From contig NZ_CANSMR010000021.1 in assembly GCF_947648125.1 (NCBI RefSeq), positions 62,001-126,000 on the forward strand: a stretch of 64,000 bases of DNA. Reading direction: 5' to 3'. This document shows positions 1-64,000 of this stretch, piece after piece. The translations under genes were made by a program, and so were the position numbers. The notes below the pieces were generated by a model. It did no database searches. It had not been told where the DNA came from and saw only the letters and a program-made list of their open reading frames with translations. Every line of letters starts with the position of its first letter. Position 1 is the first letter of the stretch. The stretch is from an uncultured Bradyrhizobium sp. GTDB taxonomy: Bacteria; Pseudomonadota; Alphaproteobacteria; Rhizobiales; Xanthobacteraceae.

Positions 1-420
1 GCAGCTGTCGTTCGAGCAGCGCAGAGCGTGTGGCCACTCGACGAGAGGCCAGCAGAAGCGGCAAGGTCATGATATGGTTCCGCGAGCGCGGAGCCGTAAG
101 GCCCGCGGCAGACTGGATTGCGTGTGGGCGTTGCGATTTCACCCGGGATTCGATCCCGGGACCCGCGTCAATTATCGCGCGGCGAACCCGGGAAGCGTGC
201 AGACCTGAACAACGTCGCCTCCTGCATTGGAATTGCGGAGCGCTCCCATAGCCCATTTCCAACCGATAGGCAACGTGAAGTTGTCGATCGCATTTTAACG
301 ATGCGTCGTGTGTGCGATGAGCCTCACCGCGCAGTTGGTGACCAAGGTCCCTTCACGATCCCGGTCAACGACGATAGTCTCGTGGGAGGGGCTAACAAGA
401 AACGTAGGTGGGAGACTCCA
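1..420. other. Intergenic region, no gene recognised
   Basis: No convincing coding sequence is seen. Short open frames here lack a ribosome binding site and resemble no family. A compact perfect hairpin (6-bp CCCGGG arms around a 7-base loop) lies at 142-160. It resembles a tRNA T-arm at first sight, but no acceptor, D or anticodon arm can be built around it. Near its right edge the region carries the GGGAG ribosome binding site of the aldo/keto reductase. Confidence 0.5.
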
Positions 421-1461
421 ATGACCCAACAACAACCCTCCGGTCGCGCGGCACTGCCGCGCCGCAGGCTTGGCCGCACCGGGCTCGATGTCTCCATTCT
501 CGGCTTCGGCACTGCGCCGCTCGGCGACCTCTTTGCGCGGCTCGACGACGCCACCGCGATCGCAGCAGCGGAGCGGGCGTTTGCATTGGGCGTGAATCTG
601 CTCGATTCCTCACCGCTCTATGGACATGGTCTCGCCGAGCATCGCTGCGGCACCGCGCTGCGCCGCGTGGCGCGCGACGACATCGTCGTCTGCACCAAGG
701 TCGGGCGGTGGATGGACGCGTTCCACGGCCGCGGCGACGGCTCGAACTTCGTCGGCGGCGCGCCGCATCGCGCGGTGGTCGATTATTCCTATGACGGCAC
801 CATGCGCTCCGTCGAGCAGTCGCTGCTGCGGCTCGGCACCGATCGCATCGACCTGCTCCTGATCCACGACGTCGACGTCTGGACCCATGGTGCCGATGCG
901 ATCGAAGCCAGGTTCCGCGAGGCGATGGAGGGCGCCTATGTCGCGCTCGACAAATTGCGCGCCGAGCGTGTGGTCAAGGGGATCGGGATCGGTGTCAACG
1001 AGGCCGAGATGTGCGTGCGCTTCGCCAAGGCCGGCACGTTCGACACCATGCTGCTCGCCGGCCGCTACTCGCTGCTGGAGCAGCCGGCGCTTGCCGAATT
1101 CCTGCCGCTCGCGCAAGCCCAGGGCATCGGTGTGATGCTCGGCGGCGTGTTCAACTCCGGCATCCTGGCGACCGGCGCAGTTGCCGGCGCCAAGTACAAT
1201 TACAAGGACGCGCCGCCCGACGTGATGCAGAAGGTGGCGGCAATCGAGCGCGTCTGCCGCGCGCACGGCGTGGCGCTCGCGACCGCCGCGCTGCATTTCG
1301 CGCTGGGCCATCCGGCGGTCGCGAGCGTCGTGCTCGGCGCGCAGACGCCGCAGGAGGTCGAGCGCAACGCCGCCGCATTGTCGTCGCCCGTCCCCGCCGC
1401 GCTCTGGCGCGACCTGAAAGCCGAGGGGCTGCTCGACCAGCACGCGCCGGTGCCGGCATGA
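421..1461 (+). CDS. Aldo/keto reductase (L-fucose/D-threo-aldose dehydrogenase-like)
   Basis: Predicted cytoplasmic NAD(P)-dependent oxidoreductase of 346 residues with a TIM-barrel fold. The N-terminal 'LGRTGLDVSILGFGTAPLG' strand is typical of the family. The catalytic tetrad is visible as Asp62 and Tyr67 (LLDSSPLYG), Lys93 (VCTKVG) and His149 (LLLIHD). The start at 421 is preceded by GGGAG at good spacing; the open frame runs further upstream but without family similarity. Its stop overlaps the next start in an ATGA, so the two genes are translationally coupled. With a lactonase-type amidohydrolase next door, oxidation of an aldose to an aldonolactone is the likeliest role; the sugar is inferred, not shown. 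Confidence 0.85.
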   Translation: MTQQQPSGRAALPRRRLGRTGLDVSILGFGTAPLGDLFARLDDATAIAAAERAFALGVNLLDSSPLYGHGLAEHRCGTALRRVARDDIVVCTKVGRWMDAFHGRGDGSNFVGGAPHRAVVDYSYDGTMRSVEQSLLRLGTDRIDLLLIHDVDVWTHGADAIEARFREAMEGAYVALDKLRAERVVKGIGIGVNEAEMCVRFAKAGTFDTMLLAGRYSLLEQPALAEFLPLAQAQGIGVMLGGVFNSGILATGAVAGAKYNYKDAPPDVMQKVAAIERVCRAHGVALATAALHFALGHPAVASVVLGAQTPQEVERNAAALSSPVPAALWRDLKAEGLLDQHAPVPA

Positions 1462-2312
1462 CGCGGATCGATGCCCATCACCATGTGTGGCGACTTTCGC
1501 GCGCCGATTACGGCTGGCTGACGCCTGAACGCGGGCCGATCTACCGCGACTTCGGCTTGGCCGACCTGATGCCGCACCTCGCCGCGGCCGCCATCGACGG
1601 CACGATCCTGGTGCAGGCGGCGCCGACCGAGGCGGAGACGGCGTTCATGCTCGACGTCGCCAAAGGCGCGGAGCTGGTACGCGGCGTGGTCGGCTGGATC
1701 GACCTCGATGCCGACGACGCCGCGGCGCGGATCGATGCGATCGCCGGGCGCGAGCTGCTGGTCGGCCTGCGGCCGATGGTGCAGGACATCGCCGACGACG
1801 ACTGGCTGCTGCGGCCGGAACTGGCCGCGCCGCTCGAGGCCATGGCGCAGTACGGCCTCGTGTTCGACGCGCTGGTATTGCCGCGCCATTTGCCGCGGCT
1901 CGTTCAGGTGGTCGATGGCCATCCGGACCTGCAATTCGTGCTCGACCATTTCGGCAAGCCGCAACTCGCAACCGGCGACATCGCGGCCTGGAAGGACGAC
2001 ATCGCGAGCCTTGCCGCACGGTCCAACGTCGTCTGCAAGCTGTCGGGCCTGGCGACGGAGGCCGCGCCGAACTGGCAGGTCGCCGATTTGCGCGAGGCCG
2101 TGGATCATGCACTGACATGCTTCGGCCCGCAGCGCATGCTGTGGGGCAGCGATTGGCCCGTCGTCAACCTCGCCGGCGGCTATGCACATTGGTTCGCAGC
2201 CGCAGAGAGCCTGCTTGCTGATTTGTCAAGTGAGGCAAGAGCTGCGATTTTCGGCGGCAATGCGGCGCGGGTCTATTTGTCAAGCCGCGGACGGCCAACA
2301 TCCCGGAAATAG
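1458..2312 (+). CDS. Amidohydrolase, L-fucono/L-rhamnono-lactonase type (COG3618)
   Basis: A 284-residue metal-dependent hydrolase of the amidohydrolase-2 group. The N-terminal metal-binding HHH (residues 7-9, in IDAHHHVW), a mid-protein FVLDHFGKP strand and the C-terminal LWGSDWPV motif are all present, as in sugar-lactonases and 2-pyrone-4,6-dicarboxylate lactonase relatives. It starts inside the stop of the aldo/keto reductase (ATGA overlap). Together they suggest sugar to lactone to sugar acid. A paralogue of the same family lies at 12870-13760. Substrate is inferred only. Confidence 0.82.
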   Translation: MTRIDAHHHVWRLSRADYGWLTPERGPIYRDFGLADLMPHLAAAAIDGTILVQAAPTEAETAFMLDVAKGAELVRGVVGWIDLDADDAAARIDAIAGRELLVGLRPMVQDIADDDWLLRPELAAPLEAMAQYGLVFDALVLPRHLPRLVQVVDGHPDLQFVLDHFGKPQLATGDIAAWKDDIASLAARSNVVCKLSGLATEAAPNWQVADLREAVDHALTCFGPQRMLWGSDWPVVNLAGGYAHWFAAAESLLADLSSEARAAIFGGNAARVYLSSRGRPTSRK

Positions 2313-2431
2313 CGCGTGCGGCGCGCCAAATTTGATCCACAGCGCGCCTTGATGAATCATTCCGGGATGGTCCATAAGCGGCGTCCGCGCCATCGGTGAT
2401 TTGGCGGCGCAACGGGGTGAGAGAGACAGGC

Positions 2432-4771
2432 GTGGCAAAGATCCATCATCAGATTGCGCAGGAGCTGGGAGTTCGCGACGAGCAGGTCGAGGCGGCGGTG
2501 ACGCTGCTCGACGGCGGCGCCACGGTGCCGTTCATTGCGCGATACCGCAAGGAGCTCACCGGCGCGCTCGATGACGCCCAGCTGCGCACGCTGGAAGAGC
2601 GGCTGACATACTTGCGGGAGCTCGAGGAGCGCCGCACCGCGGTGCTCAACTCGATCCGCGAGCAGGGCAAGCTCGATGCCGCGCTCGAGGCCCAGATCAT
2701 AGCTGCCGACAGCAAAGGCCGCCTGGAAGACATCTATCTGCCGTACAAGCCGAAGCGCCGCACCAAGGCCGAGATCGCCAAGGAGGCCGGGCTCGAGCCG
2801 CTTGCCGATCAGCTGTTGACGCAACCGCAGAACGATCCGAACGAGGCCGCGGCTCCCTTCGTCAATGCCGAGAAGCAGGTCGCCGACGTCGCCGCCGCGC
2901 TGGACGGCGCGCGCGCGATCCTGGTCGAGCGCTTCGCCGAGGATGCCGACCTGATCGGCGCGCTGCGCGAGGAGATGTGGTCGAACGGCATCATGGCCTC
3001 GACCGTCCGTACCGGCAAGAAGACCGAGGGCGAGAAGTTCAAGGACTATTTCGATTTCTCCGAGCCGCTGCCGAAGCTGCCGTCGCACCGCATCCTGGCG
3101 CTGTTCCGCGGCGAGAAGGAGGAGATCCTCGACCTCGCGATCAAGCCGGAAGCCGAGGCGCCGGCGGTCGGCGTGCCCGGCCTCTACGAGCTCAGGATCA
3201 TGAACCGCTTTGCGATCTCGAGCCAGGGCCGCAAGGGCGACAAGTGGCTGACCGAGACGGTGCGCTGGGCCTGGCGCACCAAGATCCAGATCCATCTCAA
3301 CATCGACCTGCGGATGCGGCTATGGACCGCGGCAGAGACCGAAGCGGTGCGCGTGTTCGCCTCGAATCTGCGCGACCTGCTGTTGGCGGCGCCAGCCGGT
3401 CCGCGCGCCACCATGGGGCTCGATCCCGGCTATCGCACCGGCGTCAAGGTCGCGGTGATCGATGCCACCGGCAAGGTGGTGGCGCACACGGCAATCTTTC
3501 CGCACGAGCCGCAACGGCGCTGGGACGAGGCGCTGGCCATCCTCGGCAAGCTCGCGATCGAGCATGGCGTCGAGCTGATCGCGATCGGCAACGGCACGGC
3601 CTCGCGCGAGACCGACAAGCTCGCTGCCGAGCTCGTGAAGCGGCTACCCGAGCGCAAGATGACCAAGATCGTGGTCTCCGAAGCCGGCGCATCGGTCTAC
3701 TCGGCCTCCGCCTTCGCCTCGAGCGAACTGCCCGACCTCGACGTTACCATTCGCGGCGCAGTCTCGATCGCGCGGCGCCTGCAGGATCCGCTGGCCGAGC
3801 TGGTCAAGATCGAACCGAAGGCGATCGGCGTCGGCCAGTACCAGCATGATCTCGGCGAGGCCAAGCTCGCGCGCTCGCTCGATGCCGTGGTGGAAGACTG
3901 CGTGAACGCGGTCGGCGTCGATGCTAATACCGCCTCGGTGCCGCTGCTCTCGCGGGTGTCCGGCATCGGGCAGGGGCTGGCGCAGAGCATCGTGCAGCAT
4001 CGCGACGCCAACGGCCCGTTCAAGTCGCGCAAGGCGCTCAAGGAGGTGCCGCGGCTCGGGCCGAAGGCGTTCGAGCAGTGCGCCGGCTTCCTGCGCATCA
4101 GCAATGGCGAGGATCCGCTCGATTCATCCGGCGTGCATCCGGAGGCCTATCCGGTGGTGCGTCGTATCCTCGAAGCGACCAAGAGCGACATCAAGGCGCT
4201 GATCGGCAATGCCGACGTGGTGCGCGGGCTCAGGCCGCAATCCTTCGTCGACGATACGTTCGGTCTGCCGACCGTCACCGACATTCTGCGCGAACTGGAG
4301 AAGCCCGGCCGTGATCCGCGTCCGGCGTTCAAGGCGGCGGTGTTCAAGGACGGCGTCGAGGAGGTCAAGGACCTCAAGCAGGGCATGATCCTCGAGGGCA
4401 CCGTGACGAACGTCGCCGCCTTCGGCGCCTTCGTCGATATCGGCGTGCACCAGGATGGCCTGGTACACATCTCGGCGATGTCCAGGAATTTCATCAAGGA
4501 TCCGCGCGAGGTGGTGAAGCCGGGCGACATCGTCAAGGTCAAGGTGCTGGACGTCGAGGTCGCGCGCAAGCGGATCGCGCTGACCTTGCGGCTCGACGAC
4601 GAGGTCGGGCCGAAGAAGGACAATGCCGGACCGTCGCGCGATTTCTCGCGCGGCTCCGCCAAGATGACGTCGTCGGCTCCGCGCAAGCCGCAGGAGCAGT
4701 CCGGCGGCGGCGCGCTCGCCGAGGCGCTACGCCGGGCGGCCGAGAAGAGCGGGCGCGGCAAGCCGACCTAG
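2432..4771 (+). CDS. tex: Tex family transcription accessory protein (S1 RNA-binding)
   Basis: A full-length Tex protein of 779 residues, a cytoplasmic nucleic-acid-binding factor related to Spt6. In order it shows the N-terminal helical Tex domain ([16 protein letters not shown]), a YqgF/RNase-H-like central domain ([17 protein letters not shown]), helix-hairpin-helix elements ([20 protein letters not shown]) and a C-terminal S1 domain at about residues 650-720 ([20 protein letters not shown]), then a low-complexity charged tail. The GTG at 2432 is chosen because it gives the canonical [13 protein letters not shown] start and has an upstream purine-rich site; an in-frame start at 2396 adds 12 unmatched residues. 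It is convergent with the catalase and looks monocistronic. Confidence 0.95.
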
Positions 4772-4794
4772 GTCCGCGGTGCCGGCGCAATTCC

Positions 4795-4906
4795 GTTCCC
4801 GTCATGCTGAGAAGGCCGCGGAGCGGCCGTCTCGAAGCACGACGGGCCCGAGTGCGGCCGTTCATCCTTCGAGGCGCGCTCCGCGCGCACCTCACGATGA
4901 CGGGAC
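4795..4906. repeat. Palindromic intergenic repeat between tex and catalase
   Basis: A 112-bp element with inverted ends (CCCGTCA and TGACGGG) and GC-rich internal hairpins (GGCCGCGGAGCGGCC and GCGCGCTCCGCGCGC). It lies between two convergent genes, so it may act as a bidirectional terminator. The architecture is that of short palindromic intergenic elements found in bradyrhizobial genomes; assignment to a named family needs a genome-wide search. Confidence 0.65.
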
Positions 4907-4921
4907 CAAAGGCGGCGCGCG

Positions 4922-6385
4922 TTACAACTTACCCGCGGCAAACCGCGTGAGCGCCTCCGCCACACCCTTGCCGTAGGCCGGATCGGCCTTGCTGCAATTC
5001 GCAACATGCCGTTCCTGGATGTGCTTCGACGCCTGGCCGACCTGGCGGGCGGTGTTGTCGAACAGCGCCTGCCTTTGGTCAGCATTCATCTTGCGGAACA
5101 GGTCGCCCGGCTGCTGCCAGTGGTCGTCATCCACGCGATGATCCCAGTGCGCAGCCGCGCCTGAAATTTCGAGCGGCGCCTCGTTCAGCTGCGGCTGGTC
5201 GGTCCACTCGCCATGGCTGTTCGGCCAATAGGTCAGCGTGGCGCCCAGATTGCCGTCGGTGCGCATCGCGCCGTCGCGGTGGTAGCTGTGGAACGGGCAT
5301 TTCGGCGCGTTGACCGGGATCTGGTGGTGGTTGACGCCGAGCCGGTAGCGTTGCGCGTCGCCATAGGAGAACAGGCGGGCCTGCAGCATCTTGTCCGGCG
5401 AATAGCCGATGCCGGGCACGACATTGGCGGGCGCGAACGCCGCCTGCTCGACCTCGGCAAAGAAGTTCTCCGGGTTACGGTTGAGCTCGAAGTGCCCGAC
5501 CTCGATCAAGGGATAGTCCGCCTTCGGCCACACCTTGGTCAGATCGAACGGGTTGAACGGGAAGGCCTTGGCCTGCGCATCCGTCATCACCTGGATGAAC
5601 AGCGTCCAGCGCGGGAAGTCGCCGCGCTCGATGCTGTTGAACAGGTCGCGCTGGTGGCTCTCGCGGTCCTTGCCGACCAGCGCCTCGGCCTCGGCGTCGG
5701 TTAAGTTCTGGACACCCTGCTCGGTGCGGAAATGGAATTTAACCCAGACGCGCTCGTTGTTGGCGTTGATCATGCTGTAGGTGTGGCTGCCGAAGCCGTG
5801 CTGGTGACGGAAGCTCCTCGGGATGCCGCGCTCGCTCATGACGATGGTGACCTGGTGCAGCGCTTCCGGCAGCAGCGTCCAGAAATCCCAATTCATGTCG
5901 GGGTCGCGCACCCCCGTGCGCGGGTGCCGCTTGATCGCGTGGTTGAGGTCGATGAAGCGCAGGGGATCGCGGAAGAAGAACACCGGCGTGTTGTTGCCCA
6001 CCACGTCCCAATTGCCTTCGTCGGTGTAGAATTTCAGCGCGAAGCCGCGGATGTCGCGCTCGGCGTCCGCCGCGCCGCGCTCGCCGGCAACGGTCGAGAA
6101 CCGCGCGAACATCGGCGTCTGCTTGCCGATCTGCGAGAAGATGCTGGCCTTGGTGTAGCGCGTGATGTCGTGGGTGACGGTGAAGGTGCCGTGCGCGCCG
6201 GCGCCCTTGGCGTGCATCCGACGTTCCGGGATCACTTCGCGGTGAAAGTGCGCCAGCTTCTCGATCAGCCAGACATCCTGCATGAGCGCCGGCCCGCGCG
6301 GGCCCGCCGTCATGATGTTCACATTATCGGCAACGGGGGCGCCGGAGGCGTGGGTCAGAAATGGTCTTTTGGTCTCGTCGTTCAT
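4922..6385 (-). CDS. katA: Monofunctional heme catalase (small-subunit, clade 3 type)
   Basis: Decomposes hydrogen peroxide to water and oxygen. At 487 residues it is a small-subunit heme catalase. Catalytic His58 lies in [11 protein letters not shown] and Asn131 in VGNNTPVFF; the proximal heme-ligand Tyr341 lies in [13 protein letters not shown]. The start at 6385 has AAGGAG seven bases upstream; the open frame extends further but without catalase similarity. No signal peptide, so cytoplasmic. No oxyR-like regulator is adjacent. The gene stands alone, convergent with tex. Confidence 0.95.
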
Positions 6386-6818
6386 CGAAAGCTCCTTGCT
6401 GGAAGTCAGCACTCGTCGTTCCGGCCCTGAGGCAAGCCGGGTGAAAGACGATTGCATCGCGGATGGGTTACGGCCGGCGCGACGGGGGGACCCGGTGATC
6501 GACAAATTGTGAACCGCGTCTACGATCCTGCCGCGACGACGTCGTTTCTTGGATGAGCGCAGGATTAAGAAACCCGGCGGATCGATTCAACGCGCGCTAC
6601 CCGCTGATTCCAGCCAAATGTCCGTCGATCTCGGCCAACGCAGTCGCGGCCCGTGATCCAGCCATTTGCTGCGCGAGCCGGCGCGTTCGCCAATCCTAAA
6701 TCCGGCGTCAGAATCTGGCGCATTTGTCAGTTGAAGTCGGCCTCACGCTTGCGTCTTGTGGTCATGCTCTGCATGCGGCGACACGAGGTTCGCCGCGGTC
6801 CCAATCAGGGAGGATTTC
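6386..6818. other. Divergent intergenic region (catalase / Gly-rich protein)
   Basis: About 430 bases between two divergent genes. It must hold both promoters and it supplies the AAGGAG site for the catalase and the GGGAGG site for the secreted protein. No further gene, clear operator or RNA is recognised. Confidence 0.5.
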
Positions 6819-7340
6819 ATGACGAACAGGCTCTTCACGGTTCTCACGGCGGCGACGCTCGCCGTCAGCGTTGCGCTTGCACCCGTAGCCTTCGCCAGAG
6901 GTGGTGGCGGCGGTGGCGGTGGGCACGGCGGTGGCGGCTTCGGCGGCGGCCATGGCGGCGGTTTTGGTGCCGCGATGGGCGGCGGCATGCACGGTGGCGG
7001 TTTTGGCGGCGGAATGCATGGCGGTGGTTTCGGCGGCGGCATGCGCGGTGGAGGTATGGCGTTCGCCGCCATGGGCGGCGGCGGACATTTTGCCGGTGGG
7101 CATTTTGGCGGCGCGCGCTTCGCCGGTGCACCGGCGTTCGGGCCGCGATTCGCCGGCGCCGGATTCCACGGCTCGCACTTCTTCCATCATGGCGGTTTCT
7201 TCCACCACCATCACCGCTTCCATCGCTTCGCCTTCTTCGGCGGGCCCGCCATCTATGCCGGTTACTATGACGGCTGCTACCGCAGGGTATGGACGTCGTA
7301 TGGGCTGCAATGGGTCAATGTGTGCGGGGACTATTGGTGA
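6819..7340 (+). CDS. Secreted Gly/His-rich low-complexity protein
   Basis: A 173-residue protein of unknown function. Residues 1-27 form a signal peptide ending VALAPVAFA, predicting export. The mature part is a Gly-rich tract with repeats of the type MHGGGFGGG, followed by a His/Phe-rich stretch (HHHHRFHRFAFFGG) and a C-terminal Tyr/Cys/Trp segment resembling the ends of small bradyrhizobial secreted proteins. The start at 6819 is supported by GGGAGG. The His-rich part could bind metals, but that is speculation. It lies just upstream of, and parallel to, a two-component system. Confidence 0.75.
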   Translation: MTNRLFTVLTAATLAVSVALAPVAFARGGGGGGGGHGGGGFGGGHGGGFGAAMGGGMHGGGFGGGMHGGGFGGGMRGGGMAFAAMGGGGHFAGGHFGGARFAGAPAFGPRFAGAGFHGSHFFHHGGFFHHHHRFHRFAFFGGPAIYAGYYDGCYRRVWTSYGLQWVNVCGDYW

Positions 7341-7432
7341 TCGCCCAACGAACCGCACCGTTGTCGCGGTCGTCGCCAGGCGTTCCATCCAGCCCCGGAA
7401 TGGGATAGTCTGGCGGCGACCGTTGCGGGGCG

Positions 7433-7486
7433 CTCGGAGAGTTTGAGAACTCGGGGAGTTCAGGACAACTCGGAGAGTTCAAGAAC
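7433..7486 (+). repeat. Three tandem 17-19 bp repeats before response regulator
   Basis: Three head-to-tail copies of a unit close to CTCGGAGAGTTCAAGAA occupy 7433-7449, 7450-7468 and 7469-7486, ending exactly at the start codon of the response regulator. Each copy contains a GGAG/GGGAG core, the last acting as its ribosome binding site. They could be direct-repeat binding sites for an OmpR-type regulator or a duplicated translation-initiation region; neither is proven. Confidence 0.6.
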
Positions 7487-8179
7487 ATGACCGGAGCTCA
7501 CCGCCGCATTCTCGTCGTCGAGGACGATCCGGAGACCGCCGGTCAGCTCGTCGAGGAGCTGACCACCAGCGGCTATGAAGTGGATCTGGCTGCGAACGGC
7601 CGCGAGGCGCTGAGCCAGGGGGCGGCACGCGACTACGCCGTGATCACGATCGATCGCATGCTGCCGGACATCGACGGCATCACGGTGATGCGCCAGATGC
7701 GCGACGACGGCATCGCGGTGCCGTTCCTGATCATCAGCGCGCTCGGCGAAGTCGACGACCGCGTGCGTGGCTTGCGCGCCGGTGGCGACGACTATCTGGT
7801 CAAGCCGTTTTCCTTTGTCGAGCTGCTGGCGCGGCTGGAGGCGCTCGGACGCCGCAGCGAGACCGTTGCCAAGGAGACCATCCTGCGGGTCGGCGATCTC
7901 GCGGTCGATCTGATCGCGCGGACGGCGAGCCGCGGCGGCCGGAAAATTCCGCTGCTGCCCAAGGAGTTTCAGCTGCTCGAATATCTCGCGCGCAACGAAG
8001 GCCGCGTGGTGTCGCGCGCCATGCTGCTGCAGCACGTCTGGGACCTGCACTTCGATCCCTCGACCAACATCATCGATGTCTATGTCGGCCGGGTGCGCCG
8101 CAAGGTCGACGACCAGCAAGCCTATCCGCTGATCCACACGATCCGCGGCATCGGGTACTGCCTCCGTGCTCCTGGCTAA
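7487..8179 (+). CDS. OmpR/PhoB-family response regulator
   Basis: A 230-residue two-component response regulator. The receiver domain (about 1-120) shows the acidic pocket (VVEDD, residues 11-14), phospho-acceptor Asp56 (ITIDRMLPDIDG) and Lys106 (YLVKPFS). The C-terminal winged helix (about 135-228) has PLLPKEFQLLEYLARN and DVYVGRVRRKVDD, typical of OmpR/PhoB DNA-binding domains. Its end overlaps the kinase start by 14 bases, so the two are co-translated. A tandem repeat directly before the start may be part of its regulation. Confidence 0.93.
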   Translation: MTGAHRRILVVEDDPETAGQLVEELTTSGYEVDLAANGREALSQGAARDYAVITIDRMLPDIDGITVMRQMRDDGIAVPFLIISALGEVDDRVRGLRAGGDDYLVKPFSFVELLARLEALGRRSETVAKETILRVGDLAVDLIARTASRGGRKIPLLPKEFQLLEYLARNEGRVVSRAMLLQHVWDLHFDPSTNIIDVYVGRVRRKVDDQQAYPLIHTIRGIGYCLRAPG

Positions 8180-9539
8180 AACCCTCAGATCGTCGACGTT
8201 TCGCCTGGCGTTGATCGCCATCGGTACGTTCGGCCTCATCGTGTCCGTGATCTTCGCCTATGTCTACTGGTCGACGCTGTCCTATGTGCGCGACAGGTCC
8301 GACCGCGCCATCATGACCGAGCAGGCAAGCCTCGACGATGCCTATGCGCGGTCCGGCCGCGATGGCCTGACCGCGCTGATCGCGCAACGCATCGCAAACA
8401 AGGGTCTTGCCGATCAGGTTTATCTGCTGATTGGCCCCAGCTCAGTGGTGCTGGCAGGAAATCTCAAGCAATGGCCGGCGGACACCGTTGGGGATGGATG
8501 GACGGAATTCCGAACCTCGCTGCCACAGTCCGCTTCGGGAACCGCGCTCGTGCGCGCCGTGACGAAGACCCTGCCGAGCAGTGATCGGTTGCTGGTCGGC
8601 CGCGACATCAGCGATCTCGACGGCTTCATGGCGCAGATCAGGGCCGCGGGCATCGCGGTTGTCGTGCTGATCATCGGCCTTGCGGCTGCCGCCAGCATCG
8701 GGGTCACACGGCGAACAGTCGGCCGGATCGAGTCGATCAATGCGACCAGTCGCGCCATCATGCTCTCGGGCCTCGACCAGCGTATCCCGCTCCATGGCAG
8801 TCATGACGAATGGGATCGCGTCGCCGAGAACCTCAATCTGATGCTGGATCGGATCCAGACCCTGATGGGCGACGTCAAGCAGGTCAGCGAGAATATCGCG
8901 CACGACCTGCGCACGCCGCTGACCCGCATGCGCGGCCGGCTCGAGAAGGCCTATCACGCCCCGCGCAACGGGGAGGGCGATGCGGCGCTGATCGGCGACA
9001 CCATCGCCGATCTCGACGCGGTGCTCGGGATGTTCGCATCGATCACGCGGATTTCAGAGATCGAGACGCGGGCCCGAAAGGGCGCGTTCCGCACCGTCAA
9101 TCTGGTCGAGATCGCCGGCGAGGTGGTCGAGCTCTACGATGCCGCCGCTGAGGAGGTCACCACCGATCTGGACCTTGCAGGCGATCCGGCGGTGCTGGTC
9201 ACCGGCGATCGCGACCTTCTGTTCGACGCCATCGCCAATCTCGTCGACAACGCCATCAAGCACGGCCGTCCGGGCGGACGGGTGACCGTGACCTGCGACA
9301 ATGACGAGGGCGGGCCGGTGATTTCGGTCGCCGATAACGGTCCCGGCATTCCCGCCGAACAGCACGATCAGGTCTTCAAGCGCTTCTATCGGCTCGAGCA
9401 GAGCCGCTATACACCGGGCAACGGCCTCGGCCTCAGCCTGGTCGCGGCGGTCGCGAGCCTGCACGGCGCACGCATCGAATTGCGCGACAACGCGCCGGGA
9501 CTGTTGTGCAGGCTCCGCTTTCCCGTCGCGGAAGCGTAG
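8166..9539 (+). CDS. Two-component sensor histidine kinase
   Basis: A 457-residue inner-membrane sensor kinase, partner of the preceding regulator. Transmembrane segments lie at about 13-34 and 160-180 and flank a periplasmic sensor region of about 125 residues. A HAMP linker follows, then the H-box with phospho-acceptor His246 (IAHDLRTPLTRMRG), and an HATPase domain with N-box (LVDNAIKHG), G1 (VADNGPGIP) and G2 (GNGLGLSLV). The GTG start at 8166 overlaps the regulator gene by 14 bases. The signal sensed is unknown. Confidence 0.92.
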   Translation: MLLAKTLRSSTFRLALIAIGTFGLIVSVIFAYVYWSTLSYVRDRSDRAIMTEQASLDDAYARSGRDGLTALIAQRIANKGLADQVYLLIGPSSVVLAGNLKQWPADTVGDGWTEFRTSLPQSASGTALVRAVTKTLPSSDRLLVGRDISDLDGFMAQIRAAGIAVVVLIIGLAAAASIGVTRRTVGRIESINATSRAIMLSGLDQRIPLHGSHDEWDRVAENLNLMLDRIQTLMGDVKQVSENIAHDLRTPLTRMRGRLEKAYHAPRNGEGDAALIGDTIADLDAVLGMFASITRISEIETRARKGAFRTVNLVEIAGEVVELYDAAAEEVTTDLDLAGDPAVLVTGDRDLLFDAIANLVDNAIKHGRPGGRVTVTCDNDEGGPVISVADNGPGIPAEQHDQVFKRFYRLEQSRYTPGNGLGLSLVAAVASLHGARIELRDNAPGLLCRLRFPVAEA

Positions 9540-9594
9540 GGTTAGTGTCGCGAGAATGCGGATATGTGTCCGCCGGCCGTGCAACAAACTTGGT

Positions 9595-9726
9595 GTCGTC
9601 CCGGGCAAGCGAAGCGCGACCCGGGACCCATAGCCACCAATGCGAATTGCTTTGCTGCGCTGGGGCCACAGCTCACTCCTGCAATGCAACCCGGTGGTCA
9701 TGGGTCCCTGCTTTCGCAGGGACGAC
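9595..9726. repeat. Intergenic repeat family A, copy 1
   Basis: A 132-bp element framed by GTCGTCCCGGGCAAGCGAAG at the left and CCCTGCTTTCGCAGGGACGAC at the right. The right end is a hairpin (CCCTGC...GCAGGG). It lies between the convergent kinase and NADPH-reductase genes. A second copy in inverse orientation is at 32273-32402, with matching ends and similar middle, so this is a dispersed repeat. Confidence 0.8.
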
Positions 9727-9743
9727 GATGTGGCGAGAGCAGG

Positions 9744-10370
9744 TCAAAACCGCCCCGCCATCTCCGCGAGCCGGCGGTGCGCGGCTTCGCGGGCCGTGCG
9801 GATCGGCTCCGCAGGCCCGGTGGTCGGGCCGATCGGCACGAAGCGCACGTCGCAGATGCCGATGAAGCGCAGCGCTTCGCGCAGATAGGGCGTTGCCATG
9901 TCGATGCGGCTGCGGTTCATGCTGGTGATGAAGTCGCTGCCGCTGGCGATGATCACGACCGTCGGGCGGTCCTTGAGCAACGGCAGGTAACCTAACGCCG
10001 GATCGAAGCGGAAGGTCAGGCCGGGCTGGATGATGACGTCGAGCCACTGCTTGAGCTTGTAGGGGATGGAAAAATTCCACATTGGCGTCGAGATCAGCAC
10101 GCGATCGGCCAGCGACAGCCGCAGCGCCAGGCGCTCGGCCACCGCGAAGGCATCTTGCTGAGAATTGGTGAAGCTCTTGCCGCCGATTCGGGCGTATTTG
10201 GCCTCGAGCAGATAGCCCTCGAACTCCGGCAACGGCTCGCGCCAGAGGTTCATCGCGTCGATCTCCCAATCCGGCCGCACCTCCCGGAAGCGATCGAGAA
10301 AGACGTGCGCGCCGGCCGCCGATTCCGAATCGGAGCGGGGAGAGCAGGCGAGATGCAGCAGCTTCGGCAC
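9744..10370 (-). CDS. FMN-dependent NAD(P)H oxidoreductase (AzoR/flavodoxin-like fold)
   Basis: A 208-residue flavoprotein of the NADH:quinone/azoreductase family. The N-terminal flavin phosphate loop (LACSPRSDSESAAG), the conserved STPMWNFSIPYKLKQWLD motif and the ASGSDF segment are all visible. GTG at 10370 is the start, preceded by GGAGG with 5-base spacing. It is the last gene of the long minus-strand cluster, 9 bases after the SMP-30/isochorismatase fusion. It could supply reduced flavin or reduce a quinone or azo intermediate; the substrate is not visible. Confidence 0.85.
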   Translation of the reverse strand: MPKLLHLACSPRSDSESAAGAHVFLDRFREVRPDWEIDAMNLWREPLPEFEGYLLEAKYARIGGKSFTNSQQDAFAVAERLALRLSLADRVLISTPMWNFSIPYKLKQWLDVIIQPGLTFRFDPALGYLPLLKDRPTVVIIASGSDFITSMNRSRIDMATPYLREALRFIGICDVRFVPIGPTTGPAEPIRTAREAAHRRLAEMAGRF

Positions 10371-10379
10371 TGCACCTCC

Positions 10380-11951
10380 TCAGCCAAGCGCCTTGATGAC
10401 GGTGTCGGCATTGGTCACGACGGAGACGTTCTGCAGCGCGAAATTGATCGCGGCGTTGTGCCAATCGGCATTCATGGTCGAGCAGCAATCCTCCGGCACG
10501 ATCATGAAATAGCCCTTGTCGGCGCCGGTGCGCGCGGTGTGCTCGACCGACATGTTGGTCCAGGCCCCGGTGTTGATGATCATGTCGCGGCCGGTGGCCT
10601 TCAGGATGGTCTCGAGCCGCGTGCCCTCCCAGGCGCTCATCCGCATCTTCTCCACCACGAAATCGCCCGGACGCGGCTCGAGCCCGGAGACCGGCGCCGC
10701 GCCCCAGCTGCCACGCACCATCGCCTTGCTGTCGACCAGCCCCTCGAACAGCGGCGCGTTCAACGTGACACCGGGCGCGCCCGGCTCGACCACGAACCAG
10801 ACGTGGATGATGGCGACGCCGCGCGCCCGCGCAGCCTCGGCGACACGGCGGACATTCTCGACGACATGCTGCTGGCGCGCATGGGCCGGTGCACCGGACT
10901 CGGCGAATGCGCCGCCCTCCATGATGACGTCGTTCTGCAAGTCCTGGATGATCATTGCGCAACGTTGCGGATCGATCTGCATCTCGCCGGCGGTCAGGTT
11001 CGGCGCAGGTGTAGACGATGGGGCGCTCGCGCCGCCGCGCTTGCCGCTCATATAGGGCTCATTGCGCGGCCCGACCTTGGTCGGGATCGCATAGACCGAA
11101 TGGGTCGCGGTCAGATAGAGCGTGCGGAAATCGGCACCGCCCCAGGCGAGGTTGGCGACGAGCTCGGGCAGGCGGACCTTGCCGAGTAGATTACCGTCTG
11201 GCGAATAGACCCAGACGCCGCCGGGCGCGGTGACCCAGACATTGCCGCGCTGGTCGCACTTCATGCCGTCGGGTAGGCCGGGCTCGAGCTCGGAGCGGAT
11301 GCCGGAGGCGAACACGCGCGGATTACCGAGCGAGCCGTCGGCGGCGACGTCGAAGGCGCGGATCAGCGCCTGCACGGTGTCGTTGACATAGAGGATACGC
11401 TCGTCGGGCGAGAAGCATAGCCCGTTCGGCTGCTCGAACAGATAACGGTCGACCAGCAGTTTCGGGGCGCCGCCTCCGGGCGGCACGCGGTAGACGCCCT
11501 GGAAGCCGAGCTGGCGCGGCCGCTCGACGCCATAGACCGGCATCCGGCCGTACCATGGGTCGGAGAAATAGATCGCACCGGAGGAATGCACGCAGACGTC
11601 GTTCGGACTGTTGAGCTCCTGGTTCTCGTAATGCGAGGCTAGCACCTCGCGCCGCCCGTCGGGCCGCTCGCGGATCAGCGAGGAGGTCGCGTGTTCGCAG
11701 ACGATCAGATTGAGGTCGGCATCATAGGTCATGCCGTTGCACTTGTTCGACGGACGCTTGACCTCGACCACGCCGCGCCGCGGGTCCCAGCGCCGGCGCA
11801 CATCGCCCGGCATGTCGGAGAACAGCAGGAAGTGATCGATCGGGTGCCAGATCGGTCCTTCCGTGAAATCGAAGCCCGTTCCGACCTGGCCAACCGGTGC
11901 ATACGGATCGATCAGGTCTTCGAACTCCGCGCGCAGCGTGACATGCGTCAT
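10380..11951 (-). CDS. SMP-30/gluconolactonase-isochorismatase fusion hydrolase
   Basis: A 523-residue two-domain protein. Residues 1 to about 305 form an SMP-30/gluconolactonase beta-propeller (FTEGPIWHP, NSPNDVCVHSSG, YFSDPWYG, LPDGMKCDQRGN). A Pro/Ala/Ser linker follows, and residues about 330-523 form an isochorismatase-like cysteine hydrolase domain. There the Asp of IIQDLQND and the Lys of VEKMRMSAW are kept, but the nucleophile position reads TNMSVEHTA, with Ser where cysteine hydrolases have Cys. So the lactonase half looks intact and the amidase half may be altered or non-catalytic. It sits 18 bases after the metallo-hydrolase. Ring-lactone and amide opening in one polypeptide is the inferred role. 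Confidence 0.88.
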   Translation of the reverse strand: MTHVTLRAEFEDLIDPYAPVGQVGTGFDFTEGPIWHPIDHFLLFSDMPGDVRRRWDPRRGVVEVKRPSNKCNGMTYDADLNLIVCEHATSSLIRERPDGRREVLASHYENQELNSPNDVCVHSSGAIYFSDPWYGRMPVYGVERPRQLGFQGVYRVPPGGGAPKLLVDRYLFEQPNGLCFSPDERILYVNDTVQALIRAFDVAADGSLGNPRVFASGIRSELEPGLPDGMKCDQRGNVWVTAPGGVWVYSPDGNLLGKVRLPELVANLAWGGADFRTLYLTATHSVYAIPTKVGPRNEPYMSGKRGGASAPSSTPAPNLTAGEMQIDPQRCAMIIQDLQNDVIMEGGAFAESGAPAHARQQHVVENVRRVAEAARARGVAIIHVWFVVEPGAPGVTLNAPLFEGLVDSKAMVRGSWGAAPVSGLEPRPGDFVVEKMRMSAWEGTRLETILKATGRDMIINTGAWTNMSVEHTARTGADKGYFMIVPEDCCSTMNADWHNAAINFALQNVSVVTNADTVIKALG

Positions 11952-11969
11952 CGCGTTCGTCCTCTGCGG

Positions 11970-12818
11970 TTATGCCGGGAACCAGCTGCGTTGCGGCAGG
12001 CTTTGCACGACGGGCCCGGGCACCTGGTCGTGCAGGCGGCCGACCACCATGCCGCCCTCGATCTTCGCCGGGCGATCGTGCACCGGCAGCAGATAGCGCG
12101 AGCTCGACAGCAGCTTCTTGATCGCGGCCTTCTCGGCGCGCTTGCTGGTGCCGTGGTTGCCGGTGGTGCGCGGCTCGGCGTCCTGGATCTCGTTGAAGGG
12201 TGTCACGATCTGGTCGTTGAAATCATAGATCACGTCGCCGCAGATCGTGGCGATGCCGTCGGCGGTATGGACATGGACGTTCATCGAGCCTTCGGTATGG
12301 GCGTTGGCGGCATCGCAATAGACGCCCGGCATCAGCTCGACCGGACCGGAGATCTCGAGGTCGAGGAACCGCAGCGCGCTCTTGGTGTGCAGGCGGTCGA
12401 TCAGGTGCTTGATGTCGGGTGCGGGATATTGCGGGTGCATCAGGCCGGAGACGGAATATTCCAGCTCCTTGCGGTTCACTACGACAGTCGTGTTCATCGG
12501 GAACAGATCGTCCTTGCCGGCATGGTCGATGTGCAGATGGGTGTGGCAGACGAAACGGACGTCGCCCATCCGCACGCCGTGTCGGGCGAGCTGGTTCTCG
12601 ATCATGTTCTCGTGGAACTGGAGGCCGCGCATGCCGAGCGTCTCCATGATCTGGTTGGATCGGTAGCCGGTATCGACCAGCACGGGGTAGGGGCCGCCGA
12701 GGATCAGAAAGCCGAGCGTCAGCACGCGGCGGGTGCGGCCGCAATTGTGCCCGAGCACGAGAAAGCTCGATTCCAGCTCGATATCGCCATAGTCCAGAAT
12801 CTTGATCTCCAACGGCAT
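11970..12818 (-). CDS. Metallo-beta-lactamase-fold hydrolase (lactonase-like)
   Basis: A 282-residue MBL-fold protein. The zinc motif HTHLHIDHAG (HxHxDH) is intact, with further ligands likely in NAHTEGSMNVHVH, ICGDVIYD and LLPVHDRP. Overall layout resembles N-acyl homoserine lactonases and related lactone/thioester hydrolases. The start at 12818 (MPLEIKILD) is chosen because GGAGGG lies just upstream; an in-frame ATG five codons earlier overlaps that site. No signal peptide. It is in the middle of a catabolic gene run, so a lactone or ester intermediate is a more likely substrate than a quorum signal. Confidence 0.85.
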   Translation of the reverse strand: MPLEIKILDYGDIELESSFLVLGHNCGRTRRVLTLGFLILGGPYPVLVDTGYRSNQIMETLGMRGLQFHENMIENQLARHGVRMGDVRFVCHTHLHIDHAGKDDLFPMNTTVVVNRKELEYSVSGLMHPQYPAPDIKHLIDRLHTKSALRFLDLEISGPVELMPGVYCDAANAHTEGSMNVHVHTADGIATICGDVIYDFNDQIVTPFNEIQDAEPRTTGNHGTSKRAEKAAIKKLLSSSRYLLPVHDRPAKIEGGMVVGRLHDQVPGPVVQSLPQRSWFPA

Positions 12819-12869
12819 CGCTCGCCCTCCCAATTCATGTTCGTTGTTGTGTTCGTGTCGGCGGCGCCC

Positions 12870-13760
12870 CTATGGCCCCAGCCGATAGACCCGCGCCGCC
12901 GTCGAGCTGAAGACCGCCTCGCGCTGCTCGCGGCTGAGCCGCTCGGCGGCCGCCTTGAAGGCGTCGATGAGATCGCGGTAGCTGGTCCACAGCTTCTCGA
13001 TCGGAAAGTTCGAGCCGAACAGGCAGCGGTCCGCGCCGAAGATCGCGACCGTGTCGATCACGACGCCGGCGATATGCGCGGCATCGTTGCGGTGGATGAA
13101 GGTGCCGAGCCCGGACAGCTTGGACACGACGTTGGGGCACTGCGCGAGCTGCGCCATGCCGGCGCGCCAGGCAGCCCGGCCCTGCGGTGACAGATCCTCC
13201 GGCATCCCGGCATGTTGCAGGATGAACGTCACGCCGGGGCAGGCTGCGGCGAGGCCAGCGGCATCGGCCATCTGCGGCGCGAACACCTGCAGGTCAAAAC
13301 TCCAGCCATAGTCGGCGAGGTGGCCGACATTGCGCCGGATCACGGGATCGGTGCAAAGGTCCGGACGGGCCGCGAAGCGATAGAGCGGGTTTTCGTGCCA
13401 GTGCAACTGCATGCGCACGCCGCGTATCAGCGGATAACGTTTCAACCGATCGAGCTGCGGGCGAACGTCGTCGACGGAGAAATCGGCATAGGCGACGAGC
13501 GCGTGCGGCCAGCCGTGCTGATCGGCGGTCTGCTGTACCCAGGCCGCCTCGTCCTCGAACTGGCCGTTCGGCCAGTTGGTCTGGACATAGACCGAGCGGG
13601 TGACGCCGGTGCCCTTGAGGTCGTCGAGATACTCCTGGATCGGATAATCCCGGCGGATCGGCTCGTAGGGGCCGAAGATGCGCGGCTGCATCGGGCCGGA
13701 CAGCCAGGCGAGATCGGCCTGACGCCAGATGTGATGATGTCCGTCGACAATGCCGGTCAC
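12870..13760 (-). CDS. Amidohydrolase (COG3618, lactonase type)
   Basis: A 296-residue metal-dependent hydrolase with HHH at residues 8-10 (IVDGHHHIW), a central RGVRMQLHWHEN segment, TFILQHAGMPEDL and C-terminal LFGSNFPIEKLW. These match the 2-pyrone-4,6-dicarboxylate lactonase / L-fuconolactonase group. The start is GTG within a GTGA that overlaps the stop of the CoxE-like gene. It is paralogous to the protein at 1458-2312 but sits in an unrelated context, so its substrate is probably the product of the upstream molybdenum hydroxylase pathway. Confidence 0.85.
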   Translation of the reverse strand: MTGIVDGHHHIWRQADLAWLSGPMQPRIFGPYEPIRRDYPIQEYLDDLKGTGVTRSVYVQTNWPNGQFEDEAAWVQQTADQHGWPHALVAYADFSVDDVRPQLDRLKRYPLIRGVRMQLHWHENPLYRFAARPDLCTDPVIRRNVGHLADYGWSFDLQVFAPQMADAAGLAAACPGVTFILQHAGMPEDLSPQGRAAWRAGMAQLAQCPNVVSKLSGLGTFIHRNDAAHIAGVVIDTVAIFGADRCLFGSNFPIEKLWTSYRDLIDAFKAAAERLSREQREAVFSSTAARVYRLGP

Positions 13761-14875
13761 GCAGCTCTCCTTGTTGCAAGCGACAGCAGGTGCGCAACGA
13801 CCGCCGCGCTCGATCCGCCGTCCACGAGATCATCGACAAAGCGCTGGATCGCGATCAGCGCCTCGGTTTGCGGCTTGAAGCCGGGCGAGGTTGCGAGCGG
13901 CGTCAGCCAGCTCACGCGCCAGGCCCGGCGCGACAGCTTTGCAACTGCATCGCGGAGCGCCGCCGGATCGCCGCGCTCGAGGCCGTCAGAGACGATCACG
14001 ACCGCGGCGCCGCGGGCATATCCGCCGAACCGGGGCACGGCGAGGAAGGCCTGCAGCGCATCGCCGATGCGGGTGCCGCCGTCCCAATCGCTGACCAGGA
14101 AGGAAGCCGCGTTCAGCGCCTGCTCGCGGCGCTTCAGCCGCAGCGCTGACGTGACGCGGGTCAGCCTTGTGCCGAAGGTGAAGACCTCGACGTTGCCGGC
14201 CGCCTGCACTAGCACGTGCGCGAGCCGCATGTTCTCCTCGGTGCGCGCCTTCATCGAGCCGGAGACGTCGATCAGGAACAAGATTTTCCGCGGGCGCTGG
14301 CGGCGGCGCATCCGGCCGAGCCGCAGCACCTCGCCGTCATTGCGCACGCTGTCACGTAGCGTGCGGCGCAGATCGGCGAATGGGCCGCTCCTCGCGCGCC
14401 GTCGCCGGTGGCCGCGCCGCCGCGGCAGCCGTTTTGCCGCCTCGCGTGACAGCCGGCGCAGCGGATCGCTGGTTGCAGTCTGGGCAAAGCGGCGCTCGAC
14501 CAGTGCTTCGGCGCGTGCCGCGGCGAGGCCGGATTCATTAGCCTCGTCGGCGAGCGGCGGCTCGTCCTCGCCGCGGCCTTCCTCCTGCAGGCGGACGGTC
14601 TCCTCGTCCTCGCCCTCGGCCTGCTCGATCGCCTCAGCGCCGCGGAAATGGATGTCGAACAGCCGGTCATACGTCGCGCGGCGCTCCGGCGGCGGCGCCA
14701 GCGTGGCAAGCCCGGCCCGGCGGATGTGCTCGAGACTCCTGGGCCCGAGAAGCTCGATCGCGGCGAGGAAGCTCGTCGTTTGCTCCGGCGCGACCAGGAA
14801 GCCGTTGGCGCGCAGCAGCGCGACAAAGGAGACGAAGATCTGCGCGGCGCGCGGCAGCTTGAGATCGTCGCTCAC
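13757..14875 (-). CDS. CoxE-like von Willebrand factor A domain protein
   Basis: A 372-residue cytoplasmic protein. The N-terminal half is helical, followed by acidic (about 90-115) and Arg-rich (about 150-170) segments. The C-terminal half is a VWA domain with the metal-ion-dependent adhesion motif DVSGSMKART and downstream VIVSDGLERGD. CoxE proteins accompany CoxD ATPases and are linked to maturation of the metal site in CO dehydrogenase and other molybdenum hydroxylases. The GTG start overlaps the CoxD-like stop (GTGA), and its own stop overlaps the amidohydrolase start, so three genes are translationally coupled. Confidence 0.9.
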   Translation of the reverse strand: MSDDLKLPRAAQIFVSFVALLRANGFLVAPEQTTSFLAAIELLGPRSLEHIRRAGLATLAPPPERRATYDRLFDIHFRGAEAIEQAEGEDEETVRLQEEGRGEDEPPLADEANESGLAAARAEALVERRFAQTATSDPLRRLSREAAKRLPRRRGHRRRRARSGPFADLRRTLRDSVRNDGEVLRLGRMRRRQRPRKILFLIDVSGSMKARTEENMRLAHVLVQAAGNVEVFTFGTRLTRVTSALRLKRREQALNAASFLVSDWDGGTRIGDALQAFLAVPRFGGYARGAAVVIVSDGLERGDPAALRDAVAKLSRRAWRVSWLTPLATSPGFKPQTEALIAIQRFVDDLVDGGSSAAVVAHLLSLATRRAA

Positions 14876-15753
14876 GCGGCTGCCTCCGCGATGATCGCAT
14901 CGAGCCGGGGTGAAATGAAGTGCAGGTCCTCCTCGTCCTTCAGCGCGACGCCGATCGAGCGCTTGAAGGCATCAGGCCAGCGTGCGCCGCCCTTGTTGAG
15001 CAGGGTCGCGGCCTCCGCCCAGTCGACCGCTTCGGCAATGCCCGGCGCCTTGCTCAGCGGCTCGCGGCGCAGCCGGCCCACGGCCGCGACCACGGCGCGG
15101 GCAGTGGCCTCGGCAACGCTGGAGGCCCGCATCATCACGATGCGCGCCTCACGCTCGGCATTCGGATAGTCGATCCAGTGATAGACGCAGCGCCGCCGCA
15201 GTGCCTCGTGCAGGTCGCGCGTCCGGTTCGAGGTCAGCACCACCACGGGATGCTCGGTGGCGCGCAGGGTGCCGCGCTCCGGGATCGAGATCTGGAAGTC
15301 GGAGAGGAACTCGAGCAGGAAGGCCTCGAACTCCTGGTCGGCGCGATCGATTTCGTCGATCAGAAGAACGGTCGCATCCGGCGCGCGCAACGCGGCCAGC
15401 ATCGGGCGCTCGATCAGGAACGACTCGCCGTAGATGTCGATGCTCTCTTCGCCGGCCTGCCGGATCGCAAGCATCTGGCGCGGATAGTTCCATTCGTAGA
15501 GCGCCGCGGCGGCGTCGATGCCCTCGTAGCATTGCAGGCGGATCAGCCTGCGGCCAAGCACGGCGGCGATCGCTTTTGCGGCTTCGGTCTTGCCTACCCC
15601 CGGCGCGCCCTCCAGCAGCAGCGGCTTGCCGAGCGCGAGCGAGAGATAGGAGGCGGTCGCAATGCCGTCATCGGCAAGGTAATAGGCCGCGCGCAGCGCC
15701 TTCTCCAGCGCCTCGGGGCTGTCGATGCCGACGATGTTGCTGCGGACCGGCAT
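14872..15753 (-). CDS. CoxD-like MoxR-family AAA+ ATPase
   Basis: A 293-residue AAA+ ATPase. Walker A (EGAPGVGKTE), Walker B (VLLIDEIDRAD), sensor 1 (VVVLTSNRTRDL) and an arginine-finger region (EALRRRCVYHW) are all present. CoxD in Oligotropha is a membrane-associated AAA+ chaperone needed to assemble the Mo/Cu site of CO dehydrogenase. MoxR ATPases generally work with a VWA partner, here the CoxE-like protein immediately downstream. It follows the C-terminal piece of the split molybdenum subunit by 9 bases. Likely role: insertion or sulfuration of the cofactor of that enzyme. Confidence 0.92.
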   Translation of the reverse strand: MPVRSNIVGIDSPEALEKALRAAYYLADDGIATASYLSLALGKPLLLEGAPGVGKTEAAKAIAAVLGRRLIRLQCYEGIDAAAALYEWNYPRQMLAIRQAGEESIDIYGESFLIERPMLAALRAPDATVLLIDEIDRADQEFEAFLLEFLSDFQISIPERGTLRATEHPVVVLTSNRTRDLHEALRRRCVYHWIDYPNAEREARIVMMRASSVAEATARAVVAAVGRLRREPLSKAPGIAEAVDWAEAATLLNKGGARWPDAFKRSIGVALKDEEDLHFISPRLDAIIAEAAA

Positions 15754-15762
15754 GGAGCGATC

Positions 15763-16785
15763 TCAGCGCCGCGGCTGTGGCCGCGCGCCGCCCTGCGCCC
15801 GGATCGCGCGGAGCACCTTCTCCGGCGTGATCGGCAGGTCGTCGATCCGGACGCCGACGGCATTGAAGATCGCGTTGGCAACGGCGGGCAGCACCGGATT
15901 GGCGCACATCTCGCCGGGTCCCTTGGCGCCGAACGGGCCGTCGGGTGCCGGGCGTTCCAGCACCGCAATGTCGTGCGGGCAAATGTCGCCCGGCCCCGGC
16001 ATCAGGTATTCGACGAAATCGCGCGGGCCATGCACCGGCTCCGGATAATAGGGCTCCGGCGTTTCGTAGAGCGCATGGCTGACGCCCATCCAGGCGCCGC
16101 CGACCAGCTGCTGCTCGACCAGCCGCGGATTGAGCGCGCGGCCGAGCTCATAGGCGGAATCCATCCGGATCATGTCGACCTCGCCGGTCTCGTCGTCGAC
16201 TTCGACCTCGGCGACGAGGCAGGCATGCGCATAGCAGGTCGCCGGCGACATCTCGCCGGTTTCCGGGTCGACGTCGGAGAGCGGCACCAGGAAGATGCCG
16301 CGGCCGGAGATCGTCTTGCCCTGCTTGAACTGCGCGGCGATCGCGACGTCCTTGGTCGAAATCGAGCGGTGCGGCGCGCCCTTGACGTGGATATTGCCGC
16401 GGCCGTCGGTCTCGAGATCGGCGGCATTCACCTCGAGCTCTTCGGCAGCCGCCTCCATCATCACGCCGCGGGCCTCCCGTGCCGCAGCCATCACGGCGTT
16501 GCCGACGCGATGGGTGCCGCGCGAGGCGAACGAGCCCATGCAGTGCGGGCCGGTGTCGGAATCCGCGGTGTCGACATAGACGTCCTCGACCGGCACGCCG
16601 AGCGTCTCGGCACAGATCTGCCGCGTCACCGACTTCATGCCCTGGCCGAGATCGATCGAGGACAGTGCGACGGTGAACTTGCCGCTGGGGTTGGAATGCA
16701 CCAGCGCCTGGCTCGGATCGCCGCCGAGATTCATGCCGATGGGGTAATTGACCGACGCGATGCCGCGTCCGCGATGCCGGGTCAT
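15763..16785 (-). CDS. Molybdenum hydroxylase large subunit, C-terminal piece
   Basis: This 340-residue ORF is the C-terminal molybdopterin-binding half (MoCoBD_2) of a xanthine dehydrogenase/CoxL family large subunit. It begins MTRHRGRGIASVNYPIGMN, exactly where intact homologues continue from the first half, and retains the active-site Glu292 in FGAKGPGEMC. It is in a different frame from the N-terminal piece, whose stop lies two bases before this ATG. A strong AGGAGG site sits inside the tail of the upstream ORF at correct spacing, so it can be translated as a separate subunit. Either a natural gene fission or a frameshift plus insertion. Confidence 0.85.
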   Translation of the reverse strand: MTRHRGRGIASVNYPIGMNLGGDPSQALVHSNPSGKFTVALSSIDLGQGMKSVTRQICAETLGVPVEDVYVDTADSDTGPHCMGSFASRGTHRVGNAVMAAAREARGVMMEAAAEELEVNAADLETDGRGNIHVKGAPHRSISTKDVAIAAQFKQGKTISGRGIFLVPLSDVDPETGEMSPATCYAHACLVAEVEVDDETGEVDMIRMDSAYELGRALNPRLVEQQLVGGAWMGVSHALYETPEPYYPEPVHGPRDFVEYLMPGPGDICPHDIAVLERPAPDGPFGAKGPGEMCANPVLPAVANAIFNAVGVRIDDLPITPEKVLRAIRAQGGARPQPRR

Positions 16786-16787
16786 GG

Positions 16788-18383
16788 TCAGCGCCTCCTG
16801 GTGCCGAAAACGGAAGAGAAGCGGGTGGCGCCATGCGACGGCGCACTCGGCCGCGGTGGCGGAGGCGATGGTGGCGTTGAAGAGGGCGGCGGCGGTGGCG
16901 GCGGCTCGCGGGTCGCGGCCGGCGCTCGGTCATACGTCGTGCGCTGCTGGATCGGTGCAGCCGCCGGTGCATGCGATTCCCGCGGTGTCAGCGTCACAGC
17001 GGCACGGATCCCGCCGCCATCCTTGCGTGACGACATCCGCTTGAACTCCTCGCGGATCGGCCATTTCGCCTTCTCCGCGGCGACCTGCACGCATTCGATC
17101 AGCGCGGTGTTCTTGGCCTCGCGCCGATGTGCCTTCATGTCGCCGTCGCGATACGCATTGAGGATTCGGAACTCCATCGGGTCCATGCCGACCAGATGGG
17201 CGAGCTTGTCCATCTGGCATTCGATCGCGAAGTCCATCGCCGTGACGCCGAAGCCGCGCATCGCGGTCGCGGGCGTCCGGTTGGTGAAGACGCAGTAGAC
17301 GTCGCCATGGACGTTCGGGATCGTGTAAGGGCCGGGCAGATGGGCGGCGCATTTCACCGCCGCATAGCTCGAAAGCCGCGTATAGGCGCCGCTGTCGAAA
17401 TAGGCGCGCACCTTGCGGGCGACCACGCGGCCGTCGCGCATCACGCCATCCTTGATGTAGATGCGCTCGGCGCCGCGCGGCGGGCCGTACTGCATCTCCT
17501 CTTCGCGCCCGAACACGTAGCGCACCGGGCGCCCGGTCAGCATCGCGCCGAGGATGCAGAGCGGCTCGGTCAGGGTATCGACCTTACCGCCGAACCCGCC
17601 GCCGACGGTGCCGCCAATGAAATGGAAGGTGTTGGAGGGCACGTCGAGGATCTTGGCGCAGGTGTCGACCGAGAAGAACAGCGCCTGCGTCGAGGTATAG
17701 ACGATGTAGCGGCCGTTGGTGTCGGGCGCTGCGATCGAACCGTTGGTCTCGGTCGGCGCGTGCTCGATCGGCGACATCTGGTAGCGCTGCTCCAGCACAT
17801 GGTCGGCCGTGGCAAGCGCCCGATCGGCGTCGCCGAAGCGCAGCTGCTGGCGATCATAGGTCTCGTGATAGGTGAAGGTGTTCTTGGGGTACACTTCGTT
17901 GACCACGGGCGCGCCGGGCTTCAGCGCGTCCTCGACGTCGAACACCGCCGGCAGCGGTTCATAGTCGATCTTGACCTTGGCGATCGCCTCAAAGGCCTCG
18001 CGCGGGCTGTCGGCGATGATGGCGACGATCGGCTCGCCCTTGTAGCGCACCTTGTCGACCGCGAGCGACGGCTCGTCGTCCTTGCCGAAATTGATCAGGC
18101 TGAGCAGCGTGTTCAAATTGCGCGGCACGTCGGAGGCGCGGATCACGCGCCGCACCCCCTGCGACCGCTCGGCCTCCGAAGTGTCGATGCGCCGCAGTCT
18201 TGCATGCGAATGGGAGCTGCGGACCACCTTCAAGTGCAGCATGCCCTGCAGCTTGTGGTCGTCGAAATAGGGCGAGGTGCCGGTGACATGGCCGAGCATG
18301 TCCTGGCGCTGCGTGCCCTTGCCGATTTCTTTTAAGTTGTCGTCGCGCTCGTCGGCGAAGAGGTCCTTGCGCAATTCCAGCAT
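16788..18383 (-). CDS. Molybdenum hydroxylase large subunit, N-terminal piece with Pro-rich tail
   Basis: A 531-residue ORF carrying the aldehyde-oxidase a/b hammerhead domain and the first molybdopterin-binding domain of the xanthine dehydrogenase/CoxL family. Visible motifs are GGTVGGGFGGK and AMRGFG (374-379). The true CO-dehydrogenase signature AYXCSFR is absent, so the substrate is probably organic. After about residue 460 similarity stops and a foreign-looking tail follows, with Pro tracts (seven Pro in a row, then STPPSPPPP) and a basic end. Intact homologues have no such tail. It lies 12 bases after the FeS subunit gene. Together with the next ORF it should form the catalytic subunit. 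Confidence 0.85.
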   Translation of the reverse strand: MLELRKDLFADERDDNLKEIGKGTQRQDMLGHVTGTSPYFDDHKLQGMLHLKVVRSSHSHARLRRIDTSEAERSQGVRRVIRASDVPRNLNTLLSLINFGKDDEPSLAVDKVRYKGEPIVAIIADSPREAFEAIAKVKIDYEPLPAVFDVEDALKPGAPVVNEVYPKNTFTYHETYDRQQLRFGDADRALATADHVLEQRYQMSPIEHAPTETNGSIAAPDTNGRYIVYTSTQALFFSVDTCAKILDVPSNTFHFIGGTVGGGFGGKVDTLTEPLCILGAMLTGRPVRYVFGREEEMQYGPPRGAERIYIKDGVMRDGRVVARKVRAYFDSGAYTRLSSYAAVKCAAHLPGPYTIPNVHGDVYCVFTNRTPATAMRGFGVTAMDFAIECQMDKLAHLVGMDPMEFRILNAYRDGDMKAHRREAKNTALIECVQVAAEKAKWPIREEFKRMSSRKDGGGIRAAVTLTPRESHAPAAAPIQQRTTYDRAPAATREPPPPPPPSSTPPSPPPPRPSAPSHGATRFSSVFGTRRR

Positions 18384-18395
18384 GACAGTGTTCCC

Positions 18396-18875
18396 TTACG
18401 CGCGGGCCCGGCCGTCGGATGCGGCGGATAGCACGGCGTTGATGATCGGCTCGTAGCCGGTGCAGCGGCAGATATTGCCTGAGATCGCCTCGACGACTTC
18501 GGCGCGGCTCGGCTGCGGATTGCGGTCGAGCAGCGCCTTGGCGGCCATCAGCATGCCCGGCGTGCAATAGCCGCACTGCGCGGCGAAATTGTCGGCGAAG
18601 GCGCGCTGTAGCGGGTGCAGATTGGGACCGTCCTTGATGCCGTCGAGCGTCTCAACGGAGCGGCCGGCGACCGTTTCGGCGAGCGTCAGGCAGGAGAGGT
18701 GCAGTTCGCCGTCGATCAGCACGCTGCAGGTGCCGCAGCCGCCCTGGCCGCAGCCGAATTTTGGCGTCATGTCGCCGATCAGCTCGCGCAGCGCGACCAG
18801 AAGGTTGGTGCCGCCGTCGACGAAGATCGCGACGTCGCGACCGTTGTGGCTGAATTGCAGAGGGGTCTTGGCCAT
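18396..18875 (-). CDS. [2Fe-2S] subunit of molybdenum hydroxylase (CoxS-like)
   Basis: A 159-residue small subunit that passes electrons from the molybdenum centre to FAD. The plant-type ferredoxin cluster ligands are CGQGGCGTC plus a later Cys (HLSCLT). The second, helical cluster has CGYC and CRC (QCGYCTPGM, NICRCTGYEP). Length and motif order are standard for the family. It follows the FAD subunit by 6 bases and precedes the split large subunit by 12, the usual medium-small-large order. Confidence 0.95.
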   Translation of the reverse strand: MAKTPLQFSHNGRDVAIFVDGGTNLLVALRELIGDMTPKFGCGQGGCGTCSVLIDGELHLSCLTLAETVAGRSVETLDGIKDGPNLHPLQRAFADNFAAQCGYCTPGMLMAAKALLDRNPQPSRAEVVEAISGNICRCTGYEPIINAVLSAASDGRARA

Positions 18876-18881
18876 GACGAT

Positions 18882-19700
18882 CTATTCCTGACCGGACAAC
18901 AGGCGCCTGAGATGAACGCCGACGATCTCGCGACGATACCAGGCGCTGGCGAGCGCATTGTCGCCGGGCGAAGTTCCTTCGATCGCTGCGGCGGCCGCCG
19001 CATTGATCGCGGAGGCGTCGAGTGCGCGGCCTTCCAGCGCGCGCTCGGCGGCGCGGGCGCGGATCGGCGTCGGCGCCATCGAGCCGAGCGCGACACGGGC
19101 GCCGACGATCCGGCTGCCGTTGACGGGCAGATGCGCCGCGAGCGTGATCACCGCGCCGCCCTTGGGCTTGATCCGGGCGACCTTGCGGTAGCGGAAGGCC
19201 TCAGTGCTGCCGGGCTTGGCAAACGAGATTGCGAGCACCAGCGTGCCGGCCTGCCGGTCGCGCGATTGCAAAAATTCCTCGATTCCGATCTCGCGGCCGC
19301 CGAGGCCGCCCTGCACCGACACGACGGCGTCGAGCGCGAGCATCGCGACCGTGAAGTCGCCATATGGCACCGGTGCGAACAGATTGCCGCCGACCGTGCC
19401 CATGTTGCGCACCGCGGGTCCGCCGATCGAGCGGGCGGGGGCATGCAGGAAGCCGAGATCGCGCTCGGCCAGGATGCGCGCGAAAGTGACGCCGGCGCCG
19501 AGCGTGATGCGCGAGCCGGAGGCGTCGATCCTTGTCATCGCTTGGTCGCTGGCACGCACGACCGTCGAGATCGAGATGTCGCCCTCGTTCAGCGCCCGCA
19601 TCACCAGCGTCCCGCCGCCGAGATAGCGGGCGCTGCGATCCGACGACAGCGCCGCCGCGGCGTCTTGGGTGCTGGTGAAGGTCCTCACCGTGACTGGCAT
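18882..19700 (-). CDS. FAD-binding subunit of molybdenum hydroxylase (CoxM-like)
   Basis: A 272-residue medium subunit. The FAD contacts are RYLGGGTLVM (about 25-34) and IGGPAVRNMGTVGGNL (about 92-107), equivalent to the AGGT and TIGG motifs of CoxM and xanthine dehydrogenase. A CO_dehydrog_C domain forms the C-terminal third. It should accept electrons from the iron-sulfur subunit and pass them to the quinone pool or another acceptor. It follows an SRPBCC gene by 15 bases. Confidence 0.93.
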   Translation of the reverse strand: MPVTVRTFTSTQDAAAALSSDRSARYLGGGTLVMRALNEGDISISTVVRASDQAMTRIDASGSRITLGAGVTFARILAERDLGFLHAPARSIGGPAVRNMGTVGGNLFAPVPYGDFTVAMLALDAVVSVQGGLGGREIGIEEFLQSRDRQAGTLVLAISFAKPGSTEAFRYRKVARIKPKGGAVITLAAHLPVNGSRIVGARVALGSMAPTPIRARAAERALEGRALDASAINAAAAAAIEGTSPGDNALASAWYRREIVGVHLRRLLSGQE

Positions 19701-19715
19701 GATGTCCTCTCCCGC

Positions 19716-20159
19716 TTACGCGGCCTCCTTCAGATGCCGGCGGATGGCGTCGAAGCCGGCCTGGTAGATGTCTTCCGAAACCATGTGCGTGATGCGATCC
19801 GTGTCCTCGGTCCGCGTCGTGAAGCGCGATTCCCAATGCCAGAAGGTTCGGTCGCCATCGGTGACCGGCAGCAGGCGAACATGTGCCACGTAGTTGAACA
19901 TCGGGACCGGCGTATCGAGCAGGCAGTAGCTGAACGATTGTTCGAGATCGGACAGCGCCAGCAGCTGCTCGCGCAGCTCGGCGCCGTCCTTCAGCTTGAA
20001 GCGCCTGACACAGCCGATCTTGTCGGAGGGCTGCGCCCGCTCGATCCCGCTGGTCGCGACCGCCGGGTGCCAGCGGTCATGGCCGTTGAAATCGCGCAGC
20101 ACGGCCCACACCGTATCGGTCGGCGCATCCAGGATCGTGCTTTTGACGATATGCGGCAT
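19716..20159 (-). CDS. SRPBCC (CoxG/MxaD-like) protein 1
   Basis: A 147-residue START/SRPBCC-fold protein. The start at 20159 (MPHIVKSTILDAP) is chosen because the longer open frame runs back into a dispersed repeat. Motifs such as VLRDFNGHDRWHPAV, PSDKIGCVRRF and LLPVTDGDRTFWHWESRF match a polyketide-cyclase-like group. CoxG-type SRPBCC proteins are common partners of molybdenum hydroxylases and have been linked to membrane anchoring of the enzyme. It is a close paralogue of the protein at 20375-20812, suggesting a tandem duplication now split by a repeat. Confidence 0.85.
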   Translation of the reverse strand: MPHIVKSTILDAPTDTVWAVLRDFNGHDRWHPAVATSGIERAQPSDKIGCVRRFKLKDGAELREQLLALSDLEQSFSYCLLDTPVPMFNYVAHVRLLPVTDGDRTFWHWESRFTTRTEDTDRITHMVSEDIYQAGFDAIRRHLKEAA

Positions 20160-20206
20160 GGTCAGCGTCCAATGCCCATCGCTTGCATCGATGTGGCCGC
20201 GTGCAC

Positions 20207-20338
20207 CACCTCTCCCCAACGGGGAGAGGTCGCGCCGAAGGCGCGGGTGAGGGGGCTCAGGTCCCACGAGGGACCGCAACCCCTCACCCGGATCGCATCT
20301 GGCGATACGATCCGACCTCTCCCACAAGGGGAGAGGTG
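20207..20338. repeat. Intergenic repeat family B, copy 1
   Basis: A 132-bp element with inverted ends CACCTCTCCC and GGGAGAGGTG, an internal hairpin at its left end (CCTCTCCCC AAC GGGGAGAGG type), and a conserved core CACCCGGATCGCATCTG...CGATNCGATCCGACCT shared with copies at 48327-48481 and 52083-52205. It lies inside the operon, between the two SRPBCC genes, and accounts for the only large gap (215 bases) in this part of the gene run. Confidence 0.85.
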
Positions 20339-20374
20339 GACTGTCAGCGTGGCGAAATTTGACCGAAGCATTCA

Positions 20375-20812
20375 TCAGCCTCCGAACGCCCGCTTCAGCG
20401 CGTCGAAGCCGCCCTGGAACACGCCGCCGCCGATATTGTTGACGAGCTCCGTCTCGCGCTCCGGCGCGCAGTCGAACTCGGCGGTCCACTCCATGAACGT
20501 CTGGTCACCGTCGGTGACCGGCGTGAGCCGCAGCGTCGCGACGTAGTTCTCGACGCCCATCGGCGATTCCAGGATCGAGTAGGTGCAGAACATGTCGTAG
20601 TCCGACAGCCCGAGCAGCTTCTCGCGGATGCGATCGCCGTTGCGCAGGCGGAAATCCCTGATGCAGCCGATCTTGTCCGAGGGTTCGCCGCCCTCGATCC
20701 GGCTTTCCGCGATCGCGGGATGCCAGTTCGGCAGCCCGTTGAAATCGCGGACGCGGGCCCAGACCCGGTCGTTGCGGGCGTTGACGACGGTGGAGACGTA
20801 GACTCGTGCCAT
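20375..20812 (-). CDS. SRPBCC (CoxG/MxaD-like) protein 2
   Basis: A 145-residue START/SRPBCC-fold protein that aligns along its length with protein 1: DFNGLPNWHPAIAES, PSDKIGCIRDFRLRNGD, NYVATLRLTPVTDGDQTF. No signal peptide or membrane segment is visible. It begins 9 bases after the flotillin stop, so it belongs to the same transcription unit. It could bind a hydrophobic substrate or dock the molybdenum hydroxylase at a membrane domain; the neighbouring flotillin makes the second idea attractive but unproven. Confidence 0.85.
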   Translation of the reverse strand: MARVYVSTVVNARNDRVWARVRDFNGLPNWHPAIAESRIEGGEPSDKIGCIRDFRLRNGDRIREKLLGLSDYDMFCTYSILESPMGVENYVATLRLTPVTDGDQTFMEWTAEFDCAPERETELVNNIGGGVFQGGFDALKRAFGG

Positions 20813-20821
20813 GGCGTGAGC

Positions 20822-23716
20822 TCAGTCCTTCTTGCGCGGCGTGCGCTCAGGCCGCACCGGCTCGCCGTCGCCTTCGGGCGCTGCCGGCTTGGCCTCACTG
20901 CCGCTCTTCCGAGCGGAATCCTTGATGCCCTGCATGTCGCGCGCCTCGCGGATCAGGCCGGGCATCTTGGCGAGGCTGCCGCCCTCGACGCCGATGTCCG
21001 AGAGGATCGAGTCAATCAGCGGCGCCTGCACGCGGTAGCGCAGCGCGGAGTCGATCACCTCGTCGGTGGCGCTGCGGCCACTGCCGCCGCCTTGGCCGTT
21101 GCCGTTGAGGCCGTCGACCTGGAGGATGCGGATGCCCTCGATCTTCTCCATCGGCTTGACGCTCTCGCGCACGATACCCTCGATCCGGTCGAGCAGCTTG
21201 CGACGGAACAGCGAGTAGCGCGCCTGGTCGGTCAGCACGTTCTCGGCCTCATTGAGCAGGCGCTGCGCCTCGGCCTCGACCGTGGCACGCACTCGCTCGG
21301 CCCCGGCCGCGATCCTGGTTTCCTCGGCCTGCTTCTCCGCGAGCAGCACCTCGACGGTCTTGCGCCGTTTGGCGATCTCGCTCTCGCGCGCGGTAACAAC
21401 GCGCTCGGCCGCCTCGGTGGCGTGAACCCTCGCGTCTTCGGCGGCGGCGCGCGCCGCCGATTCCTCCAGCGACTTCTGATGCAGCGCGATGGCCTTCTCC
21501 ATCAAGGCGGTCTCGACGTCTTTCTCCCGGTTCACCTCGAGCTTGCGCAGCTCGCGTTCGCGGCCGACCCTCGCCTCGTCGAGGCCGCGGTCGGAGGCGA
21601 TACGGGCGCGCTCGACTTCTTCACGTGCCGCGATCTCGGCCTCCTGCAGCGATTGATTGCGGGCGACCTCGAGTTGCTCGATCGAACGGCGCCGTTCGAT
21701 CCGCGCCGCCTCCAGCGCCTGCTCGCGGGAAACGTCGGTGGTCTCGACCTCCTTGCGCGCCGTGATCTCGGCCTGCTTGACCTGCCGGTCGGCATCGATC
21801 CGCTCCGAACGCTTGGCGGCGAGCGCGATCACGCGCTCCTCGTCGGCGAGCTCGATCGCCCGCTTCTGGTCGATATTGAGCACCTCGCGGGTCCTGGAGG
21901 AAGCGATCCGCTCGCTCTCCAGCGCCAACTCCACATCGATCCGTTGCCGTTCGATGGCGTCGCGGCGCTTCAGCTCGGCGGCCTCGATCGCCTCGGTGCG
22001 CGCGATCTCGAGCCCGCGGGTCTCACGTTCGGCGCGGATGCGTTGTGCCGCGACCGATTTCTCCTGCGAGATCCGCGCGGCCTCGATCGATTCGCGCGAG
22101 GCTATGTCGGCTTCCTCGATCGCGCGGGTGCGTGCGATCTCGAGTGCCCGGACATGTTCCTCCTGCGCGATCCGCGACGCCTCGGTGGCGTCGCGCGCGG
22201 TAATTCCGGCGATCTCGATCGCCTGGTTGCGCTCGATCTCGAGCTTGCGGGTGGTGTGATCGGCGGCGATGCGCTCGGCGGCCAGCGTCTTCTCTCTAAT
22301 GATCCGGGCGGCCTCGACCGACTTCTGCGCCTCGATCTCGGCTTCCTGGATGGTTCGCACCTGCTGGATCTCCAGCGCCCGGGTGCGCTCGTCGGAGGAG
22401 ATGCGCTCGACATTAACAGTCATGGTCTGGGCGATGCGCGCCTTCTCGGTGGCCTCGCGGGCCGCGATCTCGGCTTCCTCGACCGCGCGGGTGCGCTCGA
22501 TCTCGCGGCGGCGGGTTTCTTCCTCATTGGCGATGCGGGCGTCGGTGACGACGCGATCCTGCTGGATGCGGGCCTTTTCGATCGACTCGCGGGCGGCAAT
22601 CTCGGCTTCCTCGACCGTGCGCATCCGCTCGATCTCGCGCTGGCGCACCTCGCGCTCCGATGCGATGCGGGTGGTGTCGACCGAGCGCTGGTTGGCGATC
22701 CTGGCCTTCTCGATCTCCTCACGTGCCAGCAACTCCCGCTCTTCCACCGCGCGGGTGCGCTCGATCTCCCGGTGCCGGGTCTCGCGTTCGGAGGCGATCC
22801 GGGCCTCGGTGATGGCCTGCTCGTTGGCGATGCGCGCCTTCTCGATGGCTTCACGCGCGGTGATCTGGGCCTGCTCGGCCTCGGTCTCGCGCAGCGCGCG
22901 CTCGCGCGCGACCTCGGTGCGCTGCAGGGCGCGGCGCATTTCGATGTCGCGTTCCTGCTCGAGGCGGGCGGTCTCGCTCTCGCGCTCGATGTCCAGCGCC
23001 TGCCGTTCGGCCTCCAGGTTGCGGGAACGGATCTTGATCATCGAGTCCTGCTCGATGTCGTTGCGCAGCTTGCGCTTGGCCTCGATGTCTTCCATCAGCC
23101 GGGTCAGGCCTTCTGCGTCGAAGCGGTTCGAGGGATTGAAATATTCGAGGTCGGTCTGGTCGAGATCGGTGATCGCGACCGATTCCAGCTCGAGACCATT
23201 CTGCGCCAGCGCTTCAGCGGCGTTGGCCTTGACGCGGGCGACGTAGTCGCCGCGCTGCTCGTGCATCTGCTCCATCGTCATCTCCGAGGCGACCGAGCGG
23301 ATCGCGGAGATGAACTTGCCGGAGAGCAGCGTGTGGAGCTGTTCGGGTTCCATGGTGCGGCGGCCAAGCGTGGCGGCGGCGATCGAGACGGCCTCGCGGC
23401 TCGCCTGCACCCGGACGTAGAAATCGGCCTCGATGTCGACGCGCATGCGGTCGCGGGTGATCACGGCATCCTGCTTGGAGCGCACGATCCCCATCGGCAG
23501 CACGTTCATGTTTACCGGCGTGTAATCGTGGATGAACGGCAGCACGAAGGCACCGCCATTGATCACCACGCGTTCGCCGAGGAAACCGGTCCGGACGAAG
23601 GAGGTTTCCTTCGATGAGCGGTGGTAGAGCCAGTTCACCACGTAGACGATGATGACGATCGCGACGATTGCGACGATGAGCCAGAGGATCAATTCACCGA
23701 CCAGCATCCCCGACAT
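20822..23716 (-). CDS. Flotillin/YqiK-like SPFH protein with giant hendecad coiled coil
   Basis: A 964-residue membrane-scaffold protein. A membrane anchor spans about residues 6-30 and an SPFH/band-7 domain about 32-200. A very long Glu/Arg/Ala/Ile-rich helix runs from about 205 to 820, then a flotillin C-terminal domain (VKPMEKIEGIRILQVDGLNG, ALRYRVQAPLIDSIL) and a charged tail. Residues 287-740 consist of about ten repeats of exactly 44 residues (four hendecads each), with a 33-residue unit at 507-539 and a 25-residue interruption at 628-652. GGGAGG supports the start. Flotillins organise membrane microdomains; its place between an importer and an enzyme cluster suggests a scaffold. Confidence 0.92.
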   Translation of the reverse strand: MSGMLVGELILWLIVAIVAIVIIVYVVNWLYHRSSKETSFVRTGFLGERVVINGGAFVLPFIHDYTPVNMNVLPMGIVRSKQDAVITRDRMRVDIEADFYVRVQASREAVSIAAATLGRRTMEPEQLHTLLSGKFISAIRSVASEMTMEQMHEQRGDYVARVKANAAEALAQNGLELESVAITDLDQTDLEYFNPSNRFDAEGLTRLMEDIEAKRKLRNDIEQDSMIKIRSRNLEAERQALDIERESETARLEQERDIEMRRALQRTEVARERALRETEAEQAQITAREAIEKARIANEQAITEARIASERETRHREIERTRAVEERELLAREEIEKARIANQRSVDTTRIASEREVRQREIERMRTVEEAEIAARESIEKARIQQDRVVTDARIANEEETRRREIERTRAVEEAEIAAREATEKARIAQTMTVNVERISSDERTRALEIQQVRTIQEAEIEAQKSVEAARIIREKTLAAERIAADHTTRKLEIERNQAIEIAGITARDATEASRIAQEEHVRALEIARTRAIEEADIASRESIEAARISQEKSVAAQRIRAERETRGLEIARTEAIEAAELKRRDAIERQRIDVELALESERIASSRTREVLNIDQKRAIELADEERVIALAAKRSERIDADRQVKQAEITARKEVETTDVSREQALEAARIERRRSIEQLEVARNQSLQEAEIAAREEVERARIASDRGLDEARVGRERELRKLEVNREKDVETALMEKAIALHQKSLEESAARAAAEDARVHATEAAERVVTARESEIAKRRKTVEVLLAEKQAEETRIAAGAERVRATVEAEAQRLLNEAENVLTDQARYSLFRRKLLDRIEGIVRESVKPMEKIEGIRILQVDGLNGNGQGGGSGRSATDEVIDSALRYRVQAPLIDSILSDIGVEGGSLAKMPGLIREARDMQGIKDSARKSGSEAKPAAPEGDGEPVRPERTPRKKD
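21497..22858 (-). repeat. Coding tandem repeat, 132-bp units in flotillin gene
   Basis: The DNA encoding residues 287-740 of the flotillin is built of about ten diverged 132-bp units, each coding for 44 residues of the pattern AREAIEKARIA-NEQAITEARIA-SERETRHREIE-RTRAVEEAEIA. Units at 287-330, 331-374 and 375-418 are closest to each other; later ones are more diverged. One unit is a hendecad (33 bp) short, as expected from unequal exchange. Confidence 0.85.
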
Positions 23717-23741
23717 CTCTTCCTCCCTTGGTCCCGGCGCG

Positions 23742-24575
23742 TTAGCGCGCGCCGATCGCCTTGAACTTGCGAACCTGGTCCGTCAGTGCCCGCTCGACCG
23801 GCAGGCGCTCCATCGAGGAGGCGCCATAGAAGCCGTGGCAGTTGCGGGTCTGCTTCATGATGAAATCGGCATCCGCGGGGTCCGCGATTGGACCGCCATG
23901 CGCGAGCACGATGATGTTCGAATTGACGCTGAGCGCGGCCTCGGCCCAGGCCTCGATCCGGGCAGGGCAGTCGGCAAGCTTTGGCGCAGTCTGCGCGCCA
24001 ATCGTGCCGCCCGTGGTCAGCCCCATGTGACACACGATGATGTCGGCGCCGGCGATCGCCATCGCGGTCGCTTCCTGTTCGCTGAACACATAGGGTGTGG
24101 TCAGCATGTTCTTGTCATGCGCCTTTGCGATCATGTCGATCTCGAGCGCGTAGGACATCCCGGTCTCTTCGAGATTGGCGCGGAAAGTCCCGTCGATCAG
24201 GCCGACAGTCGGGAAGTTCTGTACTCCGGCAAAGCCGAGCGCTTTCAACTGGTCGAGGAACACATCCATGTCCCGGAATGGATCGGTGCCATTGACGCCG
24301 GCGAGTACCGGCGTCTTGGTCACGACGGGCAGCACCTCGCCGGCCATCTCCACGACGATGGCGTTGGCGTCGCCATAGGGCATCAAGCCGGCGAGCGAGC
24401 CGCGGCCGGCCATGCGGTAGCGGCCCGAATTGTAGATCACGATCAGGTCGACGCCGCCGGCCTCCTCGCATTTTGCCGACAGCCCGGTGCCGGCGCCGCC
24501 GCCGACGATCGGCTCGCCGCGTGCGATCATGGCGTGAAACTTCTTCAACAGCGCTGCGCGTTCAAACCTCGGCAT
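23742..24575 (-). CDS. Phosphoenolpyruvate-hydrolase-family TIM-barrel protein (Tm-1 C-terminal type)
   Basis: A 277-residue protein of the PEP_hydrolase/TIM-barrel signal transduction family. Visible features are [58 protein letters not shown] and LAHGGPI. In plant and fungal Tm-1 proteins this barrel follows an UPF0261 domain in one chain. Here it starts 3 bases after the gene whose C-terminal half is that UPF0261 domain. GAGGTG precedes the start. The biochemical activity of this family is unsettled. Confidence 0.88.
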
Positions 24576-24578
24576 GGG

Positions 24579-26789
24579 TCACCTCGCCACTCTCCGCCTG
24601 CCACCGGCGCGTCCGAGCAGCGGACGGAACGCGCTGACGATGGCGGCGGTGAACTCGGGATCGTTGATGTTGCGCTTGATGCGGATAATCTGCCGGTTGC
24701 CGGTCTGGCGCACGGTGCGCTCCAGCGCGCGGAACAGTGCCGCGTCGGCGTCGGGGTCCCAGAACGGCTGGCCGGGCGCATCGAGCGCGGAGACGCCGCC
24801 TTCGGCCAGGAAGAAGCGCACCGGCCCATCCATCTGGTTGAGGCGTTCGCCGATCCAGCGGCCGATGCGCTCGTTCTCTTCCGGCGTGGTCCGCATCAAG
24901 GTGACCTGCGGATTGTGGACGTGGAGTTTGCGCTGCCGGTAGCGCTCCGGAACGGTGTCGGGCGCGCCGAAGTTCACCATATCCAGCGCACCGACCGAGC
25001 CGACATAGGGCACGTGGCTGCGGATGATGGCGCCAAAGCGGTCGTCGGTCGCCGGGAACACGCCGCCCATCAGCAGGTCGCAGACCTCGGTCGTGGTGAG
25101 ATCGATGACGCCGGCGAGCTGGCCGGACTCGACCAGCTTCTCCATCGAGCGGCCGCCGACGCCGGTGGCGTGGAACACGAGGCACTCGAAATCCTCGCGA
25201 AGGTCCGCTGCGATCTTCTGCACCGCCGGCGTGGTGACGCCGAACATGGTGATGCCGACGGCGGGAAGATGAGCGCCCGTATCACGCGGTTTGCCAGCCT
25301 GTTCGTCGAGCCGCGCCTTGACCATGCCGACCAGGGCGTGGGCACCGTTGCCGAGCACCGTGCGCGAGATCGAATTGAGGCCCTGCACGTCGGTGACCGA
25401 ATACATCATGGTGATGTCGGCGGGGCCGACATAGGGACCGACGTCGCCGGAGGCGACCGAGGAGATGATAAGTTTCGGCACGCCGACCGGGAGCGTGCGC
25501 ATTCCGGGCGCGACCAGCGACGCGCCGCCCGAGCCGCCGGCCGAGATGATGCCGGCGACATTGCCTTGGCGGCGCAGCCATCGCTCGAATGCCTCCGCCA
25601 TCGCGGTCACCGAGGCGCCGCGATCGGTGCCGAACACGCCGGAGCCGCCGCGGCCGTGGTTCAGTGCGATTTCCTGCGCGGTGACGTCGCAGCTCGTCGC
25701 CTTGCCGCTGGTCGAAACGTCGACCAGCCGGGTGCGCAGGCCGCTGCCGGCGACGATGTCGCGGATGAAGCGCAGCTCCGCGCCCTTGGTGTCGAGCGTG
25801 CCGACGACCAGCACGACGGGAGGTCCCGATGTCCTCGACGTTGCCGGTTCGCGCCGCGTGCGCGTTGTCTCCTCGAGCCGCGTGACGGCGGCGGACTGCG
25901 TCCGTGCGGCGGCCTCGATGCGGGCGATCGGCACCGGCTGCGACCAGCGCGTCGGCAGCACGGGATTGGAGACGTAGATGCGAGCCGGACCCTTGCGTTC
26001 CGGCTGCGGCGTGCCGGGCGCCTCAGCTTTCGCCGGCGCCGTCTCGGCATCGATCTCATCAGCGCCGTGGGTGCCGACGCCGAGCAGCCGCTGCTGCAAC
26101 TCGCGGTCGGTCGCGAGGCGCGCCGAGTCGATGATGCGGTTGATGCGGCCATTGACCATGATGGCGACGTTGCGCGACACCGCCGTCGCCACGCCGATGT
26201 TCTGCTCGATGACGAGGACGGACATGTCGCCTTCGTCACCGAGGCGCAGCAGCATCTCCTCGACCTGCGCGACGATCACAGGCGCAAGGCCCTCGGTCGG
26301 CTCGTCCATGATCAGGAGCTGCGGATTGGTCAGCAGTGCGCGCGAGATCGCGAGCATCTGCTGCTCACCGCCGGAGAGCTGGTTGCCGCCGTTGTTCTTG
26401 CGTTCGGCGAGTCGCGGGAAGGTGTCGTAGATGCGTTCGATGGTCCAGGCGCCGCGGCGCAGGCCGCCGGCGAGCGCAAGGTGCTCGTCGACCGTCAGCG
26501 AGCGCCACAGGCGCCGGCCCTGCGGCACATAGCCGACGCCGAGGCGGGCGATCCGCGCCGGATTCAGCCGCGTGACCTCCTCGCCGCGAATCCGGATCGA
26601 GCCACTGCTGGCGCGGACCAGGCCCATGATGGCCTTGCACAGTGTGGTCTTGCCCATGCCGTTGCGGCCGACCACCGAGAACACGCCGGTATCGAGCGTT
26701 AGATCAACGCCCTGCAGCGCATGCGAATGGCCGTAATAGACGTCGAGGCCTTTGACTTCGAGTGCGGGCGCGGCACGGCGGTCATTCAT
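24579..26789 (-). CDS. Fusion: branched-chain-type ABC ATPase (LivF) + Tm-1-like UPF0261 domain
   Basis: A 736-residue two-domain protein. Residues 1 to about 240 are a complete LivF-type ATPase: Walker A GRNGMGKT (41-48), signature LSGGEQQ (138-144), Walker B LLIMDEP (158-164) and the H-loop region replaced by VIEQNIG as usual for LivF. A linker of about 80 residues rich in Ala, Pro and Arg follows. Residues about 323-736 are a UPF0261/Tm-1-like domain ([49 protein letters not shown]-type motif). The frame is open throughout and overlaps LivG by 8 bases, so it is a true fusion. It may couple transport to a metabolic or ligand-binding function. Confidence 0.92.
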
Positions 26790-27564
26790 GGCCGCCTCCG
26801 AGATAAAGCTCCTGCACCTCGGGATCTGACTCGATCTCGCGCGGCAGGCCTTCCTTGAAGATGCGACCGTTGTGCATCATCGTCACGCTCTCGACGACGC
26901 GCAGCGCGACGTCCATGTCGTGCTCGATGATGATGTAGCCGATATGCGCGGGTAGCGAGGTCAGGATCTCGATCAGCTCGCGCCGCTCGGTCGGCGACAG
27001 TCCCGCCGCCGGCTCGTCGAACAGGATGAAGCGCGGCGCGCCGGCAAGCGCCAGTGCGATCTCGAGCTGGCGCTGCTGGCCATGCGCGAGCTCGGCGACG
27101 CGCTGGTCCTTGACGCCGGCAAGGTGCACGGCCTGCACCAGCGTCTCCGTCGCGTGCATCAGCGCATCGTTCTGCCCCGGGCGAAGCAACGAGAACCGGC
27201 CGCGCGAGACGCCGCGGCAGGCGAGATAGACGTTGTCCTGCACGGTGAGGCCGGGGAACAGCGCCGAGATCTGGTAGGTCCGGCGCAAGCCCCGGCGGAT
27301 GCGCTCATAGGGCGGGAATTGGGTGATGTCCTCGCCGAAGAAGCGGATCGTGCCGGAGGAGGGTGGGAAGTCGCCGGTGATGCAGTTGAACAGCGTGGTC
27401 TTGCCGGCGCCGTTCGAGCCCAGCACCGCGCGGCGCTCGCCCGGCCGCACGGTGATGGTGACGTCGGTCAGCGCCGCCAGCGCACCGAACAGCCGGGTCA
27501 CGCCGCGCAGCTCCAGCGCCGCACCGGCGCCGACCACGGACAGTCGCTGCGCGACGCTATCCAT
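26782..27564 (-). CDS. Branched-chain-type ABC transporter ATPase (LivG-like)
   Basis: A 260-residue ATPase of the hydrophobic-amino-acid-uptake transporter family. It has Walker [10 protein letters not shown], Walker [13 protein letters not shown], and [15 protein letters not shown] with the H-loop His. The signature reads [10 protein letters not shown] instead of the usual LSYGDQR, a mild departure. The ATG at 27564 has GGAGG five bases upstream; a GTG four codons earlier is less likely. It overlaps the end of the permease gene by 8 bases and the next ATPase gene by 8 bases. Confidence 0.92.
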
Positions 27565-28642
27565 GGCGGCCTCCACCCGGACGTTGCCTCGAGGTTGCGC
27601 TGCGGCGCCGCCAGCGTTCCCAGAGGCCGATCACGCCGTCCGACGACCAGAACACGATGGCGAGGAAGCCGAGCCCGATCAACAGCCGGAAGCGGTTGCC
27701 GTCGAGCCCGAACTTGATCAGCACGTCGAGCGCGAAGGTGCGCAGCAGGACGAAGATGAGTGCGCCGATGAACGGGCCGATCGGCCGCGTGATGCCGCCG
27801 ACCACGGCGATGATCAGGACGTCGATGCAGGCGCCGACGCTGACCGAGCCGGGCGAGATCTGCCGGTAGTTCCAGACCTGCAGCACGCCGCCGAGCGCCG
27901 CGATGAAGGCCGCGAAGGCGTAGGCCGCGATGCGGTGCGCGTTCGGATTGAAGCCGAGCGCCGCCATGCGGCGGGGGTTGTCGCGGACGCCCTGCAGCGC
28001 GAGGCCGAACGGCGCGCGTGAGACATACTGGACGGCGAAGTAGCAGGTCGCGGCGACGCCGAGCGTCACATAGTAGAAGGCGATGTCGGCGCGCCAGTCG
28101 ACACCCCAGAAATGCGGCGTCGCGACGGTGTTGATGCCGGTATGGCCGTTGAAGATCGCCCAGTTCTGGTTGGTGAAGTAGTAGAACGCCGCGCCGATCG
28201 CGAGCGTGATCATGATGGTGTAGATGCCCTCGGTGCGCACCGCCAGCGCGCCGCCGAGCGTGCCGAACAGCGTCGCGAGCGCCAGCGCCATCGGGGTTGC
28301 GAGCCACCACGGCCAGCCGAGGCTGATATTGGCGTTGCCGCTCATGCCGAACACCGCGACCATGTAGCCGGCGAAGCCCGCGATGGTGAGCTGCATCAGG
28401 CTCACCATGCCGCCGTAGCCGGCGAGGAACATCAGGCTGAGCGCGATGACGCCGAGGATCAGCGTGGTGGCGAAGATCTCGATCAGGAAGAAGCCGTTGG
28501 CGATCAGCGGCATGATCACGAGGATCAGCGCGACCAGCCAGGCCGCCGGGTTCTGGAATTCCGGCCAGGCGCGGATCAAGGCACGGCGGGTCGCGTTGGC
28601 GGATGGGTCGGGGCGGAACTGGGTGCTCTGGAGCAACGACAT
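27557..28642 (-). CDS. Branched-chain-type ABC transporter permease (LivM-like)
   Basis: A 361-residue inner-membrane permease with eight or more hydrophobic segments. LivM landmarks include LSLMFLAGYGGMVSLMQLTIAGFAGY, the EAA-like loop ALQGVRDNPRRMAALGFNP and IAVVGGITRPIGPFIGA. The N-terminus is a short cytoplasmic stretch. The start lies one base before the stop of the LivH-like gene and the end overlaps LivG, showing tight coupling. Substrate cannot be read from the permease. Confidence 0.93.
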   Translation of the reverse strand: MSLLQSTQFRPDPSANATRRALIRAWPEFQNPAAWLVALILVIMPLIANGFFLIEIFATTLILGVIALSLMFLAGYGGMVSLMQLTIAGFAGYMVAVFGMSGNANISLGWPWWLATPMALALATLFGTLGGALAVRTEGIYTIMITLAIGAAFYYFTNQNWAIFNGHTGINTVATPHFWGVDWRADIAFYYVTLGVAATCYFAVQYVSRAPFGLALQGVRDNPRRMAALGFNPNAHRIAAYAFAAFIAALGGVLQVWNYRQISPGSVSVGACIDVLIIAVVGGITRPIGPFIGALIFVLLRTFALDVLIKFGLDGNRFRLLIGLGFLAIVFWSSDGVIGLWERWRRRSATSRQRPGGGRHG

Positions 28643-28643
28643 C

Positions 28644-29654
28644 TCATCGCCTCGCGAGCAGGCCCTGCGGCCGCAGCGCCAGCACCACGACCATGATCAG
28701 GAAGGTGACGACGATGGCGTAGGTCGGGATGTAGACCGAGCCGAGCTGCTCGGCGAGCCCGATGATGACGGCGCCGAGCGCAGCCCCCGGGATCGAGCCC
28801 ATGCCCCCGACGATCACGACGACGAGCGAGGCGAGCAGGAAGCGGGTGTCCTCGCCCGGCGACAGCGACTGGAAGGTGCCGCCGACGACGCCGGCGATCC
28901 CGGCGAGCCCGGCGCCGAGCGCGAACACCAGCACGAACACGAGCTGGATCCGCACCCCGGTCGCAGCCAGGATGTCGCGATCGTCGACCCCGGCGCGCAC
29001 GATCATGCCGATCCGCGTCCGGTTGAGCGCCAGCCACATCGCGATCCCGATCACGACGGAGGCGGCGAAGATCACCAGCCGCACCAGCGGATATTGCAGA
29101 TAGACCGGCTCGCCCGATGATTTGACTGCTGTCAACAGCGGCAGCTGCACCGGGCCGATCAGCCAGCTCGGGGTCTGGACCTGGTAGAAGTCGCCGCCGA
29201 ACACCCAGAGCATCAGATCGGCGAACACGATCGAGAGCCCGATCGTGACCATGGTCTGCCTGAGGTCCTGGCCCTCCATGCGGCGGAACACGGCGAGCTG
29301 CAGGATCACCCCGACCAGCGCCGCCGCGACGAAGGCGACGATGAAGGAGAGGATCCACGAGCCGGTCCAGGTGCTGATCGCGTAGCCGATATAGCCACCG
29401 AACAGATAGAGCGAGCCGTGCGCGAGGTTGACGTTGCGCATCAGGCCGAAGATCAACGTGAAGCCGCTGGCCACCAGGAAATACAGCCCGCCGAGCGTGA
29501 TGCCGTTCAAGACGGCGTTGAGGAACACGCGCTTGCGGCCGATCGCGGCTTCCAGCCCCGGCGGCCAGATCGCGAACACCAGCCACAGCAGCACCGCGAC
29601 CGCGATGATCACGATCAGCGCCCAGGCCGGATGGCGTTCGATGAACCTGGCCAT
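28644..29654 (-). CDS. Branched-chain-type ABC transporter permease (LivH-like)
   Basis: A 336-residue inner-membrane permease. LivH features are NAVLNGITLGGLYFLVASGFTLIFGLMRNVNLAHGSLY and the EAA-like loop GVDDRDILAATGVRIQ, followed by VVIVGGMGSIPGAALGA. An extra N-terminal membrane segment (about 11-31) precedes the usual core. Residues about 160-185 form an insertion with an extracytoplasmic loop. It heads the permease-ATPase block, 121 bases after the AraC gene, and a promoter in that gap is possible. Confidence 0.93.
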   Translation of the reverse strand: MARFIERHPAWALIVIIAVAVLLWLVFAIWPPGLEAAIGRKRVFLNAVLNGITLGGLYFLVASGFTLIFGLMRNVNLAHGSLYLFGGYIGYAISTWTGSWILSFIVAFVAAALVGVILQLAVFRRMEGQDLRQTMVTIGLSIVFADLMLWVFGGDFYQVQTPSWLIGPVQLPLLTAVKSSGEPVYLQYPLVRLVIFAASVVIGIAMWLALNRTRIGMIVRAGVDDRDILAATGVRIQLVFVLVFALGAGLAGIAGVVGGTFQSLSPGEDTRFLLASLVVVIVGGMGSIPGAALGAVIIGLAEQLGSVYIPTYAIVVTFLIMVVVLALRPQGLLARR

Positions 29655-29775
29655 CTCCGTCGCGTTCCCTCTGACGTCGCGGCCGTCTGCCGGGCCGCGT
29701 GTCCTTGCATCCTACCGAGGGCGAGAGCTTCGGATTTGATCGACAGTATCTTTTATCGTCTGCTCTGGAACTCCT

Positions 29776-30594
29776 TCACGGCCGCAACACCTTGGCGGCG
29801 CGGCGATAGTCGGTCGGGGCCATGCCGACATTGGCAGCGAAGAAGCGGGTGAAGCCGCTCTGCGAGGAGAAGCCGAGATCGAAGCCGATATCGGCGATCG
29901 GCGCTTCGGTCGCGACCAGCGCATCCAGCGCCTGCTCCATGATCAGCGTGTTCATGTAGAGGTGAGGGGTGACGCCGGTTTGCGTCCGGAACAGCCGGTA
30001 GAAATGAGGCCGCGACAGGCCGGCTTCGCGTGCGATCGCATCGAGCTCGATCTCGGCGCCGGGGCTTTCCGACATCAGCCTGATCGATTTGCGCACCCTG
30101 AAATCGGTTACGGCGGCGGCGGCGCGCGCGTCCTGCGCGGCCTGCCAGCTCTCCTCGTAGCAGGAATCGATCAGCTGCCTGAGCTCGCAGTCGAGGCTGC
30201 GCAGCGACGGCGCGCCGCACACCAGTGCTGCGGTGCGGCGGATCAGCCGGTCGAGCGCCTCGGTGCGCGGAAAGAAGGTGCGGCCGAACCGCAAGCCCTG
30301 CGCGCTCGCGGGCTGCGGCGCGAACCACTCGGCATTGACATAGAGCACGAAGAAGATCGCGCCGTGGTCCATGTCGGTCGGCAGAAAATTGTGCGGTTCC
30401 CACGGGTTGACCGCGACCACGGTGTCGTCCTTGAGCAGCAGGCGCTGCTCCGAGACGTCGATCTGCGCCGGCGTTCCGCCGACATGAAAGATCAGGTGCC
30501 CTTCGCGGTGCGCATGCACGTTGAAGGGACGGTTCAACTGATAGACCGTCGCGCGACCGAACCGGCCGTGGAAGACGGCAAGCGCCCTGCTCAT
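29776..30594 (-). CDS. AraC-family transcriptional regulator
   Basis: A 272-residue regulator. The N-terminal cupin-like ligand domain (FNVHAHREGHLIFHVGG, VVAVNPWEPHNFLPTD) occupies about 1-160. The C-terminal pair of helix-turn-helix motifs (AIAREAGLSRPHFYRLFRTQTG and IADIGFDLGFSSQSGFTRFFAANVG) occupies about 175-272. It lies between the binding-protein gene and the transporter genes, in the same orientation, and so is the obvious candidate activator of the long catabolic run downstream. Confidence 0.92.
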   Translation of the reverse strand: MSRALAVFHGRFGRATVYQLNRPFNVHAHREGHLIFHVGGTPAQIDVSEQRLLLKDDTVVAVNPWEPHNFLPTDMDHGAIFFVLYVNAEWFAPQPASAQGLRFGRTFFPRTEALDRLIRRTAALVCGAPSLRSLDCELRQLIDSCYEESWQAAQDARAAAAVTDFRVRKSIRLMSESPGAEIELDAIAREAGLSRPHFYRLFRTQTGVTPHLYMNTLIMEQALDALVATEAPIADIGFDLGFSSQSGFTRFFAANVGMAPTDYRRAAKVLRP

Positions 30595-30732
30595 GCCTCC
30601 CCTCCCGCGGGATGTTCTTGTCTTTTCGACAAGCGTTCATCATCCGCCCGCGGAAAGCAAGGGCGAGCAGGGCTCCTCGTGCAACCGCGCGCCTTCGTCA
30701 CGGCTGGCTTGCTCGCACCTGCAACAAATACG

Positions 30733-31983
30733 TCAGTACTTCTTGCACTCCGGGACCGTGCGGCTCGGCAGGCCGATCTTGGCGAAAACCGCCGGATCGT
30801 AGCCCAGCGTCTGGTTGACGTTCGGGATCACCTTCACGACCTTGCTGAACAGCGCGCCCTTGCCGTCATCGACAACCTCGGTGACGAAATTGGTGCCGAT
30901 CGCCTGGCGGTTGGCGTCGAGCTTGATCTTGCCGTTCGGGGCGTCGATCTCGATCTTCGCCAGCGCATCCTTCAGCTTGGCCTGGTTGTTGGAGAGATCG
31001 CCATTGACCTGGCGCAGCGCCAGGATCAGCGCCATGGTCGAGCCGTAGTAATTGGTGGCGAGCAGCGACGGGCTCGGGAAGCGTTTGCTCTCCGGGAACG
31101 AGTCCTGATAGGCCTTCACGAATTTCTGCCAGCCCGGATCCTCCCAGGTATCGGCTTGGCCGCTTGCCGCGATGGTGCCGATCAGCGCGTTCTTGGCGCT
31201 GCCCTTCGACGACAGGATGGTCTGGTCGATCATGATCGAGCCGCCCATCAGATGCGCCTTGCCGCCGGCCTGCTGATACTGGTTGAGGAAGTTGACGGCG
31301 TCGGCGCCGCCGAGGCCGAGATAGATCGCATCGACATCGTCGGGCAGCGCGGCGATCACAGAGGCGAAATCCTTGGTGCCGAGCGGCACCCATTGCCGGT
31401 TGGTGACCTGGCCGCCGGCGCCGCAGAACTCGAGCACGAGCCCGAACACCTGGGTGTAGATGAACGAGTAATCCTCGCCGACGGTCGCGATCTTGCGATA
31501 GCCCTTGGTCTCATAGGCATATTTGCCGAGGCCGACCTGCCACTGCGCGCCGTCCATGTTGTAGCGGAAGAAGTTCGGCGCCGGATCGACATAGGTCGTC
31601 TCCTGCGCGCCGGAGGCGGCGTTGACGAAGGTCAGCTCCGGATGGGTCTTGGCAAAGTTCTTCACCGCGATGCCCTCGTCGCCGGACAGCGGTGACAGCA
31701 GAATCTGCACCTTGTCCTGCTCGATCAGCTTGCGCACCGCGCGCACCGCGGAGTCCGGCGTCGCGTCGGTCGAGGCGACGACGAATTCGAGTTCCTTGTC
31801 GCCGATCTTCTTGCCGAGCACGTTGAGCGCGGTCTGGTGGCCGCGCATGCCATCCTCGCCGAGTACCGTATAGGTGCCCTCGAGCGTCGCGGTGACGCCA
31901 ACCTTGATCTTCTCCTGGGCGAACGCCGTGCCCGAAAGCAACAGGCTGCTCAACGCAATCAGTCCCAAACTGCCTTTCAACAT
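30733..31983 (-). CDS. Periplasmic binding protein of branched-chain-type ABC transporter
   Basis: A 416-residue solute-binding protein (Peripla_BP_6 type I fold). Residues 1-23 are a signal peptide with likely cleavage after SGTAFA. The mature start KIKVGVTATLEGTYTVLGEDGMRG is typical of LivK-like proteins, as are SPLSGDEGIAVKNFAKTHPELTFVNAASG and GEDYSFIYTQ. The start at 31983 is supported by GGGAGGAGAG; a longer open frame lacks signal-peptide features. It is the first gene of the minus-strand run and determines the transporter's specificity. The ligand is unknown. Confidence 0.92.
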   Translation of the reverse strand: MLKGSLGLIALSSLLLSGTAFAQEKIKVGVTATLEGTYTVLGEDGMRGHQTALNVLGKKIGDKELEFVVASTDATPDSAVRAVRKLIEQDKVQILLSPLSGDEGIAVKNFAKTHPELTFVNAASGAQETTYVDPAPNFFRYNMDGAQWQVGLGKYAYETKGYRKIATVGEDYSFIYTQVFGLVLEFCGAGGQVTNRQWVPLGTKDFASVIAALPDDVDAIYLGLGGADAVNFLNQYQQAGGKAHLMGGSIMIDQTILSSKGSAKNALIGTIAASGQADTWEDPGWQKFVKAYQDSFPESKRFPSPSLLATNYYGSTMALILALRQVNGDLSNNQAKLKDALAKIEIDAPNGKIKLDANRQAIGTNFVTEVVDDGKGALFSKVVKVIPNVNQTLGYDPAVFAKIGLPSRTVPECKKY

Positions 31984-32489
31984 CGCTCTCCTCCCTCTGT
32001 GTTGTCGCCGGGCGTCCGCATCGCCTGACAAGGCTGACGGGCGTCCGGTTGTTGCCGGCAAAGCTAGCCGAAGCCAGGCGCGGCGCGGATGTCGTCGCTG
32101 CGGGGGTGCTTAACGGGCAGTCTCATTTTGATTGTTGCGCCGCAGCGCGGTTCGCGGCGCCATGTCGCGGTTACTTGCTCGGTGTCATCACCCGCGCATG
32201 CCACCCGTACGCAATCGCAGAATGGGTTCCGAGACAGCAGTGCTTTGGCCGAGGGGCCGCGGCTTCTCCGGTGTCGTCCCTGCGAAAGCAGGGACCAATA
32301 ATCACTGCCTTGTGTGATTGAATTCGCTGGGGCCCAGCGTCGCACAACAACTGTACCCTGTGGTTGTGGGTCCCGGGTCGCGCTTCGCTTGCCCGGGACG
32401 ACACTGAATTTGTAGCAGCGTTCGTAACGTGACCCATACATCCGTTGCCGCAGGGCGCGGAGCGGCAACGTAGCTCCAGGCATGCCTTG
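31984..32489. other. Intergenic region upstream of the binding-protein gene
   Basis: About 500 bases between the SDR gene end and the binding-protein start. It must contain the promoter of the long minus-strand transcription unit. It also holds repeat A copy 2 (32273-32402). No gene, clear sigma-70 elements or AraC-type direct repeats could be assigned with confidence. Confidence 0.5.
32273..32402. repeat. Intergenic repeat family A, copy 2 (inverse orientation)
   Basis: A 130-bp element starting GTCGTCCCTGCGAAAGCAGGG and ending with the TTCGCTTGCCCGGGACGAC segment. It is the reverse-complement layout of copy 1 at 9595-9726, with the same two ends and a middle that shares the GGTCCC/GGGACC and GCTGGGGCC blocks. 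The two copies bracket the 22-kb minus-strand gene run at its downstream and upstream ends. Confidence 0.8.
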
Positions 32490-33209
32490 CTACGGCATAT
32501 GGTGGCCGGCGGCCTGTCCGCCGTCGACGTGGAGCACTTCTCCGGTCACGAATCCTGCGCCATCGAGGTAGAGCACAGCGCCAACGACGTCGGAGATCTC
32601 TCCCATCCGGCCGACCGGGTGGAGTGCCGCCAGCGCTTGATGCGCCTCCGCCGGGTGCATCGGGGTCTTGATGATCCCGGGCGACACCGCGTTGACGCGG
32701 ATTCCGCTCCTTGCATATTCGATCGCGAGCGCGCGGGTTGCGGCGTTCAGGGCGCCCTTGGTCAGCGAGGCGAGGGCGGCGGGAACGCTGCTCATCGGCT
32801 GGTCGACGAGACTGGTGGTGATGGTGACGACGTGACCATGGCCCTGCTTGCTCATCAGCTCCAGCGCGCGCCGGGTCATGTTGAAGAAGCCCGTCACGTT
32901 GGTCGAGATGTAGCTGGCGTAGTCTTCCTGCGTATAGGCGGTGAAGGGTTTCGCCATGAAGATGCCGGCGTTGTTGACCAGCGTGTCGACACGGCCGAAG
33001 CGCTCCAGCGCCGCCTTGAACACGTGCACGGCCGTATCGGCTGCGCCGACGTCGCCCGCCACCGTGACGATATCCGCGTCAGTGGCCGGCTTGATCCCGC
33101 GAGAGGTCGCAACCACCCGGCAGTTGCGATCCCTGAAGGCCTGCACGATGCCGGCGCCGATCCCCTGCGATGCGCCGGTGACGACTGCCACTTTCCGCTC
33201 TGTGCTCAT
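32490..33209 (-). CDS. Short-chain dehydrogenase-like protein lacking the catalytic Tyr
   Basis: A 239-residue classical SDR fold. The cofactor loop TGASQGIG, NNAG (LVNNAGIF) and the C-terminal GFVTGEVLHVDGG are intact. However, where active SDRs have YxxxK this protein reads AxxxK (AALASLTKGAL), so the catalytic Tyr is missing while the Lys is kept. The start at 33209 (MSTERKVAVV) has GGAGGAG upstream. It follows the acyl-CoA dehydrogenase-like gene by 25 bases. It may bind NAD(P) without normal dehydrogenase activity, or use another base. Confidence 0.85.
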   Translation of the reverse strand: MSTERKVAVVTGASQGIGAGIVQAFRDRNCRVVATSRGIKPATDADIVTVAGDVGAADTAVHVFKAALERFGRVDTLVNNAGIFMAKPFTAYTQEDYASYISTNVTGFFNMTRRALELMSKQGHGHVVTITTSLVDQPMSSVPAALASLTKGALNAATRALAIEYARSGIRVNAVSPGIIKTPMHPAEAHQALAALHPVGRMGEISDVVGAVLYLDGAGFVTGEVLHVDGGQAAGHHMP

Positions 33210-33234
33210 GATTGCGCTCCTCCAAAGTATCGCG

Positions 33235-34479
33235 CTACGCCGCGCCGCTTGCAGCAAGTGGGCTGTAGTCACGGCTCTTCAGCATCGTGTGCAGTTGCCG
33301 CCGCCGGATGCCGAGATTGCCGCCATCGAAGATCGGCAGCGCGAGCGCGTCCTGCAGCAGGCCGCTGAATGGGGCCTCATGATCGTAGCTGTCGATCCCA
33401 ACCACCCGCATCAGGTCGGTGATGACGCGCACGGCGGCCTCGGAACCGAAGATCTTGGCCTGCACCGCCAACTCCTCGGCCGCCGGTGACTGGGTGTCGA
33501 GGGCGTGGCAGGCGCGCCAGCTGAGAGTGCGCGCCGCTTCGATCGTGGTCTTGGCATCGGCGAGCGCGTATCCGACCGCCTGATGCTCGATGATCGGGTG
33601 AACGCCGCCGCGCTTTTCGCTGCGGGCAAAATCCAGCGCAAACGCGAAGGCTGAGCGCATCAGCGCGACGCCGAAGATTCCGACCAGCGCCGCGGTGCCG
33701 GTGAACGCCGCCGCGGTCAGCGCCAGGCCTGAGCCTTGCTGTCCGAGCAGATTGTCGTGTGGCGCTGTGACATTCTGAAAGCCAAACTGCGGCACGAGAT
33801 GCGCGCGATGACCGATGCTGTCGATCGCGCGTTCGAACACAAGACCGGTCACCGGTCCTTGCACGGCAATGATCGAGATGGCCGCATCGGGGGCTGCTGC
33901 GGGATCGGTCCGGCACACGATGGTCAGAAGATCGGCGCCCTCGCGATTCCAGCCGGTGGCCGAGGACACCCATTTCTTGCGGCCGTTGATCAGCCAGTTG
34001 TCGCCCTCGTGCCGGGCGGTGGTGCGGACGCCCTCGCCGGGCGGCGGCGAGGCGGCGTTGGCGCTGCCGCCCGGTTCGCTGGAACAGAAGGCGGCGAGCG
34101 GCGCGCCGCTGGTCTTCAGGAACGGTGCGAGCAGCCGCTGACACTGCTCCGGCGTGCCGCCGAGCAGCAGCGGCAGCAGGCCGAGCACGCTGCCGAGCAT
34201 GGTGAGCGTCACGCTGGGGTTCACGCTGTAGAATTCCTCGGCCAGGATCGCCATGTCGATCATGCCGGCATTGTCGCCGCCGGCAGGCGCCGGAATGCAT
34301 TTGCGCAAGTAACCAGCCGCCACCATCGCCTCATAGGTCGGCTTGGTGGCGAGGAAGCGCTGCTCCGGCGTCGCCAGCTTTTCGGCGGCCCTGGCCTCGG
34401 CCAGCACCTCCCTGGCAAACTTGCGGGAAGCGAGCTGCAACTCGCGCTGCTGTGCCGTGAGCGTGAAATCGATCGCCAT
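33235..34479 (-). CDS. Acyl-CoA dehydrogenase family protein with Asp at the catalytic-base position
   Basis: A 414-residue flavoprotein of the acyl-CoA dehydrogenase superfamily. The N-terminal helical domain, FAD-contact strand (LAAFCSSEPGGSANA, NGRKKWVSSA) and C-terminal four-helix bundle are recognisable. In ordinary members the C-terminal motif is IYEGTN with a catalytic Glu; here it is IFDGGNLGIRRRQL, with Asp at that place. Nitroalkane oxidase, in the same superfamily, also uses Asp there. So fatty-acyl-CoA oxidation is not assured. Transcribed with the SDR-like gene downstream and likely controlled by the AraC gene upstream. Confidence 0.85.
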   Translation of the reverse strand: MAIDFTLTAQQRELQLASRKFAREVLAEARAAEKLATPEQRFLATKPTYEAMVAAGYLRKCIPAPAGGDNAGMIDMAILAEEFYSVNPSVTLTMLGSVLGLLPLLLGGTPEQCQRLLAPFLKTSGAPLAAFCSSEPGGSANAASPPPGEGVRTTARHEGDNWLINGRKKWVSSATGWNREGADLLTIVCRTDPAAAPDAAISIIAVQGPVTGLVFERAIDSIGHRAHLVPQFGFQNVTAPHDNLLGQQGSGLALTAAAFTGTAALVGIFGVALMRSAFAFALDFARSEKRGGVHPIIEHQAVGYALADAKTTIEAARTLSWRACHALDTQSPAAEELAVQAKIFGSEAAVRVITDLMRVVGIDSYDHEAPFSGLLQDALALPIFDGGNLGIRRRQLHTMLKSRDYSPLAASGAA

Positions 34480-34593
34480 GCCAATGCCCTCCGTGTCGGC
34501 GGTTCGGGCTAATGGCTATCGCGGCGTGGTCGGGAAATCTTGGACGGCAGTGCCCGATTTCTTGGCGCGGAGTGAACCTGTTCTCGCCGCGCT

Positions 34594-35529
34594 TCAGTGC
34601 GCGGCGGCGCGGCGGAACTCGCGCGGGGCGAGGCCATTGTGGCGCTTGAACAGGCGGTTGAAATGCGAGATGTCGCGGAAGCCTGCGGCAAAGGCGATCT
34701 CGGCAATGGTCTTGTGGGCGGAGTTGCGATCGAGCAAGGCGCGCGTGCAGGCGGCGATCCGCTGCTCGTTGACATGTTCGCCCACGGAACGGTCGGTGGT
34801 CGCAAACAGGCGGTGCACGTAACGCTCGGAGCAGCGGAATTTCCTGGCCAGCACCGGCGCGCCGAGCTCGGGGTCGTCGCTGTGACGGGCGATATGGTCA
34901 AGCATGACAGACAGCAGCACGGGCGTATGCACGCGCTCCACCGCAGTGTCGGCGAGGATGTCGGGTGCGTGCGCGATCAGCTCGGCGATATGCGTGCCGA
35001 GCATCGCCGAGGTTGTTGCGAGGCGACCGCCGCTCAGGCAGAGCTCGGCGTAGCTCGCCAGCGTCCGCGACAGCGCGCGGCCGGTTTCGGTCGCAGACAG
35101 GCCGAGCCGCGGGCGATCGAACAGCGCGTCCGGCAACAGGCGCCGCGGCACGGCAAAGCAGAACAGCTTGAAGCGATGCCGGTGGGCGATCTCGAACGGC
35201 TGCGTCGTATCGGCAACCGCGAGATCGCCGGGGGCGCTGATCTGCTCGTGGCCACGCTGCGAGGTGCGCCCCAACCCTTCGAGCTGGAGGTTGACGAAGC
35301 AAAGGTCGTCGGTGCTTGCCGCGATGTGCGAGGCGAGCCGGTGCACGATGTGCCCGCTCGCCGTGACCCGCGATATCTGCAGCGGCGCGGCATCGACCTT
35401 GCAGATCGCGCCGGCAAACGATTCCTCGGCAATCCTGCGCGGCTCAAGGCGCACGAAGGCAGCTGCGAGGTCGTCTGCCCAACTGCCGAAGGGCTGATCC
35501 GGACGGGCCGGCCTGGTCGACCATTCCAT
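34594..35529 (-). CDS. AraC-family transcriptional regulator (AraC_binding_2 type)
   Basis: A 311-residue regulator. Residues about 20-190 form an AraC-binding-like ligand domain with the 'AVADTTQPFEIAHRHRFKL' strand typical of the NphR/FeaR-like group. The C-terminal helix-turn-helix region includes LARKFRCSERYVHRLFATTDRSVG and IAEIAFAAGFRDISHFNRLFKRH. It lies 114 bases before the acyl-CoA dehydrogenase-like gene in the same direction, so it is its likely regulator. Confidence 0.92.
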   Translation of the reverse strand: MEWSTRPARPDQPFGSWADDLAAAFVRLEPRRIAEESFAGAICKVDAAPLQISRVTASGHIVHRLASHIAASTDDLCFVNLQLEGLGRTSQRGHEQISAPGDLAVADTTQPFEIAHRHRFKLFCFAVPRRLLPDALFDRPRLGLSATETGRALSRTLASYAELCLSGGRLATTSAMLGTHIAELIAHAPDILADTAVERVHTPVLLSVMLDHIARHSDDPELGAPVLARKFRCSERYVHRLFATTDRSVGEHVNEQRIAACTRALLDRNSAHKTIAEIAFAAGFRDISHFNRLFKRHNGLAPREFRRAAAH

Positions 35530-35664
35530 GTGCGCCTCGAATAGACCGTCACTGCGAAGGGCCCAGCGGGGCGAAAGATATCGCCGGCCAAACCGGCGGT
35601 CAAATTCCGCCGGCGGCCTGTTTCCCCTGCAAGGAAAGGCGCGTGCATGCAGGGAACGACGGCC

Positions 35665-36438
35665 TCACTTCGTGGTGTAGCCGCCGTTGACGAGGATGGT
35701 CTGGCCGGTCATCCACCAGCCGTCCGAGACCAGAAGGCGAATCCAGGGCACGATATCCTTGATGTCGGTGAGACCGGTCTTCGAGTAACCGGACAGCGCC
35801 GCTGCCGATTTGTGATAGGCGACCGCATCCGCGCCTTCGGCCGGATAGAAGAACGGCGTGTCCATCGGGCCGGGGCCGATCGCGGTGACCGAGATGCCGC
35901 GTGCGCCGAATTCCTTCGAGGCGGCGCGAGTGAAATGTTCGACCGGCGCCTTGGTACCGGCATAGGCGGCATAGAACGGGGTGTAGGCGCCGAGCAGCGA
36001 CGTCACCAAGGTGCAGATCTTGCCGTTGTCGTTGACGTGGCGGCCGGCTTCCTTGAGGAAGAAGAACGCGGACTTGGCATTGACCGCGCTCATCGCGTCA
36101 TATTCGGCCTCCGAGATCTCGACCATCGGCTTCTTCAGCACTTTGCCGACGGTGTTGATCGCGATGTCGGGACGGCCGATCGCAGCGACGGCGTCAGTGA
36201 ACAGCTTCTCCATCGCGCCCGAGGTCGTGAGGTTGGCCTGGAACGCGACCGCGTTGGCGCCGGCAGCCTTGATCGCAGCGACGGTCGCGTCGGCGTCGGC
36301 CTTGGTCGCGGCGCTGTTGTAGTGGATCGCGATCGCCTTGGCGCCGTGGGCCGCGAGATCGCGTGCGATCAGGCCGCCGAGGTTCTTGGCGCCGCCGGCG
36401 ATGATGACGGTCTTGCCCTTGATGCTGTGGTCGGTCAT
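35665..36438 (-). CDS. Short-chain dehydrogenase/reductase
   Basis: A 257-residue SDR oxidoreductase. The cofactor loop reads GGAKNLGG, followed by an NADP-favouring HYNSAATK strand; the active-site Ser is in LVTSLLGAYTP and the YxxxK motif is YAGTK. The C-terminal GQTILVNGGYTTK is standard. It is divergent from a LysR regulator at 36550, with about 110 bases between, the classical layout of a regulator and its target. Substrate unknown. Confidence 0.9.
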   Translation of the reverse strand: MTDHSIKGKTVIIAGGAKNLGGLIARDLAAHGAKAIAIHYNSAATKADADATVAAIKAAGANAVAFQANLTTSGAMEKLFTDAVAAIGRPDIAINTVGKVLKKPMVEISEAEYDAMSAVNAKSAFFFLKEAGRHVNDNGKICTLVTSLLGAYTPFYAAYAGTKAPVEHFTRAASKEFGARGISVTAIGPGPMDTPFFYPAEGADAVAYHKSAAALSGYSKTGLTDIKDIVPWIRLLVSDGWWMTGQTILVNGGYTTK

Positions 36439-36492
36439 GGCGTTCGCTCTCCGGGTGTCGCGGCTGCGTCCTGCGGCCGCTTTCTGGAGGCA

Positions 36493-36547
36493 ACGATATC
36501 GTCTAGGATTTGCCGATAAAGCCGTTCATTCTGACGTCACTTGTCAG
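36493..36547. promoter_or_regulatory. Candidate LysR operator region between SDR and LysR genes
   Basis: The divergent gap contains two dyads: a perfect 10-bp palindrome ACGATATCGT (36493-36502) and CTGAC-N7-GTCAG (36531-36547). LysR proteins commonly bind interrupted dyads in such gaps. This is a visual candidate only. Confidence 0.4.
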
Positions 36548-36549
36548 GA

Positions 36550-37482
36550 ATGGCGAACAATCGGGGCCTAATCGTGGACCGCATCGATCTCTTCCGCATC
36601 TTCGCCCGCGTCGTCGAGTGCTCGAGTTTTACGCGGGCGGCCGACACATTGGGCCTGCCGCGCTCGTCAGTCTCGTCGGCCGTCGCGGAGTTGGAGCAGC
36701 GCATCGGCGCCCGGCTCCTGCATCGCACGACGCGAAAAGTGACGCCCACGCATGATGGCGCAGCTTTCTACGAGCGAGCCTTGCGCGTCGTCGCCGATGT
36801 GGAGGAGGCCGAGAGCCTGTTCGGTCACGCCGCCGCCGACCCGTCGGGCCGGCTCAGGGTCGACGTGCCCGGGCGGATTGGTCGCTTGATCATCGCGCCG
36901 GCGCTGCCGGCTTTCCTCGATCGCTATCCGCAGATCGAGATCGATCTCGGCGTCACCGACCGCGCCGTCAATCTGATCGAGGACTCCACCGATTGTGTCG
37001 TGCGTGTCGGCCCGCTCGGCGATTCCGGCCTGATCGCGCGGCCGCTCGGCAACCTGACGCTGATCAATGTAGCGAGCCCCGGCTATATCGCGCGCCACGG
37101 CACGCCGCAGACGCCAGACGATCTCGGCGTGCATTGGGCGGTGAATTATGCCTCACCATCCACCGGCCGCATCGAGGCGTGGGAATGGTCCGAGCATGGC
37201 GTGGCGCGCACGATTGCGATGCGCGGCCGCGTCACGGTTAACAGCGCCGAAGCCTATATCGCCTGCTGCCTCGCTGGCCTCGGCCTGATCCAGATCCCGG
37301 CCTACGACGTGAAGCGGCATCTCGATGCAGGAGAGCTCGTCGAGCTGATGCCGCAGCATCGCGCGGCGCCGATGCCGATGACCTTGCTCTATCCGCACCG
37401 TCAGCATCTGTCGCGGCGGCTGCAGGTGTTTGCGGATTGGCTGACGGGCCTTTTGAAAGAGAAGCTGCTCGTCGCGGGCTAG
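36550..37482 (+). CDS. LysR-family transcriptional regulator
   Basis: A 310-residue regulator when started at ATG 36550. A GTG at 36574 would give the family-typical beginning (V/M)DRIDLFRIFARVVE and may be the true start; neither has a strong ribosome site. The helix-turn-helix is FTRAADTLGLPRSSVSSAVAELEQRIG, followed by LLHRTTRKVTPT. The effector domain fits the CrgA/DsdC-like subgroup. Divergent to the SDR gene, which is the likely target. Confidence 0.9.
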   Translation: MANNRGLIVDRIDLFRIFARVVECSSFTRAADTLGLPRSSVSSAVAELEQRIGARLLHRTTRKVTPTHDGAAFYERALRVVADVEEAESLFGHAAADPSGRLRVDVPGRIGRLIIAPALPAFLDRYPQIEIDLGVTDRAVNLIEDSTDCVVRVGPLGDSGLIARPLGNLTLINVASPGYIARHGTPQTPDDLGVHWAVNYASPSTGRIEAWEWSEHGVARTIAMRGRVTVNSAEAYIACCLAGLGLIQIPAYDVKRHLDAGELVELMPQHRAAPMPMTLLYPHRQHLSRRLQVFADWLTGLLKEKLLVAG

Positions 37483-37533
37483 TTCGAGCGCGTCAGAGCT
37501 TCGGCGCGATGCCCGTGCAGGAGTCGTGGTGCG

Positions 37534-37686
37534 TCAGCGCTCGCTGCTGTTGACGCGGGTCGCGGCCGTCCGCGTCGCACGAGCCACCTCGACCTTGGGT
37601 TGGAAGAACAGGCGGGGCGCCACCGAGACCAGTCCGAAGGTCATTCCGAGGAATGCCAGGAACGTATCGAGATAATTGAGCTCCAT
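37534..37686 (-). CDS. Small membrane protein, 50 residues
   Basis: A short ORF beginning MELNYLDTFLAFLGMTFGL and ending RVNSSER. Residues about 5-27 form one hydrophobic helix, followed by a basic C-terminal tail rich in Arg and Thr. A GGAG site lies about nine bases before the ATG at 37686. The composition (one membrane helix, charged tail) and the site argue for a real small protein. It lies between two larger genes in an otherwise empty stretch of 330 bases. Function unknown. Confidence 0.55.
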   Translation of the reverse strand: MELNYLDTFLAFLGMTFGLVSVAPRLFFQPKVEVARATRTAATRVNSSER

Positions 37687-37818
37687 TTCAGTTGTCTCCA
37701 TTCAGCCTGCACGGACCTTGGCCCGGTGCAATGCGTTCGATAAACCAGATATGGTCCGAGATATCTCTCGGTACAATAGAAACATTGATCTCGGAGCAAT
37801 ACTCTCAATGCTCCGCGT

Positions 37819-38283
37819 CTAGGCGGCAATCCGGCCCTGCTGCGGGTGCCGTTGCTCGATGGCTTTGACGGAGTTTTCGAATGCCTTTTCCAGGACCCCT
37901 CTGCCGATCGACCCGAGCACAAGACCGAGGAGCCATCCTTTGAGATTCTTGCCCTCGCGCACCACGACGACGTCAATGTCGGTCGCGCCGTCGGACCGGC
38001 GCACGAAGTTGTAGGTGTGGCCCGACTTGCCGCCCCACACATTGGAGTCGGTCGTCGTCAGGACCACATGGTCGGGGTCGGACCAGTCATAGTGCAGGCG
38101 TTCCCAGATGCCGTTCGAGCCTTCCGTCACGTCAGCCTCCGCGGGGCCGCGGTGATGCACCTCGAGATAGGCGTCCGCGCTGTTGCCGAACAGTTTGGAT
38201 CGGCCCGGTCCGAAGTCGGTGAGGCCGCTGACATACTGCTCGGGCGTCAACATGGTCGTCCGATGAAGGTGGATCGTGGACAT
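37819..38283 (-). CDS. SRPBCC-like small protein of unknown function
   Basis: A 154-residue soluble protein. The start at 38283 (MSTIHLHRTT) has AGGAG at 7 bases; the longer frame adds 9 residues. The alternation of beta strands (ADAYLEVHHRG, LHYDWSDPDHVVLTTTDS, HTYNFVRRSDGATDIDVVVV) and a hydrophobic C-terminal helix suggest a START/polyketide-cyclase fold, but no signature is decisive. It ends 41 bases downstream of, and parallel with, the small secreted protein gene, so they may be cotranscribed. Confidence 0.7.
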   Translation of the reverse strand: MSTIHLHRTTMLTPEQYVSGLTDFGPGRSKLFGNSADAYLEVHHRGPAEADVTEGSNGIWERLHYDWSDPDHVVLTTTDSNVWGGKSGHTYNFVRRSDGATDIDVVVVREGKNLKGWLLGLVLGSIGRGVLEKAFENSVKAIEQRHPQQGRIAA

Positions 38284-38324
38284 CTTTGGCTCCTGCGCGA
38301 TGGAAGGCACCGACGGCGTGGCGA

Positions 38325-38651
38325 TCAGTTCGAGAGCGCGCGCGACGTGCGGACAGTCAGGCCGTCGCCGGTCCGGCTGATCTCGACTGCGTCGGCCTGG
38401 TTCGGCGTCGAGAGCAGGGCGCGCTGACCGGGCGCTAGCACCGATACGAAGCGAACCGGTGTTCCGGCTTCGCCCTGCGCGAGCGTGGTCACGACGCGAT
38501 ATCCATCGGGCTCGACGGTGTAGTAGGCGACGCCGGACACGTCGCCGAGATGGACGCTTTGGCCCTCGATCGGCTTGAGCCCGGTAGCGTGTCCGGCTCC
38601 CAGCGAGGCCAGGGTGAAGGCGGCGGCGAGAATTGTGCTGCGGATCGACAT
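38325..38651 (-). CDS. Small secreted protein of unknown function
   Basis: A 108-residue protein. A signal peptide (SIRSTILAAAFTLASLGAGHA) is followed by a short beta-rich mature domain (VHLGDVSGVAYYTVEPDGYRVVTTLAQGE). The start at 38651 has AAAGGAGG at ideal spacing. It is divergent to a LysR regulator at 38767 with only about 115 bases between, so that regulator probably controls it and the SRPBCC-like gene downstream. Confidence 0.75.
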   Translation of the reverse strand: MSIRSTILAAAFTLASLGAGHATGLKPIEGQSVHLGDVSGVAYYTVEPDGYRVVTTLAQGEAGTPVRFVSVLAPGQRALLSTPNQADAVEISRTGDGLTVRTSRALSN

Positions 38652-38741
38652 GGGATCCTCCTTTGGCTTGAGTATCGGAACCTGGGCAGCGGGCGATTGC
38701 CCGTCCGCTCCCTTGCCGGAGGAGATGGTCAGGCTATGATC

Positions 38742-38765
38742 ATCGATCAAACAGATAGGATCGAT
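38742..38765. promoter_or_regulatory. Candidate LysR/NodD-type operator
   Basis: Perfect 7-bp inverted repeat ATCGATC-N10-GATCGAT ending one base before the start codon of the LysR gene. It contains the ATC...GAT dyad seen in operators of the NodD-like subgroup. Its place suggests autoregulation and control of the divergent secreted-protein gene. Not tested. Confidence 0.45.
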
Positions 38766-38766
38766 A

Positions 38767-39699
38767 ATGGCCATCGATGCTGTCAATTTGGGTCGAGTCG
38801 ACCTGAATCTGCTCGTTCATCTCGATGCGCTGCTCACCGAACGGAGCGTGACCCGGGCGGCGGCCCGCGTCGGCATCGGCCAATCCGCGATGAGCCACAA
38901 TCTCGCCCGCCTGCGCGAACTGTTCGATGACGAGCTGCTCACGCGAGGGGCCGATGGCATGCGCCTCACCCCGCGCGCGATGACCTTGGTTGATCCGGTG
39001 CGGACCGCGCTCGCACAGGTCGAGGCGGTGCTTCGGCGCGAGACGACCTTCGATCCGGGGACGGCGGTGCGGACGTTCAGGCTCGGCCTGTCGGACAGCA
39101 TGGAGATCCTGATCGTGCCGCGCCTGCTGGCGCGCATGCGCGAGCTCGCGCCGGGCATTCACCTGCGGCTCTACAATGTCGATACGTCCCGGCTGCTCGA
39201 TGACCTCGACGCCGACGAAGTGGATCTCGCGCTCTCCTACGGGCCGATCCAGCAGGGACAATTGCATCACAAGCAGCGCGTGCTGTTCACCGAGAGCTTC
39301 CTTTGCATGTTCAATGCCGAGAAGACCGGTCTCACGCCGCCGATCTCGCTTGAGGACTACATCCGGCTTCCGCACGTGCTGACCAGCCTGCGGCCGGGGC
39401 GCAGCGTGCGCGGCTTCGTCGACGAGGCGCTCGAAGAGCTCGGGCTGCAGCGTTCCGTTGCGCTGACCACGCCGCGTTTCCTCACCGTGCCGTACCTGGT
39501 GGCGCAAGCGCCGGTGATCGTCACGATGGGCGCGCGGCTGGCGCGGCGCTTCGCCGCCGATCTCGGGCTCAGCCTCAGTCCGCCGCCGGTGAAGGTGAAG
39601 GACGTCACGGTGTCGCTGCTGTGGCACGCGTCCTACCATCACGATCCGGCCCATGTCTGGTTGCGGGACCAGCTGGTCCAGCTGGTCGCCGAACTGTGA
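38767..39699 (+). CDS. LysR-family regulator (NodD-like subgroup)
   Basis: A 310-residue regulator. The N-terminal domain VDLNLLVHLDALLTERSVTRAA with SAMSHNLARLRELFDDELLTR is that of the NodD/LinR-like subgroup, as is the C-terminal SLLWHASYHHDPAHVWLRDQL. It is not a nod-specific NodD by context, since no nod genes are near. Start ATG at 38767 directly follows a dyad. Convergent with the TonB-receptor gene. Confidence 0.92.
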   Translation: MAIDAVNLGRVDLNLLVHLDALLTERSVTRAAARVGIGQSAMSHNLARLRELFDDELLTRGADGMRLTPRAMTLVDPVRTALAQVEAVLRRETTFDPGTAVRTFRLGLSDSMEILIVPRLLARMRELAPGIHLRLYNVDTSRLLDDLDADEVDLALSYGPIQQGQLHHKQRVLFTESFLCMFNAEKTGLTPPISLEDYIRLPHVLTSLRPGRSVRGFVDEALEELGLQRSVALTTPRFLTVPYLVAQAPVIVTMGARLARRFAADLGLSLSPPPVKVKDVTVSLLWHASYHHDPAHVWLRDQLVQLVAEL

Positions 39700-39742
39700 G
39701 CCGGCACGGCGGGGCGCGCCTCGTGCAACGCGCCCGGGCTCG

Positions 39743-42016
39743 TCAGAACTTCTGCGTGATGCCGGCGTAGAAGCCGCGGCGCGGGCCGTATTGCGGCGCG
39801 AACACGCCGATGCCGGAGCCGTCGCGGATCTGGTAGACGGTGTCGAACAAATTGACGACGTCGAAGCGCAGCGTGGTCGGCTTGTTCGGCGCGACAATGT
39901 TGAAGTCGTGCGAGACGCCGACGTTGACCTGCGCGTAGGGCGGCACCGTGCCGGTGTTGGCAAAACCGCTGCGCAAGCCTGAGCCGTAGATCACCGACGC
40001 GCTGAACTTGGTGTCGCGCCACTGGTACCAGCCGCCCACGGATGCCGTCAGGGTCTGGGCATGGTCGGTGTTGATATAATTGTTTGCGATGAATGCGAGC
40101 GCGACCGGATCGAACAGATACTGGTTCGAGACGACGGTGGTGGCGACCTGTTTTGCAATGGCGACGTTGCCGTAGAGATGCAAATTGTCGTGGTCGTATC
40201 TTGCCGTCAGCTCGACGCCCTGGTTGGTGCCTTTCGCATAGTTGAAGGCGGTCAGGACGTAGGCCTGGCCGAACTGGCCGTCGTCGAGCAGATCGGTCGC
40301 GATCTTGTAGTAGGCGTCCATGCCGACTTCGAGGCCGGGGATCGCGTAGACCTTTTGCGTGACGCCGATGTCGAATACGTGCGAGCGCTCCGGCAGCACG
40401 GGGTCATTGGCGGTGGTCGCCGGCTGCGCGGTCGTGTTCTGTACCAGCGCAAGGTTGGTCGGTGCCGCCAGCACCTGCTCGGGCGGCGTGAAGTTGCGGG
40501 CATAGCCGGCATGGAAGGTCGTGCCGTCATAGGGCTTCCATGTCAGGCTGATCCGCGGGCTCAGCTGGTTGGCATCGACATATTGCCACATCTGGTCGAA
40601 GCGCAGGCCGGCATTGAGCGTCAGCTGGTTCGTGATCTTCCATTCGTCGGCGATGTAGGTGGAGAACAAATATCCGGTCTTGGCGCTGGTATCGAACACG
40701 GACAGCGGCGCATCGACCGGGTTGCCGGCGCCGTCGAGCGGCAGCACGGTCGAGCCGTTGTTGACCAGCGAGCGCTCGGCGCTGACCGCGACGCCGAACT
40801 TCAGCGTGTGCGCGAAGCCCAGCCGGTAGGAGGTGTCCTCCTGGATGCCGTTGATGAAGCTCTGGCGATAGACGTCCGACGCAACGCCGTTGAAGACGAG
40901 ATCGCCGACCGGATCGGGCATGAAGTGCAGCTGGCTGTAGCGATTGAAATAGGCGACCTGGTAGTCGAACCCGTCGCCGGACTTCTGGTAGGCCACGACG
41001 TTGAACTGGTTGAACTCGTGCTGCCGCTCATTGAGCAGCGCGGAATCGAAGTTCGAGACGCCGTAAGCGGTGAAGGCCGGCGTTTGCCCGGGATTGTTGG
41101 GGATCTGATAGGCGCCGTTGGAGACGCCGCCGATATAGGTCAGCCGGCTGGTCGGATCTATCGCCGTCGAGACATAGGCAAAGCCCTTCTCCTGATCAGT
41201 CCGGTCGTGGATGGCGCTATAGGCCGGCGTCGGGTTTTCGATGCCGACATCGCTGCCGAAATAGCGGCCGGAGACATAGTACTGGGTCTGTCCGACCGTG
41301 CCGCCATAGTCGACGCTGGTGGTGAAGGTGCCGTGGCTGCCGCCATAGACACTGACGCTGCCGGAATTGTTGAAGGCGTCGGCCTTGGTCTGGATGTCGA
41401 GCACGCCGGCGGTGCGCAGGCCATACTGCGCCGGCAGCGCGCCCGTGATCAGTGCCATGCTGCCGACGATTCCGGTGTCGATGATCTGGCCGAAGGCGCC
41501 GACGCCGTCCGGCAGCATGATCCCGTTGATGCGGTATTGCAGGTTGGCGTGCTCGTTGCGCACATGCAGCTCGCCGCTTGCAGCGGAGTCCTGCGAGACC
41601 CCGGGCGCCTGTAGCAGCGCCTTGTCGAGAGTGGTGTTGGTGCCCTGTGGCAGCGCCTCGAGGGCTTGCCGGCTCATCTGGTAGCTGTTGGCGCCGGTCG
41701 GCGCCAGCAGCGCCGCGCGGGCCTGGTCGAGCCGTGTGTTCTGGCTTGCGACGGCTTGAGCCTGGGTCTGTTCCGGAGATTCCGTCGTCGTCGATACCGC
41801 GCCGGTTCTGCGCGCGCGGTGGCCGCCGCCGCTCGCAACGCGCGTCTTCGGCTTGTTCGGTCCGGCCGGCGCGGTGTGGCGTTGCGGCGCCGTCACCGTA
41901 ATGTCGGGAAGAGTCGTTGTCGGCGCGGTCGTCTGCCCGAATGCGGCGCCGTTGATCCCGTAGACCAAGAGCGATGCGGCGCCGGCAGCGGCGTGTCGTC
42001 TGATATGTCCTGACAT
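39743..42016 (-). CDS. TonB-dependent outer-membrane receptor 1
   Basis: A 757-residue outer-membrane receptor. A signal peptide ends near INGAAFGQ. A disordered Thr/Ala/Pro/Arg-rich N-terminal extension precedes the plug (LPDITVTAPQR as a TonB box-like segment; YQMSRQALEALPQG, LDKALLQAPGVSQDSAASGELHVRNEH). The rest is the 22-strand barrel, ending in aromatic Phe (YAGITQKF). The start at 42016 gives a sensible signal peptide; a GTG six codons earlier is possible. It follows a DUF2946-like gene by 148 bases. Substrate, probably a metal chelate or cofactor, is not evident. Confidence 0.9.
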   Translation of the reverse strand: MSGHIRRHAAAGAASLLVYGINGAAFGQTTAPTTTLPDITVTAPQRHTAPAGPNKPKTRVASGGGHRARRTGAVSTTTESPEQTQAQAVASQNTRLDQARAALLAPTGANSYQMSRQALEALPQGTNTTLDKALLQAPGVSQDSAASGELHVRNEHANLQYRINGIMLPDGVGAFGQIIDTGIVGSMALITGALPAQYGLRTAGVLDIQTKADAFNNSGSVSVYGGSHGTFTTSVDYGGTVGQTQYYVSGRYFGSDVGIENPTPAYSAIHDRTDQEKGFAYVSTAIDPTSRLTYIGGVSNGAYQIPNNPGQTPAFTAYGVSNFDSALLNERQHEFNQFNVVAYQKSGDGFDYQVAYFNRYSQLHFMPDPVGDLVFNGVASDVYRQSFINGIQEDTSYRLGFAHTLKFGVAVSAERSLVNNGSTVLPLDGAGNPVDAPLSVFDTSAKTGYLFSTYIADEWKITNQLTLNAGLRFDQMWQYVDANQLSPRISLTWKPYDGTTFHAGYARNFTPPEQVLAAPTNLALVQNTTAQPATTANDPVLPERSHVFDIGVTQKVYAIPGLEVGMDAYYKIATDLLDDGQFGQAYVLTAFNYAKGTNQGVELTARYDHDNLHLYGNVAIAKQVATTVVSNQYLFDPVALAFIANNYINTDHAQTLTASVGGWYQWRDTKFSASVIYGSGLRSGFANTGTVPPYAQVNVGVSHDFNIVAPNKPTTLRFDVVNLFDTVYQIRDGSGIGVFAPQYGPRRGFYAGITQKF

Positions 42017-42164
42017 GTTGGTTCTCGATCTCACGAGGCTGCGATCCGGATCCTTTCGAACAGGACGCGGTCGAGCCCGCCGTCGATGCGCGACGGCGAA
42101 ATTCCCTATTGCTCAAACGGCAGCCGAATAGTGGCCGCGTTCGACGTTCAGTCGTGCAGGGAGT

Positions 42165-42536
42165 TCAGGAGATCGGAGGCGCGCGCGGCTGATAGTGCAG
42201 CCGGCCGATGTCGAGCGGCGCCGCATAATTGTCGATGTGCCAGGCGAGCAGAGCGACGGCATCGGGCAATTGGAGTGGTGGCAACGCCGGCGCCGGCGTC
42301 GCCGTGCTCGTCATCGCTACGACGGCGCAGATGGCGCAGAGATCTACGGCCTGATCGGAATCAGGATTCGAACGAGGCTCGTCGCGCGAGGCGTTCTCGA
42401 TATGCGCCGCGAACGACGCTGTCGCCTGTGCCGGCGCAATGGCATGGAAATGGCCGAACGACAGCACGAACTGGACCGCCAGCGCCAAAAACGCCAGCCG
42501 AGCCCCGTGCCTGATGTTCGAACGAAACCACTTCAT
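42165..42536 (-). CDS. DUF2946-like exported/membrane protein
   Basis: A 123-residue protein. An N-terminal hydrophobic helix (ARLAFLALAVQFVLSFGHFHA) is followed by a DLCAICAVVAM cysteine pair and a C-terminal YQPRAPPIS ending. This pattern (helix, His near the helix, CxxC, RAPP tail) is that of the DUF2946 group, often found beside TonB receptors and copper or other metal genes. It precedes receptor 1 on the same strand, so the two probably act together. Metal binding by the CxxC is an inference. Confidence 0.75.
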   Translation of the reverse strand: MKWFRSNIRHGARLAFLALAVQFVLSFGHFHAIAPAQATASFAAHIENASRDEPRSNPDSDQAVDLCAICAVVAMTSTATPAPALPPLQLPDAVALLAWHIDNYAAPLDIGRLHYQPRAPPIS

Positions 42537-42633
42537 GACGACGCCATTTCCGCGTCGAGAGGTCAGAAGACCGATGGACGGCGCCTGCGACGCGGTGTCG
42601 CACAGTTTCGAAAACGTGCCGGCCTGTCAATCC

Positions 42634-42650
42634 GCATTGCCGGGCAATGC
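42634..42650. promoter_or_regulatory. 17-bp palindrome upstream of DUF2946/TonB genes
   Basis: GCATTGC-CGG-GCAATGC, a perfect dyad with 7-bp arms. It lies 98 to 114 bases before the DUF2946-like start and 47 to 63 bases after the aldehyde dehydrogenase stop. It could be an operator for the receptor genes or part of a terminator; there is no T-run to favour the latter. Confidence 0.4.
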
Positions 42651-42696
42651 GATCAATTTCCGGCCGCCCCGACGATTCTGCAACACCGCGCTCGCG

Positions 42697-44121
42697 TCAG
42701 GCTGCGTTCGCACCAAGCAATGTCTTCGGCTCGAGATAGGCCTCCAGCCCGAACGGGCCGTTCTCGCGGCCGAGGCCGGATTGCTTCATGCCGCCGAACG
42801 GCGCCAGTGGTTCATGTGGGGCGCCGTTGATCACGACGCGGCCGCTGTCGAGGCGGGCGGCGATCTGTTCCGCATGCGCCCGGTCGCCGAACACATAGGC
42901 CGAGAGGCCGTAGCTGGTGTCGTTGGCGATGGCGATGGCGTCGTCCTCGTCGCGATAGCTGAGGATCGCCAGCACCGGCCCGAAGATTTCCTCGCGCGCG
43001 ATCCGCATCTCGTTGCTGACGCCGGCGAACACCGTCGGGCGCACGAAATAGCCGGAGAGTCCCTCGGGCCGGCCTTCGCCGCCGGTAAGCAGGCGCGCGC
43101 CTTCCTCAAGACCGAGGTGGATGTAGCGCTGCACGCGCTCCCATTGCGTCTGGCTCACCATCGGTCCGACGGTGGTCGCGGGATCGCGGGGATTGCCGAC
43201 CTTGACCCGCGTCTCGATCGCGGCCTTCAGGCGCGCCTCGAACTCGGCGCGACGCCGTTCTGATACCAGCACGCGGGTGCCGGCGACGCAGGCCTGGCCC
43301 GAATTCATGAAACCGGCTTCGATGACACCAGGGATCACCGCGTCGAGATCGGCATCGTCGAGGATGATGGTCGGCGACTTGCCGCCGAGCTCGAGCGTCA
43401 CCCGCTTCAGGCTGTCGGCGCTCGCCCGCACGATCGACTTGCCGACCGCTGTCGAGCCGGTGAAGGAGATCTTGGCGATGTCGGGATGTGCCGTGATCGC
43501 GTTGCCGACGTCGGCGCCGCGGCCGTTGACGACGTTGTAGACGCCTGCGGGCAGGCCGGCCTCGTGCAACGCGCGCAGCACCACCTCGGTCTGCATCGCG
43601 CTCATCTCGCTCGGCTTGATCACCGCGGTGCAGCCCGCGGCGATCGCATAGGCGAGCTTGTTGCAGATGAAGCCGGCGTTGGAATTCCACGGCGTGATCA
43701 GCCCGACGATTCCGACCGCCGCCATCACCACGCGGGCGGTGCCGATCTCGCGCTCCAGGGAAAAGTCGGTGAGCGTGCGCGCGGCGGCAAGGAATGCGTC
43801 GGCGGCGTAGTCGGCCATCCAGCTCGATCGTGAGACCGGCGCGCCGTACTCCTCGAGCACGGCCTCGCGCAGCTCGTCGACATGCGCGCGCATCGCGGCG
43901 TGCAACGCGTGCAGCATGTTCAGCCGCTCGTCCTTGCTGGTGCGCGCCATTGCGGGCAGCGCGCGCTTCGCCGCCGCGACCGCGGCGTTGACGTCGTCGG
44001 CGTCGCCGAGCCGCACCTGGCCGATCACCGCGCCGGTCGACGGATTGTGCAGGTCGAACAGCTCGTGGCCGCGAGGCGTGACGAACTTTCCGTCGATATA
44101 GATGTGCTCGATGATGCGCAT
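42697..44121 (-). CDS. NAD(P)-dependent aldehyde dehydrogenase
   Basis: A 474-residue ALDH. The catalytic Cys lies in NSGQACVAGTR and the general-base Glu in TLELGGKSPT; the cofactor motif FTGSTAVGKSI and the C-terminal FGGMKQSGLGREN are intact. The start at 44121 (MRIIEHIYIDGKFV) has GGAGAG upstream; the frame is open for 120 further codons without similarity. Divergent to a LysR gene. Relatives act on a wide range of aliphatic and aromatic aldehydes; the substrate is not visible here. Confidence 0.95.
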   Translation of the reverse strand: MRIIEHIYIDGKFVTPRGHELFDLHNPSTGAVIGQVRLGDADDVNAAVAAAKRALPAMARTSKDERLNMLHALHAAMRAHVDELREAVLEEYGAPVSRSSWMADYAADAFLAAARTLTDFSLEREIGTARVVMAAVGIVGLITPWNSNAGFICNKLAYAIAAGCTAVIKPSEMSAMQTEVVLRALHEAGLPAGVYNVVNGRGADVGNAITAHPDIAKISFTGSTAVGKSIVRASADSLKRVTLELGGKSPTIILDDADLDAVIPGVIEAGFMNSGQACVAGTRVLVSERRRAEFEARLKAAIETRVKVGNPRDPATTVGPMVSQTQWERVQRYIHLGLEEGARLLTGGEGRPEGLSGYFVRPTVFAGVSNEMRIAREEIFGPVLAILSYRDEDDAIAIANDTSYGLSAYVFGDRAHAEQIAARLDSGRVVINGAPHEPLAPFGGMKQSGLGRENGPFGLEAYLEPKTLLGANAA

Positions 44122-44167
44122 GTGATCTCTCCGCGTTGCGATAGGGCGGAGATAGCTCTGGCGACTG

Positions 44168-44216
44168 ATCCCGATTAGTGGCATTAAAGCGGATGAATTG
44201 ATCCGGAAATCGGGAT
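44168..44216. promoter_or_regulatory. Candidate LysR operator between ALDH and LysR genes
   Basis: A perfect 9-bp inverted repeat ATCCCGATT (44168-44176) and AATCGGGAT (44208-44216), with 31 bases between, spans the 96-base divergent promoter gap and ends one base before the LysR start. Arms on two helical faces would fit a LysR tetramer, but this is inference. Confidence 0.45.
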
Positions 44217-44217
44217 A

Positions 44218-45123
44218 ATGAGCCGGGGACGACTGATCGAGCTGGAAGCGGCGGTGGCGGTCGCGCGGCGCCGCAGCTTTCGCGCGGCTGCGGCCGAGCT
44301 CGGGTTGTCCACCACGGCGCTGAGCCAGGCGATCGCTGAGCTTGAGGCGCGGCTCGGCGTCCGCCTGTTCAACCGCACCACCCGGAGCGTGTCGCCGACA
44401 CCGGCCGGGGAGCAGTTCGTCGCCGAGGTCGCGCCGGCGCTGACCGCGATCCGCGACGCATCCGACGCCGTCAACCAGCACCGCGCGACGCCGACCGGCG
44501 TGCTGCGGCTCAACACCTCGGCGGGCGCGGCGCAGCGCATCCTGCGGCCGATCGTCTTCGAATATCTCAACCGCTATCCCGAGATGTCCATCGATATCGT
44601 CACCGAAGGCAGGTTGATCGACATCGTGCGCGAAGGCTTCGATGCCGGCTTCCGCCTTGCCGAGCAGGTGCCCGCTGACATGATCTCAGTGCCGCTCGGG
44701 CGCGACGAGCGTCTCGTCATCGTGGGCGCACCCGCCTATCTCAAGGGACGCAAATTACCGCGGGTACCAACCGATCTTGCCGCGCATGACGGCATCCGCA
44801 TGCGCCTGCCCGCGGGCGCGGTGTACCGGTGGGAATTCGAGAAGGACGGCGAGCAGGTGCTGGTGGATGTTTCCGGCCGGCTGACGCTCGACGATTCCAG
44901 CCTGATCCGCGAGGCCGCGCTCGCAGGATACGGCCTCGCCTACATGTCCGAATGGGACGTCGCCGGCGATCTGCTCGAGGGGCGGCTGGTGCAGCTGCTG
45001 GCCGAGTGGACGCCGCCCTATCCGGGGATCTGCCTTTATTACCCCAGTGGCCGCCACGTGCCCGCCGGCTTGCGCGCCTTCATCGATCTGATCCAGCAGC
45101 GGCGAAGGCAGGCTGGGGGCTGA
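44218..45123 (+). CDS. LysR-family transcriptional regulator
   Basis: A 301-residue regulator. The helix-turn-helix (FRAAAAELGLSTTALSQAIAELEARLG) is followed by RLFNRTTRSVSPTPAGEQF, and the effector domain matches the CrgA-like subgroup (LRLNTSAGAAQRILRPIVFEYLNRYPEM). It starts at ATG 44218, divergent from the aldehyde dehydrogenase, which is the likely target. A hairpin separates its end from the convergent EF-Tu-like gene. Confidence 0.92.
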   Translation: MSRGRLIELEAAVAVARRRSFRAAAAELGLSTTALSQAIAELEARLGVRLFNRTTRSVSPTPAGEQFVAEVAPALTAIRDASDAVNQHRATPTGVLRLNTSAGAAQRILRPIVFEYLNRYPEMSIDIVTEGRLIDIVREGFDAGFRLAEQVPADMISVPLGRDERLVIVGAPAYLKGRKLPRVPTDLAAHDGIRMRLPAGAVYRWEFEKDGEQVLVDVSGRLTLDDSSLIREAALAGYGLAYMSEWDVAGDLLEGRLVQLLAEWTPPYPGICLYYPSGRHVPAGLRAFIDLIQQRRRQAGG

Positions 45124-45145
45124 TTGCATCGCTCCGGCCGTTGTG

Positions 45146-45178
45146 AAAATGGGGGCCCGGCTCGCGCCGCGCCCCCAT
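45146..45178. terminator. Hairpin between convergent LysR and EF-Tu-like genes
   Basis: ATGGGGGC (45149-45156) and GCCCCCAT (45171-45178) form an 8-bp stem with a 14-base loop, preceded by AAA. It lies between two convergent gene ends and would serve as an intrinsic terminator for the EF-Tu-like gene (its reverse strand ends in a T-run, TTTT) and perhaps both. Confidence 0.55.
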
Positions 45179-45181
45179 CCC

Positions 45182-46387
<1,206 letters not shown>

Positions 46388-46748
46388 GGGACACCTGTGG
46401 TGTTCGAGCTCCCGTGCTGGGTTTGCACGACTCGAGGCACCGCGAGAGCCCGTTCGGCGCCAGGAGCCGCTTCCGCTCCGGGCTGCCTTCCAATGTCAGG
46501 TGTGACGTGAGGTCAGGTCCAAAGCAGAATGGCGGCGGACGAGGGCATTAGCCCTCCCGTCATCAGCATCGATGCTCGCTGTGACTGCCGCATGTTGGAA
46601 ACCTGGATCGCTCGCTCTACAAAGGAGGCGAGTACATAAGGGGTGACCGCGCGATTGGCAAGAGGCGGGGCCGTCGCGCCGAAGCGCCGCGCTGGCGTAG
46701 CCGACGTCCGAAGGGTATAGTTCGCGCGCACAAGTGACGGTCTCCCGA
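46388..46748. other. Intergenic region between EF-Tu-like and outer-membrane-type genes
   Basis: About 360 bases in a divergent gap; it should hold both promoters. No gene, tRNA or clear regulatory motif is seen. Confidence 0.5.
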
Positions 46749-47369
46749 ATGTCGATCTTCGCAAGCAAATCTGGTCTCGCAATCATCGCCGCAGTGCTCT
46801 GTCTCGGCGCCCAGCAGGCCAACGCCCAGGCTGGACCTGTGCGCTACTGGACGCCGGGCTCGCTGTTCGGCTTCGGCGGCAGCCTGGCCGATGGTCAGAA
46901 GGCGGATACCTACGGCAACTTTCCGGGCTTTGACGCCGCCGCCCCGAAAGGCGGCGACTTCTCGTATCTGAACGGCCGTCCGGATGGCTGGTTCATCGGC
47001 GGCGAAGGCGGCCGCGTCGGCTGGAACACGCTCGGTCAATCGGCGGCATTCGGCTCGCTCGAATATCAGGGCGCGCAGGTCGGCTACAATTTCAAGGGTG
47101 TCGGTGATACGCCCGTGACGTTCTTCGCCGGCTTCGACTCGTTGAAATACAATCCCCCCGGCGCCGGCGGTCCGCTGGCGCCGTTCAGCGGCAATCCCGG
47201 CGTCAACGCCGGGTATACGGCACGTGCGGGCGTGGAGTTCCGCCCGACCTCGAATGTCACCCTGTCGTTCGGCGCCGGTTTCACCCAGCAAGGGGCGGAG
47301 CGCATGGACAGCGACATTCATTCGCAGCTGCTGCCCGGCCAGTCTCCGGTTCTGTTCGGCGGCCGCTAG
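46749..47369 (+). CDS. Putative outer-membrane beta-barrel protein
   Basis: A 206-residue exported protein. A signal peptide (SGLAIIAAVLCLGAQQANA) precedes a Gly/Phe/Tyr-rich mature part with alternating beta-strand patterns (AFGSLEYQGAQVGYNFKGVG, VTFFAGFDSLKYN, YTARAGVEFRPTSNVTLSFGAGF), as in small outer-membrane porin-like proteins of rhizobia. The ATG at 46749 is preferred to the GTG at 46734, which adds five residues; neither has a strong site. Substrate or role unknown. Confidence 0.75.
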   Translation: MSIFASKSGLAIIAAVLCLGAQQANAQAGPVRYWTPGSLFGFGGSLADGQKADTYGNFPGFDAAAPKGGDFSYLNGRPDGWFIGGEGGRVGWNTLGQSAAFGSLEYQGAQVGYNFKGVGDTPVTFFAGFDSLKYNPPGAGGPLAPFSGNPGVNAGYTARAGVEFRPTSNVTLSFGAGFTQQGAERMDSDIHSQLLPGQSPVLFGGR

Positions 47370-47493
47370 CGCGAAGCCTCCAGCCTGACGGTAGCGCGTC
47401 AGCGCAAGACCACAGCGTTGCGATCCTGATCCAACCAGAACTTCAATCAGAACCAAGAAGGCTCGAGGTCGCGAGCACAGTCAGGATCGAACC

Positions 47494-48267
47494 ATGGACA
47501 TGCAAGGCAAGATCGCACTCGTCACCGCCGCAGCGTCGGGCGCCGGCCGCGCCGGTGCGCTCATTCTCGCTCGCGAGGGCGCGGCGGTCGCGGTCGTCGA
47601 CCAGAACGAGGCCGGCGCGGAGGCGGTGGTCGGCGAGATCAAAAAGGGCGGCGGCCGCGCGCTGGCGCTGACCGGCGATCTGCGCGACGATGGCTTTTCG
47701 CGCGACATCGTCGCTGCGACCGTGAAAGAGTTCGGCGTGCTCGATTGCGTCTGGAATCATCTCGGTATTCCCGGTCCGTCCGTGATCGACGATCTGGAAG
47801 GCTGGGATCTCAGCGTCGATCTCAATTTGCGCTCGCAGCTGATCACCACCAATGCTGCGCTCGGGCAGATGACGGCGCGGCGCAAGGGCAGCATCCTGTT
47901 CACCGCATCGACCTCGGGCCTGGTCGGCTCGCCTTGGAGCCCGACCTATTCGGCGGCCAAGGCCGGCGTGATCGGCCTCGCGCGGGCGCTCGCCAAGCGT
48001 CACGCCAAGGACGGTGTGCGCGTCAATGCGATCTGTCCCGGCGCGATCGACACGCCGATGCTGCGGGTGTTCGTCAACCGGCCCGACCAGCCGGGCCACA
48101 ACGAGGCGGACCCCGAAGAATTGATCAAGGCTGCGGTGACCCGCAACCCGATGGGCCGCGCCGCGCGCCCGGAGGAGATCGCCGAGGTCGCGGTGTTCCT
48201 GCTGTCGGACAAGGCCTCGTTCGTCACCGGCATCGCGATGCCGGTCGACGGCGGGACAGTGGCGTAG
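47494..48267 (+). CDS. Short-chain dehydrogenase/reductase
   Basis: A 257-residue SDR. The cofactor loop is TAAASGAGRAG (a variant of TGxxxGxG), with an Asp-containing VVDQNEAG strand that favours NAD. The Ser of TASTSGLVGS and the YSAAK motif are intact, and the C-terminus has GIAMPVDGGTVA. It lies 124 bases after, and parallel to, the outer-membrane protein gene. Substrate unknown. Confidence 0.9.
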   Translation: MDMQGKIALVTAAASGAGRAGALILAREGAAVAVVDQNEAGAEAVVGEIKKGGGRALALTGDLRDDGFSRDIVAATVKEFGVLDCVWNHLGIPGPSVIDDLEGWDLSVDLNLRSQLITTNAALGQMTARRKGSILFTASTSGLVGSPWSPTYSAAKAGVIGLARALAKRHAKDGVRVNAICPGAIDTPMLRVFVNRPDQPGHNEADPEELIKAAVTRNPMGRAARPEEIAEVAVFLLSDKASFVTGIAMPVDGGTVA

Positions 48268-48326
48268 GGGCTCGCATCGCTCGCCAATGCCTGGACAGGT
48301 TGAATAACCTCCGCGAAGGAAGTGCG

Positions 48327-48481
48327 CTCCCTCTCCCGCTTGCGGGGGAGGGCTGGGGTGGGGGTGTTTCCGCGATCGACACTCTTTATGGGGAGAGAGC
48401 CCCCACCCGGATCGCATCTGTCGATGCGATCCGACCTAAGAGCGAGCTTCGCTCGTCTCGACCCCGCAAGCGGGAGAGGTG
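48327..48481. repeat. Intergenic repeat family B, copy 2
   Basis: A 155-bp element framed by CTCCCTCTCCCGCTTGCGGG and GACCCCGCAAGCGGGAGAGGTG, with the core CACCCGGATCGCATCTG shared with the other copies. The two ends can pair as a long stem. It separates the convergent SDR and TonB-receptor genes. Confidence 0.85.
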
Positions 48482-48528
48482 CGGCGAGTTCGCGTCGCTG
48501 GCTCGCCGCACCTTGACTTCATCGCGCC

Positions 48529-51072
48529 CTAGAACTTTGCCCTGATGCCGGCATAGGCGGCGAGCGGCATGCCGGGCACGAAGGTGCGGGGATCGCTCAG
48601 CTGCGCCATCAGATTGGGCAGGCCGCCAGCACTGGTAAAGCCGCCCGTTTGGTAGAACGCGCCGCTTAGATAGTAGTGCTGGTTGAACACATTGTTGATC
48701 AGGCCGAACACCTCGATGTTCTTCGTGACCTGGTAGGACGTGTGCAGATTGACGACCGAATAGGCCGGCACCTTCGGGCTCTGGTTGGTGTAGTCATGCA
48801 TGATCCACTGGCTGCCCACGACGTTGAGGTCGGCGCCGACCTTCCACGCATCGGTCACGTTGTAGTCGACACCGGCCTTGAAGCGGTGCGCGGGAATGCC
48901 CGGGATCTGATCACCCGGCGTGACGTTGACAAATTGCGCGCCGGCATCGTTGGTCAGGGCATTCGGATTGTTCGGCGAGGACAGCGCGATCGCGCTTCGA
49001 TAGGTTGCGTCGACATAGGTGTAGTTGGCGTAGGCATTCCAGCGATCGAGCCGATAGTCGAGCTTGGCCTCGATGCCCTGCCGCAGGGTCTGCCCGGCAT
49101 TCTGGAAGAAGCCGAAATTGTTGACGCCGAGCGGGCTCGTGACCTGGATGATGTCGTCGTCGGACAGGGTGTGGAACACGCCCAGGCCCCAGCTCAGCAT
49201 GCCGGTCCTGGCGTCGCGGCCCCAGCTGCCGCGCAGGCCGGCCTCGACGGTGTGCGACACCACCTGCTTGAGCGGCGGGTCGGCCACCAGGAAGGTGTCG
49301 ATCATGCAGGGATGGTTGGGATCGGAGCAGCCGAGCTCCAGCGGCGTCGGTGCGCGGTTGGCCTCCGAATAGCCGGCATAAGCAGTGAGGTTCGGGGTGA
49401 TCTTGAAGGTGCCGCCGATCACCGGGTTGAAGCGCTGGAAACGATTGCTGCTGTTGAGCAGGTCGTTGGTCCCGGTCTGGTCCTGCAAGTCGATCTGGGC
49501 ATAATTGAATCGTCCACCGGCAGTGACCGACAACCTGTTCGTCACGTCGAACGTGTCGGTGAGGTAGACGCCGGTATAGGTGTTGGTGGCGCGCAGGTCG
49601 ACCGGGCTGAGACCGGCGTCGGGCTGGTTGATGAAGACACCGGTGCCCGTCACGAACAGATTTTGATCGACCGTGCCGAGTTCGCTGGTCGCAGCAAACT
49701 TGGTGTTGCCATGGTCGACGCTGACGCCCATGACGACGTGGTTGTCGTGCCCGAACAGCTTGTCGGTATTGGTGAACTGGGCCGTACCGCCAAAACTGTT
49801 GGTGGCGGCCCGGTTACGATCGAGTTCGCCAAGGAAAGCGTTACCCAGCGTGTTCGGAGTCGCCGGACCGTCCGCCGGACCGAAAACCGGAAGGCCGTCG
49901 CCGATGCACAATGTCGTGGGATCGTCGCACGGCGCAACGTCGGTGCCGTTGCCGTCGACATGGGTCTGCCGGAAGCCGCGGAAATAGGCGTTGCCCTGGA
50001 AGGACCAGGTGTCCGAGAAATTATGGCTCAGCGTGGCGTTGACGAAGGCGAGCTGCAGCATCGTCGATTGTGGCCAGGTGTAGACGCTCGACCAGCGCTG
50101 GTTGAGCATCTCGACCGGCGTTGCGGCGACGTTGCCGAGCAGATTGCTGGCGCCGGTGAAATTGACGTGGAATTCGGTGTCGTCGTTGCGCGCGCCGATG
50201 TCGACATACATGCGGTTGACGTGCGAGGAATTAGCGTAGTCGCGCCATCCGCGGTCATAGGCGGATTCGAACGCGGCATAGGCCGAGATATTGTCCTTCT
50301 GGCCGCCGGCCTGCACGCTGCCCTGCACGCGCCCAAAGGAGCCGCCGAACACTTCACCTTCGACGCCCTGATAGGTGAAGCCGTTCTTCATCTGGATGCT
50401 GAGCGCACCGCCGATCGCGTTGAGGCCGAACACGGGGTTGTTCGGAACCAGCGACACCCGGTCGATGGCCTTTTCCGGGATGAAATCCCAGTTGACCACG
50501 TCGCCCCAGGATTCGTTGATGCGGACGCCGTTCTGATAGACCGCGATGCCCTGCGGCGTTCCCTGAACCGGCGAGGCGACGAAGCCGCGGTAGTCGAGAT
50601 TGCGCTGGAACGGATTGCCGGTCTGGTCGGTCAGCGTGACGCCGGGCAGCTTGCGGTTCACCGAGTCGAGAAAGTTGGTCGAATAGTTGCGGCTGAAATC
50701 TGCCGAGGTCAGCACCTCGGTGTTGGACGGGATCTTGTCGCGATCAAGCAGGCTTGAATCGCGCTCGGAGGGGCCCGGGACCCCGGTTCCGCCCTCGGGC
50801 GCCGCCGCGGTTTGCGCCGGCGCGGCCCGTGTTCGGGCGGTGCGCGAGGTCCGCACCACCGGCCGGGAGGCGGGCTTGATGCTGCGCGTACCCGAAAGCG
50901 GCGAGGGGGCAATCACCGTGACCGGCGGCAGTTCGGTCGGGGCGGGGGTCTGGGCTTGCACCATCGTCAGCGGCGCCGCGGCTCCGATGGTGGTGAGCAT
51001 GGCCGCAGCGCCGCGCGTCGTGACCGAACCAGACCAAAACCGTGTTGCCGCACGCAACAACGCACCAGCCAT
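48529..51072 (-). CDS. TonB-dependent outer-membrane receptor 2
   Basis: An 847-residue receptor. A signal peptide is followed by a Pro/Thr/Arg/Ala-rich segment of about 70 residues with LPPVTVIAPSP as TonB box-like sequence. The plug contains NTEVLTSADFSRNYSTNFLDSVNRKLPGV and GVRINESWGDVVNWDFIPEKAIDRV. The barrel ends in the aromatic AAYAGIRAKF. A GTG three codons earlier (51081) is an alternative start. It lies directly downstream of aromatic-degradation genes on the same strand, which suggests (but does not show) uptake of a lignin-derived aromatic compound. Confidence 0.9.
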   Translation of the reverse strand: MAGALLRAATRFWSGSVTTRGAAAMLTTIGAAAPLTMVQAQTPAPTELPPVTVIAPSPLSGTRSIKPASRPVVRTSRTARTRAAPAQTAAAPEGGTGVPGPSERDSSLLDRDKIPSNTEVLTSADFSRNYSTNFLDSVNRKLPGVTLTDQTGNPFQRNLDYRGFVASPVQGTPQGIAVYQNGVRINESWGDVVNWDFIPEKAIDRVSLVPNNPVFGLNAIGGALSIQMKNGFTYQGVEGEVFGGSFGRVQGSVQAGGQKDNISAYAAFESAYDRGWRDYANSSHVNRMYVDIGARNDDTEFHVNFTGASNLLGNVAATPVEMLNQRWSSVYTWPQSTMLQLAFVNATLSHNFSDTWSFQGNAYFRGFRQTHVDGNGTDVAPCDDPTTLCIGDGLPVFGPADGPATPNTLGNAFLGELDRNRAATNSFGGTAQFTNTDKLFGHDNHVVMGVSVDHGNTKFAATSELGTVDQNLFVTGTGVFINQPDAGLSPVDLRATNTYTGVYLTDTFDVTNRLSVTAGGRFNYAQIDLQDQTGTNDLLNSSNRFQRFNPVIGGTFKITPNLTAYAGYSEANRAPTPLELGCSDPNHPCMIDTFLVADPPLKQVVSHTVEAGLRGSWGRDARTGMLSWGLGVFHTLSDDDIIQVTSPLGVNNFGFFQNAGQTLRQGIEAKLDYRLDRWNAYANYTYVDATYRSAIALSSPNNPNALTNDAGAQFVNVTPGDQIPGIPAHRFKAGVDYNVTDAWKVGADLNVVGSQWIMHDYTNQSPKVPAYSVVNLHTSYQVTKNIEVFGLINNVFNQHYYLSGAFYQTGGFTSAGGLPNLMAQLSDPRTFVPGMPLAAYAGIRAKF

Positions 51073-51198
51073 AACGCCCACCCTGTTGTCCCGGTTCGGC
51101 TTTTATCCCCGACGAACCTTGGCTTCGAGACTGCGGGAGCACTTTAGCTTTGGCAAACAAGATGTGTCCCGGAGGTCCGGGATTCTTTTCCATCTGGA

Positions 51199-51217
51199 AT
51201 CGGGAAAAATTCCCGAT
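51199..51217. promoter_or_regulatory. Palindrome upstream of TonB receptor 2
   Basis: ATCGGGA-AAAAT-TCCCGAT, a perfect dyad with 7-bp arms. It is 127 to 145 bases before the receptor start and about 110 bases after the preceding gene's stop. It may be an operator or a terminator stem; there is a run of A/T in the loop rather than after the stem, so an operator is slightly favoured. Confidence 0.4.
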
Positions 51218-51326
51218 GCCGGTGAACGGACGCGCCAACCGTTCGCGCGGCGGCGATTTTCGCCGGTTTTGCGGAGACTTATGCCCAAGAGGCAGGCATT
51301 CCGCCTCTTGGGGCAGCGGCGGTGGG

Positions 51327-52001
51327 TCAGTCCTTGAACTCACAGCCGAGGCGCTGCAAGGCCTCATCGACCCAGCGGCGGTCGCTGGTGCCGGCGAGGA
51401 TCTGCTGGATGGCCTTTTCCTCGGTCGCCTTCTTGGCCTCGGTCAGCTTGCAGACGGCTTCGGCGTCGTCATGCGGCACGCAGAGCACGCCATCGTCGTC
51501 GGCCACGATGAGATCGCCGGGCTCGACGATCATGCCGTCGATCGAGATGGCGCAATTGATCTCGCCCGGGCCGTCCTTGTAGGGGCCGCGATGGGCGACG
51601 CCGGCGGCGAACACCGGGAACGATCCGGCGCGGATCGCGCCGGCATCGCGGATCGAGCCGTCGATCACAAAACCCGCGACGCCCTTCTTCTCCGCCAGCG
51701 TCGACATGATCTCGCCGATGATGGCGTTGACCAGGACGCCGCCGGCATCGACCACGATGACGTCGCCCGGCTGGGCCAGGTCGATCGCCTTGTGCACCAT
51801 CAGATTGTCGCCGGGCCGGGTCTTCACGGTCAGCGCCGGGCCGCCGAGCCAGCCGCCGGCATGCATCGGCCGCAGCCGGTTGGTGCCCGCGATCCGCGAC
51901 ATCACATCGCTGATATTGGCGACCGGCAGCGTGCGGTAGCGCGCGACGAGGTCGGGCGAGACTTTCCGCTTCGCCTTGTGAATTGCAAATCCTATGGCCA
52001 T
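51327..52001 (-). CDS. ligK: RraA-like aldolase (4-carboxy-4-hydroxy-2-oxoadipate aldolase type)
   Basis: A 224-residue protein of the RraA/HMG-CHA aldolase family. It shows the family core DGSIRDAGAIRAGSFPVFAAG and GDLIVADDDGVLCVP. In aromatic pathways this enzyme splits 4-carboxy-4-hydroxy-2-oxoadipate to pyruvate and oxaloacetate. The next gene encodes an oxalomesaconate-hydratase-like protein, the step just before, which is why the aldolase role is preferred to RNase-E regulator RraA. The start at 52001 (MAIGFAIHKAKRKVS) has GGAG; the longer frame runs into a dispersed repeat. Confidence 0.82.
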   Translation of the reverse strand: MAIGFAIHKAKRKVSPDLVARYRTLPVANISDVMSRIAGTNRLRPMHAGGWLGGPALTVKTRPGDNLMVHKAIDLAQPGDVIVVDAGGVLVNAIIGEIMSTLAEKKGVAGFVIDGSIRDAGAIRAGSFPVFAAGVAHRGPYKDGPGEINCAISIDGMIVEPGDLIVADDDGVLCVPHDDAEAVCKLTEAKKATEEKAIQQILAGTSDRRWVDEALQRLGCEFKD

Positions 52002-52082
52002 CGGTGTTCTCCGGAGTTTGTGTTGCGCGTGATTGCTTGGAGCACGGTTGAATTGGGTCGCATGGTGGCCGCGCAGGAGGTG

Positions 52083-52205
52083 CGCTCCCTCTCCCGCTCG
52101 CGGGGGAGGGCCGGGGTGGGGGCTCTCTCCACGAGTCACCCAGTGGAGAGAACCCCCACCCGCATCGCATTTGCGATGCGACCTCCCCCGCAAGCGGGAG
52201 AGGTG
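52083..52205. repeat. Intergenic repeat family B, copy 3
   Basis: A 123-bp element framed by CTCCCTCTCCCGCTCGCGGG and CCCCCGCAAGCGGGAGAGGTG, with core CACCCGCATCGCATTTGCGATGCG similar to copies at 20207-20338 and 48327-48481. It sits between the aldolase and hydratase genes, within a likely operon. Confidence 0.85.
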
Positions 52206-52240
52206 AAGCAGGCTCGTGGCCCGATCGGTTCCATCATCGT

Positions 52241-53266
52241 TCAGTGCGCGCGGCGGTCGAGATGGGCGTTGAGGCGGGGATAGACGCGGCGGGCGTTACC
52301 CTCGAAGATCTTGGCCTTGTCCGCAGCGCTCAGGGGCAGCGCATCGATGTAGCGGCGGGTGTCGTCGAAGTGATGTCCCGTTTCAGGGTCGATGCCGCGG
52401 ACCGCACCGACCATCTCGGACGCGAACAGGATGTTCTCGACCGGGATCACCCGGGTCAACAGCTCGATGCCGGGGAGATGATAGACGCAGGTGTCGAAGA
52501 ACACGTTCTTCAACAGATGCTCCGACAGCGGCGGCAGCTTCATGTCCTGTGCGAGGCCCCGGTAGCGGCCCCAGTGATAGGGCACCGCGCCGCCGCCATG
52601 CGGGATGATGAAGCGCAGGGTCGGGAAGCGCTTGAACAGGTCCGAGGTCAGGAACTGCATGAAGGCGGTGGTGTCGCCGTTGAGGTAATGCGCGCCGGTG
52701 CCGTGGAAGCAGGGATTGCAGGACGATGAGACATGGACCATCGCCGGCACGTCGAGCTCGACCATCTTCTCATAGAGCGGATACCACCATTCGTCGGTCA
52801 GCGGCGGATCGCACCAATAGCCGCCGGCGGGATCGGGATTGAGGTTGCAGCCGATGAAGCCGAGCTGGGTCACGCAGCGCTCGAGCTCCTCGATGCAGTT
52901 GGCAGGCTTAACGCCAGGGCTCTGCGGCAGCTGGCAGACGGGGACGAAATTCTGCGGGAACAGCGTGCAGACCCGGTGCACGAGGTCGTTGCAGATCGTG
53001 GTCCATTCGCGGCTGGTTGCTTCCTTGCCGACATGGTGCGCCATGCCGGCGGCGCGCGGCGAGAAGATGGTGACGTCGGTGCCGCGCTCCTTCTGCAGGC
53101 GAAGCTGCGCGCCCTCGACGCTGGAGCGGATCTCGTCGTCGGTGATGCCGAGATTGGTGGTGAGCGGCCGGCGCGATCTGTCGGCGAGGCCGGCGAGCTG
53201 CTTGTCGCGGAAGATCTGCAGCTTGGCCGGCTCGGTGGTGTAGTGGCCGTGACAATCGATGATCAT
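52241..53266 (-). CDS. ligJ: 4-oxalomesaconate hydratase-like amidohydrolase
   Basis: A 341-residue amidohydrolase-2 family protein. HxH at residues 6-8 (IDCHGHYTTE), the TIFSPRAAGMAHHVG segment, and the metal/active-site strands HVSSSC, RFIIPHGGGAVPYHWGRY and LFASEMVGAVRG match the LigJ group of the protocatechuate 4,5-cleavage pathway and of gallate catabolism. Length matches LigJ. It hydrates oxalomesaconate to carboxy-hydroxy-oxoadipate, the substrate of the aldolase next door. The ring-cleavage dioxygenase genes are not in this window. The start has no strong alternative. Confidence 0.85.
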   Translation of the reverse strand: MIIDCHGHYTTEPAKLQIFRDKQLAGLADRSRRPLTTNLGITDDEIRSSVEGAQLRLQKERGTDVTIFSPRAAGMAHHVGKEATSREWTTICNDLVHRVCTLFPQNFVPVCQLPQSPGVKPANCIEELERCVTQLGFIGCNLNPDPAGGYWCDPPLTDEWWYPLYEKMVELDVPAMVHVSSSCNPCFHGTGAHYLNGDTTAFMQFLTSDLFKRFPTLRFIIPHGGGAVPYHWGRYRGLAQDMKLPPLSEHLLKNVFFDTCVYHLPGIELLTRVIPVENILFASEMVGAVRGIDPETGHHFDDTRRYIDALPLSAADKAKIFEGNARRVYPRLNAHLDRRAH

Positions 53267-53288
53267 GGTTGCGTCCTTGGCGTAGTTG

Positions 53289-54617
53289 TCAGTGTGCGAC
53301 GGATGACGGGATCGCGCCCGTCAATTCTGTCTCGCGCGGTTTGACGCGCATGGTGGCGGCGATGGCGGATGCGACGAACAGGAAGCCGGCAATGCCGACC
53401 AGCGCCCAGGAGAAGCTTCCGGTGGAGTCCTTGATCAGGCCGATGCACCAGGGGCCGATCAGCCCGCCGAACTGCGCCAGCGTGTTGACCATGGCGATCG
53501 CGGCGGCGCCGGCCGCGCCGGTCAGCAGCGAGGCGTTGATGCTCCAGAACAACGGATTGCCGGCGTTCAGGCTGAAGCCGACGATGCAGAGGAACACGAA
53601 GGCCAGCACCGGGCTCGCGACATAGGCGCTGCCGAGCATGGCGACGGCGGCGAGCAGATAGACGGCCGCGAGATGAAACTTGCGGTCGCCGGTCTTGTCC
53701 GAGCTGCGGCTCACCACGATGGTGCCGACGACGCCGAGCAGCGGCGGGATCGCCGACAGAAAGCCGACCTCGATGTTGCTGAGATTGCCCATGCCCTTGA
53801 TGATCTGCGGCAGCCACAGCAACAGGCCATAGATGCCGACCAGCGCGCAGCCGAACAGCGCCGCCAACAGCCAGACCCTGATATCGAGCACGCATTCGAT
53901 CAACCTGTGCTGCCCCTGTTGTTCGATCTCGGCCCGCTCGGTGGCGAGCTCGCCCTCAAGCCAGGCCGCTTGCTCTTTGGTGAGCCAGCTCGCCTTGGCG
54001 GGACGGTCGGTCAGATAATAGAGCGTGAACAGGCCGAGCAGAATGGTCGGCACGCCCTCGGCGATGAACATCCATTGCCAGCCATGCAGGCCGGACGCGC
54101 CGTCGAACCACGTCATGATGCTGGTCGAGATCGGCCCGCCGAGCACGGCCGAGAACGAGCCGGCGATGATGTAGCCGGCCACCGCGCGGGCGCGATAGCG
54201 CGCGGGGAACCAGTAGGTCAGATACAGCACCACGCCGGGCATGAAGCCGGCTTCCGCGACGCCAAGGCCGAACCGCATCACATAGAGGCTGAGCGGATTC
54301 CAGACAAAGGCGGTCAGCGTGGCGACGAGGCCCCAGGTGATCAGGATGCGCGCGAGCCAGATCCGGGCGCCGAGCCAGTGCAGCATCAAATTGCTCGGCA
54401 CCTCGAGCACCATGTAGCCGAGGAAGAAGATGCTGGCCGCAAAGCCGAAGATCGCGGGGCTGAGGCCGAGGTCCTTGTTCATCGTCAGCCCGGCGTAGCC
54501 GAGATTGATGCGGTCGAGATAGTTGAAGAACATCATCACGAACAGGATCGGGATCAGCCGCCAATAGACCCGGCGGATGGTTTGTTGTTCGAGCTCGCTG
54601 ACGGACGCTTGGCCCAT
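53289..54617 (-). CDS. MFS transporter, anion:cation symporter (ACS) family
   Basis: A 442-residue inner-membrane transporter with about 12 predicted segments. Typical ACS sequence RRVYWRLIPILFVMMFFNYLDRINLGYAGL begins the chain, followed by GLGVAEAGFMPGVVLYLTYWFPARYRARA. Cytoplasmic loop about residues 190-235. GGGAGG precedes the ATG at 54617; the open frame upstream is not similar to anything. ACS members import aromatic acids and sugar acids, so uptake of a protocatechuate- or gallate-type acid is a fair guess. It is divergent to a LysR gene and upstream of the hydratase gene (22 bases), so in one operon. Confidence 0.9.
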   Translation of the reverse strand: MGQASVSELEQQTIRRVYWRLIPILFVMMFFNYLDRINLGYAGLTMNKDLGLSPAIFGFAASIFFLGYMVLEVPSNLMLHWLGARIWLARILITWGLVATLTAFVWNPLSLYVMRFGLGVAEAGFMPGVVLYLTYWFPARYRARAVAGYIIAGSFSAVLGGPISTSIMTWFDGASGLHGWQWMFIAEGVPTILLGLFTLYYLTDRPAKASWLTKEQAAWLEGELATERAEIEQQGQHRLIECVLDIRVWLLAALFGCALVGIYGLLLWLPQIIKGMGNLSNIEVGFLSAIPPLLGVVGTIVVSRSSDKTGDRKFHLAAVYLLAAVAMLGSAYVASPVLAFVFLCIVGFSLNAGNPLFWSINASLLTGAAGAAAIAMVNTLAQFGGLIGPWCIGLIKDSTGSFSWALVGIAGFLFVASAIAATMRVKPRETELTGAIPSSVAH

Positions 54618-54795
54618 TGGAATCCTCCCTTGCTTCTTGTTATCGCGCTTGTGATCCGAACCGGGCGGAGCGCCTGTTATTCGCGGCGATTTCGCATGGC
54701 TGACCGGCTGCGCGTGTTGCCCCTTGGAGCATCGGCGTTCTGCCGCCAAGATCGGGAAACGGCCGTGGGAGGTCAAATACCGCTTTGACGCGTCA

Positions 54796-54816
54796 CTTAT
54801 AGGGAAACGGAATAAG
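54796..54816. promoter_or_regulatory. LysR-box-like dyad CTTAT-N11-ATAAG
   Basis: An interrupted dyad that fits the T-N11-A LysR-box rule exactly, ending two bases before the start codon of the LysR gene at 54819 and within the divergent gap to the MFS gene. Likely site of autoregulation and of control of the aromatic operon; not tested. Confidence 0.55.
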
Positions 54817-54818
54817 CG

Positions 54819-55754
54819 ATGGATTACAGGCAGCTTCGCTACTTCATCGCGGTGGCCGAAGAGCTCAGCTTCAGCCGCGCCGCCAAGCGGCTGCATGTCA
54901 GCCAGCCGCCGCTGAGCACGCAGATCAAGGCGATGGAGGAGGAGCTCGGCACTCAGCTGTTGTCGCGGACGCGGCGTGCGGTCGAACTCACCCAGGCTGG
55001 CCAATTGCTGCTGGAGCACGCACGGCGTGCCGTCAGCGAGCTCGACCTCGCGTCGGAGACTGTGCGCCGTGCAGCGCGCGGCGAAGCCGGTGCGGTCCGC
55101 GTCGGCTTCACCGACTCGGTGCCGATGCTCGAGATGTTCGCCGAACTGTTCCGCAGCTTCCGCGGCAGCTATCCGCGGGTGAAGATCGAGCTCAGGCACA
55201 TGTCGACGGCAAAGCAGCTGCAGGCGCTCGCTGACGCCGAGCTCGACGTCGCGATCATGCGGCCGCCGCTGGATTTCCGGCCCGCGGCCGATCTGCAGGT
55301 TCATGTCGTCTGGCGCGACCGGTTGATGGTGTTCCTGCCGCTCGATCATCCGCTGGCCGCCGCGCCCGGCAAGCTCAGCGTTGCGGACCTTGCCGAGCAC
55401 GAATTCGTCGGCATGGCAGAGAGCGGTTGCGGCGTTGGCGACCAGGCGGCGATGCTGTGCCGGCGGGCCGGCTTTGCGCCGCGGATCGCGCAGGAGGCGC
55501 ATGAACTGCGCACGGTGCTCAGCCTCGTCGCCGCGGGGATCGGACTTTCGATCCTGCCGTCCTGCTACCAGCACGCCGGCGTCATGAACGTTGTCGCCAA
55601 AGCTCTGGACACGCCGGATGCGGAGAGCCGCATGCTGGTGGCGATGCGCTCGAACGCCTCGCTGCTGCCGCGCCGGTTCGTCGAATGCGCGCTGCAGGCG
55701 GCGTCGCGAAGCGCACCGCCGCTCGTCCCCGAGGTCGCTGCGGCGATCCGCTGA
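54819..55754 (+). CDS. LysR-family regulator of the aromatic operon
   Basis: A 311-residue regulator with DYRQLRYFIAVAEELSFSRAAKRLHVSQPPLSTQIKAMEEELG at the N-terminus, the pattern of the CbnR/BenM/CatM subgroup. These respond to aromatic-pathway metabolites. The effector domain contains RVGFTDSVPMLEMFAELFRSFR. It is divergent to the MFS-hydratase-aldolase genes, which it probably regulates through the dyad just before its start. Confidence 0.93.
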   Translation: MDYRQLRYFIAVAEELSFSRAAKRLHVSQPPLSTQIKAMEEELGTQLLSRTRRAVELTQAGQLLLEHARRAVSELDLASETVRRAARGEAGAVRVGFTDSVPMLEMFAELFRSFRGSYPRVKIELRHMSTAKQLQALADAELDVAIMRPPLDFRPAADLQVHVVWRDRLMVFLPLDHPLAAAPGKLSVADLAEHEFVGMAESGCGVGDQAAMLCRRAGFAPRIAQEAHELRTVLSLVAAGIGLSILPSCYQHAGVMNVVAKALDTPDAESRMLVAMRSNASLLPRRFVECALQAASRSAPPLVPEVAAAIR

Positions 55755-55996
55755 TCGAGCCGCGCCGAGGCCGATCGCGCGCGCATGAGATGGCGGCCTG
55801 CCGTGCACGGCGGTCCGCGCTCCCATACTTTCGTCGGCCGTAGTCTCCCGGAATGCAGTCTGGCGTCGCTCTTGCATACTTCAATGCAAGGTGCTGGGGC
55901 GCCGATTCGTCGTGTTTCGCCGGCAAAGGCAATGTCGCCGGCGAACAGCAAGTGATGCGCGCCCGCAGCTGGATCGACACTTGCGGAGACGACACC

Positions 55997-56347
55997 ATGC
56001 ACGCCATCACGCGTGCGGCACTGCTGCTCGGGACGATGTGGTTGACATCGCCGACCCTGGCGCGCGACGACGGCCGCTACGCCAATTCTCCTCTAAAGCC
56101 CTGGTTTGAAAGCCTGCACAGCGGTTACGGACAATGCTGTTCCGACGCCGACGGATCCGTGGTCGCCGATCCGGACTGGGAATCGGATCACGGTCATTAC
56201 CGCGTGCACATCGACGACGAATGGGTCGTGGTGCCGGACGAGGCCTTGATCACCGAGCCGAACAAGATCGGGCGAACCATGGTGTGGAAGCACTATATCG
56301 ACGGCCACCCGCGCGTGCGCTGCTTCATGCCGGGCAGCATGACCTGA
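55997..56347 (+). CDS. Small secreted protein of unknown function
   Basis: A 116-residue protein. A signal peptide (ITRAALLLGTMWLTSPTLA) is followed by RDDGRYANSPLKPWFESL and a CCSDADGS motif, with a DEWVVVPDEALITEPNKIGRTMVW segment towards the C-terminus and a final Cys. This combination recurs in short exported bradyrhizobial proteins of unknown function. The start at 55997 has GGAG eight bases upstream. The frame is open for 48 codons further upstream but those lack a signal peptide. Confidence 0.75.
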   Translation: MHAITRAALLLGTMWLTSPTLARDDGRYANSPLKPWFESLHSGYGQCCSDADGSVVADPDWESDHGHYRVHIDDEWVVVPDEALITEPNKIGRTMVWKHYIDGHPRVRCFMPGSMT

Positions 56348-56353
56348 GGGTTC

Positions 56354-57067
56354 TCACTCAGGCGCGCGACGTGTGAGGAAGCGCGTGACCACGCCGCCGA
56401 GCGTGGCGTGGTCGAGTGGCTCAGTGAGCGATGCCTTGGCGGTTTCGACCACGGCGTCGGGCGCGAGGCCGCGGCGCAGCTCGCACAGCGCGTCGGCGTA
56501 ATCGGCGGTGAACTCCGGATGCGGCTGCACCGACAGCGTCGTGCCGTTGGCATAGAGCAGCCCGGCATGCGGCGTGAACTCGGACGACATGATAGTGCGT
56601 GCGGAGGCGGGCGGGGTAATCACCTGGTCCTGATGCGAGGCGGCCGCCGCGATCGTCTCGCCGTCGATCAGCCCGTTGTCCGGCGCTATCCGATAGATGT
56701 GGCGGCCGATGCCCCAGCCCTTCTCCGATTTGCGCACCGTGCCGCCGAGCGCCTGCGCGATCAGCTGATGGCCAAAGCAGACGCCGAGCATCGGAACACG
56801 CGTGTCATGGGCGGCGCGCACAAAGGCTTCGAGCGGCGCGATCCAGGCGACATCGTCATAGACGCCGGCCGCTGATCCCGTGATCAGGATCGCATCCAAT
56901 GTGGCCGGATCCGGAAGTGCCTCACCGTTGGCGACGCTGACGACGTCGCAGGCGATCGAGGGATCGGCAGCGGCCACCATACGCTGGAACATCTGCGGAT
57001 AGCTGCCGTGGCGCTCACGGAATTGCGGACTGACGAGCCCGGTTTCGATGATGGTGATGCGGGGCAT
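56354..57067 (-). CDS. Class I glutamine amidotransferase-like protein
   Basis: A 237-residue protein. The catalytic triad is Cys97 (LGVCFGHQLIAQALGG) with His183 and Glu185 (QPHPEFT). Stand-alone homologues hydrolyse gamma-glutamyl compounds or act with a separate synthase; none is adjacent. The start at 57067 (MPRITIIETGLVS) is chosen because the open frame upstream, of about 100 codons, is Arg-rich and unlike the family. It lies 86 bases after, and parallel to, the membrane protein gene. Confidence 0.88.
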   Translation of the reverse strand: MPRITIIETGLVSPQFRERHGSYPQMFQRMVAAADPSIACDVVSVANGEALPDPATLDAILITGSAAGVYDDVAWIAPLEAFVRAAHDTRVPMLGVCFGHQLIAQALGGTVRKSEKGWGIGRHIYRIAPDNGLIDGETIAAAASHQDQVITPPASARTIMSSEFTPHAGLLYANGTTLSVQPHPEFTADYADALCELRRGLAPDAVVETAKASLTEPLDHATLGGVVTRFLTRRAPE

Positions 57068-57153
57068 TGAACGCGCTGATGGATGAGCGGGGATGATCCA
57101 GCGTTTACTCCGAAAGCGCTGGGGGCCACAAGCCGCACACGGGCGGCCGCCGC

Positions 57154-58113
57154 TCAATTCCGCGACGGCGCCGCCGCGTCGATCGTTGCGGTGTGCTGTG
57201 CCGCCGGCGTCGGGCTTTCGATCGCCGGCGTCGTCGCGACGATCACAGGCTCGGTGCGGTAGCGCGGCAGCTGGTCCTCGAGCGAGTAGCCGACGCAGAG
57301 CGCGAGGCTCGACCAGACCGCCATGCTGAAATACAGCGACATCCAGGCGATCTCCTCGCGCCACTCGGCGATGTCATGGGTCACGACCCAGCGCCGGCTG
57401 ACGTCGCGCAGGCCTTCGAGCGGATGCAGCAGGGTGCCGCCGGCCGCGAGATTGGCGCGCCAGCGGTTCAGATACATCGGGACGTCGACGGTCATCAGGA
57501 AGGCGAGGAAGGCGGCGATGCCGACGATCGCGACGATGAAGGCCCAGCGCACCGGGCCATTAAACTCTGGCAGCAGCCGGCACAGCGCGATCCCGACCAG
57601 GAAGAACACCACGGCCCAGATCGAGTTCTCGATCGCGTTGCAGAGATAATGGGTGGTCAGCACCGCATACCAGGAGAAGCATTCCGCGATCACGATCAGC
57701 GGCACGATGATCCAGGCGATGGTGATGGTGGTCTCGGCGCCGGTCATAGTGCCGAGCTGATGCAGGATGATCGCCCATTGCGCGGCGAAGCAGACCTCGG
57801 CGACGGTGGCAACCGTGCGGCCGACCACGACGCTCGACAGCCAGGTGTCGAACAGGCAGATGCGCTGCACGTCGGCGCGCGGCAGCACCGAGCGGAAGGC
57901 GCAGCCGAACACATAGGCCGCGCAGAGCAGCAGCATCAGGCCGATGCCCGACGTGTTGCTGAGGCTGCCGTTCGATTGCTCGTGGAACTGGCGGTACAGC
58001 GCGAACCAGATCGCGATGTTGGCGGCACTGACGAGGCTCAGGAAGCCCCACCACCGGACCACTGGATTCGACCAAGCCAGCGAAACCGGCCGCGCCCGCC
58101 ACTCCATGCTCAT
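57154..58113 (-). CDS. Integral membrane protein of unknown function
   Basis: A 319-residue protein with about eight hydrophobic segments (for example FLSLVSAANIAIWFALY, IGLMLLLCAAYVFGCAF, TIAWIIVPLIVIAECFSWYAVLTT, WAFIVAIVGIAAFLAFLMTV), and a disordered Pro/Ala/Thr-rich C-terminal tail. A hydrophilic loop with MYLNRWRANLAAGG and WVVTHDIAEWREEIAWM lies before the last helix. I do not recognise the family. The neighbouring amidotransferase gene runs in the same direction, so the two may be coexpressed. Confidence 0.8.
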   Translation of the reverse strand: MSMEWRARPVSLAWSNPVVRWWGFLSLVSAANIAIWFALYRQFHEQSNGSLSNTSGIGLMLLLCAAYVFGCAFRSVLPRADVQRICLFDTWLSSVVVGRTVATVAEVCFAAQWAIILHQLGTMTGAETTITIAWIIVPLIVIAECFSWYAVLTTHYLCNAIENSIWAVVFFLVGIALCRLLPEFNGPVRWAFIVAIVGIAAFLAFLMTVDVPMYLNRWRANLAAGGTLLHPLEGLRDVSRRWVVTHDIAEWREEIAWMSLYFSMAVWSSLALCVGYSLEDQLPRYRTEPVIVATTPAIESPTPAAQHTATIDAAAPSRN

Positions 58114-58469
58114 TCACCGCTCCGCGTGTAACCGAACTGATATCGAATTGTAGCAATTCTGTCATAGAAGGTGGCGAATCACGACTAAAAAATGCGTGTG
58201 GCGCAGGGCTGGGCGGCTCCGATTGTGACAGCGTTTGTGACAGCGCGGCGTTTGTGACAGTGAGCGCGTGGCTGCGCCGGCCCCTCCGTTCGTCATTCCG
58301 GGGCGCGAGCCCGGAATGACGATGGAGGGAGTCCAGCCTTCGCGATCGTGATCGAGGTTGGCGCCTGCCCGGTAGGCAGGCGTCACGCGATCATCTATTG
58401 AACGGCCTTCCATTTTCGGGCCGATCCCGCACGGGCGGCTTCACGCCAAGGCGCCTTGTGACGACGGAC
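58114..58469. other. Intergenic region with short direct repeats and palindrome
   Basis: About 350 bases between divergent genes. It contains three copies of TTGTGACAG (58223-58231, 58235-58243, 58252-58260), and a perfect 12-bp hairpin at 58291-58321. No gene is recognised. Confidence 0.5.
58291..58321. repeat. REP-like hairpin
   Basis: CGTCATTCCGGG (58291-58302) and CCCGGAATGACG (58310-58321) form a perfect 12-bp stem with a 7-base loop. Such CGTCATTCCGGGG-type palindromes are common bradyrhizobial and caulobacterial intergenic elements. It lies in a divergent gap, so it is unlikely to be a terminator here. Confidence 0.7.
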
Positions 58470-59012
58470 ATGACGGCCAGCTACGATCCGCTGCTCCGCC
58501 GGATTCACTGGGCGACGGCGGTGCTGTTCATCGCGGCGATGCTGATCGGGCTCTATTGCGGGCTGCAGCCGGCGGGGACGTCGCCGCGGCGCGAGCTGCT
58601 CGAGCTGCACAAGTCACTCGGCGTCACCCTGTTCTTCCTAGCGATTCTGCGGCTGATGGTGCGCGCCGTGACCACGGCGCCACCGGAGCCGGGTTCGTTC
58701 TCGCCGCTGGTCAGGATCGCCGCAAGGCTCAATCACTGGGCGCTCTACGCCATCCTCTTCGTGATGCCGGTGACCGGAGACATGGTCTCGTCGGCCGGCG
58801 GCTATTCGCTGCGCTATTTCTGGACTTTCAGCTGGCCGCGCCTGTTCGCCGACAACAAGGCGGTCGCGGAGGCCGGCGAGCTGGCGCATGGCGCGCTGGC
58901 CTACTTCGTTTATGCCGTGGTCGCGCTGCACATCGCCGCGACACTCTGGCATGTCGTCGTCAAGAAGGACGAGACGCTGGCGCGGATGTGGCCGCGTGCG
59001 AAAACACGGTGA
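58470..59012 (+). CDS. Cytochrome b561 family protein
   Basis: A 180-residue inner-membrane di-heme cytochrome b. Four hydrophobic segments are visible. Candidate heme-ligand His residues lie in RRIHWATAVLFIAAM, LLELHKSLGVTLFF, RLNHWALYAILFVMPVTG and VVALHIAATLWHVV, the standard bacterial cytb561 pattern. Start at ATG 58470 is chosen; a GTG four codons earlier (58458) has a slightly better AAGG site. Members shuttle electrons between quinol and periplasmic acceptors or superoxide. Confidence 0.9.
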   Translation: MTASYDPLLRRIHWATAVLFIAAMLIGLYCGLQPAGTSPRRELLELHKSLGVTLFFLAILRLMVRAVTTAPPEPGSFSPLVRIAARLNHWALYAILFVMPVTGDMVSSAGGYSLRYFWTFSWPRLFADNKAVAEAGELAHGALAYFVYAVVALHIAATLWHVVVKKDETLARMWPRAKTR

Positions 59013-59037
59013 ACGTGGCGGAGTGTTGTTCGGATAT

Positions 59038-59060
59038 ACCTCTCCCCGATGGGGAGAGGT
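59038..59060. terminator. Hairpin between convergent cytb561 and Lrp genes
   Basis: ACCTCTCCCC and GGGGAGAGGT form a 10-bp perfect stem around a 3-base loop, between two convergent gene ends. It equals the outer part of repeat family B (copy 1 has the same stem), so it may be a solo end of that element serving as terminator. Confidence 0.65.
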
Positions 59061-59070
59061 GGAACTGCAG

Positions 59071-59544
59071 TCAGCCGCGCAGCGCGGTTTCCGGAATGGT
59101 GCGGCGGACCACCTCGCGCATCGCGAAGCTGGAATGGATGCGGGCGACGCCCGGCATCCGCGACAGATGCTGCTTGTGGATGCGCTCGAAGTCGGCGATG
59201 TCGCGGGCAATGACCTGCAGATGATAATCGTCGCTGCCCGACATCAGATGGCAGGATACGACGTCGGGGCAGCGCGCGATCGCGGCCTCGAAGGCTGCGA
59301 GATAATCCTCGCTCTGCTTCTCCAGCGTGATGGTGACGACAACTGTTGTCACAAGGCCAAGCGCAGTCGGCTCAAGGTCGACGCGGTAGCCGCGGATCAC
59401 GCCGATCTCCTCGAGATGACGGATGCGCCGCGCACAGGCGGTCGGCGACAGCCCGACCTTTTCAGCGAGCTCGATCTGGCTGGCGCGAGCGTCGGCGACG
59501 AGCTCTGCAAGGATTCTGAGATCAATACGATCGAGACCGTCCAC
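59071..59544 (-). CDS. Lrp/AsnC-family regulator (alanine dehydrogenase regulator type)
   Basis: A 157-residue regulator. GTG at 59544 gives (M)DGLDRIDLRILAEL, the canonical start, with AAGGAAAA upstream; the open frame continues far upstream without similarity. The helix-turn-helix is SQIELAEKVGLSPTACARRIRHLEE and the C-terminal RAM domain includes DVVSCHLMSGSDDYHLQV and IHSSFAMREVVRRT. Divergent from alanine dehydrogenase, as for AldR-type regulators that sense alanine. Confidence 0.92.
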   Translation of the reverse strand: MDGLDRIDLRILAELVADARASQIELAEKVGLSPTACARRIRHLEEIGVIRGYRVDLEPTALGLVTTVVVTITLEKQSEDYLAAFEAAIARCPDVVSCHLMSGSDDYHLQVIARDIADFERIHKQHLSRMPGVARIHSSFAMREVVRRTIPETALRG

Positions 59545-59685
59545 GCAGTTTTCCTTCGAAGGCTGAGCTGGAAACGAAGGATATGAGCGCATCTGCATGT
59601 GCACAAGCCGGAATTCGCTGAGAAACGCCATGTGACGAGGAATAGCCTTGGGGCTAACGGAAACGAATCCTTCAAGGAGCGGACC

Positions 59686-60801
59686 ATGCGCATCGGCGTG
59701 CCCAAGGAAATCAAGGTCGAGGAATATCGGGTCGGGCTGACGCCTGCCTCGGTGCGGGAATATGTGGCGCACGGCCACGAAGTGGTGGTCCAGCGCGGCG
59801 CCGGTGACGGCATCGGTGCCGGCGATGACGTCTACACCCAGGCCGGCGCACGGATTGCCGACACCGCAGAAGAGGTGTTCTCGGTCGCCGAAATGATCGT
59901 GAAGGTGAAGGAGCCGCAGCCATCCGAATGGATCAAGCTGCGCGAAGGCCAGATCCTCTTCACCTATCTGCATCTCGCGCCCGACGTGCCGCAGACCGCG
60001 GGGCTCGTCGCCTCCGGCTGCACGGCGGTCGCCTATGAGACCGTGACCGACGCGCATGGCGGGCTGCCGCTGCTCGCGCCGATGAGCGAAGTCGCGGGCC
60101 GGCTCGCGATCGAGGCCGCAGGTGCTGCGCTGCGCAAATCCGCCGACGGCATGGGCAAGCTGCTCGGTGGCGTGCCGGGCGTTCCGCCGGCGCGCGTTGC
60201 GATCATCGGTGGCGGTGTGGTCGGCACCCACGCGGCGCGGATGGCCGCCGGCCTTGGCAGCGACGTCACCATCCTTGACCGTTCATTGCCGCGGCTCCGC
60301 GCGCTCGACGACCTCTTCCTCGGGCGCGTCCGCACCCGTTACGCCACGCTGGAAGCGATCGAGCAGGAAGTTTTCGCGGCTGACGTTGTGATCGGCGCGG
60401 TGCTGGTGCCCGGCGCCAGCGCGCCGAAACTTGTCTCGCGCGCGCAGCTTGCAGGCATGAAACGCCGTGCGGTGCTGGTCGACGTCGCGATCGACCAGGG
60501 CGGCTGCTTCGAGACCTCGAAGCCGACCACGCATCAGGCGCCGACCTATCTGGTTGACGACATCGTGCACTATTGCGTCGCCAACATGCCGGGCGCGGTG
60601 CCGGTCACCTCGAGCCACGCGCTCAACCACGCCACCTTGCCGTTTGGCCTGGCGCTGGCGTCGAAGGGGTTGCGCGCGCTGGTCGAGGATCCGCATCTGC
60701 GCGCAGGCCTCAACGTCCATCGCGGCCGCATCACCAACCGCGCCGTGGCCGAGAGCCAGCATCTCGCTGTCGTGATGCCGGAGGAAGCGCTGGCGTCGTA
60801 G
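59686..60801 (+). CDS. ald: Alanine dehydrogenase
   Basis: A 371-residue NAD-dependent enzyme that interconverts L-alanine and pyruvate plus ammonium. The start [20 protein letters not shown] is diagnostic; Lys74-region [11 protein letters not shown], active-site HLAPD and the NAD motif [19 protein letters not shown] are intact. Length equals the family norm. The ATG at 59686 has AAGGAG at ideal spacing. It is divergent from an Lrp-type gene that probably activates it with alanine. Confidence 0.96.
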
Positions 60802-60820
60802 GATACAAGGTCGAGCACTT

Positions 60821-60855
60821 GTAGCCCGGATTTCGCTTCGCTTCATCCGGGCTAC
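60821..60855. terminator. REP-like palindrome between ald and IclR gene
   Basis: GTAGCCCGGA (60821-60830) and TCCGGGCTAC (60846-60855) form a perfect 10-bp stem with a 15-base loop, of the common GTAGCCCGGAT...ATCCGGGCTAC type seen in bradyrhizobial intergenic regions. It lies between two convergent genes and the IclR stop codon (TAG) falls inside its right arm. Likely a bidirectional terminator and a dispersed repeat. Confidence 0.75.
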
Positions 60856-61622
60856 GGCGCTGCATCGGTCAGCTCCCTCAGCCGGCTCTGCATGACTTCA
60901 ATGATGTGCGCGCGCTTTGCCGCGATGCGTTCGATGGGGCCGCCGATGCCGATCGCGAGCGGAGCGCGTCGCTTCGGTCGGGGGATAAGCATGCCAATTG
61001 TGTTCGCGCCCGGCGTCGTGCGGCCGCCCGTCTCGGAAAAGCCGCGGCGGCGAATGCGCTCGACCTCCTCGAGAAAGGCCGATTCGCGAACCCGCGCTGA
61101 CTGACTCGGCTCCTCGGCGTTGTTGCGCCGGATAATGCCGCGGATTTTGATGTTCGGCATTTGGCTCAGCAGCACATGTCCGAGCGCGGTCCGAACCATC
61201 GGCCGTATCTGACCGGCTTGAGCGGTGTACTGAAGCTGAGAGCCGCCGGGGACGACGTGCAGATACTGCATCCCGGCGGCGCCGGCCTGTTGTCCAAGCA
61301 TGACGGTTTCGCCGCCCGTCGCGGTCCAGAGTTCCTCCATCAGGTCGGTGAGCTTGGTATCGCGGAACGGAGAACGACGGATCCAGTCACCGAGCAGATT
61401 GACCCGGTAGCTCGGGATGAAACGCCGGGTCTTTCGCTCGTATTCAAGGTAGTTCAATTCAACGAGACAGCGAAGCAACACGGACGTGCTCGATTGGGGC
61501 ATCTCCAGCGCGGACGCTATTTCAGTCACGGAAGCCGCCCGCTTTGTTTTCCGAAAGAACTCCAGAACTGCAAACGTCCGCGTGGCCGATTTGACGATGG
61601 CCGTCTTATTCGGATTCGGCAT
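60852..61622 (-). CDS. IclR-family transcriptional regulator
   Basis: A 256-residue regulator. The N-terminal winged helix (TFAVLEFFRKTKRAASVTEIASALEMPQSSTSVLLRCL) and the C-terminal ligand domain (TGGETVMLGQQAG, RTALGHVLLSQM) are typical. The last part of the ligand domain lacks clear family motifs but ends normally. It is divergent to the leuC-like operon, with 144 bases between, and is its likely repressor or activator. The stop codon lies in a palindrome shared with the ald terminator. Confidence 0.9.
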   Translation of the reverse strand: MPNPNKTAIVKSATRTFAVLEFFRKTKRAASVTEIASALEMPQSSTSVLLRCLVELNYLEYERKTRRFIPSYRVNLLGDWIRRSPFRDTKLTDLMEELWTATGGETVMLGQQAGAAGMQYLHVVPGGSQLQYTAQAGQIRPMVRTALGHVLLSQMPNIKIRGIIRRNNAEEPSQSARVRESAFLEEVERIRRRGFSETGGRTTPGANTIGMLIPRPKRRAPLAIGIGGPIERIAAKRAHIIEVMQSRLRELTDAAP

Positions 61623-61766
61623 GGCTGGCTCCTCGGCGGGTCAAGTACCGCACCTCCATCACATATGTGATGTTAGGGCAAAACTGCTTCACTTGACGAC
61701 AACTTTGGCACAGATTGGCGCCCAACAAGACCAAGCCATGGAAACGCAGAGAGCAGGGGAAGGCGG

Positions 61767-63173
61767 ATGCCCGGCCGAAGTTTGCTCGAGAAGATCTGGG
61801 ACCAGCATGTCATTGCTCGTTTGAGCGAGGACACCGATCTCCTTCATATCGACCGCCATCTGCTGCACGATCTCGGCGGCTCGCGCGGCCTGCTCGATCT
61901 CAAGAGCCGCGGCCTCAAGGTTCACAATCCCGAGCTGACATTCGCAACGCCGGATCACGCGCTGTCGACGGCGCCCGGCCGCGCCGGAACCAGCAAGATC
62001 GGACAGGAATTGCTGGCCGCGCTGCGGGTCGAGACGGCGGCGAGCGGCATCACGCTGTTCGATGTCGATCAGCCCGGCCAGGGCATCGTCCATGTCATCG
62101 GGCCGGAACTCGGCCTCAGCCTGCCGGGCGCGACGATCGTCTGCGGCGACAGCCACACCTGCACCCATGGCGGCTTAGGGGCGCTCGCCTTCGGCATCGG
62201 GTCGAGCGAGCTCACCCATGTGCTGGCGACGCAGGCGCTGATCCAGAAGCGTCCGAAGACGATGCGCGCGCGCTTCGAGGGCAAGCTGCCGCTCGGCGTC
62301 ACCGCCAAAGACATGATCCTCGCGCTGATCGGGCATATCGGTGCTGCCGGCGGCACCGGCTATGCGGTCGAATATGCCGGCAGCGCGATCCGCGCGCTGC
62401 CGATCGAGGGAAGGCTGACGATCTGCAATCTCTCGATCGAACTCGGCGCGAAGATGGGCATGGTGGCGCCGGACGAGAAGACCTTCGAATTCCTGCGCGG
62501 CCGCCCCTACGCGCCGCAAGGCGAGATGTGGGATCTCGCGGTCAAGGCGTGGCGCGAACTGCCGAGCGATCCCGACGCGGTGTTCGACCGCGAGGTCGTG
62601 ATCGACGTCGAAAAGATCATCCCGCAGGTGACCTGGGGCATCAGCCCCGAGCACGTCGTCGGCGTCGATGGCGTCATTCCCGATCCGAAGACGGTCGACG
62701 ATCCCTTGCGGCGCGCCGCGATCGAGACCGCGCTCGAGTATATGGGCCTGCAGGGCGGTGCGCCGATCGCCGGCACGCCGGTCGACTGGGTGTTCATCGG
62801 CTCCTGCACCAACAGCCGGCTGAGCGATCTGCGCGCGGCGGCCGAGGTCGCGCGCGGCCGCAAGGTCGCGGCCGGGGTCCGCGCCTGGGTGGTGCCGGGC
62901 TCGGAAAACGTCAAGCGCGAGGCGGTCGCCGAAGGGCTCGACAAGATCTTCATCGATGCCGGCTTCGAGTGGCGCGAGCCCGGCTGCTCGATGTGCCTTG
63001 CCGCCAATGGTGAGGTGGTGGCGCCCGGGCAGCGCTCGGTCTCGACCTCGAACCGCAACTTCGTCGGCCGGCAGGGGCCGCGGGCGCGGACGCATCTGGC
63101 GAGCCCCGCGAGTGCGGCGGCCTCAGCCATTGCCGGCGCGATCGCCGATGTCAGGATCATGGGACGCCAGTGA
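61767..63173 (+). CDS. leuC: Aconitase-superfamily dehydratase large subunit (LeuC-like)
   Basis: A 468-residue protein of the isopropylmalate-isomerase type. The [4Fe-4S] ligands are Cys347 (IGSCTNSR), Cys407 and Cys410 (GCSMCLAANGE). CGDSHTCTHGGLGALAFGIGSSE is the substrate-binding part. Length equals LeuC. The IclR regulator and a dehydrogenase gene next door point to a catabolic or alternative dehydratase as much as to leucine synthesis, since biosynthetic leuC seldom has an IclR partner. The ATG has GGGGAAGG upstream. Confidence 0.85.
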   Translation: MPGRSLLEKIWDQHVIARLSEDTDLLHIDRHLLHDLGGSRGLLDLKSRGLKVHNPELTFATPDHALSTAPGRAGTSKIGQELLAALRVETAASGITLFDVDQPGQGIVHVIGPELGLSLPGATIVCGDSHTCTHGGLGALAFGIGSSELTHVLATQALIQKRPKTMRARFEGKLPLGVTAKDMILALIGHIGAAGGTGYAVEYAGSAIRALPIEGRLTICNLSIELGAKMGMVAPDEKTFEFLRGRPYAPQGEMWDLAVKAWRELPSDPDAVFDREVVIDVEKIIPQVTWGISPEHVVGVDGVIPDPKTVDDPLRRAAIETALEYMGLQGGAPIAGTPVDWVFIGSCTNSRLSDLRAAAEVARGRKVAAGVRAWVVPGSENVKREAVAEGLDKIFIDAGFEWREPGCSMCLAANGEVVAPGQRSVSTSNRNFVGRQGPRARTHLASPASAAASAIAGAIADVRIMGRQ

Positions 63174-63823
63174 TGCCAAAACCGTTCGACAAGGTCACCG
63201 CGACCGCTGCGCCGATCATGCGCGCCAATATCGATACCGACGTGATCATTCGGATCGAGCGCCTGGTCGGCAACGGGGTCCGCGGCACGCTCGGCAAATG
63301 GGCGTTCGGCTCGCTGCGCTATCTGCCTGATGGCTCCGAGAATCCTGATTTCATCCTCAACCGCGAGCCGTACCGGGAGGCGGAGATCTTGGTTACGGGG
63401 CCGAATTTCGGCTGCGGCTCGTCGCGCGAGGGCGCGGTGTGGTCGCTGCAGGAGCGCGGCATCCGCGCCGTCATCGGCTCCGGCTTCGGCGACATCTTCT
63501 TCGCCAACTGCTTCCAGAACGGCATCCTGCCTGTCGTCATCGACAAGGCGGTGGTGGATCAGCTTGCCGCCGATATCGAGGCGACGCAGGGCGCGGGCAA
63601 GGTCTCGATCGACCTCGAGGCACAGACCATCGCCTCGCCGTCGGGCGCGCGGCATTCGTTCGAGATCGACCCGCGGCGGCGCGAAGGGCTGTTGAAGGGG
63701 CTCGACGAGGTGGCGCTGACATTGCAGCGCGATGACGAGATCCACGCCTTCCAGGCTTCTGACCGCACGGCGCGGCCCTGGATTCATTTTCAGAAGACGC
63801 CTGCTTCAAGGACACCGGCATGA
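63173..63823 (+). CDS. leuD: Aconitase-superfamily dehydratase small subunit (LeuD-like)
   Basis: A 216-residue small subunit. ANIDTDVIIRIERL and the FGCGSSREGAVWSLQERGIRAVIGSGFGDIFFANCFQNGILPV region are the swivel-domain signature of LeuD. It begins inside the stop codon of the large subunit (TGATG) and ends in an ATGA with the next gene, so all three are translationally coupled. It forms a heterodimer with the preceding protein. Confidence 0.9.
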   Translation: MPKPFDKVTATAAPIMRANIDTDVIIRIERLVGNGVRGTLGKWAFGSLRYLPDGSENPDFILNREPYREAEILVTGPNFGCGSSREGAVWSLQERGIRAVIGSGFGDIFFANCFQNGILPVVIDKAVVDQLAADIEATQGAGKVSIDLEAQTIASPSGARHSFEIDPRRREGLLKGLDEVALTLQRDDEIHAFQASDRTARPWIHFQKTPASRTPA

Positions 63824-64000
63824 ACACGCAATCCAACATGGTCAAGGTCGCCGTGGTCGGCGGCGAGGGCATCGGTCCTGAGGTCACCGCGCAGTCGCGT
63901 CGCGTGCTCGAGTGGTTCGCAGCCAAACGGAACGTGCCGATGACCCTGCGCGAGGCGCAATACGGCCTGATCCCGTATCTCGCCACCGGCAAGGTGCTGC
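63820..64000 (+). CDS. Isocitrate/isopropylmalate dehydrogenase family protein (5' part only)
   Basis: Sixty codons are visible before the window ends. VKVAVVGGEGIGPEVTAQSRRVL is the N-terminal signature (normally GDGIGPEV) of decarboxylating beta-hydroxyacid dehydrogenases; here the first Asp is Glu. In leucine synthesis this would be leuB; the substrate is open. It overlaps the small-subunit gene by four bases (ATGA), completing a leuC-leuD-leuB-like order under an IclR regulator. Confidence 0.8.
   Translation, partial: MNTQSNMVKVAVVGGEGIGPEVTAQSRRVLEWFAAKRNVPMTLREAQYGLIPYLATGKVL

Follow-up and report, generated by a model that had tools for sequence, protein, structure and literature searches.

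Twenty minus-strand genes, running from position 31983 down to 9744 of the window (the whole 64,000-nt stretch of DNA analysed), form a single run that is quite likely to be one uptake-plus-catabolism unit. Read from its gene families, it would probably (about 0.6) serve, on induction, to break down one class of small cyclic organic molecules. Adjoining genes overlap or are separated by fewer than 60 bases at 16 of the 19 junctions, in line with the first-pass annotation, which had counted about 20 minus-strand genes, mostly with such spacing. The three wider gaps lie between the genes for the periplasmic binding protein (PBP) and an AraC-family regulator (138 bases), between the latter and LivH (121 bases), and between the two SRPBCC genes (215 bases, occupied by a dispersed repeat). 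The binding-protein gene has its first ATG at 31983; its longest ORF begins with a TTG at 32061. A promoter/terminator scan of positions 13700–33000 gave one promoter-like site (1.5 expected) and five terminator-like sites (8.8 expected). An SDR gene at 32490–33272 and the upstream regulators were considered as further members and rejected, being kept in only some of the nearest loci. The genes of the run, described below, are all on the minus strand.

The first-pass annotation had grouped the importer, Tm-1 proteins, flotillin, Mo hydroxylase and hydrolases together and suggested a synteny search, with homologues lying apart in other genomes counting against the grouping. The order proved to be kept across families, which strongly supports one unit. 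The 17 genes from LivH to the SMP-30/isochorismatase gene are in the same order in all type-A loci of other families that were readable to the end (14/14), and in 80/80 close loci, judged as far as each extends, the 16 from the binding protein to the VWA protein run uninterrupted and collinear on a single strand (all 16 genes are present in 73). The unit recurs in further families and orders: locus G883 has all 17 genes, and G860 and Shinella have 17 minus the metallo-beta-lactamase-fold (MBL) gene. Yoonia holds all of the genes by tblastn, but on its plasmid four of them (binding protein, LivG, TIM barrel, FeS subunit) are spread over two frames apiece and have no annotated CDS, so this copy is either damaged or misread. 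Divergence of the unit's genes is in step with that of the TIM barrel (r 0.60 to 0.97, a statistic that ignores shared ancestry). Among 21 regions whose flanks were compared, no gene family was common to more than six. In a second variant, type B, the importer, Tm-1 pair, flotillin and SRPBCC proteins are kept and the Mo hydroxylase is replaced; a constant core beside a changed oxidoreductase argues for the core as a platform for delivery.

The importer, annotated at first pass as a complete branched-chain-type ABC system, has all HAAT parts by Pfam: a HAAT (branched-chain/urea-type) binding protein (30733–31983; PF13458, 1.5e-48), two BPD_transp_2 permeases of LivH type (28644–29654; PF02653, 6.2e-33) and LivM type (27557–28642; PF02653, 1.1e-28), and two ATPase domains, the first in a LivG-type protein (26782–27576; PF00005, 2.6e-29). 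This is the composition of Liv/Urt importers, except that here the second ATPase bears UPF0261. All subunits score below the urea/leucine equivalog cut-offs. The solved structures nearest to the binding protein are 4zpj and 4evq, and its solved relatives include aromatic binders. The PBP gene is more than 1.2 kb from the AraC gene in 14 of the 21 compared regions and inverted in three, so it may stand as a separate unit. The AraC-family regulator (29776–30594; HTH_18, 2.2e-23), a gene inside the run that the earlier annotation did not name, lies between PBP and LivH in all 21.

The second ATPase, of LivF type, is fused to UPF0261, the Tm-1 N-terminal domain, in a single 736-aa protein (24579–26789; PF00005; PF06792, 1.5e-58; PF23189, 2.1e-91). 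Both UPF0261 domains exceed the Pfam cut-off of 27 bits (198 and 305 bits), and this part matches the tomato Tm-1 structure 3wry at 1.4e-98. Adjacent to it is a TIM-barrel protein of the PEP_hydrolase family (23742–24575; PF09370, 7.4e-131; structure 2p10 of Mll9387, 1.2e-119), the counterpart of the Tm-1 C-terminal part. The UPF0261/TIM-barrel pair recognized at first pass is therefore present by Pfam; in plant Tm-1, however, UPF0261 is fused to the TIM barrel, and here to the importer ATPase instead. The next gene, noted earlier as an SPFH membrane scaffold, does encode a flotillin/SPFH protein (20822–23716), with both domains over cut-off (PF15975, 2.2e-37; PF01145, 7.4e-17) and a long coiled coil of 11/44-residue periodicity; the NCBIfam FloT equivalog is not reached (25 bits, cut-off 700). 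It is followed by SRPBCC protein 1 (20375–20812; 4.5e-29) and SRPBCC protein 2 (19716–20159, start ATG; 7.3e-18), both matching PF10604 (Polyketide_cyc2). For neither was a PF06240 (COXG) match listed at E ≤10, with HMMER filters that drop most weak matches, and the earlier name "CoxG-like" does not hold in the strict sense, PF10604 being another Pfam family.

The Mo hydroxylase consists of an FAD subunit (18882–19700; PF00941, 5.3e-29; PF03450, 1.7e-18), whose nearest NCBIfam family is glyceraldehyde dehydrogenase beta (below cut-off), a [2Fe-2S] subunit (18396–18875; PF01799, 5.7e-32; PF00111, 1.5e-08), and a large subunit in two genes, an N part with a proline-rich tail (16788–18383; PF02738, 1.4e-69) and a C part (15763–16785; PF20256, 4e-59). 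The best solved match of both Mo subunits is nicotinate dehydrogenase 3hrd (N part to 3hrd_A, 1.2e-61; C part to 3hrd_B, 5.2e-48). That the split arose by a frameshift was rejected: the large subunit is two genes in 34/34 panel loci, with adjacent or overlapping starts in three frame relations. The Mo-site Arg and Glu are conserved, and the active-site loop is TAMRGFG in all panel sequences. Downstream are a MoxR/CoxD-type AAA+ ATPase (14872–15753; PF00004, 1e-13; 274 bits to NCBIfam MadB, cut-off 475) and a CoxE-type VWA protein (13757–14875; PF05762, 2.8e-47); a literature search traced no printed source for the NCBIfam names MadB/MadC. Of the earlier reading as a Cox/xanthine-dehydrogenase-type enzyme with CoxD/CoxE, the families thus stand, and the CO-dehydrogenase type does not, given the loop and the closeness to nicotinate dehydrogenase. 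The subunit set is like that of NdhFSLM of Eubacterium barkeri, in which an FAD and an FeS subunit are described beside two Mo-binding subunits that are separate proteins (PMC10331938), a type also marked by nicotinate as its substrate and by selenium at the Mo; the differences are the MoxR/VWA, importer, flotillin and lactonase-type genes in the same run and the proline-rich tail.

The hydrolases begin with an Amidohydrolase_2 protein (12870–13760; PF04909, 2.7e-50), with conserved DxHxH residues and no match in G263 and G157; its nearest NCBIfam family is L-fucono-1,5-lactonase (113 bits, cut-off 400). The AHL-lactonase-like MBL protein (11970–12833; PF00753, 8.1e-10) has invariant HxHxDH and Asp200..Tyr203 residues (25/25) and scores 51 bits to AiiA (cut-off 375). 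The third is an SMP-30/gluconolactonase fused in a single 523-aa gene product to an isochorismatase-like domain (10380–11951; PF08450, 9.3e-56; PF00857, 6.9e-47), with SMP-30 residues Glu31, Asn117, Asn176 and Asp228 conserved. The isochorismatase domain is nearest to a putative isochorismatase, RutB and putative amidases. It retains Asp337 and Lys435 but has Ser468 at the position of the catalytic Cys of RutB (27/27), and so lacks the Asp-Lys-Cys triad of RutB-type cysteine-hydrolase amidases; a canonical amidase role was rejected on this substitution, and the domain is probably not a cysteine amidase. Because these hydrolases fall far below the equivalog cut-offs for characterised lactonases, calling them lactonases is a guess at the superfamily level. 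In Bradyrhizobium the run ends with a Flavodoxin_2 NAD(P)H:quinone/azo-reductase-like protein (9744–10370; PF02525, 1.5e-36). This flavin reductase follows the SMP-30 gene in 17/17 genus genomes read there. It is in none of the 23 more distant loci where 700 bases or more were available for it, a set that includes one divergent genus member (G220); by this distribution it is a genus feature.

Many relatives have one more candidate member. A 4-hydroxybutyrate-dehydrogenase-like gene (Fe-ADH) lies between PBP and AraC in 11 of the 21 regions by tblastn at >30% identity and in three more by ORF or annotation only, with an aldehyde dehydrogenase gene adjoining in three. Two of six cluster copies tested pass the NCBIfam 4-hydroxybutyrate dehydrogenase cut-off of 500 (Shinella, 523.7; G331, 504.5), and the other four are below it (433, 371, 298 and 86 bits). 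The window's run has no Fe-ADH gene; with this, and with those four copies under the cut-off, 4-hydroxybutyrate is a weak clue for the window itself. A stand-alone homologue elsewhere in the same genome passes the cut-off at 545 bits; the 16-kb stretch around it holds no homologues of the unit's lactonase or aldehyde dehydrogenase genes. One region of the 21, in Yoonia, has an extra didehydro-deoxy-rhamnonate-hydrolase-like gene (412 bits, cut-off 500).

Families, kept order and catalytic residues are read from the sequence; a mechanism can be sketched from them. The binding protein and HAAT-type importer would bring in the cyclic compound, and the ATPase-tethered UPF0261 and its TIM-barrel partner would take it over or alter it on the cytoplasmic side. 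The flotillin may assemble importer and enzymes as a membrane patch, with the two SRPBCC proteins holding the substrate or a quinone as a hydrophobic ligand between the membrane and the oxidoreductase; that CoxG is a quinone carrier is an idea from mycobacteria. The xanthine-dehydrogenase-superfamily hydroxylase, matured by the MoxR/VWA proteins, would oxidise a ring carbon or a lactol to a lactone-type product, which the three lactonase-type hydrolases and the isochorismatase-type domain would open. In many relatives the 4-hydroxybutyrate-dehydrogenase-like enzyme, sometimes with the aldehyde dehydrogenase, could then convert an omega-hydroxy acid to a dicarboxylate. Such a lactone-centred route, from a compound that is perhaps a lactone or lactol former, is plausible at somewhat under even odds. 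Of the two substrates first suggested, an N-heterocycle or a lactone, the second is favoured by the three lactonase-type enzymes, their conserved catalytic residues and the 4-hydroxybutyrate-dehydrogenase-like neighbor in relatives. A more speculative proposal, rather unlikely as it stands, is a raft-based uptake-and-oxidation metabolon, in which the importer ATPase tethered to UPF0261, the TIM-barrel partner, the long flotillin and the two SRPBCC ligand carriers would be a fixed platform taking either a split Mo hydroxylase or a quinone-reductase-like enzyme.

If the compound were instead a nicotinate-like N-heteroaromatic, the split Mo enzyme would hydroxylate beside the ring N and amidases would open the ring. 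The match of both Mo subunits to the two of 3hrd fits this, as do the RutB and putative amidase relatives of the isochorismatase domain, but that domain lacks the Cys nucleophile in 27/27, no monooxygenase, dioxygenase or deaminase families are among the 20 genes, and the three lactonase-type enzymes go unexplained; this reading is unlikely. The same can be said of a pathway in which lactonases and then 4-hydroxybutyrate-type oxidation would break down a gamma-lactone, either a signal or one from plants (AHL, butyrolactone, strigolactone-like), and which requires no Mo hydroxylase. Its MBL protein scores low against AHL lactonases and is missing in Shinella and G860. For it speak the AHL-lactonase type of that protein, the 4-hydroxybutyrate-dehydrogenase-like neighbor, and a type-B copy in Variovorax paradoxus VAI-C, a strain known to degrade AHL. 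There is also a precedent in blcABC, described as degrading butyrolactone to hydroxybutyrate and succinic semialdehyde (PMC5924552). The AHL-lactonase-type MBL is shared with blcABC (attKLM), and some relatives also share genes for an aldehyde dehydrogenase and a hydroxybutyrate-dehydrogenase-like enzyme, but the window's run has only the MBL and neither the hydroxybutyrate nor the semialdehyde dehydrogenase. Conversely, blcABC is not known to include an importer, Mo enzyme, flotillin, SMP-30 or amidohydrolase.

Oxidation of an aldose to an aldonolactone by the Mo enzyme, with opening by the SMP-30 and fuconolactonase-type enzymes, is improbable. The nearest families of the FAD subunit and amidohydrolase (both below cut-off) and the Yoonia rhamnonate-hydrolase-like gene point that way; against this, the latter occurs in just one region, the binding protein is of a HAAT type with aromatic binders among its solved relatives, and no sugar-acid dehydratase is among the 20 genes. 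A carbon monoxide dehydrogenase operon with additional genes would account for the CoxM, CoxS, CoxL, CoxD and CoxE homologues, but CO dehydrogenase has the loop AYxCSFR (or the form II loop) rather than TAMRGFG, the split large subunit is closest to nicotinate dehydrogenase, and neither CoxF (XdhC/CoxI type) nor PF06240 was listed as a Pfam match for any gene of the run. It was rejected on the loop and the missing CoxF match, and is very improbable. The run shares with the cox cluster of Oligotropha carboxidovorans the oxidoreductase superfamily and the CoxD (AAA+) and CoxE (VWA) homologues, and differs in the missing CoxF match and copper loop, the other SRPBCC family, the split Mo subunit and the extra hydrolases. 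CoxG of that organism also belongs to the SRPBCC proteins, and a part in bringing the enzyme to the membrane has been suggested for it (PMC4240915). Chance neighbors, or several unrelated operons, might explain the three gaps over 100 bases and the inverted PBP genes; with the order held in all 14 other-family and all 80 close loci, the chance of this is negligible.

Targeted searches of an open-access library turned up no paper on this gene unit, and a search on Shinella Teo12 found no substrate for it. The unit makes the roles of UPF0261/Tm-1 and bacterial flotillin testable at one tractable locus, and it hints at a class of soil compounds that matters enough to hold some 20 genes together. 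The Tm-1 family is best known from tomato virus resistance; the unit may hand this enigmatic family a specific job, and the metabolon, if real, would mean that the family originally worked beside an importer as the partner that handles its substrate.

Within the genus, the ATPase-UPF0261 fusion is present in 22 of 27 genomes sampled, full-length at ≥79% identity in 20 (own genome counted), at 65% in G220 and as two pieces in G212. It is absent from the other five, so the unit is dispensable. Co-evolution of UPF0261 and the TIM barrel has been reported (PMC5028733). Among 36 order-level loci the TIM barrel is alone in four and accompanied by UPF0261 only in four, which suggests that the pair functions outside the unit as well.

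On the minus strand of the 8.57-Mb genome around the window, the run of 20 genes from 31983 to 9744 begins with a periplasmic binding protein, followed in transcription order by an AraC regulator, LivH, LivM and LivG; a LivF-UPF0261 fusion, a TIM-barrel protein, a flotillin, SRPBCC1 and SRPBCC2; the FAD and FeS subunits of a Mo hydroxylase and the N and C parts of its Mo subunit; a MoxR ATPase, a VWA protein and an amidohydrolase_2; and a metallo-beta-lactamase-fold protein (MBL), an SMP-30/isochorismatase fusion and a flavodoxin-fold (flavodoxin_2) reductase. The first-pass annotation had described about 20 minus-strand genes, mostly overlapping or with gaps under 60 bases; the gene coordinates bear this out, with such junctions in 16 of 19 cases. 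The gap between SRPBCC1 and SRPBCC2 (20160-20374) is filled by a dispersed, partly self-complementary repeat with 45 matches in the genome, its own copy included. Among 74 close loci, this spacing is 84 to 253 bases in 13 and -2 to 2 in the other 61. Upstream of the binding protein, ORFs 32064-32483 and 33377-34300 have no Pfam matches, and homologues of the latter are found at some of the closest loci only.

Within the genus the arrangement is conserved. The LivF-UPF0261 fusion was used to scan GTDB genomes, and the best 80 of 400 confirmed loci were kept, all but two Bradyrhizobium by title; the closest, also Bradyrhizobium, are 97% identical. In all 80, as far as the stretches reach, the 16 genes from the binding protein to the VWA protein follow the same order on a single strand, with no internal gaps. 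All 16 are present in 73 loci, the last gene partial, and the remaining seven are short contigs or contig ends. Gene conservation upstream of the binding protein is limited to some of the closest loci. Of 27 sampled genus genomes (this one included), the fusion is full-length and at least 79% identical in 20, is 65% identical in one (G220), is in two pieces in another (G212), and is missing from five. The G212 pieces are two overlapping matches (G212:C60:10362-12570), as if frameshifted or misassembled. The 3' end (CoxL_C, MoxR, VWA, amidohydrolase, MBL, SMP-30/isochorismatase and flavodoxin_2) is complete in all 17 genus genomes read there, none lacking the flavodoxin_2 gene; that gene has no match in the 23 more distant loci, G220 included, that leave room of 700 bases or more.

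The TIM barrel has a match in 99 of 297 genomes of the order. Neighborhoods of the best 36 places from other families were fetched and classed by script as 17 type A (with the split Mo hydroxylase), seven "B or cut" (type B having the same core with the Mo hydroxylase replaced), three "fusion, cut", four "pair only" (UPF0261 and TIM barrel) and five "other." Two were reclassed by eye. G564, which runs into its contig end within the gene for the FAD subunit, became type A; G319, whose 5.9-kb contig has the fusion, the TIM barrel and a flotillin, was counted as cut. The final classes are 18 type A, six type B, four cut by a contig end within the core, four with UPF0261 and TIM barrel only, and four with the TIM barrel alone. 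The search for conserved synteny proposed in the first-pass annotation found the unit's order kept in other families: in all 14 type A loci readable to the end, the 17-gene stretch that starts with LivH and ends with SMP-30/isochorismatase is complete and in order. A further nine loci that extend to the Mo genes, from the same family outside the genus and the divergent genus member G220, share this order. The amidohydrolase had no match in the G263 and G157 loci. Correlated divergence between the unit genes and the TIM barrel carries no correction for common descent, and for two genes rests on nine sequences only. No description of the unit was found in searches of an open-access library.

In a phylum sample, 33 of 349 genomes match, and six beyond the order do so strongly (E < 1e-100). 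Four of these were examined (G615 and G879 were left out): G883 is type A, G860 type A without the MBL, G595 type B and G775 pair only. The examples from named strains are plasmid copies. That of Shinella zoogloeoides Teo12 is type A with the MBL missing, that of Yoonia sp. SS1-5 type A, and that of Variovorax paradoxus VAI-C type B. The Yoonia copy (L134) is either damaged or misread, since its binding protein, LivG, TIM barrel and FeS subunit (9111-10378, 16275-17005, 19176-19981 and 25337-25812) are each in two frames with no annotated CDS.

Type B loci keep the importer genes, LivF-UPF0261, TIM barrel, flotillin and SRPBCC1. That the oxidoreductase is swapped while this core stays fixed is the main reason for the idea that the core is a platform. 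In all three type B loci checked by Pfam, SRPBCC2 carries a fused zinc-type/quinone-oxidoreductase domain; the one fusion checked in NCBIfam was nearest to NADPH:quinone reductase, and the 490-aa Variovorax SRPBCC2 gene matches such a fusion in length. The flotillin is 562 to 744 aa in eight type B loci, compared with 864 to 1166 aa in 33 of 35 others; the remaining two, at 152 and 532 aa, may be cut by contig ends. In the window flotillin (20822-23716), the coiled-coil periodicity is 11-residue based, mainly 44-residue, and length differs strongly among loci. In G595 (L131 9582-13566), the type B core is followed by genes for an enol-lactonase-like hydrolase, an amidohydrolase and an aspartate dehydrogenase, possibly a clue to the type B substrate.

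Of solved structures, the pair of Mo subunits in nicotinate dehydrogenase gives the best match to the Mo N and C parts. A review (PMC10331938) counts four gene products for the Eubacterium barkeri enzyme, two of them Mo-binding subunits, a split likewise seen here. It is found in all 34 panel loci (six close Bradyrhizobium loci and the window are among them); the two parts are spaced by -1 to 3 bases, and the N part measures 524 to 632 aa. At the active site, in bovine xanthine dehydrogenase numbering, Val replaces Glu802 (within GGGFGGKV), the loop around Arg880 reads TAMRGFG, and Glu1261 is retained. The MoxR and VWA homologues suggest a CoxD/CoxE-like maturation. CoxD is involved in Mo sulfuration in Oligotropha, according to PMC4240915. 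No CoxF was found among the listed matches.

Motifs of the hydrolases are invariant, window included: HxHxDH and an Asp..Tyr pair in the MBL (25 of 25 sequences), DxHxH in the amidohydrolase (25 of 25) and the metal ligands of SMP-30 (27 of 27). In the isochorismatase domain Asp337 and Lys435 are retained, but in 27 of 27 the RutB Cys position is Ser. Some isochorismatases lack the Cys as well, so vinyl ether hydrolysis is one option. Every hydrolase of the unit scores far under the NCBIfam cut-offs for named lactonases.

Between the binding protein and AraC, 11 of 21 regions have an iron-dependent alcohol dehydrogenase more than 30% identical to the Shinella one (counted in), three more have one by ORF or annotation, and seven, including the window, have none. 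Two of six cluster copies tested pass the NCBIfam cut-off for 4-hydroxybutyrate dehydrogenase and four fail; a stand-alone homologue in the window's genome exceeds it. An extra aldehyde dehydrogenase in G331, G334 and Yoonia is under every listed cut-off. Together, this neighbor and the lactonase folds point to a putative route from a lactone to an omega-hydroxy acid, which would be analogous to the lactone to hydroxy acid route of blcABC (PMC5924552).

UPF0261 aligns with structures of tomato Tm-1 and the TIM barrel with 2p10; an interaction of the two proteins has been proposed from co-evolution analysis (PMC5028733). An SRPBCC gene is near the pair in just three of eight pair-only loci opened (Azospirillum and Terrarubrum by annotation, G567 by tblastn), which makes a minimal UPF0261/TIM-barrel/SRPBCC module no more than a suggestion; none turned up by these means in Mesorhizobium pMLa, G511, G577, G337 or G775. 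UPF0261/TIM pairs elsewhere have long proteins nearby whose TIM barrel is divergent, with about 30-37% identity in the order search (L136 12565-14415, L137 8096-9877 and order-search matches with open frames of 584-735 aa), and the Mesorhizobium pair has a sigma-54 regulator close by. The TIM barrel may double as a sensor domain.
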